Source of the DNA: Candidatus Melainabacteria bacterium SSGW_16
GTDB lineage: Bacteria; Cyanobacteriota; Vampirovibrionia; 2-02-FULL-35-15
DNA length: 64,000 bases
NCBI GenBank assembly: GCA_004769085.1
Contig: DUDS01000021.1
Coordinates: forward strand, 1-64,000
Direction: 5' to 3'
Shown: positions 1 through 64,000 of the stretch, piece by piece
How the letters are laid out: every line of letters begins with the position of its first letter
How positions within the stretch are numbered: position 1 is the first letter of the stretch
The notes under the pieces: generated by a model
The model's database searches: none
Told to the model about the DNA's origin: nothing
What the model saw: only the letters and a program-made list of their open reading frames with translations
Program-made: the position numbers and the translations under genes

Positions 1-929
1 TACGAGATCATTGAAGATACTTTCCAGGTTGTAAATAAAAGTCCGATAGTTACAGGAAAAGTACTTTGAAAAACAAGTGCACCAGAAACATTTCCTACAG
101 CTAAAGTATCTTTGCTCTGTCTGACCCACATCCAGCTGTTAAATTTTTCAGGCAGTTCAGTTGCAAGCGGTACAAGTAAAAGGCTTATTATAAATGGAGA
201 GAAGCTAAGTTTGTGGGAGATTTCTTTTATCACTTCCACAAAATGATGTGCACTAAACAATAAACACACAAGCGAAATCACTACCTGGAGAACAATAAGA
301 AAAAGAGTTGGTTTTAAAAAAGGAAATAGCTTTGAAAGTAAAAACGAATCGAGATTTTCTTCAAGTTCTTCACCTTTATATTTACTACCTGTTTCTTCTT
401 TTATTGTCAGATAAAGATAAAAAATATAAATTAAGAGCATGCTCACAGCTAAAACAACGTGAAATAAATGATTATCTAAAAATATCGCAATAAATGCCAG
501 AGAGAAAGAAAATATGAAAAAAGTTAAATCTCTCTCAAGAACTGTTTTATCTACCTTTAAAAAAGGAGATTTTCTCCTGCCTGTTTTATAATGCAGCCAG
601 CACGAAAGTCCGATCAGAAAAAAAGCAATAGTGCTTAACATAAAAGGAGCACCAATTATTGCCCCGATGCTTATTTGATTAACTGTATTTAATGTTTGTG
701 TTTCACCGGTTAAAATCTTAATAAAAGTCTCTTTGTTTATTCCCCAAAAAATAGCTACCAGAGGAACAACTGTCTCCGGTAAAGCCGTCCCTACAGCCGC
801 AAGAATACTTCCTGTAATGCCATGAGACAGATTTAACCTAGCACCTAGCCATTCAACTGCATTGCTAAAAACAATGCAGGAAAGTAAAATAGCCAGAAGT
901 GAAATCAAAAAATAAAATAAAATTTCCAT
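1..929 (-). CDS. Sodium/calcium exchanger family (CaCA) membrane protein, 3' end missing
   Basis: Reading the minus strand from an ATG at 929 gives an open frame to the window edge (about 309 residues, C-terminus missing). The N-terminus is hydrophobic, followed by the alpha-repeat-like stretch GSILAAVGTALPET (near residues 36-50). The visible end contains the second-repeat-like stretch GNVSGALVFQSTFP. These Gly/Glu-rich repeats inside membrane helices are the ion-binding motifs of CaCA antiporters such as YrbG. It probably exchanges Ca2+ or another divalent cation against Na+ or H+ at the inner membrane. It is divergent from the S41 protease gene, with about 60 bp between the two starts. The family call is fairly sure; the ion is not. 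Confidence 0.75.
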   Translation of the reverse strand, partial: MEILFYFLISLLAILLSCIVFSNAVEWLGARLNLSHGITGSILAAVGTALPETVVPLVAIFWGINKETFIKILTGETQTLNTVNQISIGAIIGAPFMLSTIAFFLIGLSCWLHYKTGRRKSPFLKVDKTVLERDLTFFIFSFSLAFIAIFLDNHLFHVVLAVSMLLIYIFYLYLTIKEETGSKYKGEELEENLDSFLLSKLFPFLKPTLFLIVLQVVISLVCLLFSAHHFVEVIKEISHKLSFSPFIISLLLVPLATELPEKFNSWMWVRQSKDTLAVGNVSGALVFQSTFPVTIGLLFTTWKVSSMIS

Positions 930-990
930 ATTTTGTATCTCAAAGTTATAGAATAGACTATATTTTTAAATAATTGGAATTTTGTAACAA

Positions 991-2190
991 ATGAAGAATA
1001 ATCACATAAAAAAGTATATGAAATTTAACCTGTTTACTTTTCTGTTTGTATTTTTATTCTCTTATTCCTGTCTCTTTAATCACAAAGTAAGTGCTGATTT
1101 TGAAACCACATTTGCAAATGAAATTTATAACACTGCTTTAAAAGCAATAAATGAAAAATTTTTCTTTAAATCAAATTTAAATACTGAAAAGTGGGAAACC
1201 AGGTTTAAAGACAAAATAGTTACAGTAGGTGACGCACACAAATATATAAGCAAACTTGTAAAAGGACTAAATGACCCATACACCAGATTTCTGTCCTGTG
1301 AAGAATTTAAAGATGAACAGGACATTATGAAATCTTCATTTGTAGGAGTTGGAGTAAAGCTTGCTTTAAACAAACCACAAATTATAGATGTAATTCCAAA
1401 TAGTCCTGCAGATAGAGGAGGAATCAAACCAAATGATTACATAAGCAGAATAAACAATAAAAGCACATTTGGTCTTACACCTTCACAGGTTGCCGGACTG
1501 TTAAGAGGGGAAAAAGATACCATTCTCCAGATCAAGGTAAAAAGGGAAAACCAGACAATATCAAAAATCCTTAAACGGGAAGAATTAAATTTTAAAGTGA
1601 TTTCATCAAAATCTTTGGGAAATAGTATTGCTCTTGTAAAAATTGATTCCTTTATTCCTGAAAACACAAGCAAACTTTTCAGGGAAGAACTGACCAAATT
1701 AATGTCTGCAAATGGTCTTATTATTGACCTCAGGAACAATTCCGGCGGACTTCTGAAAAACGCAGTAGAAATTGCTGATATGTTTCTTAGCGAGGGGAAA
1801 ATAGTCAGCACTACAAGCTATATTGAAAAGAAAAACCAGTATGCAAATTCAAATGTTTTATATAATTCACCTGTTGTAATTCTGGTGAATGAAAATACAG
1901 CAAGTGCAAGTGAAATCCTTACAAGCGCATTAAGGGAAAACAACAAAGCAATTGTTATAGGAAAAAGAACATTTGGGAAAGGGCTGGTTCAGGAAATAGT
2001 AAAACTTCCTGATGATTCAGCGCTTCATGTAACAATTGGGGCATATTTAACCCCGAGTGGCAAAAATATTAACAAATCAGGCATTACACCAGACGAAGTT
2101 GTAAATAATAACGAAGACCAGATTCAGGTAGCAAAGAAAATATTGATTTATTATAAAAATAAAGATATTTCAAGGATTGCATTGAGATAA
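991..2190 (+). CDS. C-terminal processing peptidase, S41 family (CtpA/Prc-like)
   Basis: A 399-residue exported serine protease. There is an N-terminal signal or anchor segment (about residues 12-35), a PDZ domain (about 117-190, containing PNSPADRGGIKPND), and the S41 catalytic core. The Ser/Lys dyad is visible as S305 in NENTASASEI and K330 in GKRTFGKG. The 25-residue spacing matches that of known CtpA/Prc enzymes. LRNNSGGLL supplies the conserved substrate-binding strand. Such proteases trim or degrade periplasmic proteins by recognising their C-terminus. No strong Shine-Dalgarno precedes the ATG. The gene is single, divergent from the exchanger, and followed after 34 bp by a small unrelated gene. 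Confidence 0.93.
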   Translation: MKNNHIKKYMKFNLFTFLFVFLFSYSCLFNHKVSADFETTFANEIYNTALKAINEKFFFKSNLNTEKWETRFKDKIVTVGDAHKYISKLVKGLNDPYTRFLSCEEFKDEQDIMKSSFVGVGVKLALNKPQIIDVIPNSPADRGGIKPNDYISRINNKSTFGLTPSQVAGLLRGEKDTILQIKVKRENQTISKILKREELNFKVISSKSLGNSIALVKIDSFIPENTSKLFREELTKLMSANGLIIDLRNNSGGLLKNAVEIADMFLSEGKIVSTTSYIEKKNQYANSNVLYNSPVVILVNENTASASEILTSALRENNKAIVIGKRTFGKGLVQEIVKLPDDSALHVTIGAYLTPSGKNINKSGITPDEVVNNNEDQIQVAKKILIYYKNKDISRIALR

Positions 2191-2210
2191 AACCCTTATT
2201 GCAAATCAGG

Positions 2211-2216
2211 TATAAT
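2211..2216 (+). promoter_or_regulatory. -10 hexamer TATAAT placed for a leaderless transcript
   Basis: A perfect TATAAT ends 8 nt before the ATG at 2225. With usual spacing, transcription would start at about 2222-2225, at the start codon itself. No -35 box of good quality is seen at 17 nt, and no Shine-Dalgarno lies at normal spacing. This favours leaderless expression of the next gene. Confidence 0.45.
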
Positions 2217-2224
2217 AAAAATAT

Positions 2225-2653
2225 ATGACAACTAATTTGCCCAGACACAATATAGGTGCGATTTGCAGCCAAGTCAGTTTTGATAAGGTAACTCATGCTG
2301 TTCATCTTTTTAACATACAGAACGTTTTTCAGACACCAACACTACCTGCCACACTCTCACAATTTGTAGTTGCAAACCAATGGACAAATGCACAGGGGAC
2401 TTTTTTACAGCAACTTGAAATATTCACACCTACAGGACAAGTGCTTGCAGAGAGAAAGAATCAGTTCACCATCACATCAAGCCCACCTATCTCATGTCAC
2501 TGGTGCATTGATTCATTTTCAATGATGCTCACACTAAAAGAAACAGGAGTTTACTTTGTAACCATTTCCATAGGCAGAACTGAAGGACCAATGGAATCGG
2601 TCTGTAACATACCATTTGAGTGCAGACTTATACCAGTTCAGTCTCCTGGGTAA
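2225..2653 (+). CDS. Small DUF6941-like protein of unknown function
   Basis: A 142-residue soluble protein without signal peptide or membrane segment. Its layout resembles the DUF6941 family: an early 'VHLFNIQNVF' strand, a 'FQTPTLPATLSQFVV' proline-containing segment, then 'LEIFTPTGQVLAERK', where family members carry a 'v.i.dp.G..l' stretch, and a closing 'GVYFVTISI' strand. The resemblance comes from memory of the family pattern and is not proven. The function of that family is unknown. The gene stands alone between the S41 protease and a block of inverted repeats. A TATAAT immediately before the ATG and the absence of a ribosome binding site suggest a leaderless mRNA. Confidence 0.7.
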   Translation: MTTNLPRHNIGAICSQVSFDKVTHAVHLFNIQNVFQTPTLPATLSQFVVANQWTNAQGTFLQQLEIFTPTGQVLAERKNQFTITSSPPISCHWCIDSFSMMLTLKETGVYFVTISIGRTEGPMESVCNIPFECRLIPVQSPG

Positions 2654-2669
2654 TTTTTTCAGAATAAAA

Positions 2670-2775
2670 TTTGGCTTACACTTTTTGTGCTCAACCCATA
2701 CCCTTCACTTCGCTTGGTGGGCTTAGCGCCTCCAACGCTCCGTTTTGGGTATGGGTTTCGCTTGTGTAAGCCAAA
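2670..2775. repeat. 106-bp imperfect palindrome with two perfect arms
   Basis: Outer arms TTTGGCTTACAC (2670-2681) and GTGTAAGCCAAA (2764-2775) are perfectly complementary over 12 bp. Inner arms AACCCATACCC (2693-2703) and GGGTATGGGTT (2747-2757) match over 11 bp. The loop is GC-richer than its surroundings. It starts 17 bp after the stop of the preceding gene, so it could act as a terminator-like structure, but there is no T-tract. A small non-autonomous element is the other option. Confidence 0.7.
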
Positions 2776-2875
2776 TCCAGAATTAAGACTGGTATTTTTA
2801 CTAACACTTGTTCGACCTAGTACAATATTAGTTGGGTAAAACCTTTTAATAATGTCGGTAAATATGTTTAGTGAA

Positions 2876-2960
2876 GGTTTGTCCACTAGCGACAAACCAG
2901 AACGTGGCTAAACGAGAGCGCAAAAAGCGAAGCGATTTCTTGAAATCGCGGAGCGTTTAG
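2876..2960 (+). promoter_or_regulatory. Two hairpins in the murG leader
   Basis: First hairpin: GGTTTGTC (2876-2883) with GACAAACC (2891-2898), 7-nt loop. Second, nested hairpin: CTAAACG (2908-2914) with CGTTTAG (2954-2960), enclosing GCGATTTC (2932-2939) and GAAATCGC (2942-2949). The end of the 3' arm overlaps the only Shine-Dalgarno-like bases of murG (AGGT, 2959-2962), so folding could limit translation initiation. Alternatively these are parts of a palindromic repeat. Confidence 0.5.
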
Positions 2961-2967
2961 GTAAAAA

Positions 2968-4113
2968 ATGAAAAAAATCGTTTTATGTGGTGGTGGAACT
3001 GGTGGGCATATATTTCCCAGTATTGCTGTTGCAGAAGAATTAAAAAAAGAAAATTGTGATTTATTTTACATCGGTGTTAAAGGAAGACTAGAAGAAACAA
3101 TTGCAGAAAAAAATGGGATTGAGTTTTATGGTTATGATTTTTCAGGATTTCCAAGAAAGATTCAGAAAGAACTTTTTGTATGGCCTTTTAAACTCTTAGG
3201 TGCTGTTTCAAAAGCAAAAGTTTATTTAAAGCACTTTAAACCAGATCTTGTATTTGGAACAGGAGGTTATTCTGCAGCACCGGTATTTATTGCAGCAAAA
3301 AGACTTGGAATTCCATACATAGTGCATAATCTGGATGTAAGACTCGGTCTTGCAAATAAATTCTGTGCAAACGGTGCTTCAATGCTGACGCTTGGATTTA
3401 ACACAAATACTGAGTTTACACAAAAAATAAAATGTATAATTACCGGAAACCCTGTAAGAAAAAGTTTCATAGAGATTCAGAATAAAGATAAAACACAAAT
3501 ATACAAAGAATTTAATTTAAGCCCTGACAAGAAAACGATTTTTGTTGCTGGTGGTTCACAAGGCGCAACTGCAGTAAATGAAGCTGTTTTAGATATCATG
3601 AAGGATTTGGTTTTATCAAATGATATTCAGATCCTGCATCAGACAGGAGATATTACACATGAAGAATTTGCAAAAAGACTTCCTGCAAAAGTACTTGAAA
3701 CCACAAATGTAATTGCAAAACCGTTTTTTGAAAATCCTGAATCCTGTTATCAGATAGCAGATCTGGTGATTGCAAGATCAGGTGCAATGACTACTACAGA
3801 AATCACGGTGATGGGAAAACCTGCAATATTTATTCCATATCCATATGCAGGAAACCATCAGGAAGCAAACATTAAACACCTCATTGAAGCAGGCGGAGCA
3901 CTGTTATTCAGGCAAAAAGGTATAAGGACAAAAATGCTTTTAAATACTATATTAGAATTACTAAATAATCAGCAAAAGCTAAATGAAATGTCCAGAATTA
4001 CAAAATCTTTTGCAAAACCAGATGCAGCAAAAGAAATTGCCAGGTTAATCTTTTCAACAGTTAATGGGAATTCTGTTAATGAACAAAGTAAAAATCTGAC
4101 AAGTGTGCTTTAG
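2968..4113 (+). CDS. murG: UDP-GlcNAc--lipid I GlcNAc transferase MurG
   Basis: A 381-residue GT28 glycosyltransferase that adds GlcNAc to lipid I to form lipid II on the inner face of the membrane. The signature GGGTGGH is at residues 8-14. The segment DLVFGTGGYSAAP and the C-terminal donor-binding part (SGAMTTTE...PYPYAGNHQEANI) are typical. It is slightly longer than the roughly 355-residue norm. The usual 'HEQNA' stretch reads HNLDVRLGLANK here, a divergence in the acceptor side. It stands outside a dcw cluster, converging with hisH with only 7 bp between stops. Its leader carries strong hairpins. Confidence 0.95.
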   Translation: MKKIVLCGGGTGGHIFPSIAVAEELKKENCDLFYIGVKGRLEETIAEKNGIEFYGYDFSGFPRKIQKELFVWPFKLLGAVSKAKVYLKHFKPDLVFGTGGYSAAPVFIAAKRLGIPYIVHNLDVRLGLANKFCANGASMLTLGFNTNTEFTQKIKCIITGNPVRKSFIEIQNKDKTQIYKEFNLSPDKKTIFVAGGSQGATAVNEAVLDIMKDLVLSNDIQILHQTGDITHEEFAKRLPAKVLETTNVIAKPFFENPESCYQIADLVIARSGAMTTTEITVMGKPAIFIPYPYAGNHQEANIKHLIEAGGALLFRQKGIRTKMLLNTILELLNNQQKLNEMSRITKSFAKPDAAKEIARLIFSTVNGNSVNEQSKNLTSVL

Positions 4114-4120
4114 TCCTAAG

Positions 4121-4702
4121 TTAAACCTTTTTTATAAAATCCTGTAAAAACTCCAGCCCTGCATCCCCGCTTTTTTCAGGGTGAAACTGTACAGCAAAAA
4201 GGTTCTCTTTCTTTACTGCAGAAACGAACTTCTCTCCCTCATGCTCAGTTTCAGATGAAATGATACTTCTGTCTTCAGGAATAACATAATAAGAGTGAAC
4301 AAAATAAAATTCTTTTTTAAAAGAACTTACTTGGTTCCAGCCTATATGAGGAACTTTCCGTGCTTTTTTAAACCTCACAACTTTTCCTTTTAAGACAGAC
4401 AGACCTTTTTCATTAGAATCTTCTTCGCTGGAATCAAATAAAACCTGCATTCCCAGACATATACCTAAAAATGGTTTTGAACTTTTTGCTGATTTTATAA
4501 TAATTTCATCTAATTTATTTTTTTTTATTGACTCCATAGCTGGTCCAAATGCACCAACACCAGGGAAAACCACTGCATCAGTTTTCTCTATAATCACAGG
4601 ATCTTTTGTAATTTCAATATCTGCACCAATGAACTTAAATGCTTTATATACACTGTGCAGATTCCCTGCACCAAAATCAATTAGTGCTATTTTTTTATTA
4701 AT
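4121..4702 (-). CDS. hisH: Imidazole glycerol phosphate synthase glutaminase subunit HisH, non-canonical start
   Basis: Class I glutamine amidotransferase that supplies ammonia to HisF in histidine synthesis. The conserved N-terminus IALIDFGAGNLHSV is encoded upstream of the first ATG/GTG/TTG-type codon available (GTG at 4597), so the gene must begin further up. The frame is open back to a TGA at 4708-4706, and no ATG, GTG or TTG lies between. The best candidate is ATT at 4702, giving 193 residues, near the family length of about 200. Counted from it, the nucleophile is C82 in GICLGMQ, and the His/Glu pair lies in VQFHPEKSG near the end. A structured repeat ends exactly at this 5' boundary, so the original start may have been removed. 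HisF is not nearby. Confidence 0.85.
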   Translation of the reverse strand: MNKKIALIDFGAGNLHSVYKAFKFIGADIEITKDPVIIEKTDAVVFPGVGAFGPAMESIKKNKLDEIIIKSAKSSKPFLGICLGMQVLFDSSEEDSNEKGLSVLKGKVVRFKKARKVPHIGWNQVSSFKKEFYFVHSYYVIPEDRSIISSETEHEGEKFVSAVKKENLFAVQFHPEKSGDAGLEFLQDFIKKV

Positions 4703-4857
4703 TACTCACCGCCTTCCTCGCTCATTCTTCGCTTGTCGGCTTTGCAAAATGCTTACGGTCTGCCACTTGTATATTATACAGATTTTGCTCCGCCCAAGGC
4801 GGATCAAAACCTTTCCATGTTGACTGCTTGCTGATAGATTATTGTGGTAGCTGAGTA
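4703..4857 (-). repeat. Interspersed structured repeat, copy 1
   Basis: Same family as the copies at 12276-12455 and 22575-22740, here in the opposite orientation. The core (4749 down to 4711) reads GCAAAGCCGACAAGCG followed by AAGAATGAGCGAGGAAGGC. A GC-rich hairpin lies at 4781-4812 (TCCGCC/GGCGGA stem). The ends are mutually complementary: ACTCACCGCC at 4704-4713 against GGTAGCTGAGT at 4846-4856. It fills the gap between the leuS stop and the hisH start. Confidence 0.8.
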
Positions 4858-4865
4858 TTTATTTA

Positions 4866-7400
4866 TTATTTCACTACAATATTTACAATCTTATCCGGTA
4901 CAACTACTATTTTTACAAGTTCCTTGCCTTCAAGCCTGGCTTTCACCTTCTCATGACTAAGGGCTATTTTTTCCAGATCCTTCTGAGCCTGTCCTTTTTT
5001 GGTAGTAAGGACATCTATTTTTTTACCACCCATCTGAATTACAAGCTCTACTTCATCAGTAATCAGTGCCTCTTTATCAAATGAAGGCCACTTTTGCTGG
5101 TGAATTGAATATACTCCACTAAATTTTTCCCATAATTCTTCAGTAATATGAGGAGCAAGCGGAGCAAGAAGTTTTATAAGGTTTGTAAATGAAAAAGATA
5201 AAACGCTTTTCTCATTTTCATCAAATGATTTTTTATCAAGCAGAAACTTATACATTGCATTTACAAGCTCTGTCATCCTTGCAATAGCAGTATTAAAAGT
5301 ATATTTTTTATCTGAGATATCTTCTGAAACTGTTTTTATTGTCTGATTTGCAATCCTGTATAATTCCTGGGAAACACTGTTAAGATTTTGAATCCCTACA
5401 AAACCTTCATATGGAGAGAATGTGGTACCTTTAAAGACATTTTCTTTGAGGTTAAAAAACAATCTCCATATTCTCTCCAGAAAACGATATTGTCCAATTG
5501 CTCCCTGTGTTGACCACTCAACTTCCTGCTCAGGAGGAGCTGCAAATAAAATAAAAAGTCTTGCGGCATCTGCACCATATTCATTAAAGAATTCAGATGT
5601 GCCAACAATATTTCCTTTTGATTTTGACATTTTTGCAATTTTTCCTTCTTTCTGACTGAACATTGTTACCATCCCCTGGCTAAGAAGATTTGCAAATGGC
5701 TCATCAAATTTTAAAAGTCCAAAATCTCTTAATGATTTTGTAAAAAATCTTGAGTACAACAAATGAAGAATTGCATGCTCTATACCACCAACATATTGAT
5801 CTACAGGCAACCAGTAATTAATATTATTTTTGCTAAAAACTTCTTTATCATTTTTTGCATCTGAATATCTTAAAAAATAATAGCTAGAACAGATAAAGGT
5901 ATCCATTGTATCTGTTTCCCGTCTTCCTTTTTTACTGCACTTCGGACAGTTTACTTCAAGCCAGTTTTTTGCCCTTAGGAGAGGAGATCCATCGCTTCCA
6001 GTAAGCTCAACATCTTCAGGAAGTAAAACAGGTAAGTTACTTTCCGGCACAGGCACGACACCGCAATCTTCACAATAAATAACTGGAATCGGGCACCCCC
6101 AGTATCTTTGCCTGCTTATAAGCCAGTCACGAAGTCTGTAAGTTATTCTCTTTTTGCCAAAACCTTTGCTCTCTGCATGTTCAATGGTTTTCTTTTTACC
6201 GGATTCATTATCAAGTGCGTTAAATATATCAGAGTTCATCATGATACCAGGATCAATATATGCAGCTGAAAGTTTTCTCTCAAGTCCATCAACTGAAATT
6301 ACCTGTTTAATATCCAGTTTATATTTTGTAGCAAATTCAAAGTCCCTCTCATCATGTGCAGGGACACCCATAACTGCACCAGTACCATAATCCAAAAGCA
6401 CATAGTCACTTATCCAGATAGGAATTTTTTTACCATTAAAAGGATTTACAGCAAAACTTCCAAGTGGTACACCTGTTTTTTCTTTATTTTCTGAAAGCCT
6501 TTCAACTTCTGTAAGAAGACCTGTTTGTTTTATATACTCTTCAATTTTTATTTTGTTCTCTTTAGTTGTAAGCTCCGAAACAAGTTTGTACTCAGGAGCA
6601 AGCACAAGATAAGTTACACCATAAATAGTGTCAGGTCTTGTTGTAAAAACCGGTATTTTTAAATCTGGTCTGCCATCAACATAAAATTCAATTTCAGCTC
6701 CTTCTGATTTGCCAATCCAGTTTTTTTGCATCAGCTTAACTCTTTCAGGCCAACCAGAAAGTTTATCTATATCAGACAGAAGCTCTTCAGCATAATTTGT
6801 AATTTTTAAAAACCACTGCTTCATCATCCTTTTTATTACAGGAGTATCATCATGCCGCCAGCACATTCCATCTTCAACCTGTTCATTAGCCAAGACTGTC
6901 TGACATTTTTCACACCAGTTAACGGGAGCTTCCTTCTGGTATGCCAATCCATTTTTATAAAACTGCAGGAAAATCCACTGTGTCCATTTGTAGTAGTCAG
7001 AATTGCATGATATTACTTCTCTTTCCCAGTCATAGCTTGTACCCATTCTTTTAAGCTGCTGATTTTTCATGTAATCGATATTTTTTTCAGTCCATTGTTT
7101 TGGTGGTACTTTTCTTTCGATTGCTGCATTCTCAGCAGGTAATCCAAAGGCATCAAATCCCATGGGATTTAAAACGTTATATCCAAGCATTCTTCTGTGT
7201 CTGGATATAACATCACTAATGGTGTAAACTCTCATATGTCCCATGTGCAAATCACCACTTGGATATGGGAACATTACTAGGGAATAGTACTTAGGTCTAT
7301 CACTAAAATCCAACGCTCTAAATATGTGAGTTTCTTCCCATTTATCCTGCCACTTGTTTTCAAAATCCTTTGGTTTATATATATTCTGTTGTGTATTCAT
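4866..7400 (-). CDS. leuS: Leucyl-tRNA synthetase
   Basis: An 844-residue class Ia synthetase that charges tRNA-Leu. The HIGH-type motif reads HMGH at residues 52-55, and the KMSKS motif is at 590-594. The CP1 editing domain is marked by [10 protein letters not shown]. Zinc-ligand-like cysteine pairs are seen in WCEKCQ and CPKCSKKG. The C-terminal anticodon-binding part is present (HITEELWE). Length and order match bacterial LeuRS of the single-chain type. The gene appears to be transcribed alone. A copy of the interspersed repeat begins 8 bp past its stop. Confidence 0.98.
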
Positions 7401-7569
7401 AATATTTTAAGGAACAAAATCTATAAAAGCTGATTCTAATTTTTCATAATTTCTGTTAATAGTTATAATTATAGTTATAAATGATTATAAATGGTTAGAT
7501 TAATTATGTTCTATGGGTATTAATAGTCCAGGTGCACCTTAAAAAGCACAGCCCGGTTTGGAGATTTTA
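7401..7569. other. AT-rich divergent spacer between leuS and an exported-protein gene
   Basis: The spacer contains short direct repeats of ATTATA/GTTATAA type (about 7450-7495), consistent with divergent promoters, but no hexamer pair stands out. GGAG at 7560-7563 with 6-nt spacing supports the ATG at 7570 for the next gene. Confidence 0.4.
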
Positions 7570-8229
7570 ATGAAAAAATACTTGAATTTATTTTTAGGAC
7601 TTCTGATCTCCTTTAATGGTCTAACAAGTTTATCTTTTGCAAATGAAGTTACAGAAGAAGCTGAGTCAGAAAAACCAAAAATAGAAAGACATTTTGTGTT
7701 TGAATCAACTCCAATGAACCTTCAGGAACTTGAAAAAAGTTCAGACAGAATTTTTGCAGGCATATGTACTTCAAAAGAAGAGATTGAAAACGATTCTGAA
7801 GCAGGCGGATTACCTACGGTCAAATACACATTTAAAATTACTGATGGTGTTAAAGGGGTAGCTAGAAAAAAGGAAATTACATTCAGACAATGGAGTGCAA
7901 CTATCCGTTCAGCAGGATTTGAAGTTGGTAAAAAATATGTTCTCTTCCTTTATCCGGACAGTAACCGTAACCTGACAAGTACTATAGGTGTTGACGGACA
8001 GGGACTTTTTGAAGTTAGAAAAAGAGGGATCATAAGAAGGAGTGAAATTGTCTCAAACAAACTTAAAAATCACGGGTTGAGCAGAAACTTAAAATCACAG
8101 AAAAAAATAAATATAGAACAGGATAAACCACTCAATGATTATATTGATCGCTGCAGCGAACTTGGTATTCCAATTGGTTATAAACAATTCATAAAGGCAG
8201 TCAGATATCTGGCTGAAAAAAATAATTAA
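7570..8229 (+). CDS. Exported protein of unknown function, partner of the metalloprotease
   Basis: A 219-residue protein. The start is set at ATG 7570 because GGAG lies 6 nt upstream and the next residues form a clean signal peptide (KKYLNLFLGLLISF...SFANE). An in-frame TTG 12 nt upstream is less likely. After the signal comes an acidic linker and then a beta-rich region with VKYTFKITDGVKGV, KEITFRQW and GKKYVLFLYP. That region resembles small secreted domains often found beside matrixin-like proteases in environmental bacteria. It ends 3 bp before the metalloprotease ATG, so the two are probably co-expressed. An inhibitor, chaperone or companion role is possible but not shown. No catalytic motif is recognised. 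Confidence 0.75.
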   Translation: MKKYLNLFLGLLISFNGLTSLSFANEVTEEAESEKPKIERHFVFESTPMNLQELEKSSDRIFAGICTSKEEIENDSEAGGLPTVKYTFKITDGVKGVARKKEITFRQWSATIRSAGFEVGKKYVLFLYPDSNRNLTSTIGVDGQGLFEVRKRGIIRRSEIVSNKLKNHGLSRNLKSQKKINIEQDKPLNDYIDRCSELGIPIGYKQFIKAVRYLAEKNN

Positions 8230-8232
8230 GTC

Positions 8233-10200
8233 ATGAAAAAAACACTTACAATATTTTTTACAATATTAGCTTTTATTGCAACAAGTCAGTGTATCTCATA
8301 TGCAGGCGGACCACTTGTGGTAAAAGGCGGTATGGCAATAACCTATGGAACCAGGCCTCTTCTTTATAGATACGACAAAGGTACTTTAGGAATGTTTTCA
8401 AACTCTGAAGCAGTTGCACTTATAGAAGATTTATTTAGTGACTGGGAAGCAGTAACTACTTCAACAGTAAATTTTAGACAGGACAGTCCTGGATTTCTTG
8501 ATTTTGATGTAACAGCCAGCAATTTTGATTCTATTCTTAACGCACCTGACTTACTTGGATATACTCCTGTAATTTTTGACCATGATGGAAGTGTATTAGA
8601 TGCATTTCTTGGCTCCGGTGCAGGTAGCTCAGTTCTGGGACTGGCAGGACCTATAACTGTAAGTGCAGGTCCTCTTGTAAACCAGATTGCAGAGTCACAG
8701 GCAATTTTCAATGGAAGATTCATTAATGGAGTTTCAAGTGATGGTGAGTCATCAGAAAATTCGTTCAGAGGAACAATAATACATGAGTTTGGTCATGGTC
8801 AGGGATTAGATCATTCACAGATAAATTTAGAAGCAATAAGACCTGGCGCTACACAGGAAATAAGAGACGCTGTCCCTCTAGAATTCCCAGTAGCAGTAAA
8901 TGATTTATTTGTCATAAGAAGAGATGATGCTTCTGCAATTTCATTCTTATATCCCAACAATACTGAGTTAAGTAAATTTGGAACTATTGAAGGAACTGTT
9001 CTGAGACAGGATGGAGCAACCCCTGTTCAGGGCGCAAATGTAATTGCAAAAAACATAACGAATCCTACCTTAGAAGCAATTTCTTGCGTATCTGATTTTC
9101 TAAACAATGGTACCGGCTCATTTACTCTGTTTGCTGTACCACCAGGTGATTATAAGGTTGAGATTGAACCTATAGATCTTTCTTTTACAGGAGGATCTGG
9201 CGTCGGTCCATTCACGCAAACAAAATCAGATAAATCATTCCAAAACCCTGTACCAGCTGGTTTTTATACTGGTCCAAATCTGCCAATTACTACTGACGAA
9301 AGCATGGCACTTATAGTAATGGTCAGCGCAGGACAAACTATTGATGATGTAAACATTATTGGATCCACTACTGTTTCAAGCACCAGCTCAAGCTCAGGTA
9401 CGGCAACAAACATAAGTGAAGTAGAACCAAATAATTCAGTTGATCAGGCACAGACCGTGAATCCACCGGTTACAATTTCAGGAAATGCATCAGTTAGTGA
9501 CCAGGGTGAAATTGAACTTACTTCAGATACAGGAGCATCTGTTGTTATCAGTGATTTATTTAAGGTTATACTTCCTACTTCAGGAACACTGACTACAAAA
9601 CTTTCAATTCAGAGTGGTTCACTAGACAATGATCTGGATCTGGTTCTGTTTAACGCAAATGCAGCTGACATTCTTGACTCATCAAGCCAGACAGGCAATG
9701 TACAGGAACTAATAAGCAAATCACTTAAGGCAGGAACTTACCTGGTTGGTCTAGGAGCATTTAATGGCTCGTCCCAGTATGAGCTTGAGATTACTACAGA
9801 GCTGAGTGGCGGTACACCTATTCTTTCACTTTCTGCTCCGGAAGCAGTTTTAATTAAACAAAACGGCAATACAAAAGTTATGATAAGAGCTGAAGCCACA
9901 AACTTCTCATCAAAATCAAACTGTGACATTTTTGTATCAAATGACAATAACATAACTCTCAAAGTTAAACCTGCTGCTTTCTTTAGTCTGAGCCCGAAAG
10001 CATTTAGGAAGAAATTTAAAATGATTCTTCCATTCAGCGAAGGTCAAAACATAACAAATAACGGTGCCGGTGAAAATGTAAGTGTAAATGTTACCTGTGA
10101 TAACGGTGCAAATGATGAAATAAATATATTATTTACACCTCTGATTGAAGATATTATTGAAAGTAGAACTTACAGTCAGATCATACATACACAGGAATAA
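8233..10200 (+). CDS. Secreted matrixin-like zinc metalloprotease with C-terminal PPC-type domain
   Basis: A 655-residue exported protein. The signal peptide is at about 1-25 (cleavage near SYAGG). The metzincin zinc site HEFGHGQGLDH spans residues 184-194, giving HExxHxxGxxH with the third His at 194. A carboxypeptidase-regulatory-like beta domain follows from about 250 (GTIEGTVLRQDGATPVQGANV). A Ser-rich linker leads to SEVEPNNSVDQAQ at about 395, the usual opening of a pre-peptidase C-terminal (PPC) domain. The last roughly 130 residues form another beta domain. It likely cleaves extracellular proteins. The Met-turn is not obvious. It is the second gene of a pair with the exported protein just upstream. 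Confidence 0.85.
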   Translation: MKKTLTIFFTILAFIATSQCISYAGGPLVVKGGMAITYGTRPLLYRYDKGTLGMFSNSEAVALIEDLFSDWEAVTTSTVNFRQDSPGFLDFDVTASNFDSILNAPDLLGYTPVIFDHDGSVLDAFLGSGAGSSVLGLAGPITVSAGPLVNQIAESQAIFNGRFINGVSSDGESSENSFRGTIIHEFGHGQGLDHSQINLEAIRPGATQEIRDAVPLEFPVAVNDLFVIRRDDASAISFLYPNNTELSKFGTIEGTVLRQDGATPVQGANVIAKNITNPTLEAISCVSDFLNNGTGSFTLFAVPPGDYKVEIEPIDLSFTGGSGVGPFTQTKSDKSFQNPVPAGFYTGPNLPITTDESMALIVMVSAGQTIDDVNIIGSTTVSSTSSSSGTATNISEVEPNNSVDQAQTVNPPVTISGNASVSDQGEIELTSDTGASVVISDLFKVILPTSGTLTTKLSIQSGSLDNDLDLVLFNANAADILDSSSQTGNVQELISKSLKAGTYLVGLGAFNGSSQYELEITTELSGGTPILSLSAPEAVLIKQNGNTKVMIRAEATNFSSKSNCDIFVSNDNNITLKVKPAAFFSLSPKAFRKKFKMILPFSEGQNITNNGAGENVSVNVTCDNGANDEINILFTPLIEDIIESRTYSQIIHTQE

Positions 10201-10239
10201 AATACAGGAATGTTTCTTTAAACTACAGCAAACAGCAGT

Positions 10240-11514
10240 ATGTTAAACAAGACAAACTATATTCCTCCTAAAAAAATAGTTCTTGATAACGGTCTAAGAA
10301 TAATAACTGAAGAAATGCCAAGCGCTTTGTCGTGCACATTAAACATATGGATAAACACTGGTTCAATTGATGAAGAAATAAGCAACAATGGCATATCGCA
10401 TTTTATTGAACATATAGTATTTAAAGGTACAAAAACCCGCTCTGCACTTGACATAGCAGAACAAAGTGAAAATGTTGGTGCAAATTTAAATGCCTTTACT
10501 GACAGAGAGCATACTTGCTACCACACCAGGGTTTTAAGTGAACACACGCTTGTAGGGCTTGAACTGTTTCTGGATATGTTATTTAATTCAAAAGTAAAAG
10601 ATGAAGATTTTGAACTTGAGAAACAGGTTATTATTGAAGAAATTAAAATGTATGATGATACGCCGGAAGATCAGGTTCAGGATCTTCTTTATGAAGTGAT
10701 CTGGAAAGGACATCCTCTTAGTAAACCTATTACAGGAACAACAGAATCTATTAAAAATCTTAAAAAGGGTTCAATAAATAATTTTATGGCTGATATGTAT
10801 ACGCCTGACAACATGATAATTTCAGTAGCAGGCAAGTTTCCTCTGGATGAAATAATTAAAAGAACAGAAGAACTTACAAATGGGATAAAAATGAAATGTA
10901 AAAAGAAAGATGCTCCGCCACTGACAATCACACCAGATACATTTATAGTTGATAAAGCTATTGAACAAACACATCTTAGTTTTGCCACTAAAGGTGTATC
11001 AGTATATGATGAAGACAGATACACACTAGCTGTTATGGATATAGCACTCGGTGGCGGAATGAGTTCAAGGCTTTTTCAGGAAATAAGGGAAAAAAGAGGG
11101 CTTGCTTACTCGATTTCATCTTACTATCATACAAATAAACTTGGAGGGATTTTTGGAGTTTACTCAGGTATTGCAGCCAAGGATGCAAATCTTGTTGTAG
11201 ATTTAATTTTAAAGGAACTAAATACCGTAAAACAAAACGGACTGAAACTGGATGAGCTTGAAAGAGCAAAGATGCAGCTTAAGACTAGTCTTTTTCTTGA
11301 ACTTGAATCTTCAATGGTAAGGGCCTCAAGAAATGCACTCTATGATTTTTACTATAACAGGTTTATTACACCTGACGAAATAAATCATTCTATTGATTCA
11401 ATAATAAACGAAAGGATTATAAGACTTGCAAATGAAATATTTGATTCAAAATACTATACCCTCACTATGGTTGGTCCAAAAAAAGAAATACCTAAAAAAT
11501 TCAAACTCAATTAA
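10240..11514 (+). CDS. M16 family zinc peptidase (processing-peptidase-like)
   Basis: A 424-residue pitrilysin-family peptidase. The inverted zinc motif HFIEH is at residues 54-58 inside GISHFIEHIVFKGT, and the downstream Glu lies in VIIEEIKMYDD. The C-terminal inactive-like half contains GGGMSSRLFQEIREKRGLAY, the hallmark of the family. No signal peptide is seen, so it is probably cytosolic, as are the YmxG/PqqL-like bacterial members that degrade peptides. It follows the metalloprotease after 39 bp and overlaps the convergent gatD stop by 4 bp. Confidence 0.93.
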   Translation: MLNKTNYIPPKKIVLDNGLRIITEEMPSALSCTLNIWINTGSIDEEISNNGISHFIEHIVFKGTKTRSALDIAEQSENVGANLNAFTDREHTCYHTRVLSEHTLVGLELFLDMLFNSKVKDEDFELEKQVIIEEIKMYDDTPEDQVQDLLYEVIWKGHPLSKPITGTTESIKNLKKGSINNFMADMYTPDNMIISVAGKFPLDEIIKRTEELTNGIKMKCKKKDAPPLTITPDTFIVDKAIEQTHLSFATKGVSVYDEDRYTLAVMDIALGGGMSSRLFQEIREKRGLAYSISSYYHTNKLGGIFGVYSGIAAKDANLVVDLILKELNTVKQNGLKLDELERAKMQLKTSLFLELESSMVRASRNALYDFYYNRFITPDEINHSIDSIINERIIRLANEIFDSKYYTLTMVGPKKEIPKKFKLN

Positions 11515-12248
11515 TATGATATTTTTTCAGCTTTCTTATGTGCAATGTTTTCAATAGCATCATCAATGATTAGTTCAGGAAGTCTAAGTCCTTTTCTCTC
11601 CAGTGCAAGTAAAATTATTTCATCAGTAAGATATGGATTCTTTGGCAGCAGGGATCCGTGGAGATATGTGCCAAAAACATTTTTGTGTCTAATCCCCTCA
11701 TAACCATCTTCACCATTATTACCGGACCCTTGAATAACCTTTGCAAGGGGTTTAACTCCACTTCCAAAATAAGTTTTGCCTGAATGGTTTTCAAACCCAA
11801 CAATTCTTTCTCCGGAATCAAGCAGTTTGCAGATTACATTACCAATCATCCGCTTTTCCCCGGCTAGCGTATAAATATCAACTGCTTCAATCCCTTTTAA
11901 TTCATTACCATCTTTTGTCCTGTAATACTTCCCAAGCAGCTGATATCCCCCACAAATAGCCAGAAAAACTGCATCACTATCAATAGCTGAAATAATTACT
12001 GATTTCTTTTGTAATAAATCACCTGCAACAAGCTGCTGTTGTTGATCCTGCCCACCGCCAATAAAGTAAATATCAAATTTATCGCCTTGTATATTCTCAC
12101 CTATTTCAATGGTGGTCACATTCAGGTTAATGCCTCTTGCATTGCATCTGTACCTCAGGGCTAATATATTTCCTCTGTCACCGTAAATATTTAGCAATCT
12201 CGGATAGAGATATGCAAGCTCTAATGTTAGTTGTTTTTTATTTTGCAT
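11511..12248 (-). CDS. gatD: Lipid II isoglutaminyl synthase glutaminase subunit GatD
   Basis: A 245-residue CobB/CobQ-like glutamine amidotransferase. The N-terminus LAYLYPRLLNIYGDRGNI is typical of GatD. The nucleophile is C99 in FLAICGGYQLLG, and the catalytic His lies in GTYLHGSLLPKNP. With MurT, GatD amidates the D-Glu of lipid II in peptidoglycan. MurT normally lies next to it but is absent here, so it must be encoded elsewhere. A cobyric-acid-synthase-like role is less likely because the protein is a stand-alone domain of GatD length. The interspersed repeat, copy 2, starts 27 bp upstream of its start. Confidence 0.87.
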   Translation of the reverse strand: MQNKKQLTLELAYLYPRLLNIYGDRGNILALRYRCNARGINLNVTTIEIGENIQGDKFDIYFIGGGQDQQQQLVAGDLLQKKSVIISAIDSDAVFLAICGGYQLLGKYYRTKDGNELKGIEAVDIYTLAGEKRMIGNVICKLLDSGERIVGFENHSGKTYFGSGVKPLAKVIQGSGNNGEDGYEGIRHKNVFGTYLHGSLLPKNPYLTDEIILLALERKGLRLPELIIDDAIENIAHKKAEKISY

Positions 12249-12275
12249 AGTTATTTACTGTTTACTAAATTAATG

Positions 12276-12455
12276 GTACTTCGTTACTGCCTAGCTGATA
12301 TAACATTCCCGAATAAACTGCTATTAGGAGAAGATTTTATCCGATTCATTCGGTAAAATCTGGATGATGTGAAAAGAGGTATCCTCTATACATACTTTGC
12401 AAAGCCTGACAAGCGAAGAATGAGCGAGGAAGGCTGAGACAATAACGATACTTCC
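12276..12455 (+). repeat. Interspersed structured repeat, copy 2
   Basis: Ends are complementary: CGTTACTGCCTAGC at the left (12282-12295) against the right end, whose reverse complement is CGTTATTGTCTCAGCC (12447-12432). The hairpin GATTTTAtCCGA/TCGGtAAAATC lies at 12333-12360. The core GCAAAGCCTGACAAGCG plus AAGAATGAGCGAGGAAGGC (12399-12434) is nearly identical to copy 1. It occupies the divergent spacer between gatD and the small-gene pair. Confidence 0.8.
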
Positions 12456-12468
12456 TTATAACATGATA

Positions 12469-12500
12469 TATAATTATCTACATAACAAGCCATAAGGAGG
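12469..12500 (+). promoter_or_regulatory. -10 box and strong Shine-Dalgarno for the small-gene pair
   Basis: TGATATATAAT ends in TATAAT at 12469-12474, with a TG-like extension further upstream. AAGGAGG at 12494-12500 lies 7 nt before the ATG at 12508 and is the strongest ribosome binding site in the window. No good -35 is visible; that position falls at the right end of repeat copy 2. Confidence 0.5.
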
Positions 12501-12507
12501 AAAAATC

Positions 12508-12729
12508 ATGGCAGATGCAGTAAAAAAAGCCATTATGCTCTATAAAGGCAGCAAAAAGAAATTTGGTGACTTATCAAAATGGACAGATAAAAATATTATT
12601 GGTACCAGAGACAAAATGCGTAAGATCGCCAGGCAAAACAGAGGTAAATGGACTTTGGAATTATACGAGTCATTACAAATAATTAATAAAGAAAGTTTGA
12701 AAAGAAAGCTTTCTCAAAAAACCGCATAA
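12508..12729 (+). CDS. Small basic protein of unknown function
   Basis: A 73-residue, lysine- and arginine-rich protein with no signal peptide or membrane helix (opening MADAVKKAIMLYKGSKKKFG). The perfect AAGGAGG at 7-nt spacing argues that it is truly and strongly translated. I do not recognise a family. The charge suggests contact with nucleic acid or ribosomes. Its stop lies 1 bp before the ATG of the next small gene, so the two form a translationally coupled pair. Confidence 0.7.
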   Translation: MADAVKKAIMLYKGSKKKFGDLSKWTDKNIIGTRDKMRKIARQNRGKWTLELYESLQIINKESLKRKLSQKTA

Positions 12730-12730
12730 A

Positions 12731-12937
12731 ATGACATCAAGAAGAAAATTCATGGGTGCAGATATTGATCTGGTTCTCAAAGAAGAACTTGAAATAGATA
12801 AATTTTGTGCAACAAGAAGTGTAAGTCCCAGGACAGCGTTCGTCTGGTGTCTTGAAAGAGCAAAATCAGAAGAAGAAAGAGAAAAAGTAAAAAAATGGAT
12901 GAAGGACTATTCTGAAAAAGGCATAGGCCTTATTTAA
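12731..12937 (+). CDS. Small charged helical protein of unknown function
   Basis: A 68-residue cytosolic protein (opening MTSRRKFMGADIDLVLKE, closing in the charged helix EEEREKVKKWMKDYSEKG). It is mostly predicted helical, with a 'VSPRTAFVWCLERAKSEEER' stretch that could be a short helix-turn-helix or an interaction helix. No family is recognised. It follows the 73-residue gene with a 1-bp gap and no ribosome binding site of its own, so it probably relies on coupling. A toxin-antitoxin or small regulator pair is a possible reading without direct support. Confidence 0.65.
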   Translation: MTSRRKFMGADIDLVLKEELEIDKFCATRSVSPRTAFVWCLERAKSEEEREKVKKWMKDYSEKGIGLI

Positions 12938-12948
12938 AGTTCTTTTTG

Positions 12949-13461
12949 TCAAGAACGAATTTTAGAAGTTACTTTAGTATTTGCCTGCCACATATAATCA
13001 CAGATAGGAACTGACTTACCACTACAAAGCGTTTTAGAATTACAATCAGGCTCGCTATCACTCCCAAGACATTGTGGTATTTTTCCGCCTTCGCAAAATG
13101 CTATTGATTTCTCTAAATTTTTAACACATTTTACCTGCTCAAAACACTCAACCACTACATTTCTTGTCTTTGCTGGTAAGGCAGTAAGTAAGTCTATGCA
13201 TCCAGGGTATAAATTATCTTCAGATCCATTACACAAAGGCTGATAACGGTTTGTTTTATTTCCTTCTACAAGTTCAACACTTTCAATATGAACTTTAGGA
13301 TTTAAAATAATGCAAACCGGTACTTCATTCTGTCCTTTACAAAGAACTTTTTCACCATTGCACTGCGGGCCAACTGAGTACTTTATATTTGCAAAAGAAA
13401 CATTTATAGATAATACAAATCCTGTAATCAAAATAATAAATAATTTTGATATAAACAACAA
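12949..13461 (-). CDS. Exported cysteine-rich repeat protein, TTG start
   Basis: A 170-residue protein with a signal peptide (about 1-24, ending SFANIKYS) and 15 cysteines in the mature part. The motif C-x-G-x3-5-P-x-C repeats: LCKGQNEVPVC, FCEGGKIPQCLG, LCSGKSVPIC, plus LCNGSEDNLYPGC as a variant. The start is a TTG at 13461, chosen because AGGAG lies 8 nt upstream and no ATG fits the signal peptide. The repeats suggest a small disulfide-bonded extracellular protein. I do not recognise the family. It converges on the small-gene pair with 11 bp between stops. Confidence 0.75.
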   Translation of the reverse strand: MLFISKLFIILITGFVLSINVSFANIKYSVGPQCNGEKVLCKGQNEVPVCIILNPKVHIESVELVEGNKTNRYQPLCNGSEDNLYPGCIDLLTALPAKTRNVVVECFEQVKCVKNLEKSIAFCEGGKIPQCLGSDSEPDCNSKTLCSGKSVPICDYMWQANTKVTSKIRS

Positions 13462-13565
13462 ATTGCTAACTCCTAAGATGTGTATCGAACTTTCCAGATA
13501 ATCACTAAAGTCTGGACATCCCTACAGGTTAATAAGAAAAAGTTAAGCTTTATATAACGGTGCTC

Positions 13566-13587
13566 AGTTTTGCGGGCAAGCAAAACT
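13566..13587. terminator. Hairpin downstream of rph, without T-tract
   Basis: AGTTTTGC (13566-13573) pairs with GCAAAACT (13580-13587) around a 6-nt loop, 13 bp past the rph stop. No run of U follows in the rph direction, so a classical intrinsic terminator is not convincing. A processing or stabilising stem is as likely. Confidence 0.35.
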
Positions 13588-13599
13588 TCGCTTGAATAA

Positions 13600-14343
13600 T
13601 TATTTAGCTCTAGTTGCTGCATATAAGACTTCTGTAACTTCTCTTTGCTTATTAATGATTTCCTTTATGCCTTTATATGCAATTCTTACTAACTGATCTA
13701 TTAATTTGGGTGAAAATGGCTTGTTCTCAGCAGTCATTTGAAGTTCAATTAAGTCACCGCTAGAATTCATTACAACATTACAATCAACTTCAGCCTTCGA
13801 ATCTTCCTCATAACAAAGATCCAGAAGAATCTCTCCTTTTAAAATACCAACACTTACTGCGGCTACAGGTTCTATTAATGGCACTTTTGAAATAATGTTT
13901 TTTTCTTTTAGTTTAGTCAGGGCATTATACATGGCAACATATCCACCACATATACTGGCAACTCTGGTTGAAGCATCTGCATTAATTACATCAGCATCAA
14001 TAGTAATTGTTCTTGAACCAATTGCATTTAAATCAAAGGCCGCTCTAAGACTTCTGCCAATAAGTCTTTGTATTTCATTTGTTCTTCCTGTTACTCTACC
14101 TTTGCTGACCTCCCTTGTGTTCCTAGGCCTGGTTGAACCAGGCAATAAAGAATACTCAGCAGTTATCCAGCCTTTTCCTGTACCTTCTAAAAAAGGAGGA
14201 ACCTTCTCATCTACCATTGCTGTAACAAGAACTTTTGTTTTGCCAAGCTCTACAAGCACAGAACCATCTGCGTTTCGAGAAAAGTCACAGGTAAAACCCA
14301 AAGTCCTCAATTCATCGTTTTTTCTGCCATCAATCCTTGTCAT
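13600..14343 (-). CDS. rph: Ribonuclease PH
   Basis: A phosphorolytic 3'-5' exoribonuclease that trims tRNA 3' ends. The start is set at ATG 14343, since the family begins M-x-R-x-DGR and this gives MTRIDGRKNDELR. A TTG 18 nt upstream (14361) is in frame but would add residues that family members lack. Motifs include GKGWITAEYSLLPGST, the phosphate-binding GRTNEIQRLIGRSLRA and the metal-binding DLCYEEDSKAEVD. The length of 247 residues is normal. The usual neighbour, the HAM1/RdgB pyrophosphatase, is absent. Confidence 0.95.
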   Translation of the reverse strand: MTRIDGRKNDELRTLGFTCDFSRNADGSVLVELGKTKVLVTAMVDEKVPPFLEGTGKGWITAEYSLLPGSTRPRNTREVSKGRVTGRTNEIQRLIGRSLRAAFDLNAIGSRTITIDADVINADASTRVASICGGYVAMYNALTKLKEKNIISKVPLIEPVAAVSVGILKGEILLDLCYEEDSKAEVDCNVVMNSSGDLIELQMTAENKPFSPKLIDQLVRIAYKGIKEIINKQREVTEVLYAATRAK

Positions 14344-14705
14344 AGAAGGATATTCTACCAATCTTTTTAACTAAACCTTTAACGGCTAAAGACAATTAGT
14401 GCGGAGTAAACTCCAGCAGGAATCCAGAAAACAATGGTTAGCTTTAGAGATTGGATTCCCATTTATATGGGAATGACACAAGTGAAAATCCACGTACTCA
14501 CAAGTACAAACTGACAAAAGTAGTACGACTTGTCAGAATTTCTTTTGACATAGACAGGTTTTTTCCTAAAGAAATGTTAGGCAATTTAACGGTTCTATAA
14601 CGATTAAAAACTATATTATGGGTATAAGGTCTCTAGGGATAGTTTGGTGCAAGTGACATCAGAATCCTAAGGAGTTCGGTAAGGGAAAGTCAAAAGGTAA
14701 AAGCC
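14344..14705. other. 362-bp spacer with palindromes between rph and a small gene
   Basis: It holds three stems: GGAATCCA (14419-14426) with TGGATTCC (14452-14459); ATTCCC-N8-GGGAAT at 14455-14474; and CTGACAA (14511-14517) with TTGTCAG (14530-14536). A TATATT at 14612-14617 may be the -10 of the next gene, leaving a leader of about 80 nt. No gene is seen. Confidence 0.55.
14455..14474. repeat. dRS3-like palindrome ATTCCC-N8-GGGAAT
   Basis: ATTCCC, eight bases, then GGGAAT followed by GACA. This is exactly the consensus shape of the neisserial dRS3 element, and similar 'ATTCCC...GGGAATGAC' palindromes are scattered through many bacterial genomes. The left arm also pairs with GGAATCCA upstream (14419-14426), so alternative foldings exist. 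Confidence 0.6.
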
Positions 14706-14921
14706 ATGATTTATAACCCAATCTTCGAAGAAGAAGCTGAAAGAAAAACCGAGTTCAAAAAGCTAAAGAAGGAAATTAAAAAAAGGGCAAGAAAAGAAAA
14801 TATAAGTACGGTTATTAACCGTGTTTATAATCTTTTAAAAAGAAAGCCTATTCTTACTTTAGCCACATTGTTCCAGCCACTTATTGAAATGGTAAGAACA
14901 AGAAGAGCAAAGGTAGTCTAG
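14706..14921 (+). CDS. Small basic protein of unknown function
   Basis: A 71-residue protein (opening MIYNPIFEEEAERKTEFKK) with a highly charged first half and a more hydrophobic second half (ILTLATLFQPLIEMV). AAGG at 14694-14697 lies 8 nt before the ATG, which supports translation. No family is recognised. It ends 6 bp before the stop of the giant convergent gene. The long leader before it is unexplained. Confidence 0.55.
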   Translation: MIYNPIFEEEAERKTEFKKLKKEIKKRARKENISTVINRVYNLLKRKPILTLATLFQPLIEMVRTRRAKVV

Positions 14922-14927
14922 CCAAAA

Positions 14928-17900
14928 TCAGGCAGCAGCGCTTTTTCCACTTGATTCAAATTGATGTACCTTATAATTTTTTTCCGGGTCAGTATATAAT
15001 CCTGCTTTCCTTAAAATGTTAATGCCTAAAGCTGTAGTGTTTGGTTTTTCTTCTTCTGCTGCTCCAAGGAAATAAACTCCATTTACAATATCAAACAAAG
15101 AAGCAACATATTTATTGTGTAATCCAAACCACGGTACAAGCAGAAAGCCAAGACTTGCAATCATTTGTCTGACTCCTGCAACAACAGGATTATAAGTCAT
15201 GTCTTTGCCATTTAAACCTTTAAAAAGTTTTGGCAGTCCGCCGGTATTTGCCATAATTTCTTTTGCATTAAATAGTATCCCCGGTGCTGCAACTGCATTT
15301 GCAAGTGCAATAAACATATTCCCCCATCTGTTAAAACCATTATCATCTTTGTCACCAAACCTTTCAGATCTTCCAAAAGTCCCTGCCAGCGCTGCCCCAA
15401 TACCACTTAATGCACCAACAACAGTTAAAAGGTGACCTGCACTTGGTATTGATTTATAGAAGCTGCCACTCTTTTCAGAGCGTCTGTCTTTATATTGAAG
15501 AATAAGCCTTGGATCTTTGAATATATCTTTCACAAACTGAACTGTAGAAAGAAATCCACCTCCCACATTACCAACTACCTCACCAAGCCATGCTGAAAGT
15601 CCTTCTTTGGTAGCTTTTTCCTTTACCTTCAGGAGTATGCCAGTACCAAGTTCTGTTACTCTTCTTACAAAAGGTCTGGGATCTACTTCCTGTTCAGGTT
15701 TTAAATCACCTTTGAGAACATCTTTCGTATGGTTATTAACTCTTTGCTGTCTTTGAGCAGCCTGTTGTCCTCTACCAAGGAAAAGAACAAAATTACCTAA
15801 CCCAAGGCCAAGGTGCTTCGGACCATTCGGCATAAATGAAGAGACAATATTTATAAGCTCTCCAAAAGCAATGTTGTGATACTTATGCACGTTTAATTCA
15901 CCTCGTAATAGTCCACCAAATGCAGAAACTGCACGGAGAGAATTTGACATCCAGTAACCTGATTTGTAAACAGTGTCCTGTAATCCTCCCAGAATAGGAC
16001 TTACCATTCTCACCAATCCACCTGCAGCCATAATAAGTCCTGAGTATTTTAAAAGTCCATTAAATAAAAGAGGAAGATTCTGAATAAATGTTTTGAGATT
16101 ATCTTTCCCAAATAGCTTTATAAGTTTTTGGTTCGCTAAAAACCCTTGAGGTTCAGGTACCCTGCTTAAGAACCTGTCTTCTATAACATGATCATTTAAA
16201 CAGTTCAAATCATCATAAAAGTCTGCAGCAATACCAGATGCTTCATTCCTTAGATAAAATTTCCCATCACTGCCACGTGTAATTTCATATTTAACCAGAG
16301 TGGATAATCCTTCTTCACCACCAATAAAAAGTTGTGGAGGTTTTCCATCTTTTCTGTCTATAACAAGCTTTCCGCCTGCTTTTCTGCTCCTATAAACCAC
16401 AAAATTACCATTTGGATCATGCCATTCATAATAAACATTAAACCTTGGAAGTTCCTGCGGAAGGATATAGCCTTCAAGCCTTTCCCTTGCTATCCTTTCA
16501 TATCTTCTCAACAGCAGTCTGTCTCTGGGGTTAAGATCTTCCCTTGCTACCTCTCCTTTATCAAGCTTTTGAACTAATGCCGTTGCCCTTAAGCAATCAT
16601 CAGGGTTTAATTCAATATCTTCACCAGTAAATGCGCCATGGTACTCTGCCCTTCTTCTTAAATATGCTTCAGGACAGGTGTTATGAATAATACGGCTCTG
16701 ATAATGTTGTTTTAAATCATTTAAAATATCATCTTTGTTATATAGGATGGCTTCACTGGTTTCTGGATTTTGCTCATGCACGGTTTTACCGTTCTGATCA
16801 AACCCTGTTACTTTCATATATTTTTCAACCAATTGACCTTTTTGCTGAACTTTTACTTTTTCAAGTGCAAAAAATCCAAACTTCTTACAGCACTGTTGAT
16901 AAAGACCGTTTACATCAGCAGGATAACTGTATTCACCCGAGTTTCTCACAAAATTCTTAAAGTCTTTTACGTAATCAATCCTTTGTGAAATGATTTCCTC
17001 AAAAATATCAACATTTCTTATCTGATTAAATACAACATCTGCATATCCACCTGATTCAAGCGCCCTGGCTAGCATACCAATGTCAGACTTACTGTCGCCT
17101 GCAGCATGGCACATGATTTTTTTTCCTTCATGTTTAAAGAGCTGGAAAATTTCAATAGGGTGTGGAAGTGCATTTCCTTTATCAAACGCAGGCTGAATTT
17201 CCAGATAGTACTGTCCAAGAGGATTTAAGGGATCTATTTTTAAAACAAGATTGATTAATTTGTTATATGAGTATCTGTTATCGTAACATCGTTTGTTATT
17301 TATACTAAACATTTGATTTGGATAAAATGAAGTGCAATTATGCAGGATGTGGGAATCCATTTCTCTCATTCTTTCTAAAATAATCCCGTTAGAAACTAAA
17401 GGATGAGGAATAGCAACACTAGAACAAGATTTCATATCAGGTGAAACATCTGGTAATTTATCAGGAGTATGAACGAGGGATTCATAGTCATCAAGTGTCG
17501 GGAGAAATGTTTCAATCAAATTGGAATCTTCTGTTAGTGGTATATTTGCTTTCTGAAATCCATTTCTGACAAATTCTCTATATGCATTAAATCCACCGAT
17601 TTTATATTGATTTATGGACTCTTCGGCAAATTCTTTTGAAAATTCAAGATTCTTTCCGTTATCTACAAACAATGGTTTGCCATTTGCAAGTGTTATATTT
17701 TTTAAAAGTGGTTTTTTAAAAAAGTTGGTTTTTTCATCAGCATAGCTGTAATTATCTTCAAAATGCTGAAGCAGTCTCCAGTTCAAATACTGTGGAACTC
17801 CCTGTTCCTTAAATATTTTTACCCCTTTTTCAGTAAAACGCATAATATCAGGGTGAGTCTTAGTAGTACTGCCTGCCCTGTGGTTTAATTTAGCTACATA

Positions 17901-19586
17901 CCTTCTAACTGCATGATCATTGGAAACCTGTTCAAAGAATTTAATTATTTCATCCGGCACCTCTTTAATAGGCGTTCCATGCCTGTTTACAAAGTGAACA
18001 ACAGGTGCAATTAAAACTCCTCTGGTTATTCTTTCCCAGAAAGCCTCAGGATTATAAAACTCGGATTCTTTGCAGATTAGATCGTAATCATTTGCCAAGT
18101 TTTGTGCACAGTATTCTTTCGAGGGTGGTTTATCTGCTCCTGCAAGACGAACATGATTATAAGCTTCCTGTCTTACCCTGAGCATTATTTTTGAGTTATC
18201 AACCTTGTTTGCTTTAATTTTCTGTTCAAGATCACTAATAAGATCCTGAACAACATCAGGCTCTGATCTGGTTTTAAGTTCTTCAGCAAATAAACTTTGA
18301 ATATCAAGCTGAGCCACTATCTCACTGGGTGGTTTGTTTTGTCTTAGTAAGTCTTTGACTAAATCAACTGTCTGCCATTTGCTTTTTCCTTCATCAACAT
18401 TTTTTCTGAGTGCTTCTGCAAAATTTTCCCATGCTTTCTGCTCAGTAATACCGCCGCGCTTTAAGGCATTATCAACATATTCTTTTTTGAGTTTTACTAT
18501 CTCTTTATAGTGAGGCATATATACCTCACCACTAAGTCTGCTTCCGGTAGCCCGATAAGTATCCACCAAATACTTTGGTAAAGCTTTTGGTTCAAAATAA
18601 CAGCACCCATGTTTTCTGACTATTTCAGTAAGAGCATTTATAAAAGTTTTTCCGTTAAATCTTGGTCCTTCAAAATCCTCTAAAAACTCATAAAAATACG
18701 CAAGCCTCATAACTTTAGCTGAATACTTAAGAGGTTTCCCAGGTTCATGCTGAACACTTCCTGTCAGCGTACTTAAGCCAGTTCTTGAAAGTCCTTCAAG
18801 CTGATTGTCTTCTCCAAGTCCGTAGAGTGCACTTACACCACCATTTAAAAGAGCATAAGCAAGTCCATCATCAAGTGCTTCAGGAATAACTCCGTTTAGG
18901 GTATCGAATGGCCCCCTTGCAGTAAGAGCAGTTTCCTGTATTCTAAGTCTTGGTCCTAACCTTAAAGCTTCATTACCCCAGAAAGAATGTTCATCTGCCT
19001 GAAATCTGTTTGTATCCTCAGGATCCAGATTTTTGTGGTCTCTAGTATTATCAATGTCTGTATAACTCCAGATTTCATACCCATCTCTTATTGCTTCGGA
19101 AACACATCTGTACCCACAGTTATTGTAATAATGTTGCATAAGAGTCTGTTCAGGCGTACCGCCCGCCAGAAATTGCTGCTTTGAAGACATTGGAATACCA
19201 CTGGTCAGTGGAAGTCCTGTCCACGGATTAAGATTATTTTTAATATTTGCATCAGCTGCACTAATTAATCTGCCTGAAAGTCCATATAAATAATTAGCCC
19301 TGTTCTCAATTGAGCCATTTGAATTTGCTCTAAGGCTTGTAAGGAGTTGCTCATAGGGTGCATTATCTAATCCACTAAAACCAAATGCAATTCCAACAAG
19401 AGCTAAAAGTGGTTTAAAGAATGCCTGTATTTTGCCAAAAAAATCCTCACCAGAACCTGATGCAGGATTTGCCCGCCTTGGCACGGTTGCTCCAGCAACT
19501 TTCTTTCCTGCTAAAGGGTTTGAACCAGATGATGGTTTACCTGTTACTTTAGAAGCCGGATCTGTTGATCTTGGTACACCGGGCAA
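14928..19586 (-). CDS. Giant 1552-residue protein with HAD-phosphatase-like motifs
   Basis: TTG start at 19586 with AGGAG 7 nt upstream. The N-terminus is a Pro/Gly/Ser-rich basic tail (to about residue 50), then a short hydrophobic segment (FFKPLLALVGIAFGFSG). A HAD-type order of motifs can be read: YTDIDNT (177-181 for DIDNT), PLVSNGIIL (about 728-736), YLEIQPAFDKGNAL (DKG at 802-804), and AAGDSKSDIGML (GDSKSD at 830-835). This resembles class IIB phosphatases such as sucrose- or trehalose-phosphatase and Cof, but with about 550 residues inserted after motif I. The last roughly 350 residues contain several Gly-rich hydrophobic stretches that could associate with membrane. No signal peptide. 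Function unknown; the HAD reading is an inference. Confidence 0.6.
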   Translation of the reverse strand: MPGVPRSTDPASKVTGKPSSGSNPLAGKKVAGATVPRRANPASGSGEDFFGKIQAFFKPLLALVGIAFGFSGLDNAPYEQLLTSLRANSNGSIENRANYLYGLSGRLISAADANIKNNLNPWTGLPLTSGIPMSSKQQFLAGGTPEQTLMQHYYNNCGYRCVSEAIRDGYEIWSYTDIDNTRDHKNLDPEDTNRFQADEHSFWGNEALRLGPRLRIQETALTARGPFDTLNGVIPEALDDGLAYALLNGGVSALYGLGEDNQLEGLSRTGLSTLTGSVQHEPGKPLKYSAKVMRLAYFYEFLEDFEGPRFNGKTFINALTEIVRKHGCCYFEPKALPKYLVDTYRATGSRLSGEVYMPHYKEIVKLKKEYVDNALKRGGITEQKAWENFAEALRKNVDEGKSKWQTVDLVKDLLRQNKPPSEIVAQLDIQSLFAEELKTRSEPDVVQDLISDLEQKIKANKVDNSKIMLRVRQEAYNHVRLAGADKPPSKEYCAQNLANDYDLICKESEFYNPEAFWERITRGVLIAPVVHFVNRHGTPIKEVPDEIIKFFEQVSNDHAVRRYVAKLNHRAGSTTKTHPDIMRFTEKGVKIFKEQGVPQYLNWRLLQHFEDNYSYADEKTNFFKKPLLKNITLANGKPLFVDNGKNLEFSKEFAEESINQYKIGGFNAYREFVRNGFQKANIPLTEDSNLIETFLPTLDDYESLVHTPDKLPDVSPDMKSCSSVAIPHPLVSNGIILERMREMDSHILHNCTSFYPNQMFSINNKRCYDNRYSYNKLINLVLKIDPLNPLGQYYLEIQPAFDKGNALPHPIEIFQLFKHEGKKIMCHAAGDSKSDIGMLARALESGGYADVVFNQIRNVDIFEEIISQRIDYVKDFKNFVRNSGEYSYPADVNGLYQQCCKKFGFFALEKVKVQQKGQLVEKYMKVTGFDQNGKTVHEQNPETSEAILYNKDDILNDLKQHYQSRIIHNTCPEAYLRRRAEYHGAFTGEDIELNPDDCLRATALVQKLDKGEVAREDLNPRDRLLLRRYERIARERLEGYILPQELPRFNVYYEWHDPNGNFVVYRSRKAGGKLVIDRKDGKPPQLFIGGEEGLSTLVKYEITRGSDGKFYLRNEASGIAADFYDDLNCLNDHVIEDRFLSRVPEPQGFLANQKLIKLFGKDNLKTFIQNLPLLFNGLLKYSGLIMAAGGLVRMVSPILGGLQDTVYKSGYWMSNSLRAVSAFGGLLRGELNVHKYHNIAFGELINIVSSFMPNGPKHLGLGLGNFVLFLGRGQQAAQRQQRVNNHTKDVLKGDLKPEQEVDPRPFVRRVTELGTGILLKVKEKATKEGLSAWLGEVVGNVGGGFLSTVQFVKDIFKDPRLILQYKDRRSEKSGSFYKSIPSAGHLLTVVGALSGIGAALAGTFGRSERFGDKDDNGFNRWGNMFIALANAVAAPGILFNAKEIMANTGGLPKLFKGLNGKDMTYNPVVAGVRQMIASLGFLLVPWFGLHNKYVASLFDIVNGVYFLGAAEEEKPNTTALGINILRKAGLYTDPEKNYKVHQFESSGKSAAA

Positions 19587-19923
19587 GCTTATTCTCCTTT
19601 GAATAATGCTTTAAAAAACTTATATCAATGCAAAAACAATTACCTTGAGCATGTATGTAATGCTCAAATTGGTTTCTTTTGTAATCGAACTTATCTTCAT
19701 TGATAGTCGTTTAAATAAAAGCCTTAAATATACTAATTTGCTGAATAAGAATGTAAGAAATTCTTACATTAACTATTTGATTCTAACATTCATAATATAC
19801 ATATTCGGAAGTCCCTTTATTTTATCTTTAGATTTCAAATACACACTAAGATTAATGTACTTAACTTTAAATAAATTCAACTCTATTTCCCAGCAGAAAT
19901 TCAGTAAAAAGCTGATGAAACAA
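19587..19923. other. 337-bp AT-rich gap with a 21-bp near-perfect palindrome
   Basis: AATGTAAGAA (19750-19759) and TTCTTACATT (19761-19770) are perfectly complementary around one base. It lies about 164 bp upstream of the giant gene's start and 150 bp after the stop of the cyclodeaminase gene, so it may be an operator or a terminator-like stem. The open frame running through the gap looks spurious. Confidence 0.5.
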
Positions 19924-20901
19924 TCAAGCTCTTAACTTTCTGCTCTTATCAAGAAAAAGCTTTGCGGTGAGTATATCAAATAATGCAATGCCTAAATTAA
20001 ATACAAGAATCTTTTTTGGACTATTCCCCCGTTTATATTTCTTTGAAATTAATTCACCGATTTCTTTTTTTATAATGGGCCTGTTTTCAGGAAAGTAATG
20101 TCTAATTCTGCTTTTAAGTTCATACTGGGGAATATCATCTGTATATATTTCATCAAGGTGTTTATATAGTTCAGGATCAACCCTAGTACCGTAATCCACA
20201 GGCAAAATTAAGATGTCTTTCTTTAAATCCTTTGCATAAATATATGGTGAGATCTTTTGAGGGAAAGTAGTAACTGATAAAACTATATCTGAGTTTCTTA
20301 CAACTTCATGATGATTTTTAGTAATTTGAAAATTTTCATTTGGAAAGCTTTTCAGAAAAGCTTTTATAAAATGATCTCCATGATTTAATAAAATAAATTT
20401 TACATTTTTAAAAATCGCTTTAAAGGCAATAACATGAACATAGGCTTGAAGACCTAAACCAAAGATTCCAACAGTAATTTCTTTTTTTCTTGGGGCAAGG
20501 TATTTGGCAGTAACAGCACTAACTGCACCAGTCCTAATAGCAGTTATCCAGTTCCCTTTTAAAACCCCAATAGGTAAGCCATTTTCAGGATCATTTAAAG
20601 TTATTAAACTATTTAAAATAGGTATGTTTTTTTTTACATTTTCAGGAAATGAACTTATCCATTTAATTCCAAATATTTCAAGTTTTTTTCTTTTATTACA
20701 AACTGCTACAGACATTGAGTCTGAAAATGCTCCTTTAACAGGAAGTTTTGGTCCTATTTTAGGAGGAAGACTAACAAGCCCCAGTCCTTTTTTTCGAAAT
20801 CCTTCTTCTACAACTTTAATGACATCCTTTATTTTTAAAACTTTTTTAAGTTTGTTATCATCAAGAACAATTGTTATGTTTTCTGTATTATCCTTAGACA
20901 T
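19924..20901 (-). CDS. Ornithine cyclodeaminase / mu-crystallin family protein
   Basis: A 325-residue NAD(P)-binding enzyme of the OCD/alanine dehydrogenase/ketimine reductase family. Seen: GIKWISSFPEN (substrate Lys), TAIRTGAVSAVTAKYLA (the conserved Arg-Thr-Gly region), the Rossmann loop GIFGLGLQAYVH, and LPVDYGTRVDPELY at the position of the catalytic Asp. Family members deaminate ornithine to proline plus ammonia or act on related imines. Exact substrate unknown. The ATG shares one base with the amtB stop (TAATG), so it is translationally coupled to the ammonium transporter and follows glnB. That points to nitrogen control, perhaps ammonia release or an ornithine-ammonia cycle. Confidence 0.85.
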   Translation of the reverse strand: MSKDNTENITIVLDDNKLKKVLKIKDVIKVVEEGFRKKGLGLVSLPPKIGPKLPVKGAFSDSMSVAVCNKRKKLEIFGIKWISSFPENVKKNIPILNSLITLNDPENGLPIGVLKGNWITAIRTGAVSAVTAKYLAPRKKEITVGIFGLGLQAYVHVIAFKAIFKNVKFILLNHGDHFIKAFLKSFPNENFQITKNHHEVVRNSDIVLSVTTFPQKISPYIYAKDLKKDILILPVDYGTRVDPELYKHLDEIYTDDIPQYELKSRIRHYFPENRPIIKKEIGELISKKYKRGNSPKKILVFNLGIALFDILTAKLFLDKSRKLRA

Positions 20902-22211
20902 TAAATGAAACCTTCCCCAGAACTTACAAATCCTGGATAGGCCTCCATCCCATGTTCACCGATATCAAGTCCGTCAACTTCTTCTTTTTGCGGAACTCTT
21001 AAACCCATTGTAAATTTTAATGCTATCCATATAAGAAACGATGTCATAAATGCCCATAACACAATAGCTATAATCCCAATAAACTGGTATATTAACTGTT
21101 CAAAATTACCACCATAAAATAAACCAGGACCAGGATAAGAAAGACGAGGATGAAGAATTTTGGCAGGCATACTAAACAACCCGAGTGCTAATGCCCCCCA
21201 TATACCACAAACACCATGAACTGAGATTGCACCTACAGGATCATCTATATGAAAAAATCTGTCCATAGTAAGAATTGAAATTACAACCACACATCCTGCA
21301 ATAAAACCAATAATATGTGCTCCGAAAAGACTTACATATGCACATGAACCGGTACTTGCAACAAGTCCGCCAAGAAGTCCGTTAATAATCATTGAAAGAT
21401 CCGGTTTTCTTAAAAGAATAGTAGAAACTACCAGAGCCCCTATACCACCTGTAATTGCACAGGCATTTGTACACAGCGCAATATGAGCACAAAGTTTTGG
21501 CAAAAAACCAAAAGTACAACCCAGGTTAAATCCAAACCATCCAAGCCATAAAATAAATCCTCCCAAGGTAATCATTGGCATTGAATGCCCAAGTATAGGA
21601 TTTGGACTGAGATCTTTATTATATTTTCCTACTCTTGGACCCAGGGCTATTACTCCTGCAAGGGCAGCTACGCCACCAACAGTATGTATCATGAGTGAAC
21701 CTGCAAAGTCACGGACACCAATCTGATAAAGAATCCCTTTTCCTAAAATCCATTGTGCTGCAACAGGATAGATAACTGAAGATATAAAGAAAGTAAAAAT
21801 AAGAAAAGCTGAAAATTTAATCCTTTCTGCAACAGCACCTGAAACAATAGTAGCTGCAGTCCCTGCAAATACAACCTGAAAGAAAAAAATAGCTTCCAGT
21901 GGCAAATCAATGTTTCTCAGTAAAAAATAACTTGTTTGTTCCTCAATAAAAAAAAGATTTTCAGGTAAAGATATAAAAGCTGAGCCACTGGAAAATAAAA
22001 ACGAAAAGCCAATTACCCAGAAGGAAACTGTAGAAATAAAGAACACTGCAACATTTTTCGAAAGCATGTTAACTGCATTTTTCACTCGGCAAAAACCAGT
22101 TTCAAGCATCGCAAACCCACAATTCATAAAAAACACTAACAGTCCCATTACAAGGACCCATAGTGTATCAACTGCGATTTTAAGCTCATGCAAATCGTGA
22201 TCCATATACAC
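20901..22211 (-). CDS. amtB: Ammonium transporter AmtB
   Basis: A 436-residue polytopic protein of the Amt/Rh family with about 11 helices. The signature is present: GFAMLETGFCRVKNAVN near the N-terminus. The pore twin-histidines are visible as SLMIHTVGG and AISVHGVCGIWGALALG. It begins with GTG at 22211 (GGAG upstream) or ATG at 22205; both are plausible. It directly follows the PII gene without a gap, the classic glnK-amtB arrangement in which PII plugs the channel when nitrogen is plentiful. Downstream it overlaps the cyclodeaminase-like gene by one base. Confidence 0.96.
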   Translation of the reverse strand: MYMDHDLHELKIAVDTLWVLVMGLLVFFMNCGFAMLETGFCRVKNAVNMLSKNVAVFFISTVSFWVIGFSFLFSSGSAFISLPENLFFIEEQTSYFLLRNIDLPLEAIFFFQVVFAGTAATIVSGAVAERIKFSAFLIFTFFISSVIYPVAAQWILGKGILYQIGVRDFAGSLMIHTVGGVAALAGVIALGPRVGKYNKDLSPNPILGHSMPMITLGGFILWLGWFGFNLGCTFGFLPKLCAHIALCTNACAITGGIGALVVSTILLRKPDLSMIINGLLGGLVASTGSCAYVSLFGAHIIGFIAGCVVVISILTMDRFFHIDDPVGAISVHGVCGIWGALALGLFSMPAKILHPRLSYPGPGLFYGGNFEQLIYQFIGIIAIVLWAFMTSFLIWIALKFTMGLRVPQKEEVDGLDIGEHGMEAYPGFVSSGEGFI

Positions 22212-22559
22212 CTATCTGCTCTCCAGTGCATTACTCCCGGTTTCACCAGTCCTAATCCGGATCACTTCCTCAACATTTATAACAAAAATCTTCCCGTCTC
22301 CAACCTCTCCTGTTCTTGCTGCATCTATTATTATTTGTGTAGCTCTGCTTACATCTGCGCCATTTAGAACCATTGTAAGTTCCACTTTGTCTAGTAAATC
22401 TATAACATACTCACTCCCTCTATATCTCTCAACAACACCTCTCTGGCTTCCACAACCTTTTACAGCTGTAACAGTAATACCACTAAATCCTGCTTCATGG
22501 AGAGCACCTTTCACTGCTTGAAGCCTGTTTGGTCTGATTATAGCTATGATCATTTTCAT
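22212..22559 (-). CDS. glnB: PII nitrogen regulatory protein (GlnB/GlnK)
   Basis: A 115-residue signal transducer that binds ATP/ADP and 2-oxoglutarate. The T-loop contains RYRGSEY with both Ser49 (phosphorylated in cyanobacteria) and Tyr51 (uridylylated in proteobacteria). GDGKIFV and IRIRTGE, the nucleotide-contact motifs, are intact, as are Gln39 and Lys58. Residue 38, usually Arg, is Ser here, and Lys40 is Arg, which may change ATP or 2-oxoglutarate binding. It is the first gene of the glnB-amtB-cyclodeaminase operon. A TATAAT (22577-22572) lies only 12 nt before the ATG, without a Shine-Dalgarno. Confidence 0.95.
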   Translation of the reverse strand: MKMIIAIIRPNRLQAVKGALHEAGFSGITVTAVKGCGSQRGVVERYRGSEYVIDLLDKVELTMVLNGADVSRATQIIIDAARTGEVGDGKIFVINVEEVIRIRTGETGSNALESR

Positions 22560-22571
22560 TTGTAATTTAAT

Positions 22572-22577
22572 ATTATA
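22572..22577 (-). promoter_or_regulatory. -10 hexamer TATAAT for glnB, very short leader
   Basis: On the minus strand TATAAT ends 12 nt before the glnB ATG, so the leader would be about 6 nt or less. The hexamer straddles the left edge of repeat copy 3, which would therefore provide the -35 region. No good -35 is seen. Confidence 0.4.
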
Positions 22578-22740
22578 TGTTACTGCCTAGCTAACTAAAC
22601 ACCTAGAAATAAGCTTCTCACAAGGTAAGATTTTAACCGATTTATTCGGTAAAATCTTAATTTGGATAGAAGAAGTATCAAATAAATGAACTTCGCAAAG
22701 CCCGACAAGCGACGAAGGAGCAAGGAGGGCAGAGACATAT
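22575..22740 (+). repeat. Interspersed structured repeat, copy 3
   Basis: Ends complementary: ATATGTTACTGCC (22575-22587) against a right end whose reverse complement is ATATGTCTCTGCC (22740-22728). Hairpin AAGATTTTaaCCGA/TCGGtAAAATCTT at 22627-22658. The core GCAAAGCCCGACAAGCG plus ACGAAGGAGCAAGGAGGGC (22695-22730) has several changes from copies 1 and 2. One of them turns the GCC/GGC closing pair into GCCC/GGGC, which preserves pairing. Confidence 0.8.
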
Positions 22741-22782
22741 AACAACCATGTACATTAAACAGGTTCTAGTCTGTTGAATTAT

Positions 22783-24282
22783 TTACCCACTACTGTCAGA
22801 CGATTTTTTTATAATGTACTTGTTTTCATAAGAATTATAAACTGCAAAGTCATCCTTTTTATCTCCATCATAATCACTAATCTTAGGAACAAAAGAATTA
22901 TCTGTTTCATCACCCATTCGAACAAATTGAATTTCTTCAGGAGAATGCTTACCTAACAGTCTGTAATAAAAGGTCATTGAGCTTGTTCTATAAACACCAA
23001 TGTCGGTAAAGCTGTCACCATTAAAATTACCTATTACAGGCACATCATTCTCTTCACCGATATGCAATCCAAATTTAATCCCGGCTCTGCTTGAGTTACA
23101 TAAAAATGTTCCAGTATTTTTAGACCATAGGCAAACATCATAAATATAATCAGAATCAAAATCTGACACAAAAGGAACTGTGTCTTGCTTATCTTTCTTA
23201 AAAGTTGAATGATCCATCTTCTTTATAAAAGTGGCAGGAAACATTCTCCTTAAAATAAAATTACTAACAGGGATTGAGTTGGATATTCCTGAGTAATGAT
23301 ATACAGTTTTTTTTAAATCCTGATTCAATCTAAAGCAGACAAGAATCTTCATGGAATCATTCCAGAAAGCAAGTTCACTTAAACCATCACCATCATAATC
23401 AGAGGGAACCGGAAAGAAGTCAGTGTTTTTTAACTGATTTTTTATTTTCAAAACAAGATCAGAGGCTATTTCTCCGGATAGCTCTGAGAAATAGGCTTTT
23501 ACAGTATTGTTCTGAAAATTATAAACAAGAAAATCTGCTTTCCCATCACCATCATAATCAGACGGAAAGGGTAAATAATTAGAACCTCCTAAAGCTTTCT
23601 CAAAGATTTTCCCGTTTCTTGAGTTTTTTACAGTCCACACTCCGTTTTTTTGCCTGTATGTAGCAAAGTCACTTCTTCCATCACCATCGTAATCTTTAGG
23701 AACAGGAATATCACCATTTATACCAATCTTAAATTCATAAGGTTGCTGGTTTGTACTAAATATAACTCTAAACGTGCTGTCCTTTAATCTGTAAACAGCA
23801 AGGTCTGTTTTCTCATCACCATCATAATCACCCGGAACAGGAATATCATTAGAGTTGCCAAACTTTGAGCTGTAGGTATTATTACTACCACCGCTTTTAA
23901 CAAACCAGTCACTATCACCATAGTTATAGCCCCTGTAAACACCATAATCTATAACAGAATCATCATCAAAATATCCGGTAACAGGAATATCTCCTGCCTC
24001 TCCCAGTTTAAAAGCAGAGTGTTGTTTCCCTTTTACAGTAATAGTTTCAAAAAAACATGGTTCAAGAAATTTACCCGGCTTTGACATCCCAGAGGTATTC
24101 CAGAAAATAAGATCTGATTTTTTATCATTATTTAAATCAATTAAATTGTTTATTTTTTGTGCTTCAAAATTTGTAAGTAACGCTAGCTGGTTGATATTAT
24201 TTTCTGAACACCCTGACAAAAACAGTACTGAAAACACTGTCACAAAGTACAAAAAACAAGTCAGTGGTTTTAATTCATTCAT
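22783..24282 (-). CDS. FG-GAP repeat lipoprotein (9 repeats)
   Basis: A 499-residue lipoprotein: signal peptide with lipobox LFLSGC, Cys at about residue 25. The rest is nine repeats of about 45-50 residues, each built on a DxDxDGxxD-type calcium loop followed by an aromatic strand, for example DYDGDGRSDFATYR, DYDGDGKADFLVYN and DYDGDKKDDFAVYN. Such FG-GAP/VCBS-like repeats form beta-propellers on the cell surface. It is the last gene of the 29690-22783 operon and overlaps the preceding gene by 8 bp. It is a paralogue of the first gene of that operon, with the same order of repeats and the same inserted non-repeat segment. Likely a surface adhesin or glycan-binding protein. Confidence 0.85.
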   Translation of the reverse strand: MNELKPLTCFLYFVTVFSVLFLSGCSENNINQLALLTNFEAQKINNLIDLNNDKKSDLIFWNTSGMSKPGKFLEPCFFETITVKGKQHSAFKLGEAGDIPVTGYFDDDSVIDYGVYRGYNYGDSDWFVKSGGSNNTYSSKFGNSNDIPVPGDYDGDEKTDLAVYRLKDSTFRVIFSTNQQPYEFKIGINGDIPVPKDYDGDGRSDFATYRQKNGVWTVKNSRNGKIFEKALGGSNYLPFPSDYDGDGKADFLVYNFQNNTVKAYFSELSGEIASDLVLKIKNQLKNTDFFPVPSDYDGDGLSELAFWNDSMKILVCFRLNQDLKKTVYHYSGISNSIPVSNFILRRMFPATFIKKMDHSTFKKDKQDTVPFVSDFDSDYIYDVCLWSKNTGTFLCNSSRAGIKFGLHIGEENDVPVIGNFNGDSFTDIGVYRTSSMTFYYRLLGKHSPEEIQFVRMGDETDNSFVPKISDYDGDKKDDFAVYNSYENKYIIKKSSDSSG

Positions 24283-25249
24283 AGCTTTGCAGGATTGAAA
24301 CTGTCGGTATAGAACTTTCAGGAACTTCCCATTTATATGAAGAGGATTCCTGCTTTCTGAAATTCAGCACATTCCAGGATCTTTTTGCTCTGCTCCAGGT
24401 AATAAGCTCAGGTACTGAGTCACCATCAACATCACATGAAAGAGGAATATCATTTTTATAACCAAACTTGATCTGGGAAGATTCATTTGGCCCGGTATAA
24501 CGAAAATACCAGGTCTGATCATCGGGTCTCCAGAATACAAGATCACACTTTCCATCATTATTATAATCATTAGGAACAATAATATCCCGTTCCTCCCCAT
24601 GCTTAATATGTTCACTCTCGGAAAAATCAAAATCTGCAGATGATTTAACTATATGCCAGAAACCATCATCAGGCCTCCATACAATAAGATCTGATTTTTT
24701 GTCTCCATCAAAATCTGCTGAAAAAGCAGCATCCTGGTAACTTCCTTCAAGAATTACTTTTTTTGATTTGCTTCCATCCTTTTCAACCGCTGTAAGAAGC
24801 CATGTACTGTTGTTTGGCCTCCAGATTGTTGGATCCTGAACACCTCTTCCATTTATATCTGTCGGTATTGGTATATCACCTAATGAGCCAAGAAAAAACT
24901 TTTCCTGAATATCAGGTTTAGAACTATAGTTTATAATCCACTGTCCGGAATCTCTATGGAAAAAAGCCTGATCTGTTTTCCTGTCACCATCATAATCTGC
25001 AAAAACAGGTTCATAGGGAATCCTTGTTTCAAAGAATTTCCTTTTGTAAAACTGCTGGTTAGAAGACAGCTGATAATATAAGGTACTTGTATTGTTATCC
25101 CACACCGAAAAGTCACATCGCTTGTCATTATCAAAATCAGAGCCATAGTAAGAAAGTGATGCAAAAACAATAAGCTTATCCTTTGTGTACTGCTCAAACC
25201 ATGCAGGAAAAATAAATAACAACAAAGATAAAATAACAGAATACTTCAA
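24275..25249 (-). CDS. Exported FG-GAP repeat protein (6 repeats)
   Basis: A 324-residue protein with an N-terminal hydrophobic signal or anchor (VILSLLLFIFPAWF) but no lipobox cysteine. Six repeats follow, e.g. DFDNDKRCDFSVWD, DYDGDRKTDQAFFH, DFDGDKKSDLIVWR, DYNNDGKCDLVFWR. The third (DINGRGVQDPTIWR) has lost part of its calcium loop. Six blades would allow a complete small propeller. The ATG overlaps the stop of the upstream membrane protein by 4 bp, and its own end overlaps the next lipoprotein by 8 bp, so translation is coupled on both sides. Confidence 0.83.
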   Translation of the reverse strand: MKYSVILSLLLFIFPAWFEQYTKDKLIVFASLSYYGSDFDNDKRCDFSVWDNNTSTLYYQLSSNQQFYKRKFFETRIPYEPVFADYDGDRKTDQAFFHRDSGQWIINYSSKPDIQEKFFLGSLGDIPIPTDINGRGVQDPTIWRPNNSTWLLTAVEKDGSKSKKVILEGSYQDAAFSADFDGDKKSDLIVWRPDDGFWHIVKSSADFDFSESEHIKHGEERDIIVPNDYNNDGKCDLVFWRPDDQTWYFRYTGPNESSQIKFGYKNDIPLSCDVDGDSVPELITWSRAKRSWNVLNFRKQESSSYKWEVPESSIPTVSILQSYE

Positions 25250-27075
25250 GTTACTGACACCTCATTTTTCGCAATGTTTGAAATTGTAAATTTAGTTTTC
25301 TGAATAGATTTTATAAACAGGAAAATATAAATAATAAATCCCAGCAGACTGACATAAGCAGAACCCTGCCTCAGGGGAGTGAGCTCAAAAACAACTTTGA
25401 TTATATGTTTCCCAGCAGGCATGCGAAAAAGCATTGAGCCATTTTTAGGATCCATGCTTACATCAGTTTTTTTGCCGTCTATATAAATTGCCCATCCAGG
25501 AAAATAAAAAGTTCTGAGTCTGATTTGCTGGTTTTCAGGAGAAATAATTTCAAAAATTCTTTCATGAGAATACCACTTTATAAGATTTATATCAGAGTAC
25601 CCACTTGAGGGTTCAATCGACGGGGTAAAGTCCTGTCTATAATTTACCTGCTTCCAGTTAGGATCTCCCGTAAGACTTGGTCTGTATTCTTCATTCCCCC
25701 ATAAAACATTTAATGCTGCTTTCAAGAGACTATTCTCAGGCACCCACTTCCACCTGTACATGTTAACTACATCAACATAAACAAGCATGCAGAAGACACA
25801 AAACATGGCATAAAATGTCATTTTGTATCCGGTAACATTTATTTTCTCATCTGCAAAAGCTTTTACAAGATCAATCGCATAAACAATAATAAGTGAACCA
25901 AATGGTAAAAGAAGAGTTGTAAATCTCCAGGGGAACTGAATGGTTTGCATTGGTTTAAGCATTATCCATGCAAATATGGATACAGGAGTCATCATCAGAA
26001 AACATACTGTAAATAAAATCATAGCCATTTTAATCCTGAAAGGTTCTTTAAAATATCGACCCAGATTGTTCAGGTTCAGAATAAGGATCATAAAGCACAA
26101 AAGAACAGCAACCGAAAATAATCCATTACTCATTTCATAATATCTGTGATCAAAAATTGCCCATGCATAACCATCATCTCTATGCCTGTCCAGATAAGTA
26201 AAAAGAAAGTTTTTTGAATAGTCCCAGAGAGGCGCCTGGGTAAGGATTTCATCAGTATGAACAATGTTTTTTTCTGCACATGCCGGAAATAAGTAAAAAC
26301 CAGCAATTAGTGCTCCAAGAGCCAGACTTAAAACATAATTTTTTACAAACTTTTTACTCCTGTGAATATAGAGATTCATGAATAAATAAGGAACCGATAT
26401 TAATGCAAAGATAAAAGCTGTTGCAAGATGTGCCAGTGCCATAAGCGCAAAACTCATTGAAACAATTAAAAATGACTTATAATCAAAGTCTTTTTCTTTG
26501 TCAAATATATCAATCCCATAGAGGGTTAAAAATAATAAAGCAAGTGCAAGTGTACTGGTAGGCCAATTAGTGTTATATATAAAAATGTGAATGGCAGGAG
26601 AAAAAATAACAAATGCCATTGCAATAGCAGAAGAATAAGGAGATCCGTGCCTTCTCAGATAAAGATATCCAAACACAGTACATAAGATCATTGGGATAAC
26701 AAAGGTCCATTTAATTGCTAAAACTGCATCCCTGAAAAACAGTTCAAGAAAAGTAAATAAATAATAGACAAGGGGAGCATAATAATTAAAAATCGGTTCA
26801 CCATATCCGCTAGCATGTGCATCAATCCATCTTGGAAGCCACTGTCCCTGCCAGAAACATCTTTTAAAGTTGTAAGCATGCTCAATATGAATATGCCAGT
26901 CAGCATGACTGGGAATACTTTTTCCAAAAATAATCGGACCAGTAGAAAACAATGTAAGCAGTATAAGATATACAACTCTTTCAGTTCTTGTTCCCAAGAA
27001 CTGATACCCCTTAGCTGCTGCATTATTAATACTTGTTGGTTCTATTGTTTGTTCAGTCTGCATGCTCTGAGTCAT
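25246..27075 (-). CDS. Polytopic membrane protein, PTPS-related / GT-C-like
   Basis: A 609-residue inner-membrane protein with more than ten predicted helices. An early acidic loop contains SHADWHIHIEHAYNFKR, and a periplasmic stretch includes ASGYGEPIFNYYAPL. Both are features I associate with the '6-pyruvoyl-tetrahydropterin synthase-related' membrane family, which looks like a GT-C glycosyltransferase. Near the C-terminus is a YfhO-like extracytoplasmic beta segment (FYFPGWAIYIDGKKTDV...MPAGKHIIKV) and two last helices. Its stop overlaps the following FG-GAP gene by 4 bp, and it lies 21 bp after the GT2 gene. It probably transfers a sugar from a lipid carrier outside the membrane, perhaps to the co-expressed FG-GAP proteins (inference). 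Confidence 0.75.
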   Translation of the reverse strand: MTQSMQTEQTIEPTSINNAAAKGYQFLGTRTERVVYLILLTLFSTGPIIFGKSIPSHADWHIHIEHAYNFKRCFWQGQWLPRWIDAHASGYGEPIFNYYAPLVYYLFTFLELFFRDAVLAIKWTFVIPMILCTVFGYLYLRRHGSPYSSAIAMAFVIFSPAIHIFIYNTNWPTSTLALALLFLTLYGIDIFDKEKDFDYKSFLIVSMSFALMALAHLATAFIFALISVPYLFMNLYIHRSKKFVKNYVLSLALGALIAGFYLFPACAEKNIVHTDEILTQAPLWDYSKNFLFTYLDRHRDDGYAWAIFDHRYYEMSNGLFSVAVLLCFMILILNLNNLGRYFKEPFRIKMAMILFTVCFLMMTPVSIFAWIMLKPMQTIQFPWRFTTLLLPFGSLIIVYAIDLVKAFADEKINVTGYKMTFYAMFCVFCMLVYVDVVNMYRWKWVPENSLLKAALNVLWGNEEYRPSLTGDPNWKQVNYRQDFTPSIEPSSGYSDINLIKWYSHERIFEIISPENQQIRLRTFYFPGWAIYIDGKKTDVSMDPKNGSMLFRMPAGKHIIKVVFELTPLRQGSAYVSLLGFIIYIFLFIKSIQKTKFTISNIAKNEVSVT

Positions 27076-27096
27076 AAAAATATTTCATTTCCTCAA

Positions 27097-27864
27097 TTAA
27101 TTATACTTGTAAACAAACCTGATCTTTAATACTTCTGTAAGCATCTTTATTGAATCTGCAAGAATACTGATTTTAGATCCTTCAACATGGCACCAGTTTA
27201 CAGGAACTTCTTTAATTTTAAAGCCCAGCCTTTTTGCAAGGAACAGATATTCAACATCAAAAGCATAATTAAAACACTTTTGAAGATTTATGATTTTTTG
27301 GGCTGCTTTTGTCTTGAAAAGTTTAAACCCACACTGTGTATCCTTAATATCAGCAAGCCCAAGAACACTTAAAATCATATGAAATACAAAACCAACAGAT
27401 CTTCTTTTTATTCCCATACTTACTTTTACATCATCTCCTTTTAATATCCTTGATCCACAGACCACATCAAAGCCATTTTCAGCAAAATATATAAGTTTTT
27501 CTGCTTCTTCCACAGGGCTTGCACCATCAGCATCACTATACATTACAAGATCTGTTGTTATGTTACGAAACCCATAACTTACAGCATGCCCCTTTCCTTT
27601 GTTCGGGAAGTAACTCTCAATAGAAAAACAATTCTTGTTTCTGCAAGTTCCTTCAATCCAATTCCTGACAACTTTCTCGGTATCATCCAGGCTACCATCA
27701 TTTATTACCTTCACTTTTAAGAGTGAGGCTTTCTGATTTAAGCCAATATACTCATCAATTTTATTTAATGTGCTTATTATTCTTTTTGTTTCATTAAAAG
27801 CAGGAATTACAATTGTTAATGTGCTTAATGAATTCTTCAAAACTGATTCTTTAGTATAAATCAT
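27097..27864 (-). CDS. GT2 glycosyltransferase, polyprenyl-phosphate type (ALG5/DPM-like)
   Basis: A 255-residue family 2 glycosyltransferase. TIVIPAFNETKRI opens the nucleotide-binding fold. The metal-binding acidic motif is SDADGASP. GKGHAVSYGF and DTQCGFKLF are typical of enzymes that make dolichyl- or undecaprenyl-phosphate sugars (ALG5, DPM1). It has no membrane helices of its own. It overlaps the upstream FG-GAP lipoprotein by 4 bp and precedes the GT-C-like membrane protein. This pairs a donor-lipid maker with a transferase that uses it. Confidence 0.88.
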   Translation of the reverse strand: MIYTKESVLKNSLSTLTIVIPAFNETKRIISTLNKIDEYIGLNQKASLLKVKVINDGSLDDTEKVVRNWIEGTCRNKNCFSIESYFPNKGKGHAVSYGFRNITTDLVMYSDADGASPVEEAEKLIYFAENGFDVVCGSRILKGDDVKVSMGIKRRSVGFVFHMILSVLGLADIKDTQCGFKLFKTKAAQKIINLQKCFNYAFDVEYLFLAKRLGFKIKEVPVNWCHVEGSKISILADSIKMLTEVLKIRFVYKYN

Positions 27865-29690
27865 ATTTTATTTACAAGCACTGAATCCTTTTCACCAAAC
27901 AACAGTTCATCATACCTATAAGCATCGCTTGACTGGACTATTCCAAATATCCCTGTCGCTGGATTATAAAAAATTAAATCAGCCTTAAAATCCATATCCA
28001 CATCAGAGCAGAATGCTATCCCTTGGGCTTTTTCATCAAATGAAAGATTAACAAGTTTTCCAAGTCCGGATGATAAATAAGTAAATATTTTATTATTTAT
28101 GTCAATTAAACCAAGATCATGTTTTCCATCTCCATCAAAATCTTCACTAACAAACTGATTATCAGAAACAATAAATGAAACAGTCTTTTGAGCACCAGTG
28201 GATGAAAGCCTGATTACAAAATTATTTTGTAAGTCAAATGCACCAAAGTCATCGATAAAATCACCATCATAATCCCCTATAAAAATCTTTGCACCTAATG
28301 GAAGGTTTAATTTATATACAGTAAAATTATCATCACTATTGCTTTCTTCTGTAAGTAAATTTTTAATATAGACAGTGCCGGTTTGCGGCACAAAAACCCC
28401 AAAATTTGTTCTGTCACTGTGATTAAAAATACCTACGATGGGTATGCCATTTACTGCTTTAAAAGGAACTGAAACTTCTTTATTGTTTTTTGAAGAATAA
28501 AAAATAAGACTATTGTTGTCTTTTGACCAGTAACCCGGATCCAGTTGCCAGTCCCAGTCAAAATCAGCAAGGAATGGTTCAGAATCACTCATGCCAGGCA
28601 CGTTTTCTACAGAACATCTTTGACATAAAAATTTTCCATCCTTCCACAATGCAAGCCCTGCAAGTCCGTTTCCTTTTACACTTGAGCAGACAGGTCTTAT
28701 ATAGTTATGAAGATATTTCTTAAGAAGAAAATAATTTACAGGCAATGAATTTCCTTTTGAGCTTAGTTGATGAGAGTCATATTTAAGTCCAAAACCCTTA
28801 AGATCAAAAACATGCACTGTTTTTTTATCAGAATCCCAGAATGCGAGCTCACTTGCTCCGTCTCCATTAAAGTCAGAAGATGAAGGAAAACATTTTGTGT
28901 CTCTCAGCCTGTTTTGAATCTCAGAAATTTCCTTATCTGATAATTTTCTTCTAAAAACTGAAGAGAATACAATCCTGCACTCATTATTTGTATAATTCCA
29001 TACTGCCAGATCAGAATGTCCATCCCCATCATAATCAGCCGGAATAGGAAAAAACTCAGGGCCCCCAAGAAAAATTCTTCTGTTTGTGCTGTTTTTTGAT
29101 GACTTTATAAGCCATGTTCCACTTGCAAGCCTGTAAGTAGCAATATCAGTCCTTCCGTCACCATCGTAATCTTTTGGAACAGGAATATCACCTGTAATCC
29201 CAAAATGGGATTCAAGTATTTTCCCTTTGTTTGATAATCTTCCATAAAAACCACTGTTTGAAGGTCTGTAAACCACAAAATCACATTTACCATCACCATC
29301 ATAATCATTTGGAACAGGAATATCACCTACTAATCCAAACTGATCCATTAATGTTGACTGTGTCAGTCCATCAATAATATTCCATTTATTTTCACCATCA
29401 GAATTCTGAAAAACACCATAGTCAAAATAACCATCACCTGTAAAATCACCAAGTATCGGGAAATCACCTGTTTTGCCAATTTTTGCAGTCTGATAATTAG
29501 TATTCCCAAGAGTTACAGTTTCAAAGAAAGGATCTGATACACCATAATTCCAGAATATAAGCTCTGACTTTCCATCTGCATTCAGATCCGTCAGATTGTT
29601 AATTTTTCGGCTTAATTTATTTTGACTAACTGAGCATCCTGCCTGAAAAATAATACAAAACACCATAGTTATCATTAAAATTATTTTCAT
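27861..29690 (-). CDS. FG-GAP repeat lipoprotein (about 12 repeats)
   Basis: The start is set at ATG 29690, which begins a clean lipoprotein signal (MKIILMITMVFCIIFQAGC); an ATG at 29705 is also in frame. The mature protein of about 590 residues has roughly twelve repeats, e.g. DYDGDGKCDFVVYR, DYDGDGRTDIATYR, DFDGDGKHDLGLID. At least one is degenerate (VKGNGLAGLALWK). Its layout parallels that of the 499-residue lipoprotein at the other end of the operon. It is the first gene of the five-gene operon and overlaps the GT2 start by 4 bp. Likely a surface beta-propeller protein. Confidence 0.85.
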   Translation of the reverse strand: MKIILMITMVFCIIFQAGCSVSQNKLSRKINNLTDLNADGKSELIFWNYGVSDPFFETVTLGNTNYQTAKIGKTGDFPILGDFTGDGYFDYGVFQNSDGENKWNIIDGLTQSTLMDQFGLVGDIPVPNDYDGDGKCDFVVYRPSNSGFYGRLSNKGKILESHFGITGDIPVPKDYDGDGRTDIATYRLASGTWLIKSSKNSTNRRIFLGGPEFFPIPADYDGDGHSDLAVWNYTNNECRIVFSSVFRRKLSDKEISEIQNRLRDTKCFPSSSDFNGDGASELAFWDSDKKTVHVFDLKGFGLKYDSHQLSSKGNSLPVNYFLLKKYLHNYIRPVCSSVKGNGLAGLALWKDGKFLCQRCSVENVPGMSDSEPFLADFDWDWQLDPGYWSKDNNSLIFYSSKNNKEVSVPFKAVNGIPIVGIFNHSDRTNFGVFVPQTGTVYIKNLLTEESNSDDNFTVYKLNLPLGAKIFIGDYDGDFIDDFGAFDLQNNFVIRLSSTGAQKTVSFIVSDNQFVSEDFDGDGKHDLGLIDINNKIFTYLSSGLGKLVNLSFDEKAQGIAFCSDVDMDFKADLIFYNPATGIFGIVQSSDAYRYDELLFGEKDSVLVNKI

Positions 29691-29705
29691 TAAGCCGCCA
29701 ACCAT

Positions 29706-29934
29706 AAGTGTATTAACTCTTAGCTCCTATAATCATCCTTACTTAATTAGATAAAAAACTTTTGAATATATAAACAGAATCTTCACCAAACTTTATATTA
29801 TTGTAACTTTATGTTGCCACGACATGAACCTATTCGTCAATTAGTTATTAGACAACTAAAATAATCTTTTGTACCGTTACTAAACGATTGTTTTATTTTA
29901 AGTCCCAGGAAATTTAAAATACAGGAAGGAAAAA
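29706..29934. promoter_or_regulatory. Divergent control region between two FG-GAP transcription units
   Basis: 229 bp between the minus-strand FG-GAP operon and the plus-strand membrane/FG-GAP fusion gene. AGGAAGGA at 29923-29930 is a good ribosome binding site for the ATG at 29935. AT-rich stretches on both strands (e.g. TATATTATT near 29790) could be promoters, but no hexamer pair is convincing. A short imperfect dyad TTAGTT...AACTAA lies at about 29840-29860. Confidence 0.4.
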
Positions 29935-32900
29935 ATGCAGTTTATTCTCTATGCAATTATATTAAGCCTTTTACTTGGCTCATTCTTTTGGTTCTGCGGT
30001 CACATATTGAGAAAAGAACTAAAAACTATAGATGAAAACAATATTCTGCTTTCTCATTTAATTAATATAGCGCTTGGAGCTTCAATTTTTCTTATAGTTC
30101 TAAATCTGGTAAGTACAATCTCCAGAAGCTTTTTAATCGGATTAATAGCAAGTCTAGTAGTAATTATTGGAATTATTGGCTGGCAATTTAAAGAATTTAA
30201 AAACTTTTACACTGGTCTTTTAAAATCAGTAACAAGCAATGAACTCTTTGAAAAAATAAATAAAAATACTGACAAATATTTCTGGATTCTGCTTGGAACA
30301 GTTAATTTTATATACATTACAGCAGCAATATCAGATACAAAATTAGACAGATTTGGAGAAGGAAATACCCACATATTCAACATAAACCAGCTGATTAGTA
30401 ATATATACCCGCCAAAATATGCATTTTTACCTACAGTAAGCCTCAGGACTCATTACGGGGCAGATATATTTGGTGCAGTACTTTCAAAAATTTCAAATTG
30501 CCATCCGGAAATCTCTCTGGATTTACTCACCATTATCTTTCTTAATTTAAGTTTTCTAACTGTTTACGCAATCGTGCTTAAGTTTTTAGATTCAAACCCG
30601 GTGAACAAATATCTTGTTCCTTTTGTTGTTTTTCTCGGTTGGGGACCCGTTACATATCTTTTTACCAGCATTAAAGATGAAAATGCTCCAGGGGGAATCC
30701 TTGATAAATTATTTTATGTTTCACAAAACACTTTGGCAGATTCAGCCACATGGTCAGGTAATGTACTTAAATGGTTTTTTGAACCATCTAGTGGTATAGG
30801 TGTATTCTTCTTTCTGATTGGTTTATATTTGCTCCTCAGATTCTTCAGAAATGAAGAGAAATTTAATTTTCTTATTATCCTAGGTATATTTCTAAGCAGT
30901 TTTGTAATTATAGACGGAGCAAAACTTATAATTCTTACTATTGGTACCTTTCTTTATCTTATATTTTCATATTCTCCTCAAACCAGTTTCAATAAATTTA
31001 AAAATGAAACGGAACTTCTGCAAAAGATAGGAATAGTCCTGGGAACTGCATTGGTGCTTGGATTTGTTCATGGAAATTGTATAAAGTTTGATAGTGGCTT
31101 TGTATCGCTTGAGGAATACTTCAGATTTGGACAAAAAAGTGGTTTCATTGATGAAAAATTTAATATTTTCAAAAGCAATACTCTACTACTTATTGCCTTT
31201 ACTTATGGTTTTTACCTGGCATTTAAAGCAAAACATGAATGGCTTACATTTCTGATACCTTACTTTATCGCAAGCCTGATAATTCCTGTAATAATTTCGA
31301 TTCCGGACTCAGGTGCAGGAAAAATCCTGATGAATACAAATATTCTTGGTGCTTTCTCTTTACCAATGGTTATTAATTTTGCTTTGCAAAAATTTAATTT
31401 GAAGGATGTAAAATTAACTGCGTTTTATTTGACTGTATTTATACTGTTAGGTTTTTCTACACTATTGTTCTGGGCATTTGGAGATAAATCAAAACCAGTT
31501 TTCAATATTGACAAAGGGTTTGTTAAATATACAGGATTACAAACATTTCCTACTGCTCAGACAATAGATGAAGTTAAATACAGGGAAGAGCTTGCGTTCA
31601 TAAATTACATAAAGTCAAAATCAGTCAGAGGCGAAGCAATTGTAACAGAACCGGATTATGCTGAAATATTCACCAAAGACACCGGGTTGTTAAGCATAGC
31701 CCCTCCGCCAAATATATCTGGTTTGCCGATCAGGAAAGAGATAATTGATCAGAGTTTTCAGGACTTCAGAAAATCTTTTCTGCTTGATAATAAAGCATGG
31801 TTGTCAAAAAATATAAGATGGATTTACATGACTCCAAGAATGTTCAGGCATTATCTGCCTCCCCAGGTAAGGAAAATACTGCTTAATGCATATCTTAATA
31901 AAGGCGCAGAACTTGCATTGAGCAATAAAAAACTGGATAATCTTGAAAACTTGAAAGAGTTATATAAAGTAAATCCTGCGAATCTGACCAGCAACATCAG
32001 TGACAATTTTGCAGAACTTATAAACAATTTTCTCCATAGCAATCCTAAGAACCTGCCTTATTACATAAAACAGATTGCATTGTGCCCGTATTTTGGAATT
32101 TATGGTGCAAAGTCAAACGATTTTGATGGGGATAAAATCTCAGATATAGCATTCTATGATCCACTTAAAAAAACATGGCATATTGTATATGGAAAAGATG
32201 GTAAGGAATCTGAAACAGATCTGTCTGCAAGTATTCTTTTAACCTTGAAGGGAAATGATATTTTAATACCAGTTCCTTCTGATTATGATGGCGATTCAAA
32301 AACAGACATAGCTCTTTTTAACAGAGCAGACTCAAGCTGGTATATTTTAAGATCTTCTGATGCGGGAATTGAGCCCACAAAAACATGGTGCGGCGAATGG
32401 AGTGAATCACCCCTGCCAGCTGATATTGATGGTGACTCAAAAACAGATACAGCCTGTTACAACGGCAGGGACAGAAGATGGCCTGCATTTCTATCAACTG
32501 TAAATAGCTATCATGCTGATGTTCTGGACACTACGCCAGTAGACATAACTGTTTATTCAGATATAGATGGTGATAAAAAAGCTGATTATGTTTTTTATAA
32601 TCCACAACAGCAGATATTCAGAATTCGTACTGCTTCAATCCCCGGCTCAGGACAGGAAAGTTCAAAGATATTTGAGTTTAAAATGGGTACTAAATCTTCT
32701 AGAGTGGTTACAGGTGATTATGATGGAGATGGGAAAACAGATATAGCCAGCTGGTCTCCAGTAAGTGGCAAATGGGAGATCGCTTTTGCAAAAGATATAT
32801 TGGCATCTGGTTCTAATGAAGGAAATCACAAAGTTATAACACTGGGAAAACCAGGTGATATCCCAATGCCGGGAGACTATAATGGGGATGGAAAAACAGA

Positions 32901-33021
32901 TATAGCAATATATTACATTGATAATTCTGAACTTGAAATTGTATTTGATAATGGTACAAGAAAACAAATTAATCTCTCCAAATACAAAAACTTTATTCCC
33001 GCAAATTTTATAGGAATCTAG
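29935..33021 (+). CDS. Membrane protein fused to six FG-GAP repeats
   Basis: A 1028-residue protein. Residues 1 to about 525 are a polytopic membrane domain with more than ten helices and a GT-C-like layout. About 525-725 is an extracytoplasmic region (containing EPDYAEIFTKDTG and WIYMTPRMFRHYL) like that of YfhO-type proteins. From about 728 to the end there are six FG-GAP repeats, e.g. DFDGDKISDIAFYD, DYDGDSKTDIALFN, DYDGDGKTDIASWS, DYNGDGKTDIAIYY. A good Shine-Dalgarno precedes the ATG. The fusion directly ties the repeat class to a membrane transferase-like enzyme, mirroring the neighbouring divergent operon. The next gene starts at the very next base after the stop. Confidence 0.82.
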   Translation: MQFILYAIILSLLLGSFFWFCGHILRKELKTIDENNILLSHLINIALGASIFLIVLNLVSTISRSFLIGLIASLVVIIGIIGWQFKEFKNFYTGLLKSVTSNELFEKINKNTDKYFWILLGTVNFIYITAAISDTKLDRFGEGNTHIFNINQLISNIYPPKYAFLPTVSLRTHYGADIFGAVLSKISNCHPEISLDLLTIIFLNLSFLTVYAIVLKFLDSNPVNKYLVPFVVFLGWGPVTYLFTSIKDENAPGGILDKLFYVSQNTLADSATWSGNVLKWFFEPSSGIGVFFFLIGLYLLLRFFRNEEKFNFLIILGIFLSSFVIIDGAKLIILTIGTFLYLIFSYSPQTSFNKFKNETELLQKIGIVLGTALVLGFVHGNCIKFDSGFVSLEEYFRFGQKSGFIDEKFNIFKSNTLLLIAFTYGFYLAFKAKHEWLTFLIPYFIASLIIPVIISIPDSGAGKILMNTNILGAFSLPMVINFALQKFNLKDVKLTAFYLTVFILLGFSTLLFWAFGDKSKPVFNIDKGFVKYTGLQTFPTAQTIDEVKYREELAFINYIKSKSVRGEAIVTEPDYAEIFTKDTGLLSIAPPPNISGLPIRKEIIDQSFQDFRKSFLLDNKAWLSKNIRWIYMTPRMFRHYLPPQVRKILLNAYLNKGAELALSNKKLDNLENLKELYKVNPANLTSNISDNFAELINNFLHSNPKNLPYYIKQIALCPYFGIYGAKSNDFDGDKISDIAFYDPLKKTWHIVYGKDGKESETDLSASILLTLKGNDILIPVPSDYDGDSKTDIALFNRADSSWYILRSSDAGIEPTKTWCGEWSESPLPADIDGDSKTDTACYNGRDRRWPAFLSTVNSYHADVLDTTPVDITVYSDIDGDKKADYVFYNPQQQIFRIRTASIPGSGQESSKIFEFKMGTKSSRVVTGDYDGDGKTDIASWSPVSGKWEIAFAKDILASGSNEGNHKVITLGKPGDIPMPGDYNGDGKTDIAIYYIDNSELEIVFDNGTRKQINLSKYKNFIPANFIGI

Positions 33022-34686
33022 ATGAAGAATATTCAGACTTATGACATAAAAAAATATTTTTTTTTATCTATTATATTTCTATCTTCATCATATTTTGTAT
33101 TAATTCCTTTTTTAAAATATGAGACCTGGCTAGGTGGACACGATTCTACAGGAACAATATTTAATGCATGGAGCATGGTTAAAACTTTAAGAGAGGATTT
33201 TCATCTCCCGTTATATTGGCAACCAGATAATTGTGGCTATAAGGGAAATCCTTATTGGGCTTTCTACCAGCCGCTTTCCTATGCCATGGTCTATTTTAGC
33301 TCTATCTTTACTTCACTCTTTGATAGAAATTACCTTTTTTCTGCCTTAAAACTCGCAGTATATCTATCATTCTTAATATCTGAAATTGGTATGTATTTTC
33401 TTCTTAGATCCATTTTTAGAGATTCCAAAATAAGAGAGCTTGTATCTGTATATGGAGCAATTATTTATCTTCTTTCCCCATACAGATTTATTGACTTATA
33501 TTCAAGAAATGCATATTCAGAACTCTGGACTTTTCCATGGATGCCATTTTACTTTCTAGGTTTTTATAAGTTATTCTTCTTAAAAGAAAAGAATGGTTGG
33601 ATTCTAATTGCAATTTCAACACCACTATTAATTTTTAGCCACCTTATGCCTTCATTTTTCTTTATTCTTATTGTAACTGTGGGTTTTCTCTTTTTTAAAC
33701 TAATTCAAAGAAATTTAGTAAGTTTCTTCAAAGAAAATAAATCACAAATTATATGGTGGTTTATTGGAAGTATGACAGGCGGTGCTATTTCACTACTATA
33801 TATTTTACCCGCTATGAACGTTATTAAATATATAAACGGAGACATAATGGGCTTTGATAGAGTAAGTCTTGATAACGTTTTAAATCATATCAGCTGGTGC
33901 TATGACATGCTGGATCTATTGAATTTCAAAGGTTCATGGCAGGTGGGACAAACATTCTTAATATCATTTTTTGTTTTAAATTTTTTACTTCTTACAAAAA
34001 GAAAATCTCATAATGTAAACCTGATGGTATTTTTAAATATATTGGTAATAATTACTTTTGTCTTTTTAATGAGTAGAATTTTTTGGGAGCATATACCAGC
34101 AATATTATATAGCCTTCAGTTTTCATGGCGATTATTTTTAATATATTCATTTTTCTGTTCAATAATTTTGGCTTTACTGATAAATGAATTAAATTTAAGA
34201 ATTCCTGTTTTGGTATTAATACTTGCTTTCCATTTTTACACTGGTGAAAGGTTTCTGCATTATGGTGGAGAAGATATAGTGGCCAAATATTACGATGTGG
34301 AATCCTGGTTAAACACTCTCTACAAAAAGCATTTTACAACCACTAATAATTACAGTCCCAGAAGCATTCTTCCTAAAACCTCAAATCCAGTCTTTTTTAA
34401 TTTTGATCATGCCGATCAATTAGGAGACAATGAAAGATATTCAAATACTTACTTGATGAATCTAAAGCCCGGCATAAATATACTCTCCCATGAACATTCA
34501 GGAAATACTTTTATTTACGAATTATCTCTGGATCATGCCTCGTTTCTGATATTTAAACAGTTTTTTTATCCATCATGGGAGCTGTATATTGATTCAAAGA
34601 AATCAGATATTTATCTCACCGAGAAAGGATATATAGGATTTGAGGTACCTAAAGGAAAACATACAGTAAAAATCAGATCTAATTGA
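33022..34686 (+). CDS. Polytopic membrane protein, PTPS-related / GT-C-like, shortened C-terminus
   Basis: A 554-residue membrane protein of the same class as the one at 25246-27075. It has the early loop GGHDSTGTIFNAWSMV, the segment NPYWAFYQPLSYAMVYF, and many helices. The C-terminal YfhO-like segment (FFYPSWELYIDSKKSDI...VPKGKHTVKI) is present, but the protein stops there (RSN) without the one or two final helices of its relative. It starts immediately after the stop of the membrane/FG-GAP fusion, so the two are a unit. Its end overlaps the convergent SDR gene by 8 bp. Confidence 0.75.
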   Translation: MKNIQTYDIKKYFFLSIIFLSSSYFVLIPFLKYETWLGGHDSTGTIFNAWSMVKTLREDFHLPLYWQPDNCGYKGNPYWAFYQPLSYAMVYFSSIFTSLFDRNYLFSALKLAVYLSFLISEIGMYFLLRSIFRDSKIRELVSVYGAIIYLLSPYRFIDLYSRNAYSELWTFPWMPFYFLGFYKLFFLKEKNGWILIAISTPLLIFSHLMPSFFFILIVTVGFLFFKLIQRNLVSFFKENKSQIIWWFIGSMTGGAISLLYILPAMNVIKYINGDIMGFDRVSLDNVLNHISWCYDMLDLLNFKGSWQVGQTFLISFFVLNFLLLTKRKSHNVNLMVFLNILVIITFVFLMSRIFWEHIPAILYSLQFSWRLFLIYSFFCSIILALLINELNLRIPVLVLILAFHFYTGERFLHYGGEDIVAKYYDVESWLNTLYKKHFTTTNNYSPRSILPKTSNPVFFNFDHADQLGDNERYSNTYLMNLKPGINILSHEHSGNTFIYELSLDHASFLIFKQFFYPSWELYIDSKKSDIYLTEKGYIGFEVPKGKHTVKIRSN

Positions 34687-35500
34687 AATTTATTCTTCTC
34701 AGTAATCCAATATCAGATGATGCTCTATGTCTGTATTTTTTAATTTTCGGCAATTCATTCACGTGCAATAATCTTCCTGATAATTTTCTCAAACTTGCTT
34801 TTATTAAATAAATCATTAAATTTTTTAATGTATCGAATGAAGTACCTCTTGTAATTTTTAGAGTTTTTAACTCAGCTAATGTTTTTTTATCAAGTAATTT
34901 ATTTTTCTTGCCGCGTGAAATACTTTTCGTCATGTCTGTCCAGGTTGCACCAGGTCCAACTGCAACAACATTCACATTAGTACCTTCTAATTCTCTGGCA
35001 AGTGTCTCAGTTAATCTTAATACAGCTGCTTTACTAGTAGCATATCCACTAAATAATGGTCTTGCATATGCTCCTCCACCTCCGGATATATTAATAATTA
35101 AACCCTTCCTTCTTTTTATCATTGAAGGAACAACCAAATGAAGCATATAGAAAACTCCTAAAAGATTGATTTTAATTGTTTTTTCCCAGTCCTCTAAATT
35201 GTTCAGCCATAACTTTCCAATAGGACCTTGATAACCTGCATTGTTTACAAGTAAATCAATCTGCAAAAAGTTTTCTAATGTCTTCCTAACAAGCATTTTA
35301 CACTGCTTATAGTCTGATACATCCGCTTTCAGAGCCAGACATTTAATTCCATATTTTTCCAGTTCTTTTTTTGCTCTTATAAGATCAGGATGATTCCTCG
35401 AACAAATAACAATATTATATTTTCTCTCTGCTAAAATTCTTGCAATCCTAAGACCAATTCCTTTTGAACCACCTGTAATTATTGCTGTTTTTGATCTCAC
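34679..35500 (-). CDS. Short-chain dehydrogenase/reductase
   Basis: A 273-residue classical SDR starting at GTG 35500, the only start codon in frame. The nucleotide-binding TGGSKGIG is at residues 9-16, NNAG follows NLLV, and the catalytic Tyr-Lys is YATSK inside LFSGYATSKAA, with the Ser in INISGGGG. Substrate unknown; its place in a glycan locus suggests sugar or polyol oxidation/reduction. The last roughly 60 residues (KKNKLLDKKTLAELKTL...) are a basic tail beyond the core fold. It is monocistronic and converges on the membrane-protein gene with 8 bp overlap. Confidence 0.9.
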   Translation of the reverse strand: MRSKTAIITGGSKGIGLRIARILAERKYNIVICSRNHPDLIRAKKELEKYGIKCLALKADVSDYKQCKMLVRKTLENFLQIDLLVNNAGYQGPIGKLWLNNLEDWEKTIKINLLGVFYMLHLVVPSMIKRRKGLIINISGGGGAYARPLFSGYATSKAAVLRLTETLARELEGTNVNVVAVGPGATWTDMTKSISRGKKNKLLDKKTLAELKTLKITRGTSFDTLKNLMIYLIKASLRKLSGRLLHVNELPKIKKYRHRASSDIGLLRRINFN

Positions 35501-35719
35501 AATATTTGCTTTTATTTTTTTAGTTAACTCTGCATCTAGAACTTTTATAGGTTTCTAGCTAAATCTCATACGGGTATTATATATCGTTTCCATAAACACA
35601 TAAAACACTCCTTTCGAAATTTAGGTCATACTCTATAAATTTATCTTAAGGGTACTATACTCATCCTTCCTCGACAATGAAATTAGTGCTAGTCTATTCG
35701 AGATCGTTAATTTAAAAAC

Positions 35720-36712
35720 ATGAAAAAAGCATACAATGTGCTAATAATAGGTGCTGGAAAAATCGGCTCAATCAGAGCTAAAACGATAAGAAAATTTTCT
35801 TCACAATCAGAAATATTTATCTTTGATAAAGATTTGAAAAAGTCAACATTGCTTGCAAAAGAGGTAAATGGGCATATAGTTACATCACTGAAAAAATGTC
35901 TCAAAAGTAAGAACGTTGATATTGTAGTAGTTTCTGTTTTTAATAAATATTTAATGCCAATCTGTCTCTCTGCATTGAAAAATAAAAAACATGTTCTCTG
36001 CGAAAAGCCAATGGGCATAAGTTATAAAGAATCACTAAAAATTGCAAATGCAGCAACAAAATACAATAGAAAATTTAAATGTGGCTTTAACCACCGTTAC
36101 CACCCGTCAATTCAAGAAGCATATAACCTATACAAAAAAAATGTACTTGGAGAGATTTTATATATCCGTGGAATTTACGGACATGGTGGAAGAACTGGTT
36201 ATGAAAAGGAATGGCGTGCACAAAAACCGCTTAGTGGTGGCGGCGAACTTTTAGATCAGGGGTGTCATCTTATAGATCTTTGCTATTGGTTTTTTGACTT
36301 TGAAAAAGTTAAAAATATCTATGGCATTGCTAAGCCACTGTATTGGAAAATGAAAGTTGATGATAATTCTTTCCTCACAATTGAAACCGAATCAGGTAAA
36401 GTTGGACATTTGCACGCAAGCTGGACACAATGGAAGAATCAATTTAAGTTCGAGATTTATGGAACAAAAGGTGCTATTGAAATTAATGGACTAGGAAAGT
36501 CTTATGGAGCAGAAACTTTAACTTTATATAAGAAACATAAAACAGGTAAGCCTCCTATTGAAACCAAGAAGAAGTTTAAAAGTCAAGACAATTCATGGGA
36601 ACGTGAATGGATTGATCTGATTAAAGCTATCAATCAAAATAAGCTTCCAATGTCAAATCAATACGAATCCTGTGAAGTAATGAAAACAATCAGTTATTTG
36701 TACAGTCTATAA
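35720..36712 (+). CDS. Gfo/Idh/MocA family oxidoreductase
   Basis: A 330-residue NAD(P)-dependent sugar oxidoreductase. The Rossmann loop GAGKIG is at residues 11-16, the signature CEKPMG follows the fourth strand, and the C-terminal alpha/beta domain contains GGGELLDQGCHLIDL, whose Asp/His pair is typical for catalysis. It could oxidise a nucleotide-linked or free sugar for surface glycan building. It starts without a visible Shine-Dalgarno and is followed after 4 bp by a GT2 gene, forming a two-gene unit. Confidence 0.92.
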   Translation: MKKAYNVLIIGAGKIGSIRAKTIRKFSSQSEIFIFDKDLKKSTLLAKEVNGHIVTSLKKCLKSKNVDIVVVSVFNKYLMPICLSALKNKKHVLCEKPMGISYKESLKIANAATKYNRKFKCGFNHRYHPSIQEAYNLYKKNVLGEILYIRGIYGHGGRTGYEKEWRAQKPLSGGGELLDQGCHLIDLCYWFFDFEKVKNIYGIAKPLYWKMKVDDNSFLTIETESGKVGHLHASWTQWKNQFKFEIYGTKGAIEINGLGKSYGAETLTLYKKHKTGKPPIETKKKFKSQDNSWEREWIDLIKAINQNKLPMSNQYESCEVMKTISYLYSL

Positions 36713-36716
36713 ACAT

Positions 36717-37433
36717 ATGTATTATTTATCAGTAGTAATTCCTGCCTATAATGAAGAAAAAAAAATAGCTAAAGATATAGAAGCTGTATATGAATATTTT
36801 AAAAACAATTCAATAGATGGTGAATTAATCATTGTCGATGATGGAAGCAAAGATCAAACCTACAATATTGCAAACAATTTTTCCAAACAATTTAATACAT
36901 TAAAAGTCATCACTTATCTAAAAAACAAAGGGAAAGGTTATGCAATAAAGACAGGTATTTTAGAAGCAAAAGGGGAACGTATACTTTTTGCAGATGCAGG
37001 TTTATGTGTACCATTTAAATATGCTAACGCTGGAATAGAGCTTTTAAACAAAGGCTACGATATCGCAATCGGCTCAAGAAAAAGTACTAGTAATATGGCT
37101 AAGATCATACAAAAACAACCTTTATACAGAAGGATAGGTTCAAAGGTTTTTCATTTTTTAATCAAGACTTTTAAAATAATTCCAGATGGAATTGAAGATA
37201 CTCAGTGTGGTTTTAAGCTTTTCAAAAAAGATGTAGCACACAGCCTATTTAAAAAAATTGTCACCGAAAAGTTTATGTGGGATATTGAAATGCTAAGAAT
37301 TGCAAGTAAAGAAAAATACAAAATTACTGCTTTCCCTGTAGAATGGTCAAATGATCCAGATACAAAATTTCGACCATATATTGGCTCCTTAGAAAATTTT
37401 TTACAAATAGCTAATATTATTCTAAGGACCTGA
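36717..37433 (+). CDS. GT2 glycosyltransferase, ALG5/DPM-like, with altered metal motif
   Basis: A 238-residue family 2 enzyme. It opens with LSVVIPAYNEEKKI and contains IIVDDGSKDQT, KNKGKGYAIKTG and DTQCGFKLFKKD, all typical of dolichyl-phosphate glucosyl/mannosyltransferases. The acidic motif, usually DAD, is DAG (D93-A94-G95) in FADAGLCVPF, so one of the two metal-binding aspartates is missing. The enzyme may still work with the first Asp, may have changed donor use, or may be inactive. It follows the oxidoreductase gene with a 4-bp gap. Confidence 0.85.
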   Translation: MYYLSVVIPAYNEEKKIAKDIEAVYEYFKNNSIDGELIIVDDGSKDQTYNIANNFSKQFNTLKVITYLKNKGKGYAIKTGILEAKGERILFADAGLCVPFKYANAGIELLNKGYDIAIGSRKSTSNMAKIIQKQPLYRRIGSKVFHFLIKTFKIIPDGIEDTQCGFKLFKKDVAHSLFKKIVTEKFMWDIEMLRIASKEKYKITAFPVEWSNDPDTKFRPYIGSLENFLQIANIILRT

Positions 37434-37464
37434 TTTTTTTATATAACTCAGAACAGATTAAATA

Positions 37465-38820
37465 CTATTGAAATAATAAACATATTAAACAAATCACAAC
37501 TATTATTTTTACATATGAAGCTATATATTCTTTTATTTTTTGTCTGTTAAGAATAATAAACGCAAGCATCATATAAACATAAAACAATGCAGGAAAAAAA
37601 TATCTTTGTTCAATTGAAAAAAAATACATTGTAGCTATAAGCACAAGGGGAATTGAAGAAAGAAATATTATTTCTTTTGATTCAACTATTTTCTTCTTTA
37701 TGAGAAAATACATTAAACCTGCACCTGTGGATATTAGAAAAATAAGCCAGTTTGACAGTTTTATTAAGCTATCAAAGCCTATTGCAGAAGAGATTGACGG
37801 GAATAAAGGGCCAAAGAACATCCCTTTGTAGTATTTAAGATTTGTAACAAGCACCCATGGGTTCTTTTTTATACACTCCATGCCCAGATTGAAAAAATAT
37901 TTCTGATCATGAATAGGATGATCCGTAGTAAATTCACCCATTTCACCACTTCCAACAAATATAGGTGATGCAATGTGTATATGAATTCCCTTATACAAGC
38001 TTTTAACAACAGAAGGTTTACACTGAGCAATAAAAAAATTAATACCACTGTTACCAGCAAGCGATTTCAATTCGCCATGAGAAATATAGTTATTTTCAAG
38101 AATAACTAAAAATATTACACTAAAAACCCCTGCAGTAAATAAAAGTCCTCTTATAAGAGCTTTAGTAGAACGGCCACCTGCATGTAAAAGATAAATAAAA
38201 TAAGGCAGCCCAAGAAGTCCAAGCGCAGGTCTGAATCCTATTGCAAGCCCAAGTAAAAGCCCATTAATAAACATAATGGCTCTGCTTTCATGATAAGCAA
38301 ATAAAATGTAAGTAGAAATAATAAGAAGGGGTATTGAAAGATTTTCTGATAGAACCAGGGAATTATAATAAATCAGTGGATAAGTAAAAGCATAAACCAA
38401 TGTCACAACCAATGTAATGAGATTGTCTTTTAGCAGCCTATTTGCAACTAAAAACACAAAATATACTGAAAGAACTGAATAACAAATATTTAAAAAAAGT
38501 ATGACTTCAAGTCTTTGATGAGACATATTTAAAAAGGCAAGAATTTTAAATATAAAAATAAGGTACATATGAAAAAAAGTAGCCCAGCTGGTCCACTGAT
38601 ACATTGAGAAAATATCACCGTTATAGGTACCATTAGCTCTATCCCAGTATCCGCGCATATCACTCAATAAATAGTTTTTATACTCAGTATTATAAAAAAC
38701 ATAAACAAACCGGGTGATAAAAGAAGCAATAAGTATCAGCTTCAGGTATTTAAATTTTTGTTCGTCTGTTATTTGAGCTAAAACACCTTTGTTCTCTGTT
38801 GTAGTGTCGGGCATAGACAT
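37465..38820 (-). CDS. GT39-like (GT-C) membrane glycosyltransferase
   Basis: A 451-residue protein with about 11-12 membrane helices. The first extracytoplasmic loop carries the acidic stretch LLSDMRGYWDRANGTYNG, where GT39/ArnT-type enzymes keep the catalytic Asp. Later loops contain SHGELKSLAGNSGIN and TTDHPIHDQKYFFNL. It likely moves a sugar from a lipid-phosphate donor onto an acceptor at the outer side of the membrane. It is followed on the other strand by a GT2 gene that could make such a donor. It lies 36 bp downstream of the 315-residue membrane protein, probably in one transcript. Confidence 0.75.
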   Translation of the reverse strand: MSMPDTTTENKGVLAQITDEQKFKYLKLILIASFITRFVYVFYNTEYKNYLLSDMRGYWDRANGTYNGDIFSMYQWTSWATFFHMYLIFIFKILAFLNMSHQRLEVILFLNICYSVLSVYFVFLVANRLLKDNLITLVVTLVYAFTYPLIYYNSLVLSENLSIPLLIISTYILFAYHESRAIMFINGLLLGLAIGFRPALGLLGLPYFIYLLHAGGRSTKALIRGLLFTAGVFSVIFLVILENNYISHGELKSLAGNSGINFFIAQCKPSVVKSLYKGIHIHIASPIFVGSGEMGEFTTDHPIHDQKYFFNLGMECIKKNPWVLVTNLKYYKGMFFGPLFPSISSAIGFDSLIKLSNWLIFLISTGAGLMYFLIKKKIVESKEIIFLSSIPLVLIATMYFFSIEQRYFFPALFYVYMMLAFIILNRQKIKEYIASYVKIIVVICLICLLFQ

Positions 38821-38856
38821 AATTTTTAAACAACTACTTAATCTTTTTTATAAGGA

Positions 38857-39804
38857 TCAAAGTTTTGGTTTTATACGCTTTATCTCCTTTATCTCACCAG
38901 TAAAATATTCTCCACAAACATTACAGTGAGCTCGATTAGCACCAACCGATATTTGATTGAAACTGATAGGATAAGCTGATAAAACAGAATCTACAACTAA
39001 TTCATCATCAATCCACACCAATAAGTTATTATTCACTTTATCTGAAATTTTGTTTGAATAAAAAGAATTAAAACTAATATCTACTTTATAAGTATGATCT
39101 GGATTTAACTTAAGTATCTTTCCATCAGCTCCGTGAACTCCCCAATGATCACCATTTATTTGTATCGTATCATCAGGCAGATATTTTACATAAACCGTAT
39201 CACCGAGCCCTGGTTTACCAGTAGAAAGAAGAGGCTCTGAAGAGTCAGGTCTATAATTAAACCGAAGTTTCATAGATATGGGGCCATGATACTTTCTGTT
39301 TTCATCTCTCATGAGCCTCCAGGAATAGCCATCATACCAATAAGCAATTTTAGAATTATCCTCACTCCACAATTGTCCTTTTTCAGGAGAGCTAGGGAAG
39401 GAAGCGTGAAAGATTTTCAAGGATGGAGTTCCACTAACAAGAAAGTAGCAAGTGCTAAGGGCATTGTACATTTGTGCACTATAATATTTAGATATTGAAG
39501 AAGGTGAAAACTTAAGAACAAGACTTCCAATAATAATTAAAAGTAAGGTTAAATAAGCATAGTATCTTTTAAAATTCGAAATAACAAAAACTTGTGTTAA
39601 TAAAAAAATTAAGATGGTAATAGAAAATAAAACTTTTATTTTCTCTGCAGAATAGAGCAAAACAAAAATAAAAGACAAAATAGGTGGAATAACAAGAAGA
39701 ATTAAAACAGCAGAAAACATAAAAGCATAAAATATCAATTTGCTTTTAGTCAGTACTTTCATAGTACTGTTTTTTATTTCATGATCTTTCAAGATACTTA
39801 CCAT
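38857..39804 (-). CDS. Membrane protein carrying a conserved C-terminal beta domain
   Basis: A 315-residue protein. Residues 25-130 form about four membrane helices. From about 132 to the end is an extracytoplasmic domain that is clearly homologous to residues 528-711 of the membrane protein at 58946-61081. Shared landmarks in order: GQLW, W-x-DG-x2-W-x-L, RD...KY-x-GP, SEPL-x-STG-x-PG-x-GDT-x-YVKYL, DHWGV, and C-x-VCG-x2-FTGEI. The aromatic, Gly-rich pattern suggests a jelly-roll, lectin-like fold, but I do not recognise a named family. Probably a receptor or acceptor-binding partner for the neighbouring GT-C enzyme. Confidence 0.72.
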   Translation of the reverse strand: MVSILKDHEIKNSTMKVLTKSKLIFYAFMFSAVLILLVIPPILSFIFVLLYSAEKIKVLFSITILIFLLTQVFVISNFKRYYAYLTLLLIIIGSLVLKFSPSSISKYYSAQMYNALSTCYFLVSGTPSLKIFHASFPSSPEKGQLWSEDNSKIAYWYDGYSWRLMRDENRKYHGPISMKLRFNYRPDSSEPLLSTGKPGLGDTVYVKYLPDDTIQINGDHWGVHGADGKILKLNPDHTYKVDISFNSFYSNKISDKVNNNLLVWIDDELVVDSVLSAYPISFNQISVGANRAHCNVCGEYFTGEIKEIKRIKPKL

Positions 39805-39974
39805 AAACCTTGCAACTGCGGGTATTATCTTAACTTTATTAAAGACAAGCCATATTCAATAATTCTTTACTTCCAGACATAATAACAATATATCATTTTA
39901 TTAAAACGTAAGTATCCTAAAATAAGTTACGATTTGCAGAAATTAAAAACAAGGATGGGTATATAAAAAATAAC

Positions 39975-41147
39975 ATGGATGTTTCAATTGTAATGCCTTG
40001 TCTCAATGAAGCAAAGACGCTCCCGATTTGTATTGAAAGTGCTAAAGAGGCAATTAATGAATTGAGTAAAAACGGACTTAAGGGAGAAATTGTTATTTCT
40101 GATAACGGCAGTATCGATGGAAGTCAAGAAATCGCTCTAAGGGCAGGATGCAGGGTAGTAAATTCACCCTGCCTTGGCTATGGCAATGCTTTAAACTATG
40201 GCATTGAATCTGCAAAAGGCAAATATATAGTAATGGGTGACTCTGATGCTTCATATAATTTTATTGATTCAGTACCCATGGTTCTAAAACTATTAAATGG
40301 TTATGAAATATGCATGGGAAACAGATTTAAAGGCAAAATTATGCCCGGGGCAATGAGCTGGAAGAATCAATATATTGGCAATCCAGCACTGACTGGAATT
40401 TTAAATTTATTTTTTCGATCGATTTATTCAGATGCTCATTGTGGTTTGAGAGCATTTACAAAAGATGCATACAAAAAAATGAATCTATCATGCCATGGAA
40501 TGGAATTTGCTAGTGAAATGGTAATTAAAGCAACTGTCTTAAAATTAAAAGGTACTGAACTACCCATAACCTTATATAAAGACAAAAGAGGCAGGCCTTC
40601 ACATCTAAGACCATGGATTGACGGATGGCGACATTTAAAGCTCCTACTTGTGTATAGTCCATTATGGCTATATTTCATACCATCAATATTTTTTATGTTA
40701 CTGTGCAGTATTATTTTTGCAGGACTCCTCTTTACACCTCCTCACGAGACTTTCAGAATTAACAAATTAAGATTTGGAGATCACTGGATGATAATAGCCT
40801 CGGGGTTTCTTCAAAGTAGTTACCAGATCCTCTTTTTTGGACTTGCAGCCTTGGTAAACAGGATTAAACAGGGTTCAATTCCAAAACCAAAATTACTACA
40901 AAAAGCAGTAACTTTTATAACTCCTGAAAATGCTATTTTATTTGGTATCCTGCTAGTCATGATTGGAATTGGCTCGATTGGTCACTCTGCTTTTATATGG
41001 TTACAAAATATTTCTGAACCACTTTATCAAATTAGAAAAGTTATAATTGGGATGACTTTTGTTTGTTTGGGGTTGCAAACTTTCTTTGGAGGATTTCTTA
41101 TATCAATAGAATTGGAACTAAATGAACAACAAGAGGAAAAAAGTTAG
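39975..41147 (+). CDS. GT2 glycosyltransferase with C-terminal membrane domain
   Basis: A 390-residue enzyme. The catalytic part (about 1-235) opens DVSIVMPCLNEAKTL and has ISDNGSIDGS, the acidic motif GDSDASY, and SDAHCGLRAF. About four membrane helices follow (from about 232: LWLYFIPSIFFMLL...). Such DPM-like enzymes with added helices make polyprenyl-phosphate sugars at the membrane. The last 26 bp overlap the next oxidoreductase gene, so a three-gene unit with that gene and the GT4 gene is likely. Confidence 0.88.
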   Translation: MDVSIVMPCLNEAKTLPICIESAKEAINELSKNGLKGEIVISDNGSIDGSQEIALRAGCRVVNSPCLGYGNALNYGIESAKGKYIVMGDSDASYNFIDSVPMVLKLLNGYEICMGNRFKGKIMPGAMSWKNQYIGNPALTGILNLFFRSIYSDAHCGLRAFTKDAYKKMNLSCHGMEFASEMVIKATVLKLKGTELPITLYKDKRGRPSHLRPWIDGWRHLKLLLVYSPLWLYFIPSIFFMLLCSIIFAGLLFTPPHETFRINKLRFGDHWMIIASGFLQSSYQILFFGLAALVNRIKQGSIPKPKLLQKAVTFITPENAILFGILLVMIGIGSIGHSAFIWLQNISEPLYQIRKVIIGMTFVCLGLQTFFGGFLISIELELNEQQEEKS

Positions 41148-42192
41148 AGTTGCATCTATTGGATTAGGGTGGGTGACCTTAAATAGGCATTTACCCAGCA
41201 TGGATGAAAGTGAATTATATGAAGTGGTTGGTGTAATTGACCACCATGCTGGCAGAGCTAAGTCTGTAGCAAAAGAAAGAGGATATGCATATCATTCTGA
41301 GACAAATAGCCTGGAGGAAGTTACATGGCTTGATAAGGTAGATGCAGTTGTAATAGGCACTAATCCACACGCCCACTACAAATTAATAAAATCGGCATTT
41401 AATATGGGAAAACACGTTTTAACTGAAAAACCTTTTGTTATGTCCGTAAATGAAGGAAACGAAATTGTAGAAATTGCCCGCAAGAAAAAATTAACACTAG
41501 GAATAGTACACAATTTTCAGTTTGCAACATGCACAAGAAAACTGCTAAGTGATTTAGAAAATAACAGACTTGGAAAGATCAAAGCAATACAGGCAATACA
41601 ATTAAGTAATCCAAAAAGACGGTTACCAAAATGGTTCGATGAGCTTCCTCTTGGTTTGTTTTTTGATGAAAGTCCTCACTTCTTTTACCTACTATCCAGA
41701 ATTTCTCCAGGTGAATTGGAAATGCTTAACTGTAATTTATTTTCAAGCTCGCTAGGACTTAATACTCCAGCATCTATCTTTGCAGCATATTGCTGTAACA
41801 GTAAAGAATATGGAAAACTGCCTGTAACAATAAACATGAATTTTGAAGCGACTTTAAGTGAGTGGCATATAACTGTTTTTGGGGAGGAATATCTTGTTGA
41901 CATTGATATTTTCCGGGATATTTACATCAAGCTTCCAAACGATGGTCTACATACGACTAGCACAGTCTTTAAGACGTCCTTATTATCAACTTATCAACAC
42001 TTTGCACAACATTTTACCAGTGGAATAAAACATTTAAGTGGAACTCTTAGATATGGAAATGATATTTTATTCAGGACATTTGCAGAAGCAGTTATAAAAG
42101 GAGAAGAACCTAGATACATTGGGGCTGATAATGCGCTTAGAATCCTTAAAATGCAAGAAGAAGTCGTCAAAAAGCATGTTGTTTTAAAATAA
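41122..42192 (+). CDS. Gfo/Idh/MocA family oxidoreductase
   Basis: A 356-residue NAD(P)-dependent dehydrogenase-type enzyme. The N-terminal VRVASIGLGWVTLNRHLPS includes a G-x-G-x-V variant of the nucleotide loop. TEKPFVM is the conserved lysine motif of the family. The C-terminal domain contains FFDESPHFFYLL at the catalytic His position. It overlaps the GT2 gene by 26 bp and is followed after 1 bp by the GT4 gene. It is only distantly similar to the other Gfo/Idh/MocA protein in the window. Likely modifies a sugar used in this locus. Confidence 0.88.
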   Translation: MNNKRKKVRVASIGLGWVTLNRHLPSMDESELYEVVGVIDHHAGRAKSVAKERGYAYHSETNSLEEVTWLDKVDAVVIGTNPHAHYKLIKSAFNMGKHVLTEKPFVMSVNEGNEIVEIARKKKLTLGIVHNFQFATCTRKLLSDLENNRLGKIKAIQAIQLSNPKRRLPKWFDELPLGLFFDESPHFFYLLSRISPGELEMLNCNLFSSSLGLNTPASIFAAYCCNSKEYGKLPVTINMNFEATLSEWHITVFGEEYLVDIDIFRDIYIKLPNDGLHTTSTVFKTSLLSTYQHFAQHFTSGIKHLSGTLRYGNDILFRTFAEAVIKGEEPRYIGADNALRILKMQEEVVKKHVVLK

Positions 42193-42193
42193 A

Positions 42194-43348
42194 ATGAAAA
42201 TTCTCCTTGTAACACATTACTACCCAGAGCATAAGAGTGGCATTGAAATTGTAGCTGGTAATATTGCAAATTATATAGTTAAGAACCATGGCTTTGAAAT
42301 TCACTGGATCTCAAGTGATGTCACAAAACACCCTGAAACCCCAAACTTATTTTGCTATCCTGCAAAAACAGTAAACTTCTTTGAAACAAAATTAACCTTG
42401 CCATACCCGATATGGGATTTTAAAAGCCTGCTTAAGATATGGCATCTAACAGATACTATAGACATAGTACACATACACGATTATCTATATATGGGTAACT
42501 TATTTGCCTTTCTGTTTGCAAAAATTAAAAAGAAACCCATTATCATAACTCAGCACATTGGATTTATTCCTTATAAAAACCCGATTGCAAGGCTACTATT
42601 AGCATTTCTAAACAATACGATCGGAAGAATTATTCTACAAAATTCGGACCAGGTAATTTTTATAAGCGAAAATGTTCAGAGATATTTTTCCAAAATAACA
42701 TCCTTTAAACGATCTCCTATATTAATTCCAAACGGTTTTGAGGATCAATATTTAAACCCTTTAGATTCTCCAGAAGAAAGAAAAAGGGTTAGAGAGAAAC
42801 TTAATCTACCTAAGGATAAATTTATTTTTCTCTTTGTGGGAAGATTTATCGAGAAAAAAGGATTACATCTCTTAAAGGAAATTGTTAAAGAATTCCCAGA
42901 GGATCTCTGGATATTTATAGGTTGGGGTCCACTAAGTCCCAGAAAGTGGAGATTAGATAATGTTCTTGTATTCGAAAATTTAACCATGGTTGACATTATT
43001 CCTTTTTATCAAGTAGCAAATCTACTGGTACTACCAAGTAAAGGAGAGGGTTTCCCTCTTGTAGTTCAAGAATCAATGGCTTGCGGGACTCCATGCATAG
43101 TAAGCACAGAAACCTATAATTCATACACACCAGCAAAAAGTTTATTGTTTCATGCCACACTTGAAGGAAATGACGTAGCTAAAAGATGGGTTGAAGCACT
43201 GAATAATATTAAAGCAAAATACAAAGTTGCTGAGGAAATAAGGCATAAAGTAGCAGCATTTGCAAAAGAACACTGGAACATGGAAACATGCATAAGCAAA
43301 TATGTTCAAATAACAAATCAAAGATTAAATAATTATATTCTAAAATAG
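42194..43348 (+). CDS. GT4 family glycosyltransferase
   Basis: A 384-residue retaining GT-B enzyme. N-terminal acceptor half: LLVTHYYPEHKSGIEIVAGNIA, with HIHDYLY in the middle. C-terminal donor half: FLFVGRFIEKKGLHLL and the E-x7-E-type motif KGEGFPLVVQESMACGTP. It transfers a hexose from a nucleotide donor in the cytosol, typically building a lipid-linked oligosaccharide. It is the third gene of the 39975-43348 unit. Convergent with the following membrane-protein gene, 35 bp apart. Confidence 0.93.
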   Translation: MKILLVTHYYPEHKSGIEIVAGNIANYIVKNHGFEIHWISSDVTKHPETPNLFCYPAKTVNFFETKLTLPYPIWDFKSLLKIWHLTDTIDIVHIHDYLYMGNLFAFLFAKIKKKPIIITQHIGFIPYKNPIARLLLAFLNNTIGRIILQNSDQVIFISENVQRYFSKITSFKRSPILIPNGFEDQYLNPLDSPEERKRVREKLNLPKDKFIFLFVGRFIEKKGLHLLKEIVKEFPEDLWIFIGWGPLSPRKWRLDNVLVFENLTMVDIIPFYQVANLLVLPSKGEGFPLVVQESMACGTPCIVSTETYNSYTPAKSLLFHATLEGNDVAKRWVEALNNIKAKYKVAEEIRHKVAAFAKEHWNMETCISKYVQITNQRLNNYILK

Positions 43349-43383
43349 CAAATATATAAAAAGAATCTGAAAAATATAAGAAG

Positions 43384-44943
43384 TTATTGTCTGACTATTA
43401 TGCTGATGATATAAACAATTGTAAAAGTCAGGAAGGAATAATTCCATATTAAACCAAGTCCCTGGAGGTTCCAAAATATTACACAAACAATCAGAAAGCA
43501 AAACAGCTGGGGAAAAATAAATTGACGTAAATATTCCATGTTTGTCCCTGTGTGGCTATAACTGAATAATTTCAGTGGCTTATCCATACCATAATTTAGC
43601 AGTCCAGTAAGTTTTTTTTTACTTATGTCTAATGGATACTCAGGACCCGAATTTATATTTTCTCTGGTTTCAAGCACCTGAACTACAGGATTATCAAACA
43701 AGAAATCAGAGAAGGTTAGTAAAAAAGAGAATATCGACAACACAATCAAAGAAATAACTGCTATCCTGCTGTTCTTTATTTTCTCTATTACATAGACCAG
43801 ACAAGCAAAATAGACAAATATAAATGGTAATGCCCTTCTGGGGCTGTTTTCTCCGCCAAGCGGCACGATAAGAAGAAACTCAGCAAGAAAAACAATAATC
43901 ATACAAAGTAACAATCTGGATAGCTTACTTTTTTCAGATAACCCACCTTTTTTAACAAGAAAATAAGTAACAAAAAATAAAAGAGGCCAGTAAATTAGAG
44001 ACGTAATTTTCTTATAAGCTAAAAGTAATCCTACATGTCCAGCTACAAAAGGAAACAGAATGTTTTTAATGGGGTGAAATAAAAAATCTTTCCAGTAAGG
44101 AACAACTTCATTGCCCAGAACACTTGAAGCATAAATATCAGGCTGTCCTGTACCAAATGTATAGGTATAAAATCTCCAGGCTAGATGAGGAAGGAAGCTC
44201 AAAAGAAAAAGAATAATATACCCAAAAACACTAAACCGATAGTAGAAGAGAAAGAATAGTAGCAAGGCTCCAAAATAAACATACCAGTCATGAGTTACAG
44301 TTATTGAACCAATTAACAAGCCATATTTTATATAATTTTTGTCCCCTTTATTAATTAAAGCAACAATCATCATTAAAACAATCATGTTCGTGCAAAAACT
44401 TGTGATATAGACAAGTGGCTGGGAGAGATAATGAGAGAAAAACGGCAGAAGAAGTATGTTAACTCCAGAAAGCAAAATTACCTTATAAGAAATATTGAAT
44501 TTTACTAACAAATTAACAAAGATCAATAAAAATAAAACTACAGATAAAATATTAACTATATAGCAGGAAAGCAAATAAGATTTAGTAAAAGATAAAACTA
44601 TTGAAACAAGAAAGCCATACAAAGGATGATCAATATAACCAACCTGGGAAAAATTTGGATTTGATGGTTTATAAAAATATTCAGTAAGCCCGATTGCTTT
44701 TGGTGCATCCCAGTTAACAGCTTTACCATCAATTTCATTATGAGCACCATAATGCATAGTTACAATGTAAGTATATGGTGATTTTGTGCCGATATGGGTA
44801 AAGAACTCAAGCAAAAGTATTAATAGTAAAACCAGCATCACCAAAGTCTTCATATTCATTTTTCTTTTGAAAGGCGCTTTCAAAAGAACCGTGACTTTGT
44901 CAAAAAATAAATTAAACCCTTTAAAACCCTTCATGCTTTGCAT
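43384..44943 (-). CDS. Polytopic membrane protein, GT-C-like
   Basis: A 519-residue membrane protein with about ten helices. AGAGG lies about 9 nt before the ATG. After the first helix is an extracytoplasmic loop (HYGAHNEIDGKAVNWDAPK, then SQVGYIDHPLYGFL) where GT-C enzymes bind their acceptor. Family not recognised beyond the GT-C-like topology. It follows the two YfhO-like genes on the same strand after about 90 bp, so it may end their operon. Function in glycan transfer is an inference from topology and neighbours. Confidence 0.65.
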   Translation of the reverse strand: MQSMKGFKGFNLFFDKVTVLLKAPFKRKMNMKTLVMLVLLLILLLEFFTHIGTKSPYTYIVTMHYGAHNEIDGKAVNWDAPKAIGLTEYFYKPSNPNFSQVGYIDHPLYGFLVSIVLSFTKSYLLSCYIVNILSVVLFLLIFVNLLVKFNISYKVILLSGVNILLLPFFSHYLSQPLVYITSFCTNMIVLMMIVALINKGDKNYIKYGLLIGSITVTHDWYVYFGALLLFFLFYYRFSVFGYIILFLLSFLPHLAWRFYTYTFGTGQPDIYASSVLGNEVVPYWKDFLFHPIKNILFPFVAGHVGLLLAYKKITSLIYWPLLFFVTYFLVKKGGLSEKSKLSRLLLCMIIVFLAEFLLIVPLGGENSPRRALPFIFVYFACLVYVIEKIKNSRIAVISLIVLSIFSFLLTFSDFLFDNPVVQVLETRENINSGPEYPLDISKKKLTGLLNYGMDKPLKLFSYSHTGTNMEYLRQFIFPQLFCFLIVCVIFWNLQGLGLIWNYSFLTFTIVYIISIIVRQ

Positions 44944-45034
44944 ATGACGTTACCTCTTAAAAAAGTATTCAGCAAAACAGTCTCCTGTAATAAAACAATA
45001 TTTCAGATGTTGTAAACATATGTAAATATGGCTA

Positions 45035-47386
45035 TTAACAATTTGTTGTTTCATGCTTTTCTAATTTCACCACAATACTTCTGGAAAAGTAAAAATAACC
45101 AATAATTGAAAGAAGAATTAAAACCAGTCCAAGGAATGCTGACTTATAAAATAAAGGTGGTATATAACCAATCTCAATAATGTGCTCACCTTTTGGTAAT
45201 TTAAAAAAACACCATCCCTTTAAATGCTGATTTAATTTTCTTCTTTTTCCATCTACAGCTATATAATATCCATTTCTGTATTCATTATGATAAAGCCATT
45301 TTGTTTTCACTGTAGAACTAATATGAGCTTTTATTTTTTCCCTGTCATATTCAAGTATTTTCAATAAACTTTCAGACGACAAAGGATATATCTGCCTAAA
45401 AAGCCATTGTGGTTTATTGGTATTGTATAAAACAATCTCCTCATCTTCATAAATAATAGGAAACTTACTCAAGATTTCTGAATATCTCTCCCAGTCTGTT
45501 GTTGCATTTATTTTTAAAACAACTGCTTTTGTTACTCCATACCGACTAAAGTATGTATTCAAGATCATTAATGGAGATCTAATTTTTGTTTTTAAGAAAG
45601 GATCATAATAATTCACTGCTCTTACATCATAAATACAGGAATAATTATGTGGAAGTGCAGTCACATAAGGGGCTTTATCATGACGAAAAGGAGCAAAGCC
45701 AACGAGAATATCTTTTTTACTAATATTCTGTTTAAGTCCTTTATTTAATTTAGGATATGGTTTTTCACCATAGGTATAAAATGCAGTATTTGTGCCAAAT
45801 ACTGCAATAATTATCGTCACCAGGAAAGAAAGGAAACCAGCATACCCAAGAACCTTTTTAAAGGCTACTAGTTTTCTTAAACTATTAAGCTGAAGCGTAC
45901 TATACAAAATTACTCCAAATATAGAAAGTGGAAAGCATTTAAATGGATCATGCATATTCTTTAGAAGAGGAATAAAGTGTTTTATAGGATAGATTAATGA
46001 AACAGGTCCACTAGGCAAGAAAAATAATACTGTAGCAAAAATTAGAAGCGGTATATAATCCCCTTTGTTGGTCCTTGCATATCTAACTATCCCAAGAAAA
46101 AATGGAATCATCCATAGAAGACCTATATAGAACATGTTTGTCATAAGAAAATCGTTCTCATTCCCCCATCCTTTTGGATGCTCTGCCCAGCTAATCGGAA
46201 ATGGGAAAAATGCTGATATAACAGCATCAAACGAAATGCCGGTATGAGAAATTAATGGTTCCCGAGCTTTCCCAACCTGCTTCAGGACAGAAATCTGTGA
46301 AATAAGAAGTGGTGAAATAATTCCGCATGTAAGAATCATGGAACAAAAATAACTACCAAATAATTTTCTTCCCCGTCTGAGCTTAATTTCTCCAAAAAGA
46401 TATGAAATAAATTCAATTATCAAAACATAAGAGAAATATTGTGCATTTCCGGCATAAAAAAATAACCCTCTCACTATTCCGACACATAAAAACCAAATCC
46501 AGCTTGCACCTTTTTTAATTGCAAATAGAAAAAAATATAATAAAGCAGGTAAATATAAAACAAATGCGCTTGCATAATACCAGCTTCTGATTGTTATAAA
46601 AAAATAAGGTGAAAATAAAAAAGAAACAGTGGCTACAAAGGATAAAAGTGAATCTATCTTAAGAAGTCTAAATGAATAGCCGAGAAATATGGCGCCAGTA
46701 AACATGCACAAGATAACATATATTTCCATAGTAATATATGGTTTTTGGAGAATGTATCTGCCTAGTGCATAAGAAATTATCATCAAAGGATCGAAAATTG
46801 CATACGTTCCTGTTTCAAACAACGGAGCACCAAAGTGTTGGTAATTATCAATAAAGGGTGATTTCCCCTGAAAAATGAGATCGAGTCCAACAAGTATTTT
46901 AGGAAAAAATTGTGCATGATTATCATCTTGTGTAAAAAAATAAGGATACATAAATTCTTTAAATAAGAGAAATAAAACAACAAAAGCGCCAGTAATCCAT
47001 ATAAGCAAGATAGAGACAGGTTTAGATTCAGTTTTTTCAGAACTAAAGCTGAAAAGCGATTTTAAAATTATTGTTAGAGTAGGATAAACACAATATATAA
47101 AAAGAGCAGCAAAAAATAAAATTACCGGAATAAATTTATGAAACCAATTATCTTCTGGAACATGCTGGGATTGAAAAAAACTAATAATCACTGGGTAATT
47201 AAACCAGGTTCCTTTAATCACGTTGGAAATTTTTTCTATCGTAATTAATCTTGGTAGAGACCATAAAAAAAATATAAAAAATATATATAGTCCAAAAATT
47301 ACATAAAATTTGTTGACCAATCTTGTACGGAATTTAAATACTAAAAGCAAAGTAAGTGAAATAATTATAAGGAAAGATAAAAGCAT
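45035..47386 (-). CDS. YfhO-like membrane protein
   Basis: A 783-residue protein with about 12-13 helices and a C-terminal extracytoplasmic region followed by a final helix. TQDDNHAQFFPKILVG in the first large loop carries the acidic pair of GT-C enzymes. The C-terminal block GYYIAVDGKRRKL...KLPKGEHIIEIGYIPPL is characteristic of YfhO proteins, which add sugars to teichoic or other surface polymers. It is a close paralogue of the next upstream gene (47391-49781), 4 bp away, so both are one transcript. Confidence 0.82.
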   Translation of the reverse strand: MLLSFLIIISLTLLLVFKFRTRLVNKFYVIFGLYIFFIFFLWSLPRLITIEKISNVIKGTWFNYPVIISFFQSQHVPEDNWFHKFIPVILFFAALFIYCVYPTLTIILKSLFSFSSEKTESKPVSILLIWITGAFVVLFLLFKEFMYPYFFTQDDNHAQFFPKILVGLDLIFQGKSPFIDNYQHFGAPLFETGTYAIFDPLMIISYALGRYILQKPYITMEIYVILCMFTGAIFLGYSFRLLKIDSLLSFVATVSFLFSPYFFITIRSWYYASAFVLYLPALLYFFLFAIKKGASWIWFLCVGIVRGLFFYAGNAQYFSYVLIIEFISYLFGEIKLRRGRKLFGSYFCSMILTCGIISPLLISQISVLKQVGKAREPLISHTGISFDAVISAFFPFPISWAEHPKGWGNENDFLMTNMFYIGLLWMIPFFLGIVRYARTNKGDYIPLLIFATVLFFLPSGPVSLIYPIKHFIPLLKNMHDPFKCFPLSIFGVILYSTLQLNSLRKLVAFKKVLGYAGFLSFLVTIIIAVFGTNTAFYTYGEKPYPKLNKGLKQNISKKDILVGFAPFRHDKAPYVTALPHNYSCIYDVRAVNYYDPFLKTKIRSPLMILNTYFSRYGVTKAVVLKINATTDWERYSEILSKFPIIYEDEEIVLYNTNKPQWLFRQIYPLSSESLLKILEYDREKIKAHISSTVKTKWLYHNEYRNGYYIAVDGKRRKLNQHLKGWCFFKLPKGEHIIEIGYIPPLFYKSAFLGLVLILLSIIGYFYFSRSIVVKLEKHETTNC

Positions 47387-47390
47387 AGAT

Positions 47391-49781
47391 TTAAGCTTCT
47401 TTAAGGCTTTGTTCCTTCATTAAGATCAGATAAGCCAGAAATGCCAGTACAATAAGAATTCCGCCCAATAATATTGAATATCCAAACAGTGGAGGAATAT
47501 AACCAATCTCAATAGTATGCCCACCTTTTGGTAATTTAAAATAACACCATCCATGCCAACTTTGATCCAATTTATATTTTTTACCATCAATAATAATATA
47601 ATAACCATCTCTATACTCATTATGATAAAGCCAGCCAGATTCAATTGGGGAATTAATTTTTGCTTTAATTTTTGTTCTGGTGTATTCAATGATTTCCGGA
47701 ACAACCTCAGGCATATAATTATTGCCCACAGGGACTGAAAAACTATAAGGCCACAATAACCATTTCGGATTATCAAAATCATAAAGTGTTAATAAATCAT
47801 CTTTATAAATTATTTTAAATTTTTCAAACTGACCAGCAAAATAGCGCCAGTTTGTAGGGATACTTGCATTCTGAATAATAACCTTCGTTACACCTAATAA
47901 TCCAAAATAATCTGTAAGATCTGATTTTGGTGGTGGTTGCTTAATCATTGTCGGTAACAATGGATCGTAAATATTAACAACCATTAGATCATATAAAACT
48001 GAGTAATTATGCGGCAATAAAGTTACATATGATGGTTTGTCATATCTTATATGAGTAAAAGTACATATTGTGTCATCTTTTTTAACCAAATCCCTGATTT
48101 CTTGTTTCAGATCAGGATAAGGTTTTTCTGCATATAAGTAAAATGCTGTATCAGTTAAATAAATAGCAACAATTCCTGTAATAATCATGTTTAATACCAA
48201 AAGAAAGTTTAAGATATTTTTTATTTGAACTATCTTTTTCAATTCGGTCAGTATAAAAGCAGAATAAATCATAATTAAGAACAAAGCAAAAGGATAGAAT
48301 TTAAATGCCTTATGCATCTTATTTAAAATCGGTATGAAATTCTTCATAGGATAAATAAGAGAAACAGCTCCGCTGCAAATGATAAATAAAAACATTGCCA
48401 ATAAAAGTATTCGATAGTACAAGCATTTTCCGGTCCTGATATAAAGAAGCGAACCAGCATAAAAACACATCATCCACAAAATCCCAATATGCCACATATT
48501 AGGCAGTAACCACCAGTTCTTATTACCCCACGTGGGGGTAGATTGGAAGAAAGGTGACGGTATAAAAGAAGAAATAAGTGCATCTATTGGCATACCACCT
48601 ATTGAAACAAGAGGTTCAACATGACGTTCAACACCCTTAAGCATTGTTATCTGGGAAATAAAAAGCGGGGAAATCAACCCAAATGTAAACAACAGAGAGC
48701 AAAAATACCCAGTTAAAACTTTTTTTCTATTCTCACTGTTTAATATAAGATAAATATATGAAACCAGTTCAATTAAAACACCATAAGTAAAAAACTGGGA
48801 ATTCCCTGCATAAAAGAATAATGCTCTTGCTAAACCACTTCCCAATAACCACAAAATATCATTTTTACCATGTAAGATCTTTAAAAAAAAGTATAAAAGC
48901 AGAGGAAGATAAAATACAATTCCAAATACATAATACCAACTTCTGCCAACCATAAGAAAATAGCCGCAAAGAATGTAGCAAAATACTGCTGCAATCCCTA
49001 CCAATGAATCAATTTTTAAATTCCTCAGACAAATTCCAAAGAATAGAGCACCAAAAAACATGCTAAGAATGGCGTAAATTTCAATTGTCAGAAAAATATT
49101 TTTAAAAAATTCTCTTGCTATAAAGTACGAGGAAATCATAATCGGATCAAGAATGGCATAAGTACCAATTTCAAAGATAGGCGCTCCAAAATGCTGAAAG
49201 TTATCAATAAAAGGAAACTCTCCTTTTAACAGCAACTGAATACTAACGATTATCTTGGGGAGGAACTGGGAATGTGTATCATCCTGGGTAAAGTAAAAAG
49301 GTGTATTTGTTTCTTTCAACAACAAAATTAAAAATATAATTGAAGAAATAAATAGAATATCCCCGATTGATATTATTGAAATTGTGGAAGCCTGTTTTGA
49401 AAACGGGAATTTATACTTAAGATAATTTATAATACTTGGCAATTGAAAAGAAATAAGAATAAGTCCAAGCGCAAAAAATACGGGTATTAATTTTGATATT
49501 AATTTATGATCAGGCGTGTATTCAACACCATAGTCAGATTCAAGGATCGGGAAATGAATCCCTAATGAATCAAAAAAGTCCATAAAAGGATTATTTGCAA
49601 ATAGCCGGGACAAAATCCAAATAATAATTACTGTTAAAAAATAAATACCGACAACCTTATTAAGATTTTGTCCTATAGATTTAAATAAACCAATTGATGC
49701 TTTTTTCTTTAAAAAACTAATCGTCTCATATAAGAGTGTTGATATAAGCACTATTAGAAGAATCAATAAAAATATTTTCAT
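47391..49781 (-). CDS. YfhO-like membrane protein, tandem paralogue
   Basis: A 796-residue protein with the same organisation as its downstream neighbour: TQDDTHSQFLPKIIVS in the first large loop, HFGAPIFEIGTYAILDPIM, and the C-terminal block GYYIIIDGKKYKL...KLPKGGHTIEIGYIPPL before a final helix. The two share sequence along the whole length, so they arose by gene duplication and may form a heterodimer or transfer different sugars. It lies 62 bp downstream of the HAD phosphatase gene, so it may be read from the six-gene operon upstream. Confidence 0.82.
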   Translation of the reverse strand: MKIFLLILLIVLISTLLYETISFLKKKASIGLFKSIGQNLNKVVGIYFLTVIIIWILSRLFANNPFMDFFDSLGIHFPILESDYGVEYTPDHKLISKLIPVFFALGLILISFQLPSIINYLKYKFPFSKQASTISIISIGDILFISSIIFLILLLKETNTPFYFTQDDTHSQFLPKIIVSIQLLLKGEFPFIDNFQHFGAPIFEIGTYAILDPIMISSYFIAREFFKNIFLTIEIYAILSMFFGALFFGICLRNLKIDSLVGIAAVFCYILCGYFLMVGRSWYYVFGIVFYLPLLLYFFLKILHGKNDILWLLGSGLARALFFYAGNSQFFTYGVLIELVSYIYLILNSENRKKVLTGYFCSLLFTFGLISPLFISQITMLKGVERHVEPLVSIGGMPIDALISSFIPSPFFQSTPTWGNKNWWLLPNMWHIGILWMMCFYAGSLLYIRTGKCLYYRILLLAMFLFIICSGAVSLIYPMKNFIPILNKMHKAFKFYPFALFLIMIYSAFILTELKKIVQIKNILNFLLVLNMIITGIVAIYLTDTAFYLYAEKPYPDLKQEIRDLVKKDDTICTFTHIRYDKPSYVTLLPHNYSVLYDLMVVNIYDPLLPTMIKQPPPKSDLTDYFGLLGVTKVIIQNASIPTNWRYFAGQFEKFKIIYKDDLLTLYDFDNPKWLLWPYSFSVPVGNNYMPEVVPEIIEYTRTKIKAKINSPIESGWLYHNEYRDGYYIIIDGKKYKLDQSWHGWCYFKLPKGGHTIEIGYIPPLFGYSILLGGILIVLAFLAYLILMKEQSLKEA

Positions 49782-49843
49782 GATTTTATTTCATTTTTAC
49801 TCTAAAGTTTAATTTATAAAACCTGTAATGGCAACAACTCCTA

Positions 49844-50521
49844 TCAGATTTGAGACAGAAGTCCATCCTTGATAATAATTGTTCTTATATTTTCTGATTT
49901 ATCCTTCCTGTAGCTATCACCAATTATTACAGCATCTTTTCTGTTCCCAGATACTTTTTTTAATGCATAACTAAAAATAAATGGATCAGGTTTTTCAACT
50001 CCTGCTTCCTCAGAACTTACAATAAAATCGACATAAGAATAAATTTTTAGTTTGATTATCTTAGAAAACTGTATTTGTGAGCACAAGTCAGTAGCAATTA
50101 CAATCTTTTTTTTGTTCTTCTTACAATATTTTAAAAATGGTATAACCCACTGAAAAAGTTTCATTTTATAGAGGAAAGCTTTCCAGTAAATATCTTCAAG
50201 TGCTAGAGATTCTTTAAACATACTTCTCTTAAATATAAGTTCAAGCATTTTTTGGAAATACAAGAGTCTTGAATGTGAGGCTGCTTGGTTCCTTAGTGGG
50301 ATTTTCACAAGATTTCTTGCCCCATTATACTTTCTTAAAAAGTTTTTAAAAGTTATTCTCCCTATCTTTTTTAAATAAAACCAGTAAGAAGTTCTTATGG
50401 CATGAACATGGCAGGAATCATAATCATAAAGGGTATTATCCAGATCCAAGAGAATTATTTTTTTTGAATCAGCTGCTTTACAAAGTTCTAAAAATATATT
50501 TTTTGAAGTTAACTTTCCCAT
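49844..50521 (-). CDS. HAD-superfamily phosphatase
   Basis: A 225-residue HAD hydrolase. The start is taken as ATG 50521 (MGKLTSKN) rather than an upstream TTG. Motif I is LLDLDNTLYD, motif II VIATDL, motif III lysine in EEAGVEKPDP, and motif IV IIGDSYRKD. The size and the C1 cap fit small-molecule (sugar phosphate or nucleotide) phosphatases of the Gph/YjjG type. It is the last gene of the tight operon that starts at 57850 and overlaps the GDPD-like gene by 13 bp. It probably dephosphorylates an intermediate made by the kinase or aldolase of the same operon. Confidence 0.9.
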   Translation of the reverse strand: MGKLTSKNIFLELCKAADSKKIILLDLDNTLYDYDSCHVHAIRTSYWFYLKKIGRITFKNFLRKYNGARNLVKIPLRNQAASHSRLLYFQKMLELIFKRSMFKESLALEDIYWKAFLYKMKLFQWVIPFLKYCKKNKKKIVIATDLCSQIQFSKIIKLKIYSYVDFIVSSEEAGVEKPDPFIFSYALKKVSGNRKDAVIIGDSYRKDKSENIRTIIIKDGLLSQI

Positions 50522-51087
50522 AAATGTGGTACTTTTGTACAAACTGCATCAATCTTAAAATTTTTAAGTGTATTTTTAAACTCTTTTATTCTATCAGTGG
50601 AATAGCCTTGAAGCTCCGGAGAAACTATACAGAGCTTGAAACAATTTTTCAGTTTTTCATATGAATTACTATCAAGCGGCATTTTATTAAAACAGTCAAT
50701 CCAGACCCATTTTGTAATATTTTTAAGTGCCAAAGCCTGCTCCAGTGGCTCATATTCAGAAAATCTCACAGCTATATTATTTTCACCTTTTTTTGAAAGT
50801 TTTATTATTGCAGGAAAGGAAAGATCCAGGAAAAAATAATCCTTTACGCGATAAGAATTAATAAGCCTCAATGTCTCATCTTCAATACCCTCAGTTTTTA
50901 CATTCAATATAATAAATGAATGTTTGTATTTCTTTAATAGGTCTTCAAGATATTCACCGCTTTTATAAGGATCATGCTGAAGAATAAGTTTACTTCCCTC
51001 ATATCTGATATCAATCTCTATTCCCATATTAAATGGAACAGTTTCAAGGTCTTTTACAGTGTTTATTCTGTGCCTTATATAAAACAT
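50509..51087 (-). CDS. Glycerophosphodiester phosphodiesterase-like protein
   Basis: A 192-residue protein with a GDPD-type TIM-barrel pattern: IRHRINT at the N-terminus (His for the usual HRG), GIEIDIRYEG with the metal-binding Glu-x-Asp, and LILQHDPYK. Downstream is VKTEG, as in family members, and it is shorter than typical GDPDs (about 240). No signal peptide, so cytosolic. In this operon it may act on a phosphodiester made by the double nucleotidyltransferase, or catalyse a related lyase or transferase step. It sits 2 bp after that gene. Confidence 0.75.
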   Translation of the reverse strand: MFYIRHRINTVKDLETVPFNMGIEIDIRYEGSKLILQHDPYKSGEYLEDLLKKYKHSFIILNVKTEGIEDETLRLINSYRVKDYFFLDLSFPAIIKLSKKGENNIAVRFSEYEPLEQALALKNITKWVWIDCFNKMPLDSNSYEKLKNCFKLCIVSPELQGYSTDRIKEFKNTLKNFKIDAVCTKVPHLWES

Positions 51088-51089
51088 TA

Positions 51090-53387
51090 TTACTTACCGT
51101 TTAAATCAATTTCCCCTTTTGCAATTTTATCCTTTAACTCGAAAATATACTTGAATGTTCTCTTAATTAGTTTCCACTTCGTTTTAAAATCAGAACCACC
51201 GCCACCTTTTGCCTCCCCATAAAGCCTGTCCTTAAAATCCACAGGAATTGTTACAAAATTACATCCTTTCTTTTTTGCAAGATATAAAACATAAAGGTCC
51301 AGTGAAAAGTCATCAGGTGGATTTTTCATGCCATTAAAAAAATTTCTCGAAAAAAGCTTTGGCTGAGCATTAATCTCTGAGAGATAAGTGCCAAGAGAAA
51401 GACTTGCAAGAAGCTGCATGGCAAATGAAAAGAATTTCTCACCTGCCTTTCTGTTTGTCCTGTAGCCCTTCACAAAGGTATCAGGTCTTGTCTTTGACTC
51501 TTCTGTATAAAGCTTATATGCACGGATTACATCTTCCGGATTACATTGCATATCTGCATGTGTCCATGCCAAAACCTCGCCGATAGAATTTTTTAATCCC
51601 TGAACTATACCATTACCATAGCCTATATTTACGTCAATCTTTACTGGTTTAAGATAGCTATATTTCTTTTTTGCTTCCTGAAGAAAATTCCATGTGTTAT
51701 CCTTCGAGCCATTATCAACAATTACAAGCTCCATGTTGTTTTTATCAATCACCTGATCAAACCTGGTTAATAAAGTATTGAGATTTTTCTCCTCATTAAA
51801 ACACGGTACAACGATTGATAAAGAAATCTTGCTCGTACTCTTAAGGCTGAAATATCTGTTCCAATATTCATATGTCTTTAAATCATTTGGGGTTCCCCAG
51901 CATATATATTTCTCCAATTCAAAAACATGCACATTAAGATTATTTTTCACTAAATAATTCATACAGTTATCGATATAGAATTCGTTATTAATTCTGTCAT
52001 TTGCCTTTATCATTTCTTTTACATTATCAATGAAATACCTTCCTTTCCTGAACCAGAATGAACCTACAACTGCATGATCTCTGACAGGGTTATCGCTCAC
52101 AGGAATCTTAACTGAGACCTTTAAAACTCTGCTGCCATCTCTAACTAGGACCCACCCATACATTTTAGGGTTTCTTTTAACTGTTGGATTATTCCTGAAG
52201 GTAAATATCATTGCATCCACCCCGGAGCCAGGAGAAATCATCTCATTAAATTTTTTAAAATCATAAACCATTCCATTATCACAAGCACCTATCATAAGAG
52301 GTTTATCCGGTTCAATAGCTTCCTCCGCCAACAGCACTGTACAAGCTTGTCCTTCAGTAAGGTAATCCACCTCAATAATTTGTGCAGATTTAAATTCTCC
52401 TGAAACTGATTCCTTTATATCTTTTCTTTCAGCCAGCTCTTTTCTCATAATAAATATATACTTGTTTCCTTCCGGAATGGTTCTTGCCGCCTGAATAAAC
52501 ATAGGAAATCCATCAATATTAATCAGTGGTTTTGGAAGAGTATATCCTTCATGCTGGAATCTTTTCCCCTCACCAGCCATTGGAATTATTATATTCATTG
52601 CGTGTTTTACTTTATACCTTACAGAATTCTTTTTTTGTCTGAAATAATCGGACCAATACAAGTATTCTTCAAGATCTTCCGGTGTCCCCCATTGCAACAT
52701 GAAAGGTATTTCATAAATAATTATATTCAGATTATCTTCTTTCATCAGTTGAAATAACTGACTAACATAAAATTCATCATTAATTTTCCATTCTGGTCTT
52801 TTCTCAATCTCATGCATATATTTCTTTAAGTACTTCCCTTTTTTGAAATAATAAGTTCCTGAGCTGGACCAGTCATCCATTTTATTTTTATGCCAAGAGT
52901 GTTTCTCTCTTATTTCCTTCATCCATAGATCACTGGCATCAAGCGTTGCATAATTATTTGGACCAAGAAGATGCGGATGAAACCCTCGATAACAAACCAC
53001 TGCACCATCACAGTTACTTTCAACAATCTTTCTTTTAAAATCCTTGTAGTCCCATAACCAAGAAAAATCACAGTAGTTTACAATTATTTCTTCATTATCA
53101 TCAATGCATGATTCCATATTTCTAAGCCCATATAAAGGACCTTCTTTCTTATAGGGTATAGTTATAATTCTGCTTTTCGGTGCAATTTTTCTCAAAACAT
53201 CAACTATATTGGTGTCTTTTTCCTGCTCTTCATTAATAGCAAAAACAAAATCATCATCTTTAGAAAAATTTCTGACAATATGTTCAACTATTGGGCAGCC
53301 ATCAACAACAATTAATGGCTTTGGGATCTTATATCCTGCATCCAGGAATCTTTTTCCTCTGCCTGCAAGTGGTATTAATACCTTCAT
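51090..53387 (-). CDS. Fusion of two sugar nucleotidyltransferase domains and a GT2
   Basis: A 765-residue three-domain protein; ATG 53387 shares its A with the upstream TGA stop. Domain 1 (about 1-258): MKVLIPLAGRGKRF and PKPLIVVDG, ending in WGTPEDLEEY. Domain 2 (264-515): MNIIIPMAGEGKRF and PKPLINIDG, ending in WGTPNDLKTY. Both are nucleotidyltransferases with the G-x-G-x-R-F loop, diverged copies of one another. Domain 3 (about 521-765): GT2, SLSIVVPCFNEEKN, IVDNGSKDNT, THADMQCNPED. It makes an activated sugar or polyol phosphate and probably uses it. The substrate is not predictable. Second-domain motif residues such as ACDNGM differ from domain 1 (NYCDFSW), hinting at different jobs. 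Confidence 0.85.
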   Translation of the reverse strand: MKVLIPLAGRGKRFLDAGYKIPKPLIVVDGCPIVEHIVRNFSKDDDFVFAINEEQEKDTNIVDVLRKIAPKSRIITIPYKKEGPLYGLRNMESCIDDNEEIIVNYCDFSWLWDYKDFKRKIVESNCDGAVVCYRGFHPHLLGPNNYATLDASDLWMKEIREKHSWHKNKMDDWSSSGTYYFKKGKYLKKYMHEIEKRPEWKINDEFYVSQLFQLMKEDNLNIIIYEIPFMLQWGTPEDLEEYLYWSDYFRQKKNSVRYKVKHAMNIIIPMAGEGKRFQHEGYTLPKPLINIDGFPMFIQAARTIPEGNKYIFIMRKELAERKDIKESVSGEFKSAQIIEVDYLTEGQACTVLLAEEAIEPDKPLMIGACDNGMVYDFKKFNEMISPGSGVDAMIFTFRNNPTVKRNPKMYGWVLVRDGSRVLKVSVKIPVSDNPVRDHAVVGSFWFRKGRYFIDNVKEMIKANDRINNEFYIDNCMNYLVKNNLNVHVFELEKYICWGTPNDLKTYEYWNRYFSLKSTSKISLSIVVPCFNEEKNLNTLLTRFDQVIDKNNMELVIVDNGSKDNTWNFLQEAKKKYSYLKPVKIDVNIGYGNGIVQGLKNSIGEVLAWTHADMQCNPEDVIRAYKLYTEESKTRPDTFVKGYRTNRKAGEKFFSFAMQLLASLSLGTYLSEINAQPKLFSRNFFNGMKNPPDDFSLDLYVLYLAKKKGCNFVTIPVDFKDRLYGEAKGGGGSDFKTKWKLIKRTFKYIFELKDKIAKGEIDLNGK

Positions 53388-54196
53388 CACTCTGCCTCTA
53401 ACAGCTTCTGCCTGTATTGTTCTTCTTCCATATTTCTTATAAAATTCACATCACTTACAGACAGATAATCAATCTCCCATTTTTTTAAATTTATAAGTTC
53501 GGCAACCTTGTTTGAATAAACATTTAATTCTGATATTGCAATTTTCTGTTTATTTGATAATTTATTTTTATCAAGTGCAGAATAAACTACATGATCAGGT
53601 GTTAAAAACCCTTCTAAACTGATACTTTTGTAAGAGTCTGGCGAGTATTTAAAATAACCGGAGAGAGTATTAATAACTTCACTATGTAATCCAGTACACC
53701 CATCTTTATTTGGCGCAGAAACAAAAATACCATGGTTCTTTAAAAATAAAACCAATGGTTTGTTTAAATCTATGTCATTTGCTTTTACAAAGTCATGGAT
53801 TTTCTTAAATAAATTTTTACCGGGATTTGCATAATCAATCCAGAAATAATTTTTCCCGTTAAAAAGCTCATAAAAAACTTTTTTACCCTCTTTCGCACAT
53901 ACAATCCCACCTACAACAATAGGGTGAGTGTGAATAATATATTTGCCAAGCAAAAAATGAATAGCAGTTTCTAATGATGGTCTCAAATTTGGATTAATTA
54001 GTGGTTTCATTGTTCCAATTTCAAGAGAAACATATCCATTCTCCAAAGTCACATCTTCCAAAAAGAAACCAGATGCCTTAACAAGCATTTCATTACTGGC
54101 TTTTACAGAACAATTACCTCCTCCTCCCTGCACAAAACCGGGGTGCTTTGCAGCATAAGCAGATAAGTCTACTAAGTCTTGAATTAGCCTGCTCAA
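53387..54196 (-). CDS. Class II aldolase/adducin family protein
   Basis: A 269-residue protein, TTG start at 54196, the only one fitting the family N-terminus ([20 protein letters not shown]). The phosphate-binding GGGGNCSVK and the zinc histidines in YIIHTHPIVVGGI are visible, with NHGIFV carrying the third His. Such enzymes cleave or form sugar phosphates, or act as epimerases. The operon setting between a kinase-like fusion and a double nucleotidyltransferase suggests it makes the phosphorylated carbon chain that is then activated. It overlaps the upstream gene by 4 bp and the downstream one by 1 bp. Confidence 0.87.
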   Translation of the reverse strand: MSRLIQDLVDLSAYAAKHPGFVQGGGGNCSVKASNEMLVKASGFFLEDVTLENGYVSLEIGTMKPLINPNLRPSLETAIHFLLGKYIIHTHPIVVGGIVCAKEGKKVFYELFNGKNYFWIDYANPGKNLFKKIHDFVKANDIDLNKPLVLFLKNHGIFVSAPNKDGCTGLHSEVINTLSGYFKYSPDSYKSISLEGFLTPDHVVYSALDKNKLSNKQKIAISELNVYSNKVAELINLKKWEIDYLSVSDVNFIRNMEEEQYRQKLLEAE

Positions 54197-56274
54197 ATCC
54201 TTTTTGCCTTCATTTTATTATTGTAAATCAAAAGAAAAATAAGCTGGGTTATTCCATCATAATTGCTCAGCCATCCTGGCGATGATACAAGGAGCTCATC
54301 AAAATTAAGACCCATGTCAAATGTAAGTGAGATTATCTCCTGATCTGATATCAAACCATTAATCTCAATTTCCTGATTTATAAGATTTTCAGAATGTTTG
54401 TGAGTAACTTCAAGTGTCCTTATTTTTGACAAGCTTGAAAGTAAATTTTCAAGATTTATACTATTATCCAGTTCATACTTTACCTTTATAGGTATATCAG
54501 CAGGTTTAAGATCATTAAGATCAATATCAGATAAAGGAATATACCTGATTATAAGATCAGCAAATTCCCTTTGTGGTTTAATATATTTTTCGCTGTCTTT
54601 TGTACGTGAATTTATCTGCTCAACAACTTTTTCTTTTCGATAACCTCTTTCTACCATATCTCTGCCAACTTTCCAGAACTGTCTGAGTCTTTCATCAGGA
54701 TCCATAAATATTTTTATATCAATCTGTTCTCTCATACTCTTCAGATAAAACGGATGAAGACCTATAAAGAAAACAAATTTGTTCGGCTCAACTGTCTGTG
54801 GATTTGTAAATCTCCCTGTATCGTGATTATAATGAACAAGTTCAATTTCTCTTTCTTCTTTAAGCGCAACTGCAGACTCAACTTCCTGATGAAGCTTATT
54901 ACTTGCAGGATCAAGATGAGTGTAAACCTTCCAGTTTTCATCTCCTCTCTCCCATTTATGGAAGTTATCTCCATAAACCGGCACACATGAGGTTTTACCT
55001 AAAAGCTTTTCAAATATTTCATATGTAGTATGCTTGCCTGAGCCGCTATCCCCACCTATACCTATTAAAAGAGGTTTTTCTTTTATCTTCAGTTCTTCAT
55101 TTCGCTTCACACCACTTTGATACATCCAGATTGCACTAAAACCAACCGAAGATAAAAGCAATGAAACAGCAAGATTATGAAATAAAACAGGATCAATAAA
55201 ATTACTTAAGTGGGTATAACTCTTTTCAAAAAAGAACGTGAAATAAAGGGCATAAATCAGGTTATAAAGAATAAAAGGCGCTCTTGAATGATCAACATTG
55301 TTAATATAAAAATAAATCAAAAATGGCAGTGACCATACAAACCAGCCAGGCATTGGAGTAACAAATATAACAAGACATGCAAAAACTACTCCGGCAAACA
55401 TCATGAGTATTTCTTTATTAAGTTTTTTATAAGAGGAGAATTTCATAAAGAGGAGAAATATAACTATAGGACAAACAACTATACTCAGAGTATTTGAAAC
55501 CGGAAGTGAAAATTGATAAATTCTTTGTTGTTCAACTGCCTTAAAAACCATTTGTATAAATGCTTTTGAGCTAATATAGGGAGAAATAAAAAGCAGATAT
55601 AAAGCTAAAAATGACAAGAGGTATAAAGTAAATTTCAAAACACTTGATCTTTGTTTATAAAGAAAAAGAAATATAAAAGGTGTAAAAATAAATATGTGTG
55701 TCTTTGTTGCTGCAGCAATGGCAAGAAAAATAATTGAAATATAGTATTTTCTGTTAAGTAAAAGGAGAATTGCATAAAGGAATATTGCTGTTGGAATCAG
55801 GTCAAGCTGACCATGTATATAGTTAATAAAAAATATAATCGGTGAACACCAGTAGGTATAAAGAACCATTTCCTTTTTTGTAGGAAAGATTTTTAGAAAC
55901 AGATTGAACATAAAAATATCAAAACCAAGAAGAGGGAGCCTCATTACAAACAAATCAATACCAGAAATAATATTCCAGTTACTTGCCATTAATTTATTAA
56001 ATACAATCACAGGAGATGTCATTATCCAGAGCATTACAGCAGGATAAGGAAACATTTTTAATTCATTTAATGAATAAAAGTAATCCCAGGGATTCTTAAA
56101 GCCGGACTGAACAAACCACTTTATAAAGGGGGTAAAGTATTCTGTCAGATAATGAGATGAAAAGAAAAATGAAAAAATAATTTTAAGTATCAATATTGAA
56201 ATAAATAGTTTTGAAAAAAATATTTCATTTGGTTTCTGCTCTCTAAATGAAGGGTTAATATTATTTCTCCTCAT
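54193..56274 (-). CDS. GT-C-like membrane protein fused to a uridine-kinase-like domain
   Basis: ATG at 56274 is preferred to an in-frame TTG 15 nt upstream. About 693 residues: 1 to about 395 polytopic (about ten helices; early loop [17 protein letters not shown], like PIG-M/GPI-mannosyltransferase-like proteins), then a cytosolic kinase-like domain. The P-loop [11 protein letters not shown] is at 407-417, where the Ser/Thr after Lys414 is His415. Downstream are [24 protein letters not shown] and [15 protein letters not shown], which fit the uridine kinase/phosphoribulokinase layout. The domain may phosphorylate a sugar or polyol at the membrane. The unusual His in the P-loop should be noted. 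It overlaps the flavoprotein gene by 14 bp. Confidence 0.78.
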
Positions 56275-57850
56275 GATATTCCATTTCAACGTTAACTGCC
56301 CATATATTGTCCTTTGACTTTATACCATTAATTATGTTTTCAACCGCTGTCATTGCAGTAAGCATTGAATGATCCTGATTATTATAGCGATGCATGCCAT
56401 TCCTACCAACTAAAAAGAGATTCTCAATTTTGTCAGTAAATTCACGTATAACATCAAACTGATCATAGGTACCAAAATATGCAGGATAAGTATTCTTTAG
56501 TCTTATCACAGTGCTATCCAATACATCGTTCTTTTCAATAATGTCAATTTTCACTAGTTCATCTATTGCAAATTTTGAAAACTGTTCATCAGTCATACTC
56601 CATAACTCATCTCCCACGTTACAAAAATACTCTAGTCCTATCCAGGCCGTATCAGGGTCTTTTACCATATACGGGCTCCAGTTATTAAAAATCTGAAGTC
56701 TGCCTAATTTTACGTCTCTTTCCTGAATATAAATCCAGTTATCAGGAACAATGTTATTTATTGTAGGAATATTTGTCTGATTTTTAATTTTTAATTTTTT
56801 TAGCAATAATCCTACAGTAATGAAATCTCTGTAAACAAGTCCATCAGAAATTTTGCTTACATTTTCAGGTACTTTATTTCCCATACAGTGAATAAGTTCT
56901 TTGACAGGCATTGTTGAAAAGAAGTAATCTCCTTGGACATCTTTAATTTCTCCTGTTTTTGTATCTTTTATCTTTACTTCTACAATATTATTTCTATCAA
57001 GTTTTAGTCCTATAACTTCATGGTGTAAAAATACTTCCCCACCTTTTTCCCTGATTATTCTTGTAGTTTCCTCCCACATCTGACCAGGACCAAGTTTGGG
57101 GTATAAAAATTTTTCTATCAGGCTAGTTTCTGTATCTTTCTGAGAAAGCGAAGAATCTTTCGAAGATATTGCTTTTAGGGCATGTAAAATTGCTTTTGTT
57201 ACTGACAGTCCTTTAATTCTCTGTGCTCCCCATTCAGGTTTTATCTTGTCACATGGGGTTCCCCAGACTTTTTCTGTATAGTCCTTAAAGAAGGTGAGAT
57301 AAAGCTCTCTGCCAAATCTGTTTATAAAAAAATCTTCAAGCGATTTTTCATGTTTAATAGGGAAAAATTTTATTTTTAAATAACTTAAACCAATCCTGAT
57401 CATTCTTATAAAACCAAGATTGTTTATCGTATTCATATTCAAGGAAACCGGGTAGTTAAAAAATTTCCTTAGAAAGAATATCCTTGAAAGTCTTTTTCTG
57501 ATTAACATTACTTTGTCATTTTTTTCCGGATCAGGTCCGTTTTTTGACATTGAAATGGTTTTCTTTTTATTCTGATATGTAAGTTCCGTTGTTAATTCAT
57601 CTCTGGCAGGCATTCCCTGTAAAGGCATAATATTTTGCCACCATTCCATAACTCTGTCTGATTTGGAAAAAAATCTGTGTCCACCCATATCTATTTTGTT
57701 ACCCTTGTAGTTAACTGTTTTTGCTATTCCACCAATATCACCACTGGCTTCAAAAATAATTGGTTTAATATCAGTTTTGTGTAAAAACTCATACGCTGCA
57801 GTTAGTCCTGCAGGGCCTGCACCAATAATAATTGCTGTTTTTTTACTCAT
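56261..57850 (-). CDS. FAD-dependent oxidoreductase, UDP-galactopyranose-mutase/amine-oxidase-like
   Basis: A 529-residue flavoprotein. [13 protein letters not shown] (residues 10-22) binds FAD, followed by [15 protein letters not shown] and [14 protein letters not shown]. These are the opening motifs of the protoporphyrinogen-oxidase/UDP-galactopyranose mutase-like group. The C-terminal [16 protein letters not shown] closes the FAD site. Members in glycan loci rearrange or oxidise nucleotide sugars. It is the first gene of the six-gene operon, 174 bp downstream of the oxygenase gene. The activity is not fixed by sequence. Confidence 0.85.
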
Positions 57851-58024
57851 TATTTTAAATAAATGCTGTCACGATCCACTATAACCGGGAGGAGTATATT
57901 TGCCTCTAAAAATTTATTTCCCATTCTGCCATCAGCTTTTCCATAAAAAAGCTGTAAATTTGCAATAATTCACACAAATAAATAAGATTTACGACTAACC
58001 AGGCTAATAAAGATAATCCACAGT

Positions 58025-58879
58025 CTATTTCTTCTTTAGGGAAGATATTGTTTTTAGCACATTACTAACAAATCTGTCATCAAATTTAAATATTCGTTTG
58101 AACATATCATATGAGCTAAGTACCATTTTATCAAGGATTATCATACATCTTTTAAATAAATTGTCTGTTGGAATAGGTTTATAATTTGTTGAGTGTACTT
58201 TATGGACTGCTTCCTCCGTAAAATAATAAAGTGCTATTGATTTTCTTGTAATATCTTCCGGACAAGTTATAGGATGGGGATATCCATGGTGGGAATCTTC
58301 ATCTGTATTAAAAATAACTGCTCTGTTAAAAACCGGTGCAACTTTCTTTACACAACTTTTCATTTTTTTGTCCCATAGCTCCAGAGAACCACCGTAAGAT
58401 TCTTGCCAGTTTTTATTCAGGTAAACAAGTACATTAACTCTTCTTTTCCATTTTAAATTATGTGGGTGAGCTGTAAAATCCGCATGAATATTTAAAAATC
58501 CACCCCTTTTCGTCTGATGCAGTCCGCCACCTTCAAGCCCCCAGTCAGCATTTAAATCCTTAATACCTGTAAGTCTGCTTAAAAAATTTAAGAACTTTTC
58601 CGAATTCAACTCTTCAACTATTGCCTTTATTCCTAGTGGAAATGTTTCAATTTTATTTTTACCAAATTTGTTTTCATTATAGTGAACATAATTAATCCAT
58701 TCGCTTGAATCTAGTGAAGGGAATTCTTTCAGAGCAGTCTCAGCAGCTTCAGTGCTTAAAAAATTTTCAAGAACAATATGAGGATAAGGATCTGCAGATG
58801 AATATTTCCTGTTCAGATCAGCTAATTCCTTCTCCCAGTAGGAATAATCAAATATTCTTGTTAAGTAACTGGTACTCAT
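58025..58879 (-). CDS. 2OG-Fe(II) oxygenase
   Basis: A 284-residue enzyme with the prolyl-4-hydroxylase-type layout. The iron ligands are H132 and D134 in NIHADFTAHP, the distal His is H197 or H198 in DSHHGYPHP, and the 2-oxoglutarate Arg is in ITRKSIALYYF. It hydroxylates a small molecule or glycan/peptide side chain, using 2-oxoglutarate and O2. Its position between the six-gene operon and a large membrane protein suggests that it modifies a sugar of the surface glycan. Confidence 0.9.
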   Translation of the reverse strand: MSTSYLTRIFDYSYWEKELADLNRKYSSADPYPHIVLENFLSTEAAETALKEFPSLDSSEWINYVHYNENKFGKNKIETFPLGIKAIVEELNSEKFLNFLSRLTGIKDLNADWGLEGGGLHQTKRGGFLNIHADFTAHPHNLKWKRRVNVLVYLNKNWQESYGGSLELWDKKMKSCVKKVAPVFNRAVIFNTDEDSHHGYPHPITCPEDITRKSIALYYFTEEAVHKVHSTNYKPIPTDNLFKRCMIILDKMVLSSYDMFKRIFKFDDRFVSNVLKTISSLKKK

Positions 58880-58945
58880 ATGGAAATCATACCCTCAAAA
58901 GTACTGATTTTAACGGTTTTATTAACTGGAATGATTAGTCAACTT

Positions 58946-61081
58946 TTACTTATAAATAATTCTCATCCCTGCTCTTCTTGCTTCTATTATCTCACCTGTA
59001 AACTGTAGACCACATACACCACAATCAACCTGATTTTTACCTATAACAATTTGTTCGGGTTTTGTAGCATGAAATCCTGTAGGTCTGTCAAGCAGTGTCA
59101 TCCCATCCACTTTTACAATTACATTTCTACTTAAAGCACCTAAGTCAATACCAGGATAAAAAGAACCAAAACTCACCTCAATAATATATGCCCGATTTGG
59201 ATCTATTTGAAATATGTTGCTTGGAAAACCTTCTACACCCCAATGGTCATAGCATACCTGCCCTGTTGTAGCAGATAAATATTTTACATATATAGTATCC
59301 CCTGAGCCTGGTACACCGGTGGAAACAAGAGGTTCTGATTCACCGTGTCTTGGCTTAAATAAGACTTTTAAAGTCACAGGGCCTAAATATTTGTTTCCAT
59401 CGTCCCTTATTAAAGACCAATTTTTTCCATCAAACCAGAATAATGTTTCATCGCCATCAGGAGTCCATAGTTGTCCGGTTACAGGATATGATGGAAAAAC
59501 ATTTTTATCATCAAATCGCAAAACCTCAAGAACACCTGATTGTGATACTTTCTTAGAAGCAAAAATACTTATGTAATTATCTGCTTTTTTAAAGAAATTT
59601 CTGATTGGCGGTTTGGCATGCTCCGGAACAGACCAGTAGTTTAATTTAAATTTGAGCATAGTCATATTAGCAGTATAAATACTTAGTAATGCAAGAAGTA
59701 AAAATATTATCCTTACAGAGATTTTTAGTTTTCCTCCCTTTTTATCTGTCCAGTTAAAGAATTTAATTGCTGCAAATGAAAAAATTAGAAATGTTGGCAT
59801 AAGATCCGCTGTATATCTTCCTGTCATTGCCTGAAAGGAAAAGAAGAATAAATTAGAAATTACAAGGGCAAGAAAAAGGAAAATTCCTATTCCTCCATAT
59901 GCGCTAACTAATAAAAAAAGCCCAATAACAGAAGTAAAAAATAAAAATGGTGTGTGAATTATTGCCGGGTTGCCCGGTTCTATAACATCAAACCAGGTAT
60001 CTTTAAATTTAAAAATATTCCTGTAATCAAAAATTTCTATAAACGGAAATTTATCCGAAAAATGTTCTTTATGCGGGATTAGATGAAAAACTACTGAATG
60101 AGGGATCCGTGAATAATCCATAACCCCTTTTGTTGAAAGCCATAGCTGAAGCCTGCCTTTGTCAGCAATTGTTTTCTCGTAATAATGGTAGTCCATCATT
60201 ACAAATGGATTTCCCATTTTTTCATAATTTAACTTCACCTGGAAAAGAATACTTAAACCAGTAGGAATAATTAAAACAAGATAAGCCAGTAAGAGTCTTG
60301 AAACAGTAATATGAGTTTTCTTCCAGCCAAGCCAGTTTAAAACTGACTTGAGCACTTTGTTTTTAAAAAAATCACTTAAATTAGAAAGAAATAAAACAAA
60401 AATCAGTAAAAGTATGACAAGGAAAGGGAAAATACCAAAACTTGCACGGCTTAATAATGCAAAGCCAGAGCTTAATGACATAGCTAGCAAAAGCAGAAGG
60501 CCTATCCTGTCGGAAAACCAAAAATTAATAAATGCCCAGATAAAAACACATACATTTGCAAGTCCCCAGATTATTGCTTCATGATAAACATACGAAGATG
60601 TAAGCAGAATAACGTTATAAGAACCATAGGCAAAGACAAGAAAGAAGAGTATTGTATAAAAGTATCCTGCAACCCTCCGAAAAGCAAATGTACAGGAGAG
60701 CAGAATAACTATTGCCGCAATAAGATTTGATATCCTTGACCAGTCAGTATTATAGAATCTAGGGAATACACTAAAAATGCCCCTTACAAAGCCAGGGAAT
60801 GGCCCAAAATACATGTACCTTTTCCCGTTATGATAATATGTTTCCCCAAAATCAATTACTGCAGGGTCAAGATCAATTCTCCCTTTTAAGAGTTGATCCC
60901 ACGTGTTTACATAGTTTATCCCCATGTACTCTCTCGTGAATAGATTCATTTCACCATGGGTAACTATAAGTGTATAAAACCAGACAGTAAAAATACCTAC
61001 AAAAATAAAGAATAAAACTAAAATAGCTTTCTTAGGATTTAGCATCCTTAGCTTACGATCAAAATATGAATACCAGTCCAT
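58946..61081 (-). CDS. GT-C-like membrane protein with shared C-terminal beta domain
   Basis: A 711-residue protein. Residues 17 to about 505 are polytopic (about eleven helices) with an extracytoplasmic loop containing REYMGINYVNTWDQLLKG and YYHNGKRYMYFGPFPG. Residues 528-711 form the domain shared with the 315-residue membrane protein at 38857-39804 (GQLW, SEPLVSTGVPGSGDT, YVKYL, DHWGV, CGVCGLQFTGEI). It is about 67 bp downstream of nothing on its own strand, so it begins its own unit and leads into the oxygenase gene 66 bp after its stop. Probable transferase with an outer recognition domain. Confidence 0.75.
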   Translation of the reverse strand: MDWYSYFDRKLRMLNPKKAILVLFFIFVGIFTVWFYTLIVTHGEMNLFTREYMGINYVNTWDQLLKGRIDLDPAVIDFGETYYHNGKRYMYFGPFPGFVRGIFSVFPRFYNTDWSRISNLIAAIVILLSCTFAFRRVAGYFYTILFFLVFAYGSYNVILLTSSYVYHEAIIWGLANVCVFIWAFINFWFSDRIGLLLLLAMSLSSGFALLSRASFGIFPFLVILLLIFVLFLSNLSDFFKNKVLKSVLNWLGWKKTHITVSRLLLAYLVLIIPTGLSILFQVKLNYEKMGNPFVMMDYHYYEKTIADKGRLQLWLSTKGVMDYSRIPHSVVFHLIPHKEHFSDKFPFIEIFDYRNIFKFKDTWFDVIEPGNPAIIHTPFLFFTSVIGLFLLVSAYGGIGIFLFLALVISNLFFFSFQAMTGRYTADLMPTFLIFSFAAIKFFNWTDKKGGKLKISVRIIFLLLALLSIYTANMTMLKFKLNYWSVPEHAKPPIRNFFKKADNYISIFASKKVSQSGVLEVLRFDDKNVFPSYPVTGQLWTPDGDETLFWFDGKNWSLIRDDGNKYLGPVTLKVLFKPRHGESEPLVSTGVPGSGDTIYVKYLSATTGQVCYDHWGVEGFPSNIFQIDPNRAYIIEVSFGSFYPGIDLGALSRNVIVKVDGMTLLDRPTGFHATKPEQIVIGKNQVDCGVCGLQFTGEIIEARRAGMRIIYK

Positions 61082-61289
61082 TTCTAGCTAATTATATTTG
61101 ATTGTATTGAATTAAGTAAACACAAAAAATAGCTCCTACTTTATTTTATGAAAAATCATGACAGGAGATTTATCTTTAGGAACATATCAGTATTGGGGGA
61201 GTATTCATATTTGAACACTTTAACCATGAAAACTCGTCTTATAATAAAACCTGTGGGAGAATTTTACAGGAGAGGTTATTTTAAATCTT
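61082..61289. other. Divergent spacer between two membrane/enzyme genes
   Basis: 208 bp. GGAGAGG at 61269-61276 lies 13 nt before the ATG at 61290, a loose fit for a Shine-Dalgarno. An open frame of 60 codons crosses the spacer but runs into the next gene in another frame and looks spurious. Confidence 0.35.
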
Positions 61290-63044
61290 ATGAGACTGCT
61301 TGTAATTGGTGCATCCGGCTTAGTTGGTAGCACCATATGTGAAGAAGCAAAAAAATGTAATATTCCTGTTGAAGGTACATACAACACCTTTTACACCAAC
61401 GGGTTGCATAAGCTCGACTACAGTAAAAAAAACGAGGTTGTAAAAATTATAGAAGAACAGAAGCCTGAAATCATAATTTGCCCTGCAGGAATAACAAATG
61501 TTGACTGGATAGAACAAAATCCACAAAAAGCTTGGAAAACAAATATTGAAAATATCAGAACAATGCTTGAAACTGCTGCTGCTTACGAAATTCCTGTTGC
61601 ATTTTTCAGCACAGACTATATTTTTGATGGTAAAAACGGTCCATATTCTGAAAATGATCTTTCAAATCCACTTAATATTTACGGACAGCAAAAACTTGCT
61701 GCTGAATTAATGCTTAAATCATACATGCCTCAAAAACATTTCATTTTCAGGACTTCATATGTGTTTGGTTTTGAAAGACAGGAAAAAAATTATGTCTATA
61801 GTCTGACCAGATCACTTTATGAAGGTAAAGAAACAAAAGTAGCAAATGATATGTTTATTACCCCTACGTATGCACCTGATTTGGCAAAGTTTGTTTTAAA
61901 AATAATAGAAAAAAATAAATACGGCACGTATAACATATCTGGAAGCAGCTATCTGCCTCGTTTTGAATTTGCCAGAATGATAGCAAATACTTTTAAATTT
62001 AATGAAAATCTTGTAGTTTCTTCAAAATTCCATGAGATGAAAGTTATTGCAGACAGGCCACTAAAAGGCGGGCTGAAAAATGAGAAGGCAATAAATACTA
62101 CTGGTTTCACCTTTACACCATTAGATCAATCACTAAAAGAAACCAAAAATCTTATGGAGAAAAATAGTCAGTTCCCTCCAAAACCATCTGTAGAAGAAAA
62201 ACAAATCACATCACTCAAGAGAGAAAAGGGAACAGATTCAAAAATTTGCATTTTTATTCCCTGTTTTAATGCAACTGTTACCCTGCCAAAAGTCCTCGAA
62301 AGAATACCTGCAAGCATTAAGGACAAAGTCCAGGAGATATTTATTGTAGACAACAACAGCGTTGATTATACTTATTTGCTTGCAGTTGGTTACAGAGAAC
62401 ATTCAGATATAAAAAATTTAAAGATCCTAAAAAATCTAAGCAATTTTGGTTACGGTGGCAGCCAAAAGCTTGCGTATTCTTATGCAATTAAACAAGGATA
62501 CGATATGGTGGTTATGCTTCATGGTGATGCACAATATGCCCCTGAAAAGCTTCCTGTAATGATTGAAGCAATGGAAAAAGACAAATCAATTGATTTACTG
62601 TTCGGTTCAAGGATGACAGGGGATCCGCTTAAGGGGGGAATGCCTCTTCACAGATATCTGGGTAATATCGCACTAACATTCATTCAGAACCTGCTTCTTG
62701 GAACCCATATTAGTGAATTTCACTCAGGGTACAGAATATTCAGAACAAGGGCGTTAAAAGAAGTTCCATTTCATCTCTGCAACAATGATTATCACTTTGA
62801 TACTGAAATTATAATTTTATTTATAAAAAATAAATTTAAAATAAGAGAAGTACCAATTGATACCCATTATGGCGATGAAAAATGCTATGTAAATATATGG
62901 AAATATGGTCTTCGTGTCCTGCTTACAACTTTTTGCTTTTTCCTAAATCAGAAAGGAATCAGAAAATATGAACTTTACAAAGACGGGCTTAAAGCAGACA
63001 CTGACAAAATTCTAAAAGAACTAAAGACAGAGATTATTCCTTAA
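61290..63044 (+). CDS. Fusion of RmlD-like reductase and GT2
   Basis: A 584-residue protein. Residues 1 to about 285: RmlD-like extended SDR, with GASGLVG at 7-13, FSTDYIFDGKNGPYSE, YGQQK as the catalytic Tyr-Lys, and RTSYVFG. This reduces a 4-keto nucleotide sugar to a deoxysugar. Residues about 317-560: GT2 with ICIFIPCFNATVTL, VDNNSVDYT, HGDAQYAPE and SGYRIF, of the undecaprenyl-phosphate type. The fusion would couple sugar synthesis to transfer. The stop lies inside the end of the convergent RmlC-like gene (11 bp overlap). Confident on both domains; substrates unknown. Confidence 0.88.
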   Translation: MRLLVIGASGLVGSTICEEAKKCNIPVEGTYNTFYTNGLHKLDYSKKNEVVKIIEEQKPEIIICPAGITNVDWIEQNPQKAWKTNIENIRTMLETAAAYEIPVAFFSTDYIFDGKNGPYSENDLSNPLNIYGQQKLAAELMLKSYMPQKHFIFRTSYVFGFERQEKNYVYSLTRSLYEGKETKVANDMFITPTYAPDLAKFVLKIIEKNKYGTYNISGSSYLPRFEFARMIANTFKFNENLVVSSKFHEMKVIADRPLKGGLKNEKAINTTGFTFTPLDQSLKETKNLMEKNSQFPPKPSVEEKQITSLKREKGTDSKICIFIPCFNATVTLPKVLERIPASIKDKVQEIFIVDNNSVDYTYLLAVGYREHSDIKNLKILKNLSNFGYGGSQKLAYSYAIKQGYDMVVMLHGDAQYAPEKLPVMIEAMEKDKSIDLLFGSRMTGDPLKGGMPLHRYLGNIALTFIQNLLLGTHISEFHSGYRIFRTRALKEVPFHLCNNDYHFDTEIIILFIKNKFKIREVPIDTHYGDEKCYVNIWKYGLRVLLTTFCFFLNQKGIRKYELYKDGLKADTDKILKELKTEIIP

Positions 63045-63573
63045 AACTAGAGAAATTCTTGTCTTTTTCTGAAATAATAATTTCACTTTCATTCATATTT
63101 GGCCATTTCACACCAAAAACAGGATCATTCCATCTTATTCCTGTATAGCTTTTTGGGTTATAAAACTGGGAAATGAAATAAAGAATCTCAGTATTGTCCT
63201 CTAGTGTCTGATACCCATGAGCAAAGCCTTCAGGTATATAAATCATTTTTTGGGTTTTTTCTGTAATCTCTATACCAAACCATTTTTTATAAGTTGGTGA
63301 ACCAGGACGCAAATCAACTATTACATCATAAATTGCACCTTTTATACATAAAATTAATTTTGCCTCTTCATGTGGGGGAAGCTGATAATGCATTCCACGA
63401 AGTGTCCATTTTTTCTTACTTAAAGCAATACTTGACTGTGCAAGGTTTGGATTTAATCCATGTGCTTTCAGTTCATTCTGGCACCATACACGTGCAAAAA
63501 ACCCTCTCTCATCTGTATTAGGCTCCTGCTCAATTACAAACGCGCCTTTTAAACTTGTTTCAGTAAATTTCAT
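63034..63573 (-). CDS. dTDP-4-dehydrorhamnose 3,5-epimerase-like protein (RmlC family)
   Basis: A 179-residue cupin. Catalytic His is in LRGMHYQ, the Tyr in ILYFISQFYNP, and the nucleotide-binding region is RGFFARVWCQNEL. It epimerises a 4-keto-6-deoxy nucleotide sugar at C3 and/or C5. It overlaps the CDP-glucose dehydratase gene by 4 bp, so its substrate here is more likely a CDP-linked 4-keto sugar than dTDP-linked. The convergent neighbour encodes a RmlD-like reductase that could finish the same pathway. Confidence 0.93.
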   Translation of the reverse strand: MKFTETSLKGAFVIEQEPNTDERGFFARVWCQNELKAHGLNPNLAQSSIALSKKKWTLRGMHYQLPPHEEAKLILCIKGAIYDVIVDLRPGSPTYKKWFGIEITEKTQKMIYIPEGFAHGYQTLEDNTEILYFISQFYNPKSYTGIRWNDPVFGVKWPNMNESEIIISEKDKNFSSFKE

Positions 63574-64000
63574 ATATTCAGAAGATTGCCTGACTTTTGT
63601 GTTAATTCTTTTTCATACTCTCTTATCTGGGACATGGTGACTTCCTGCATATTCTTACCTTCTTTATAGGCTTTGTACCAATCTACTGTTTTGTTCATAG
63701 TTATGTCAATATTCCACACAGGATCCCAGCCAAGTTCTTTTCTTGCTTTTGTGCTATCAAGCATGAGACATTTCGTTTCATGCCATTCATTACTTTCTTT
63801 AATTGTCATTTTTATTTTTTCTTTCCATAATTCAGAAAATTTTTCAAAAATCCAGATTACAGATTTTATATCTTCCTTACCAGGTCCAAAATTCCATGCT
63901 TCTGAAAATTTATCACCTGAAGACCAGAGTTTTTCTGCTAAAAGAATATAGCCGCTTAAAGGCTCAAGCACATGCTGCCAGGGTCTCACTGCATTTGGAT
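63570..64000 (-). CDS. rfbG: CDP-glucose 4,6-dehydratase-like, C-terminal part (start beyond window)
   Basis: The frame is open to the right edge. NPNAVRPWQHVLEPL at the visible start and AWNFGPGKED, ELGWDPVWNI further on are the C-terminal landmarks of RfbG/CDP-glucose 4,6-dehydratase. That enzyme makes CDP-4-keto-6-deoxyglucose, the precursor of several 6-deoxy and 3,6-dideoxy sugars. About 143 residues are seen; roughly the first 60 percent of a roughly 350-residue protein is off the window. Overlaps the RmlC-like gene by 4 bp, so they are co-translated. Confidence 0.88.
   Translation of the reverse strand, partial: PNAVRPWQHVLEPLSGYILLAEKLWSSGDKFSEAWNFGPGKEDIKSVIWIFEKFSELWKEKIKMTIKESNEWHETKCLMLDSTKARKELGWDPVWNIDITMNKTVDWYKAYKEGKNMQEVTMSQIREYEKELTQKSGNLLNI

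Follow-up and report, generated by a model that had tools for sequence, protein, structure and literature searches.

What does a single polypeptide that joins a polytopic membrane domain to six FG-GAP/VCBS repeats do, and does it form one system with the divergently transcribed operon beside it? We considered these questions for a locus in Candidatus Melainabacteria bacterium SSGW_16, from a lineage of non-photosynthetic relatives of cyanobacteria. The DNA analysed (the window) is the first 64,000 nucleotides of contig DUDS01000021.1. FG-GAP/VCBS propellers are an abundant, largely unassigned class of bacterial repeats, and here a natural fusion ties calcium-type members of this class to membrane glycan synthesis.

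Architecture and distribution of the fusion

The open reading frame at 29935-33021 on the forward strand is intact, with an ATG start, a good ribosome-binding site upstream (AGGAAGGAAAAA) and zero internal stops. Its 1028-residue product opens with a polytopic domain, continues with a soluble alpha/beta domain and ends in six FG-GAP/VCBS repeats, arranged as follows.

29935..33021, + strand: fusion protein, 1028 aa (predicted GT-C-fold membrane domain, soluble alpha/beta domain, six-bladed FG-GAP/VCBS propeller)
29935..30234, + strand: aa 1-100, extra N-terminal transmembrane helices before the GT-C core (hydropathy and AF2 helices; GT-C matches start near residue 100)
30235..31494, + strand: aa 101-520, predicted GT-C-fold core (VIA-align, Foldseek)
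30334..30522, + strand: aa 134-196, first extracytoplasmic loop and start of the next helix (H146, Y158, P159 and D196 invariant; the canonical Asp column is N144)
31495..32064, + strand: aa 521-710, soluble alpha/beta domain linking membrane core and propeller (AF2 secondary structure)
32104..33018, + strand: aa 724-1028, predicted six-bladed propeller with six Dx[DN]xD calcium-type loops

The C-terminus matches PF13517 (FG-GAP_3) at 2e-19 (70.4 bits, against a gathering score of 26.9) and PF01839 at 8e-13, and the six Dx[DN]xDxxx[D/E] loops lie at residues 729, 783, 830, 876, 928 and 981. Residues 1-720 have no Pfam match at E<=1; the N-terminal half is polytopic by both hydropathy and the AF2 model. 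The full-length model is of moderate confidence (pLDDT 70.9, pTM 0.53), with residues 137-143 of the first extracytoplasmic loop (EL1) below 50. The intact frame, Pfam matches, hydropathy, AF2 model and six loops all bear out a sequence-only reading of this DNA, which had described a polytopic domain and six FG-GAP repeats in one polypeptide.

The fusion was found in all 11 sampled genomes of its own family (Candidatus Melainabacteria/Caenarcanales, 8 genera), while a whole-genome search of the 49 other genomes of the class gave no homologue of it. Membrane-domain identity to the 10 other family species (referred to by G numbers below) is 33-55%, with identical architecture, and the homologues are about 1030 residues each, repeats included, except that the contig of G004 stops within its copy. 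A profile search across 289 class genomes returned, beyond the family, weak unfused paralogues only. A pattern scan with the membrane domain across 84,980 species genomes, through which genomes outside the phylum were covered, found 9 loci, all from Candidatus Melainabacteria or Caenarcanales, and 9/9 read on into fused repeats. This search for the domain combination in relatives had been set beforehand as a check. Because the same architecture recurs in 10 other species, from separately assembled public genomes, the fusion is neither a chance event nor an assembly artefact, and its absence from relatives is ruled out as well. Its recurrence in all family genomes and at every locus of the scan means that it most likely predates the radiation of the family.

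Among the plasmid matches listed by tblastn with the fusion, the propeller part alone was matched, and no plasmid place covered 80% of the query. For the best FG-GAP matches in 386 genomes of the phylum, no polytopic protein was present at any inspected locus outside the family. The cyanobacterial best matches (G331 and G380) were rejected, being stand-alone propellers with no GT-C beside them. We also set aside the only other FG-GAP gene of the SSGW_16 genome (contig C9, 3-3377, - strand), whose 1129-aa product resembles subtilases, is secreted and carries VCBS-type repeats plus a Ser-rich tail; it is not a membrane fusion.

Predicted folds of the membrane core and the repeats

Residues ~100-540 of the AF2 model match solved GT-C enzymes in VIA-align: yeast and human STT3/OST (Z 16-18), ArnT (15.6), AftA (15.3), PglB (15.2) and Pmt4 (15.0). 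As helical bundles can reach Z values of up to 13 by chance, the argument rests on the dominance of GT-Cs in the match list. Foldseek also gave PglB as the best match (E 9e-6), with other GT-Cs near the top. The model thus points to a polytopic core of GT-C fold.

By profile comparison, the membrane domain is similar to paralogues in the same genomes that are of the DUF2298 (PF10060) type (hhalign 94.8%, 619 columns). Two of three such paralogues score above the PF10060 cut-off; the 11 fused proteins themselves have no PF10060 match at E<=1 (gathering score not reached). By way of these paralogues the fused domain is DUF2298-related and belongs with a DUF2298-like branch of GT-Cs. It had been called "GT-C/YfhO-like", of which the first half is upheld by VIA-align, Foldseek and the predicted model; the second half is dropped, as YfhO (PF09586) has no match at E<=1 in any fused member and the nearest relatives are the DUF2298 paralogues. 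A PDB sequence search with the membrane domain gave a single chance match. Elsewhere in the window (45035-49781, - strand) are two tandem, similar membrane proteins of ~790 aa, the first with a borderline C-terminal YfhO match.

Structure prediction of the repeats was a second check set beforehand. Modelled alone with AF2, they form a six-bladed propeller (pLDDT 82.2, pTM 0.83). Among solved structures it comes closest to UmbA4 (Z 24.3, rmsd 3.1, 292 residues), which is also the only PDB sequence match of the propeller profile (1e-8). Next come six entries of fungal GlcNAc-binding lectins (PVL/PAL/Agrocybe lectin, Z about 15), and non-lectin propellers score Z 13 or less, about 11 below UmbA4. 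The six-bladed propeller of UmbA4 was solved with a teichuronic-acid-like ligand; two binding sites were tested by mutation, and pocket residues differ from blade to blade (PMC13274773). VCBS, PVL and integrin-like propellers have been placed in one supercluster (PMC8023676). The model suggests that the fused domain has the propeller fold of FG-GAP/VCBS lectins (UmbA4/PVL type). Given these fold neighbours, sugar binding is the favoured inference, and the fused propeller probably binds sugar.

The neighbouring, probable glycan module

On either side of the fusion lie the following genes, of which those on the - strand form the operon.

33022..34686, + strand: GT-C-like membrane protein (weak PF10131/DUF6541 matches), directly after the fusion stop; order identical in G001, G007 and G009
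29706..29934, no strand: divergent intergenic region of 229 bp between fusion and operon
27861..29705, - strand: FG-GAP lipoprotein, 614 aa, FQAGC
27097..27864, - strand: GT2 (PF00535) of polyprenyl-phosphate-hexose synthase type, probable donor maker (sub-cutoff NCBIfam matches: PgfS, dolichyl-P-hexose and Und-P-Ara4FN transferases)
25246..27075, - strand: partner GT-C (PF10131), with invariant H57-A-D59-W-H61, in 11/11 family genomes
24275..25249, - strand: stand-alone membrane-anchored propeller, 324 aa, its gene overlapping the partner GT-C gene by 4 bp
22783..24282, - strand: FG-GAP lipoprotein, 499 aa, lipobox LSGC

In sequence, the fused propeller is closest to the stand-alone one of 324 aa (hhalign 99.9%, E 1e-37), and such stand-alone proteins are also the top non-fused matches in propeller searches. 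Across the 2.25-Mb genome only five genes have FG-GAP matches, and four of these lie at 22.8-33.0 kb of the window. Among the family genomes, the fusion and the partner GT-C are both present in 11/11 and the 324-aa propeller in 10/11; the partner GT-C, like the fusion, is found in 0/49 other genomes of the class. The fusion is divergent from the GT-C/GT2 side in ten genomes, with 0-2 intervening genes; the G001 contig breaks off a little upstream of the fusion. The surroundings of the operon are glycan-synthesis genes.

That fusion and divergent operon constitute one system, as had been proposed from the fusion itself, is well supported, because the propellers are kin, the three components co-occur and the divergent adjacency holds wherever contigs allow it to be tested. 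The accompanying idea that both contain the same type of enzyme found no support: when the fused membrane domain was compared by profile with the PF10131 GT-C of the operon, no similarity was detectable (0.1%). The same applies to its comparison with the downstream GT-C at 33022-34686 (0.4%).

Several further features of the region were recorded. AmtB and PII genes (20901-22559 of the window) lie directly downstream of the FG-GAP operon, and the operon of G002, G003, G007 and G009 is likewise followed by PII, whether or not AmtB accompanies it; a link between nitrogen status and the glycan module is possible. A 1552-aa protein with no Pfam match is encoded at 14928-19586 (- strand), and similarly large ORFs stand beside the module in G001 and G005. 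Three fusions of other kinds fall in a single cluster of the window: a 698-aa ORF joining a membrane protein to a phosphoribulokinase/uridine-kinase domain (54193-56289, - strand; PF00485, 3e-35), one or more nucleotidyltransferase-like regions with a GT2 (51090-53390, - strand) and RmlD with a GT2 (61290-63044, + strand).

Proposed role and comparison with known systems

Our best reading is that the fused protein is a membrane glycan transferase, or a scaffold, that would grip a growing surface glycan by its tethered lectin. The soluble domain and the six-bladed calcium-type propeller would stand on the outward face of the GT-C-fold membrane protein. The partners of the fusion in the module would be the GT2, the PF10131 GT-C, the stand-alone propeller and the propeller lipoproteins. 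The GT2 would load a sugar onto a lipid carrier (polyprenyl phosphate), one or more GT-C cores would transfer the lipid-linked sugar outside the membrane, and the propellers would hold the acceptor glycan chain, the part proposed for the carbohydrate-binding modules of AftD. On balance we favour this picture of a GT-C-fold membrane protein whose tethered propeller binds glycan and which cooperates with the divergent module in building or attaching a surface glycan. Transferase activity is its weakest inferred step, since the Asp usually found in the first loop is absent.

An Asp in EL1 is the expected catalytic base of GT-C enzymes. It stands a few residues before a His (xDxxxH or similar) in 12/12 distinct DUF2298-like paralogues, whereas the aligned column of the fused proteins holds Asn, Ser or Ala in 10/11 and Asp in G005 alone. 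As this conserved acidic residue is lost in all but one member, we class the fused protein as a GT-C-fold protein and a putative transferase at most, and the earlier label "enzyme" becomes putative too. The protein may use another base or be non-catalytic. We lean slightly towards an active core, with H146, D138, D196 or D327 as candidate catalytic residues. H146 is invariant, and D196 is present in 11/11 fused proteins, D177 and D327/K330 in 10/11 and D138 in 9/11.

The main alternative is a pseudo-transferase: catalysis would have been lost, and the core, as a scaffold in the membrane or a sensor of glycan, would present its lectin propeller to the two partner GT-Cs (PF10131 and 33022-34686), by which the chemistry would be done. 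It differs from the favoured picture solely in the activity of the fused core. We regard this alternative as clearly less likely, though a serious minority view. It gains from the Asp column just described, from the partner GT-C present in every family genome and from an EL1-region Asp that is invariant in both neighbouring GT-Cs (D59 of the partner, D41 of the 33022-34686 protein), a comparison made by eye because profile alignment with the fused domain fails for both. Against it, EL1 and the transmembrane region that follows are still the best-conserved parts of the membrane domain, which suggests that some function at this site is likely retained. The conservation of H146, D196 and D327/K330 also speaks against it, and some GT-C-type enzymes, WaaL for example, work with a His base (PMC12203961). 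A more specific and somewhat less probable version is that a pseudo-GT-C without the catalytic Asp acts as a lectin-bearing glycan receptor or chaperone that licenses a separate polymerising or ligating GT-C enzyme.

Other roles can be imagined for the propeller. FG-GAP propellers also act as protein-binding scaffolds, as in integrins. Propellers in general are common interaction scaffolds, so that this one might dock the fused GT-C, the partner GT-C and the propeller lipoproteins into an envelope complex while binding no sugar; the mycobacterial beta-propeller protein MMAR_1667, which belongs to one complex with FecB and AftB, a GT-C enzyme (PMC12802301), would be a precedent. We consider this unlikely, as the seven best structural neighbours are all lectins, the best well clear of the non-lectin propellers, and a role like that of a carbohydrate-binding module has been suggested for FecB and MMAR_1667 themselves (PMC12802301). 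Still further down, and very improbable, is the notion that the FG-GAP domains are acceptors, with the GT-Cs glycosylating the propeller lipoproteins and the fused propeller forming a built-in, substrate-like tail. The co-occurrence of GT-Cs with propeller proteins is indeed conserved, and protein-glycosylating GT-Cs (OST, PglB, Pmt4, DPY19) are among the fold matches, but G002, G003 and G005 keep the fusion, the GT-C and the 324-aa propeller with no lipoprotein at the locus.

Returning to the favoured picture of a glycan-gripping membrane protein, the constant company of a partner membrane transferase suggests one machine for a surface sugar coat. Should the propeller indeed bind the nascent chain, many "FG-GAP lipoproteins" beside GT-C genes become candidate accessory factors, which would parallel the recently described pairs of mycobacterial envelope proteins and GT-C enzymes. 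The locus also offers a conserved module that is open to experiment, and this in a lineage for which metagenomes are almost the only source.

A literature search on FG-GAP/VCBS-glycosyltransferase fusions, Melainabacteria with FG-GAP and GT-C pseudoenzymes found nothing relevant; GT-C enzymes with appended carbohydrate-binding domains are already known, and the literature searched yielded none whose appended domain is an FG-GAP/VCBS propeller of lectin type. The closest likeness in design is to the mycobacterial arabinosyltransferase AftD, in which a GT-C core and one or more outward glycan-binding modules share one polypeptide (PMC12802301) and which is among the fold matches of the fused core (Z 10.5). 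The fusion differs from AftD in that its module is a six-bladed FG-GAP/VCBS propeller, its EL1 Asp is not conserved and no sequence relation was seen. The FecB-MMAR_1667(Rv3035)-AftB complex likewise pairs a GT-C enzyme with a beta-propeller envelope protein (PMC12802301). However, the propeller of MMAR_1667 is a WD40 domain, predicted to be eight-bladed, on a separate protein, whereas the fusion carries a six-bladed FG-GAP propeller in its own chain and has separate copies encoded nearby. UmbA4 (PDB 9oee) resembles the fused propeller in its six blades and calcium-type loops, but is the secreted targeting subunit of an antibacterial particle, joined to a trypsin-like domain and not to a membrane protein (PMC13274773). 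Finally, the DUF2298 proteins have the EL1 pattern H...YPP...HYG.D in common with the fusion, besides the similarity via paralogues, and the fused proteins depart from them in having no PF10060 match, in lacking the EL1 Asp (10/11) and in the added propeller.

Follow-up and report, generated by a model that had tools for sequence, protein, structure and literature searches.

A laminin-G-like module without a family name on GT-C-like membrane proteins of Melainabacteria and Verrucomicrobiota, with a probable role in holding acceptor glycans

We analysed a 64,000-nucleotide stretch of Candidatus Melainabacteria bacterium SSGW_16 (the window, contig C23:1-64000 of the source genome, G000), in which two membrane proteins, A and B, end in the same module. 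By its predicted fold alone, this module belongs to the concanavalin A-like lectin/glucanase superfamily and is laminin-G-like, and it is in no named family. Its usual site is a coherent GT-C-like membrane family that also has no name and that was missed by the earlier note on this DNA. The module is probably an extracytoplasmic carbohydrate-binding module (CBM) that holds the acceptor glycan for a polyprenyl-phosphate-sugar-dependent GT-C glycosyltransferase or perhaps, on A and the related protein D, which have no enzyme domain, for a neighbouring enzyme.

Proteins A and B share a two-part C-terminal module

The open reading frames of A and B were both present on the (-) strand (Table 1). 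BLASTP aligned A 136-310 with B 529-703 without gaps over 175 residues, at 43% identity (166 bits, E 2e-50), and the Smith-Waterman score between the two modules was 410, compared with a maximum of 48 in 100 shuffles. The sharing proposed in the earlier note was thus borne out, and every motif listed there was found in the shared module. The ~184-residue domain that it described is indeed shared, but is not a single unit. It consists of a core of ~140 residues, running from 'GPxxLKLRF' to 'FTGEI' and present in every copy, preceded by a ~40-residue hairpin (GQLW...WFDGKNW...RDD) that is confined to the Melainabacteria copies. We considered the hairpin as a free mobile element and rejected this, as in G000 it was found only with the four cores.

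The commonest core positions were P584, G589, D595, D612-H613-(W614), D659-G660, G681-x-N683 and F694-x-G696 (B numbering). The terminal C-x-VCG cysteines noted earlier were complete in A, B and D only; since C and the G001 protein do not have all of them, they are no hallmark of the family. For the membrane parts, the earlier note had reported a difference between A and B, with four and about 11 helices; they showed no detectable kinship (score 53, shuffle maximum 66), and the count for B stood at 11, but in our reading of the hydropathy scan A has three.

Table 1. Features of the window and of the adjoining part of contig C23
Feature	Position	Strand	Description
Protein A	38857..39804	(-)	315 aa: 3 predicted transmembrane helices + hairpin + core; no enzyme domain recognised
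Core module of A	38875..39291	(-)	residues ~172-310; as a homologue of the B core, expected to have a concanavalin A-like fold
Hairpin of A, GQLW...WYDGYSW	39283..39402	(-)	N-terminal to core; Melainabacteria copies only
Membrane anchor of A	39514..39735	(-)	residues ~24-97; homologous to anchor of copy D outside the window
451-aa multi-helix membrane protein	37465..38820	(-)	36 bp downstream of A; possible partner
Protein B	58946..61081	(-)	711 aa: 11-helix GT-C-like membrane part + hairpin + core
GT-C-like membrane part of B	59636..61081	(-)	residues ~1-482; homologue in G001; protein E (same contig) related by profile
E80 of B	60842..60844	(-)	acid of first outside loop, D/E before Y-x-Y-F-G-x-x-P; candidate catalytic acid
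Core module of B	58973..59389	(-)	residues ~565-703; AlphaFold2 model built on B 515-711
Hairpin of B, GQLW...WFDGKNW	59381..59494	(-)	
Copy C	C23 ~65.8-68.0 kb		just past the window
Copy D	C23 ~68.0-69.0 kb		just past the window

The predicted fold is a concanavalin A-like jelly roll

Among 73 copies scanned against Pfam and NCBIfam, none had a significant match; the best Pfam match, Laminin_G_1, had an E value of 0.036 and was obtained with a single member. The module is therefore unnamed, as the earlier note had supposed, and no known, described family was matched in either collection. When the 73-copy profile was searched against the PDB, an agrin chain came top, below significance (E 0.022).

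We then modelled residues 515-711 of B with AlphaFold2 from a 10-row alignment (window, L009, L010). The model had a mean pLDDT of 80.6 and a pTM of 0.73, with core blocks mostly at 75-97, and was a two-sheet antiparallel concanavalin A-like jelly roll. Foldseek matched it to the LG domains of neurexin, agrin and SHBG, to pentraxin and to CBM40, with E values down to 1.7e-4. VIA-align gave Z scores of 10-10.8 to laminin LG domains, pentraxins and galectins (~108-134 residues aligned, rmsd 2.4-3.7), and its matches lay within model residues 49-197, nearly all of them over the core. As these structural matches tie, they identify the superfamily but no particular family. EmbC and AftD were not among the 50 structural matches listed by VIA-align, which does not count against a likeness to them. 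A lectin-like fold had been suggested before, and the predicted structure agrees with it.

LG domains also bind proteins and steroids, and the fold alone is no proof of sugar binding. There is a small but appreciable chance that the module is a protein-binding laminin-G-like domain, assembling glycosyltransferases and three-helix stubs or binding an envelope protein, not sugar. The neurexin, agrin and SHBG domains that head the Foldseek matches are themselves binders of proteins or steroids, and the separate stubs A and D would suit a role in assembly. However, the tandem repeats on apparent glycan-synthesis enzymes favour sugar, CBM40 and galectins are among the near folds, and other GT-C enzymes carry known CBMs (PMC11127046, PMC3044687).

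A GH16-type signature (E-x-D-x(1,2)-E) was found in none of the 74 copies, and the commonest acids, E583, D595 and D612 (conserved in 72, 82 and 64%, respectively), are not arranged as in GH16. That the module is a concanavalin A-fold glycoside hydrolase or transglycosylase, trimming or rearranging a glycan, is therefore very improbable, although beta-glucanases of the same superfamily appeared among the structural matches (1mac in Foldseek, 1byh in VIA-align). The presence of three tandem copies on one protein is also a habit of binding modules.

The module is usually attached to a GT-C-like membrane family

The membrane part of B aligned with that of the G001 protein (36% over 714), and C aligned with protein E (33% over 496) and also with Opitutus Op4. 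Protein E, which does not carry the module, matched a profile of B, G001 and Opitutus sequences over 390 columns (E 4e-35). The same membrane family is thus common to B, the G001 protein, C and the Verrucomicrobiota module proteins. In Verrucomicrobiota, one to four tandem C-terminal cores usually follow ~500+ residues of multi-helix membrane segments; sometimes a single N-terminal core stands ahead of the multi-helix membrane segment. In total, the module was found on multi-helix membrane proteins, as a C-terminal tandem or an N-terminal single copy, in seven genomes.

The 11 helices of B fall in the 7-13 range of GT-C enzymes. The active-site acid of GT-C glycosyltransferases lies in their first outside loop. 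The first long loop of this family has a D or E before ...G-[KR]-x-Y-x-Y-F-G-x-x-P, and this acid was kept in all 22 proteins in which the motif was found; of the 32 segments examined, the other 10 had no match to the pattern Y-x-Y-[FYH]-[GS]-x-x-P. A late R-Y-x-x-D motif was also present in the family. On the basis of this sequence pattern, E80 is the candidate catalytic acid of B. Known GT-C families are often too diverged for sequence matching, and the membrane part of B matched no Pfam glycosyltransferase family and gave no PDB sequence match; the AlphaFold2 model of full-length B was poor (pLDDT 47). From its layout, namely the helix count, the outside-loop acid and the gene neighbourhood, we infer that the membrane part of B is GT-C-like. 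The module thus sits on a GT-C-like family whose enzyme activity is itself putative.

Two module proteins of Verrucomicrobiota, in L074 and L059, do not read as GT-C. In these (L074:2536-4563 (-) and L059:1450-3360 (-)), the module is fused to a soluble SGNH hydrolase-like domain with a GxS start and a D-G-G-H-F end, a reading to which Pfam gives no support.

Copies are patchily distributed and the module moves independently of its partner

The two proteins of the earlier note are real, but the source genome holds four module copies, A, B, C and D, all on C23 within 30 kb. One copy was found in G001, a sister genome of the same family. The other genomes sampled (240 of the class, 386 of the phylum) contained no module save one chance-like match, in the cyanobacterial G352, which we rejected since the stretch has three stops and no long open reading frame. 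A pattern scan of a collection of 84,980 species, which detects only sequences retaining short conserved stretches, added a single locus, 26% identical, from an Opitutus MAG (Verrucomicrobiota). After seven Opitutus copies had been added to the profile, the module was detected in 5 of 288 sampled Verrucomicrobiota genomes, including the Opitutus MAG, which contained 18 copies; the other four contained at least 7-13 each. None was detected in the plasmids scanned.

The five copies from Melainabacteria grouped together in a 74-copy tree (FastTree support 0.97; IQ-TREE 94, not starred). Such a grouping agrees with a single acquisition and later duplication inside the genome, and the patchy spread over two phyla suggests transfer.

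The earlier description of the module as mobile is supported by the occurrence of the core after, before or in tandem behind differing membrane proteins in two phyla. Further support came from comparisons within and between the Melainabacteria genomes. The core of B was 75% identical to that of D, which has another membrane part, 42% to that of A and only 37% to that of the G001 protein, whose membrane part is the closest relative found of B's. The DNA match between B and D (78% over 520 bases) was limited to the hairpin and core. As the core of B is nearest to D yet its membrane part is nearest to G001, movement or homogenisation of the module does not follow the membrane partner; the AU test in which the modules of B and G001 were constrained to one clade was borderline (p-AU 0.054). 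The likeness of modules within one genome would agree with a single shared ligand. The earlier note had tentatively proposed a common surface glycan, and the gene cluster makes putative binding of such a glycan plausible.

Stubs A and D lie beside multi-helix membrane proteins

A and D each have three predicted helices followed by the hairpin and core, and their membrane parts are related to each other (score 79, shuffle maximum 68). We considered A and D as truncated GT-C tails, a BLAST alignment having linked D 6-303 with B 400-708. This was unsupported: taken by itself, the membrane part scored like shuffles against a profile of 24 GT-C-tail sequences and was only marginal in the pairwise comparison (63, shuffle maximum 60). 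The number of helices and the charge pattern would place the C-termini of A, B and D on the outside, in line with the extracytoplasmic location claimed earlier.

D is flanked by E, at 74 bp, and by C, at 19 bp. The 451-aa neighbour of A was weakly similar to the putative glycosyltransferases LA_3751/LA_3752 (E 0.0025, far below the cut-off). Its assignment to the GT-C family of B was rejected as unsupported, since hhalign gave an E value of 0.11, compared with 0.4 for an unrelated transporter.

A and D have no enzyme domain, and their anchor is not detectably related to the membrane part of B; they might thus be outward-facing anchors or adhesins with a borrowed module, unrelated to synthesis. 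We regard this as improbable, because both share a strand with multi-helix membrane proteins at short distances (36 bp for A, 74 bp for D, with D 19 bp before C) and lie in a synthesis cluster. A and D could instead serve to hold glycan for a neighbouring enzyme. In its most specific form, this proposal would make the module a new CBM family of lipid-sugar-dependent GT-C enzymes, with A and D as detached acceptor-holding subunits serving the module-free E and the 451-aa protein in trans; we put this forward only tentatively, as somewhat doubtful in this full form. To our knowledge, no split glycosyltransferase/CBM pair has been described.

Gene clusters point to a lipid-phosphate sugar donor

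In G000, one strand carries a run of genes, with gaps under ~80 bp, for a sugar epimerase, a sugar-1-phosphate nucleotidylyltransferase, an HddA-like heptose kinase, a decaprenyl-phosphate phosphoribosyltransferase and proteins E, D and C. The phosphoribosyltransferase scored 244 bits against the NF008977 cut-off of 234, and its nearest solved relative was 8j8j (E 2.6e-38). The enzyme was above the curated cut-off in both Melainabacteria clusters (G000 and G001). In G001, a PgfS-like GT2 gene overlaps the module enzyme gene, and the kinase and nucleotidylyltransferase are of the same kinds as in G000. PgfS-like GT2 enzymes are of a type that makes polyprenyl-phosphate sugars. Such a gene was also found near module proteins in three Verrucomicrobiota loci, and the phosphoribosyltransferase was absent or below the cut-off in the five Verrucomicrobiota genomes. 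What these clusters have in common therefore appears to be a lipid-phosphate sugar donor, whose sugar need not be a pentose.

Further observations concern other genes of the window. A 698-aa protein (54193-56289 (-)) is an unusual fusion of a multi-helix GT-C-like membrane part (~1-395) and a phosphoribulokinase/uridine kinase domain (PF00485, 408-589, E 3e-35). The region 49844-54196 (-) encodes a HAD phosphatase like the haloarchaeal ribulose-1,5-bisphosphate 5-phosphatase (E 8e-40, below the cut-off), two fused nucleotidyltransferase-like domains with a GT2-like part, and an apparent class II aldolase; together with the kinase fusion, these genes may serve to produce a pentulose or polyol in an unusual activated form. 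Adjacent membrane proteins of 783 and 796 aa (45035-49781 (-)) are near-tandem paralogues with weak YfhO C-terminal matches (E ~1e-7). Several proteins encoded at 22783-33021 are rich in D-x-DGDGK-x-D repeats. In one of these, a 1028-aa multi-helix protein (29935-33021) with a counterpart in G001 (L006:15523-18624), the repeats are C-terminal and are perhaps another outside module on a membrane glycosyltransferase.

Comparison with known lectin-bearing glycosyltransferases

The idea of a lectin module on a GT-C enzyme is known from enzymes of the tuberculosis family, and the present module is a family without a name. In EmbC of Mycobacterium, a C-terminal lectin-like CBM binds the arabinan acceptor (PMC3044687). 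In ORF12 of Citrobacter youngae (GT136), 11 helices are followed by a beta-rich CBM (residues 503-652) that binds unmodified O antigen (PMC11127046). By analogy, the present module most likely works as these CBMs do. The ORF12 CBM is dispensable for activity (PMC11127046), which leaves the role of the CBM open even in this precedent.

In EmbC, a GT-C enzyme, a lectin-like beta-sandwich forms the C-terminus on the outside of the membrane, as predicted for the present module, and binds the acceptor (PMC3044687); the mycobacterial pathway uses a decaprenyl-phosphate phosphoribosyltransferase, a homologue of which is present in both Melainabacteria clusters. However, subdomain II of EmbC resembles CBM6/CBM36 and comes with another subdomain, whereas the present module resembles laminin-G, pentraxin and galectins. 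None of the Pfam matches obtained with A, B or the 73 cores was to the EmbC C-terminal family. ORF12 likewise combines an 11-helix GT-C with a C-terminal beta-rich CBM of ~150 residues, and a polyprenyl-phosphoribose synthase is encoded in its own cluster (PMC11127046). Its CBM is described as immunoglobulin-like, in contrast to the predicted laminin-G-like fold found here. The phosphoribosyltransferase of both Melainabacteria clusters recalls the three-component pentofuranose system of GT136; the Verrucomicrobiota differ from this system, having a PgfS-like GT2 instead.

EmbC, AftD and ORF12, the last compared by description, are thus precedents with no detected sequence kinship to the module, and none of the Pfam families of known CBMs matched it. 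With the laminin-G/concanavalin A-like superfamily (Laminin_G_1/2, CBM40, pentraxin, galectin), it shares the predicted fold without a significant Pfam match. LA_3751/LA_3752 (NF047440) were weakly similar to protein E and to the neighbour of A (E ~0.002; 17 bits, compared with a cut-off of 200). Our literature search found nothing on such enzymes in Melainabacteria or Verrucomicrobiota, on a GT-C with a concanavalin A-like domain or on Melainabacteria polysaccharides.

Proposed role and implications

In the mechanism that we favour, the laminin-G-like jelly roll would be exposed on the outer side of the cytoplasmic membrane and, in B and most of its relatives, would be joined to a GT-C that draws sugar from a polyprenyl-phosphate carrier. 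The module would grip the growing surface polysaccharide, that is, the acceptor, and keep it at the active-site groove, which could raise the local acceptor concentration or the processivity. In A and D, the module on its three-helix anchor would hold the same glycan for the neighbouring enzyme. These enzyme-free stubs offer a natural test of whether the module works in trans.

With this module, the range of lectin folds known on GT-C enzymes becomes wider, and acceptor holding would seem to have arisen repeatedly. It also provides a marker, searchable and ready to be named, of membrane proteins that are invisible to Pfam and are probably glycosyltransferases in Melainabacteria and Verrucomicrobiota.

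Follow-up and report, generated by a model that had tools for sequence, protein, structure and literature searches.

A self-contained gene module in Candidatus Melainabacteria bacterium SSGW_16 is moderately likely to make a nucleotide-activated pentulofuranose and to place this sugar on an extracytoplasmic glycan. L-xylulose or D-ribulose would be the leading candidates for this ketopentose. The module lies in a window of 64,000 nucleotides (GCA_004769085.1 DUDS01000021.1:1-64000), the whole stretch of DNA that was analyzed, in which six ORFs were found on the minus strand at 49844-57850 (Table 1). The preliminary description had joined all six in one activated-sugar pathway. A candidate pathway stands, with no counterpart described in the papers searched, and all the genes but that of the flavoenzyme belong to a real compact unit of five. 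The gene spacings reported there (14, 4, 1, +2 and 13 bp) were reproduced using the likeliest start codons. HMM searches detected HAD_2 and class II aldolase domains (4e-14 each) and a PRK/uridine-kinase-family domain (3e-35), the last fused to a membrane domain. The earlier domain assignments agreed with Pfam and NCBIfam, except that the GDPD-like gene had no match to any family in either collection, GDPD models included.

Table 1. Features of the locus, in window coordinates
Feature	Position	Strand	Basis or remark
HAD phosphatase	49844..50542	-	nearest curated family ribulose-1,5-bisphosphate 5-phosphatase; likely start ~50521
Compact GDPD-fold phosphodiesterase-like protein, 192 aa	50509..51087	-	conserved residues and AF2 model
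NT1, nucleotidyltransferase domain 1 of 766-aa protein (51090-53390)	52629..53387	-	NTP_transf_3
NT2, nucleotidyltransferase domain 2 of 766-aa protein	51831..52601	-	4evw and GlmU matches
GT2 domain of 766-aa protein, DPM1/ArnC/GtrB-like	51090..51824	-	Pfam Glycos_transf_2 and PDB matches
FucA-type class II aldolase with intact zinc site	53387..54196	-	HMM (4e-14) and PDB matches
Phosphoribulokinase-like kinase domain, fused to GT-C domain	54193..55095	-	PDB phosphoribulokinase, 7e-36
GT-C membrane glycosyltransferase domain	55096..56289	-	AF2 fold match
Flavin amine-oxidase family protein of the widespread family PRK07208	56261..57850	-	HMM (2e-265); outside the conserved module

Other features of the window were recorded separately. 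A pair of adjacent paralogous membrane proteins of ~790 aa each is encoded at 45035-49781, and in the relative G002 one homologue of these proteins adjoins the module (L011:13810-16176). Between 22783 and 33021 lie several large proteins in which DxDGDxxxD-type (FG-GAP/VCBS-like) segments are repeated; in one of them (29935-33021) the segments are fused behind a membrane domain. One C-terminal domain is common to a single short protein and to several large membrane proteins encoded around the cluster (38857-39804 and 58946-61081 of the window, and L012:1800-4956), and an unusual fusion of dTDP-4-dehydrorhamnose reductase (RmlD) with a GT2 domain lies on the plus strand at 61290-63044.

To assess conservation, a profile of the GDPD-like protein was searched against GTDB genomes, which gave 181 relatives, and the best 80 were kept. 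The first table comprised 86 loci picked by the GDPD-like protein, several of which end at contig edges, and the neighbors in these loci were the nucleotidyltransferases and GT2 (75 loci), GT-C (68), the kinase (67), the HAD (66) and the aldolase (64). Eight domains (HAD, GDPD-like, two nucleotidyltransferases, GT2, aldolase, GT-C and kinase) were then counted in a de-duplicated locus set to which two plasmids were added. All eight were present in 56 loci, spread over at least 11 phyla, with a median span of 7.3 kb and with every gene on a single strand in 53 of the 56. Such linkage is far beyond chance, and the conservation as a unit by which the preliminary description had proposed to check the operon is borne out by it. 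GT-C and kinase were one protein in 64/65 loci, NT1 and NT2 in 50/74, and the GT2 and GT-C parts belong to the conserved unit as fusions. Since the loci had been picked by the GDPD-like protein, an independent control was performed with the GT-C domain: among 292 genomes sampled from the phylum, exactly 3 contained it, the same 3 that have a close GDPD match, while NT2 was found in 4 of the 292, namely those three and a fourth, where it lies at a contig edge. The association is not only positional, because three genomes with a seemingly solitary GDPD gene (L021, L027 and L057) hold the remaining module elsewhere in the genome. The neighbors at L032 (a peptidase and a biotin carrier) and the lipase at L045 look unrelated to the module. 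A more distant GDPD-like protein was also observed together with a HAD and a single nucleotidyltransferase of the module type (L100:7160-9337, L101:7977-9267 and L134:9992-11937); these sites are polysaccharide clusters on plasmids and a contig of viral origin.

Membership of the flavoenzyme was judged on the same loci. As a sixth pathway enzyme it would oxidize the sugar or contract its ring in the manner of UDP-galactopyranose mutase, and the 14 bp overlap of its gene with the GT-C-kinase gene in the window genome speaks for such a role. Neither the flavoenzyme nor the adjoining 2OG oxygenase occurs in any of the 86 tabulated module loci, and the closest relative (G002, locus L018) carries the same genes, with proteins 52-73% identical, and lacks the flavoenzyme. 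Judged by this relative, the window genome is a Candidatus Caenarcanales-like representative of the Melainabacteria. The flavoenzyme was therefore rejected as a module member, and a role for it in the pathway is highly improbable.

The kinase, HAD and aldolase bear on the sugar. In searches of the PDB the kinase was nearer to phosphoribulokinase (PRK; 7e-36) than to uridine kinase (2e-13). Residues D43, H46, R50, H91, K142, R145, D146 and R150 were kept in 97-98% of 63 sequences, and the catalytic and substrate motifs of PRK (D-x-x-H...R; YxH; K..RD...RG) are present. In the P-loop GK[ST], the S/T position is often D or H, and also S or T, within the set. These conserved residues line the PRK site; the roles of the Asp-His pair were taken from published work (PMC9978339). 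By its residues the kinase is phosphoribulokinase-like, and ATP-dependent phosphorylation of ribulose 5-phosphate at C1 is predicted. Among all NCBIfam models, the HAD was matched best by NF053830, ribulose-1,5-bisphosphate (RuBP) 5-phosphatase (8e-40), at 136.9 bits against a curated cut-off of 330 bits, which makes it, on sequence, a relative and not a proven member of that family. Its motif residues D33, D35, T151, K184, D209 and D214 were kept in 92-100% of 65 sequences. The aldolase profile matched L-fuculose-1-phosphate aldolases in the PDB, and the zinc-binding His triad and catalytic Glu (E76, H89, H91 and H155) were invariant in 28 sequences. A PRK-like kinase, a HAD nearest to RuBP 5-phosphatase and a FucA-like aldolase together imply pentulose phosphates, and the carbonyl compound that the preliminary description had left unspecified may be narrowed to these. 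A precedent is the haloarchaeal non-carboxylating pentose bisphosphate pathway, in which an operon pairs a HAD RuBP 5-phosphatase with a FucA-like ribulose-1-phosphate (Ru1P) aldolase, as in the module, and RuBP is converted to Ru1P and then to DHAP and glycolaldehyde, with Ru1P seen in cyclized form (PMC9700705). Unlike the module, this pathway is degradative and starts from nucleosides, and it is without the phosphoribulokinase-like enzyme, nucleotidyltransferases, GDPD and glycosyltransferases that the module contains (PMC9700705). The three enzymes and the haloarchaeal precedent converge on ketose-1-phosphate chemistry.

The same module could act on a sugar other than a pentulose, if the aldolase joined DHAP to another aldehyde such as glyceraldehyde or lactaldehyde, so that a different ketose-1-phosphate was made and the kinase and HAD tuned its phosphorylation. 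Class II aldolases take many aldehydes, the haloarchaeal relative included (PMC9700705), and the HAD score well under the RuBP-phosphatase cut-off would fit; the near-complete retention of the PRK catalytic residues in the 63 kinases argues against it, as do the variant loci. In Omnitrophota, L020 and L050 contain the kinase and HAD and are without the aldolase, which indicates that the aldolase is not always needed. L026 and L077, also from Omnitrophota, keep NT1, NT2, GT2 and the GDPD-like protein, with a Zn alcohol dehydrogenase, a ribulose-phosphate 3-epimerase and a xylose-isomerase-like barrel replacing the kinase, HAD and aldolase. In Planctomycetota variants, likewise without kinase, HAD and aldolase, a GtrA membrane domain is fused to a ribulose-phosphate 3-epimerase domain (L042:6116-7291 and L024:399-1676). 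The use of this epimerase in aldolase-free variants points to pentuloses, and a non-pentulose product is unlikely. The draft assemblies of the L026 and L042 genomes contained no match to the GT-C domain or to the module aldolase.

For a pentulose, the steps proposed here follow from enzyme family and gene context. The PRK-like kinase would phosphorylate ribulose- or xylulose-5-phosphate at C1 (step 1). These sugars cannot form a furanose, because the phosphate occupies O5, and removal of the C5 phosphate by the HAD would free O5 and give a ketose-1-phosphate able to cyclize (step 2). Class II aldolases act on ketose-1-phosphates, and D-ribulose-1-phosphate and L-xylulose-1-phosphate are C4 epimers. 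A retro-aldol/aldol sequence resets C4, as in the related L-ribulose-5-phosphate 4-epimerase; the FucA-type aldolase may set the stereochemistry in this way (step 3).

The next step would involve NT1, NT2 and the GDPD-like enzyme. The NT1 motifs GxGxRF, KPLI, CD and WGTP were kept across 74 sequences; the NT2 profile had its best PDB match in 4evw, followed by GlmU, and its motifs were likewise kept in 74 sequences. Distant nucleotidyltransferase homologues include cytidylyltransferases, among them glucose-1-phosphate cytidylyltransferase and IspD. The GDPD-like profile had no significant match among PDB sequences. Its AlphaFold2 model (pLDDT 97.1) matched bacterial and archaeal glycerophosphodiester phosphodiesterases best in the PDB (E about 1e-5). 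Across 46 sequences, H6, E24, D26, H38, N62 and K64 were invariant, and R7 was almost invariant. The protein has the TIM-barrel fold and the H-R, E-x-D and H-D motifs of GDPD enzymes; in place of E-x-K, the motif of the third metal ligand, it has an invariant N62-x-K64, by motif reading and not by superposition.

The donor needs a phosphate at the anomeric carbon, C2, and a C1-to-C2 scheme is proposed for this reason: NT1, the GDPD-like enzyme and NT2 would turn the C1 phosphate into an anomeric nucleotide diphosphate (step 4). Most economically, NT1 would act at C1, a 1,2-cyclic phosphate would form, the GDPD-like enzyme would open it to the 2-phosphate, and NT2 would activate the product. 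GDPD-family chemistry proceeds via cyclic intermediates, and the scheme would account for the linked occurrence of a phosphodiesterase with two nucleotidyltransferases. The part given to the GDPD-like enzyme comes from chemical reasoning and is the least supported step. Alternatively, the two nucleotidyltransferases might activate two different sugar phosphates, with the GDPD-like enzyme clearing by-products such as sugar cyclic phosphates and no C1-to-C2 transfer taking place. Some furanosyl nucleotides are known to break down via cyclic phosphates, and the planctomycete loci L042 and L024 contain the NT2 type and GDPD and are without NT1. Proofreading by the GDPD-like enzyme has to be taken seriously as a competing role. 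This alternative as a whole is rather unlikely, since with one GT2 and one GT-C a second activated sugar would have no user inside the module, and since NT1, NT2 and the GDPD-like protein are kept as a group in the stripped phage versions described below.

The transfer half comprises GT2, GT-C and, in 31 loci, a GtrA-family gene, which typically adjoins GT2; the window locus has no GtrA next to the module. The best PDB matches of the GT2 domain were dolichol-phosphate mannose synthase, ArnC and sll0501. The GT-C model (AF2, pLDDT 93.5) matched the folds of GPI mannosyltransferase I (PIG-M type), ArnT, ALG3 and ALG6 in the PDB, all of which use polyprenyl-phosphate sugars or related lipid donors, and GT-C relatives matched GT87/ALG3 in Pfam. 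From these likenesses the sugar is most likely moved onto polyprenyl phosphate, flipped and transferred outside. In step 5, GT2 would load polyprenyl phosphate, GtrA (if present) would flip the product and GT-C would transfer the sugar outside, probably as a side branch. A product of the CDP-polyol type, resembling CDP-glycerol or CDP-ribitol and attached through a phosphodiester, is quite improbable: the distant cytidylyltransferase homology and the Zn alcohol dehydrogenases of the Omnitrophota variants would suit it, against which the standard module is without a reductase and, for transfer, has a GT2 of the DPM1 type and a GT-C in place of a polyol-phosphate transferase. The polyprenyl-phosphate route resembles that of the GtrA/GtrB/Gtr cassettes, which are likewise mobile and cassette-like and combine a GtrA flippase, a polyprenyl-phosphate-sugar GT2 and a membrane transferase acting outside. 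Gtr cassettes are known to use UDP-glucose made by the host; the module differs in bringing its own six-enzyme nucleotide-sugar pathway and in the kinase domain carried by GT-C.

Phage versions show that the module splits naturally into a nucleotide-sugar half and this transfer half. The GDPD-like protein had no match in the annotated phage collection and six in IMG/VR. All six nucleotide-sugar genes are present on the 111.8 kb contig L132 (L132:3600-9877), and nucleotide-sugar genes occupy L133:7035-13185 on the 63.5 kb contig L133, where no HAD was found within the 20.6 kb read. On both contigs the kinase stands alone, unfused, and no GT2, GtrA or GT-C was found in the stretch read; the phage proteins still have most of the catalytic residues. 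On L132 the next genes encode a TET-associated glycosyltransferase (PF20691, 2e-10) and a T4 baseplate protein. On L133 a thymidylate-synthase-family protein and a phage helicase follow, and a portal gene lies close by. Because these contigs keep the set without GT2, GtrA and GT-C, they suggest that its product can be a soluble nucleotide sugar, and they hint at a use on DNA bases. L132 and L133 are a candidate new DNA-base pentosylation system. In known phage DNA pentosylation, nucleotidyltransferases are likewise thought to supply the activated pentose for bases (PMC6024577, PMC12838424): RB69 DNA contains arabinosyl-hmC, with NTP-transferase-like and sugar-isomerase-like candidate genes (PMC6024577), and that of Thanatos a pentose-cytosine (PMC12838424). 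Unlike the module, neither account was found to report the kinase, HAD, aldolase and GDPD set (PMC6024577, PMC12838424). Cyanophages S-SM2 (L139:7998-11309) and Bellamy (L140:7941-11300) contain an NT1-NT2 pair that shares ~40% identity with the protein of the window; next come an unknown protein of roughly 370 aa and a class II aldolase; in the stretch read, both are without a GDPD-like gene, kinase and HAD.

A clue to the product came from Yersinia. In the O-antigen of Y. enterocolitica O:10, a backbone of D-rhamnose bears branches of L-xylulofuranose; the backbone is made by an ABC-transporter cluster of 11 orfs, among which a xylulose-activating gene is not listed (PMC11380512). In Yersinia proxima IP37424, the dcuC-galU interval contains genes for a TerC-like protein, manC, manB, wzm, wzt, a methyltransferase, a GT, gmd, rmd and two further GTs, an order that matches the published O:10 order (PMC11380512). 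In this strain the module (L097) and the O-antigen cluster lie on separate contigs. Among 149 genomes of the family, the long O-antigen GT was found in Y. proxima only, and the module in Y. proxima and one other genome, which has two side-by-side GDP_Man_Dehyd-family genes near the module. The link to xylulose, which comes from one genome, is a lead rather than proof.

Mobility of the module was evident from plasmids. A blastn search of 5,426 E. coli genomes placed it on two plasmids and no chromosome. In NZ_CP145712, the plasmid whose annotation was examined, the module lies between IS26 copies in the order NT1-NT2, GtrA, GT2, GDPD-like, GT-C-kinase, HAD and aldolase, and also holds a 586-aa protein without family match. 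On an Azospirillum plasmid it adjoins ABC-transporter genes and gmd. The O-antigen of E. coli O97 also contains xylulose, which the chromosomal blastn result leaves unexplained; O97 may have a more divergent copy or another route, or may fall outside the genome set.

No description of a pentulofuranose donor or of this gene set was found in the literature searched, which took in a minority of subscription papers. As a more specific proposal, the phosphate would walk from C5 to C1 (kinase and phosphatase) and from C1 to C2 (NT1 and the GDPD-like enzyme, via a 1,2-cyclic phosphate) before activation by NT2, and this route would be common to surface glycans and DNA-modifying phages; it is put forward tentatively, as possible rather than probable. 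If confirmed, the donor route would be new, with its parts drawn from known families and its transfer logic Gtr-like. Bacterial O-antigens can contain pentulofuranose residues, and the module would provide a concrete gene set for their activated donor.

Follow-up and report, generated by a model that had tools for sequence, protein, structure and literature searches.

A GT2 enzyme acting on polyprenyl phosphate, a GtrA protein and a GT-C protein make up the standard logic for a lipid-linked residue and its outward transfer, and the described systems closest to the cassette reported here are of this kind, namely the GtrA/GtrB/Gtr O-antigen systems and the DPMS-GtrA-GT-C scheme. The cassette resembles them in its GT2 of probable polyprenyl-phosphate type, its GT-C-fold protein, the GtrA found in 45 of the 89 loci compared and its occurrence on plasmids. 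Unlike them, not only does it add a precursor pathway of its own (two nucleotidyltransferase, or NTP, domains, a kinase, an aldolase, a HAD phosphatase and a GDPD-like protein), but its GT-C domain is also fused to the kinase and carries no conserved acid in loop 1. A second likeness is to the haloarchaeal non-carboxylating pentose bisphosphate pathway, in which a HAD and an enzyme of the FucA type have been shown biochemically to convert RuBP to Ru1P and on to DHAP and glycolaldehyde (PMC9700705). The cassette is comparable in that its HAD lies closest to RuBP 5-phosphatase, its aldolase is of the same FucA type and the bisphosphate would come from its PRK-like kinase. Haloarchaeal RuBP, however, comes from R15P isomerase, and the haloarchaeal pathway is catabolic and has no NTP, GT2, GDPD or GT-C (PMC9700705). 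The cassette HAD also falls below the curated cut-off: the best curated model for the HAD of our locus is NF053830, RuBP 5-phosphatase, with 137 bits against a cut-off of 330, a model that all 36 HAD members tested matched with the best E-value of any. A literature search on the gene set, activated ketoses, BcbE-G, CDP-ribulose and xylulofuranose, with most subscription journals outside its coverage, found no description of the cassette, in line with the initial annotation, which knew of no pathway with exactly this set. We file the cassette under the known scheme in which a glycosyl donor is nucleotide-activated and lipid-linked, its precursor pathway being undescribed.

The locus lies in a surface-sugar region of a bacterium whose draft genome comprises 2.25 Mb in 46 contigs; the window is the whole 64,000-nucleotide stretch that was analysed. 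The six-ORF operon was confirmed at the coordinates first reported (Table 1), and its ORFs overlap or abut as had been claimed. The overlaps given by the initial annotation (14, 4, 1, +2 and 13) hold if the kinase, NTP and HAD genes start at internal ATGs, while mechanical starts give 29, 4, 4, +2 and 34. Pfam finds the HAD, class II aldolase, PRK, GT2, NTP_transf_3 and amino-oxidase domains, and the second NTP domain and the GDPD that had been proposed are borne out by the family alignment and by structure. Promoter and terminator scans stayed at chance level. Among the neighbours are a fused RmlD-GT2 ORF and an RmlC-like ORF. Two large membrane proteins of 783 and 796 aa, alike in look, the second with a C-terminus that matches YfhO, are possible candidates for partner transferases. 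A further multi-pass protein, of 711 aa, has no Pfam or NCBIfam match.

Table 1. Coordinates of the operon, its neighbours and the loci compared with it (NTP, nucleotidyltransferase).
Feature	Locus	Positions	Strand	Remark
Six-ORF operon	Window	49844-57850	-	
FAD oxidoreductase (flavoenzyme)	Window	56261-57850	-	Transcribed first; outside conserved unit
GT-C + PRK-like kinase fusion	Window	54193-56289	-	Transcribed second; core gene
Class II aldolase, FucA/RhaD type	Window	53387-54196	-	Transcribed third; core gene
NTP-NTP-GT2 ORF	Window	51090-53390	-	Transcribed fourth; two NTP domains and GT2
Tandem NTP domains	Window	51846-53390	-	NTP1 residues 1-250, NTP2 265-515; core gene
GT2, DPMS/GtrB-like	Window	51090-51845	-	Fused to NTPs in window
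Small GDPD-like TIM barrel	Window	50509-51087	-	Transcribed fifth; core gene
HAD phosphatase	Window	49844-50542	-	Transcribed last; core gene
Two adjoining membrane proteins	Window	45035-49781		
Multi-pass protein	Window	58946-61081		
RmlD-type reductase fused to GT2 domain	Window	61290-63044		One ORF
Canonical-looking GDPD	L116	9114-9830		
Broader module	L124	4459-7239		
Broader module	L125	4819-7572		
Broader module	L129	4181-6937		
Broader module	L126	5226-7486		
Broader module	L029	6719-10192		
Broader module	L122	4341-7501		
Cassette, E. coli IncR plasmid	L027	6022-13224		
Cassette, E. coli IncR plasmid	L123	3774-10976		
Synechococcus phage cluster	L120	9001-12303		
Synechococcus phage cluster	L121	9001-12309		
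Carbamoyl-phosphate synthase-like genes	L103	2338-5675		
Carbamoyl-phosphate synthase-like genes	L105	12268-15509		

Conservation as a unit was the test that the initial annotation had named for its own refutation, and the set passed it. Scanning the GTDB species genomes with the double-NTP alignment, with E-values relative to the candidate stretches, yielded 321 stretches that match; the 80 best of them, chosen by NTP similarity, together with the window, plasmids and contigs of relatives, form a set of 89 loci from about 15 phylum-level groups, in which genes were found mechanically. The GT-C/kinase fusion, aldolase, double NTP, GT2, GDPD and HAD are all present in 59 of the 89, and many of the incomplete loci stop at a contig edge. 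By profile searches, the NTPs occur in 89 loci, the GT2 in 82, the GT-C/kinase and the aldolase in 76 each, the HAD in 75, the GDPD in 74 and GtrA in 45. In 56 of the 59 complete loci the core genes share one strand, with a median gap of -4 nt, and how far two loci have diverged in one of the seven domains tracks their divergence in the others (r = 0.67-0.93, with permutations reaching 0.20 at most), in part because of shared ancestry. The conserved unit consists of five of the six operon genes in the window, from the GT-C/kinase to the HAD; the GT2, which most loci encode separately, belongs to it, and it is often accompanied by GtrA. The make-up proposed at first has to be amended in that the flavoenzyme, which had been assigned a rearranging or oxidising step, is absent from all 88 other loci. 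Not only is it confined to the window, but it also belongs to the common PRK07208/NF005546 family (881 bits to NF005546, cut-off 418), which rules it out as a pathway member; it is an accessory gene placed first in this operon. No extra conserved enzyme that would name the sugar turned up in the neighbourhood, where the other genes code for membrane proteins of various kinds or are widespread sugar genes.

The cassette is also found on plasmids. When plasmids were searched by tblastn for the NTP-NTP-GT2 protein, hits lay on Hirschia baltica pHbal01, an E. coli IncR plasmid and Azospirillum brasilense p5, all of which group the double NTP, GtrA, GT2, a 'phospholipase C/GDPD', a 'uridine kinase/phosphoribulokinase', a HAD and a class II aldolase; the RefSeq labels for the cassette genes are domain names only. 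Two E. coli IncR plasmids, one isolated from human stool, the other from frog-farm sediment, carry cassettes that are at least 99% identical, whole, and between or beside IS26 copies; on one of them (L123) a broken AIDA-repeat ORF lies beside the cassette. A quick tree of the NTPs intermixes phyla, with Flavobacterium inside Campylobacterota for example, a pattern that would fit horizontal movement of the cassette without proving it. Part of the set also occurs in ocean phages: in the glycan clusters of the Synechococcus phages Bellamy and S-SM2, the double NTP adjoins a class II aldolase and a GT61, with no match to the kinase, HAD or GDPD in either cluster. That the cyanophages retain the double NTP with the aldolase links the latter to the substrate of the NTPs.

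The GT-C/kinase protein (698 residues) is a single polypeptide wherever it is found, with the GT-C domain at about residues 20-400 and the kinase at 404-694. The C-terminal kinase matches Pfam PRK with 122 bits. In the AF2 model (pLDDT 90.9; all input alignments were without plasmid rows) it is predicted to adopt the complete PRK fold, including the C-terminal part, with a VIA Z of 30.5 to the cyanobacteria-specific PRK 9qkp (rmsd 2.5, 283 aligned), 28.7 to the archaeal PRK 5b3f and about 21 to uridine kinases; the ranking by fold and by sequence rules out a uridine kinase. It shares with phosphoribulokinases the P-loop and the RxxD...Q signature, and the substrate-site signatures DxxH-xxx-R, YxHxxG, GLH and KxxRD..R are invariant in 37 of 37 members and align to PRKs. 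Nevertheless, the Walker-B type Glu of the PRK EGLH is S, A or another residue in 34 of the 37, and W453 and H458 are invariants specific to this family, so the substrate is not necessarily ribulose 5-phosphate. The relatives of the fold include enzymes for non-sugar alcohols, pantothenate among them. A Calvin-cycle role is ruled out, as the window genome (95% complete) has no match to PF00016 (RuBisCO) and the fusion kinase is its only PF00485 protein. Thus the kinase domain first proposed is present, but as a PRK-like enzyme rather than a generic sugar kinase.

For residues 20-400 the model predicts a GT-C fold, closest to the GPI mannosyltransferase I 9wno (PIG-M/ALG3-like; VIA Z 27.2), with a Z of 25 to ALG3/ALG6 and 23.6 to PIG-U. 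GT-C transferases normally carry their base as an acid in the first periplasmic loop; in the first loop of this family (residues 36-123, assuming the topology) no column exceeds 50% D/E, and PIG-U offers the precedent of a GT-C fold without transferase activity. Judged by the alignment, whether the GT-C domain acts as a transferase is uncertain, and of the transfer step attributed to the GT2 and the GT-C, a GT2 of probable polyprenyl type and the GT-C fold are there, but transfer by the latter is in doubt.

The remaining core enzymes keep their core catalytic residues, with the exceptions noted. The aldolase (PF00596) matches L-fuculose-1-phosphate aldolases by profile, and the family alignment keeps E76, H89, H91, H155, Y122, N28, S42-G43 and S74 at 99-100%; mapping them to FucA, we take E76 to be the catalytic Glu, the three His to be zinc ligands, Y122 to be the catalytic Tyr and N28, S42-G43 and S74 to form the phosphate site. 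Enzymes of this type join DHAP and an aldehyde into a ketose-1-phosphate, and a 4-epimerase is disfavoured by the invariant catalytic Glu. Five complete-looking loci (L040, L064, L080, L081 and L110) have no aldolase, and no adjoining enzyme was found that could substitute for it. The HAD (PF13419) keeps all four motifs (D33/D35, T151, K184, D209). Both NTP domains, remote kin of RmlA/GlmU-type pyrophosphorylases, have invariant G-x-G-x-R and K (PK) signatures as well as D108/D371 and K163/K428 in the family alignment. The GT2 (PF00535) scores 61 bits to the Dol-P-Man synthase 5mlz and matches the GtrB-like PHROG 841 with an E-value of 3e-19; its metal motif H611-A-D613-x-Q615 is invariant, with His always replacing the first Asp of D-x-D-x-Q. 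The genome to which the window belongs yielded no GtrA.

The small GDPD-like protein (192 residues) was placed by its structure model alone. None of 36 members match the Pfam GDPD models at an E-value of 0.01, Pfam and NCBIfam gave a single spurious sub-threshold match, and a PDB search with the sequence or the profile found nothing; the AF2 model (pLDDT 96.7), on the other hand, reaches a VIA Z of 17.4 to 2pz0, and the top ranks are nearly all GDPDs. Consistent with this, the family alignment has H6-R7, E24-x-D26, H38 and K64 invariant, corresponding to the catalytic His pair and the metal acids. One locus without the small gene (L116) carries instead a canonical-looking GDPD, whose presence suggests a functional replacement. 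Within the class, the genomes with the double NTP nearly coincide with those with the GDPD. Moreover, there is a broader module, seen in glycan clusters of Gastranaerophilales, a Rhizobium plasmid and the cyanophage S-8S53, that combines one or two cd04183-like NTPs, a HAD, a GDPD-like protein and, in many cases, a small cupin. Its double NTP and GDPD are remotely homologous to those of the cassette, but its HAD is of another subfamily (beta-phosphoglucomutase type), and it has no kinase, aldolase or dedicated GT2. It may accordingly be the NTPs, and not the kinase, that the HAD and the GDPD serve.

We read these data as a mobile and widespread cassette whose products build an uncommon activated residue, attach it to polyprenyl phosphate and bring it across the membrane to modify surface glycans, with a probability of roughly 0.55. 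Against this reading stand the aldolase-less loci and the missing GtrA match in the window genome. The NTP domains very probably make an NDP-linked intermediate, from which the GT2, together with GtrA where present, would form and move a polyprenyl-phosphate-linked donor; the GtrB-like GT2, the GtrA of 45 loci and the GT-C fold all point to a residue moved outside. A bolder version, in which the cassette is an undescribed route to a new polyprenyl-linked donor (an activated ketose, for example), includes a PRK-derived kinase anchored in the membrane and is spread over hundreds of species and moved by plasmids, we hold to be possible, at a little under even odds. The PRK-derived kinase, the HAD nearest to RuBP 5-phosphatase, the FucA-type aldolase and the haloarchaeal precedent point weakly to ketose-phosphate chemistry, weakly because the HAD is below its cut-off and the kinase site is altered, and a ketose phosphate as the precursor is a tentative and rather doubtful proposal. 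If so, the kinase would phosphorylate O-1 of a ketose phosphate, the HAD would take off the distal phosphate and so yield a ketose-1-phosphate, the aldolase would connect the latter with DHAP and an aldehyde, and a nucleotidyltransferase would activate it. The GDPD and the second NTP might process a phosphodiester or a second nucleotidyl intermediate, and both the module without kinase and aldolase and the five aldolase-less loci suggest that they act on some further intermediate. The GT-C scaffold would either carry out the transfer despite lacking the usual loop-1 acid or, as PIG-U, only bind the lipid-linked donor. Taken as a whole, the initial annotation stands as regards the conserved unit, the GT2 and GT-C and, with the exceptions noted, the core catalytic residues, while the flavoenzyme has dropped out and the proposed order of steps found no support.

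The residue could instead come from a small polyol or acid phosphate (of the glycerol-, glycerate- or tetritol-phosphate type) rather than a ketose, with the GDPD and the HAD making or recycling a phosphorylated alcohol, the kinase phosphorylating it and the NTPs producing a CDP-alcohol-like donor. The GDPD-family fold, the relatedness of the kinase to enzymes such as that for pantothenate, an active site unlike that of a true PRK and the broader module, which works without kinase or aldolase, would all agree with such a route, but the aldolase residues are strictly of the ketose-1-phosphate type and the gene is kept in 76 of the 89 loci, and the GT2 is of the glycosyl-transfer and not of the alditol-phosphate-transfer type, so we regard it as unlikely. 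It is still less probable, and indeed quite improbable, that the cassette makes an ordinary nucleotide sugar through non-orthologous enzymes and that only the gene combination is unfamiliar. The strict co-inheritance of seven domains, among them a pair of NTPs, a GDPD and a kinase joined to a GT-C in one protein, argues against an ordinary sugar and no precedent was found in the literature searched, although the remote kinship of the NTPs to RmlA/GlmU-type enzymes and the RmlD-GT2 and RmlC-like neighbours speak for it; we know of no common sugar pathway with two NTPs, a GDPD and a kinase/GT-C fusion. Polysaccharide clusters readily reshuffle, and the leading flavoenzyme is such a case, but for the five-gene core the complete copies, the common strand and the correlated divergence refute a chance juxtaposition in one MAG, whose probability is negligible. 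A strictly conserved, dedicated pathway predicts a discrete chemical product and, if the bolder version above holds, a whole glycan building block would so far have been missed. We know of no settled account of how bacteria activate the ketose residues that occur in certain polysaccharides, and joining a kinase to a GT-C domain is unusual as an architecture.

Finally, the nearest named relative is the Candidatus Caenarcanales isolate SW_12, whose double NTP is 65% identical, which makes the window organism a non-photosynthetic relative of cyanobacteria. Related double NTPs occur in GTDB genomes of cultivable bacteria, including Flavobacterium, Lysobacter, Halobacillus and Paenibacillus, and these carriers, like E. 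coli with the plasmid, make the question testable in tractable strains. In two related loci (L103 and L105), carbamoyl-phosphate synthase-like genes follow the NTP-GT2 genes.
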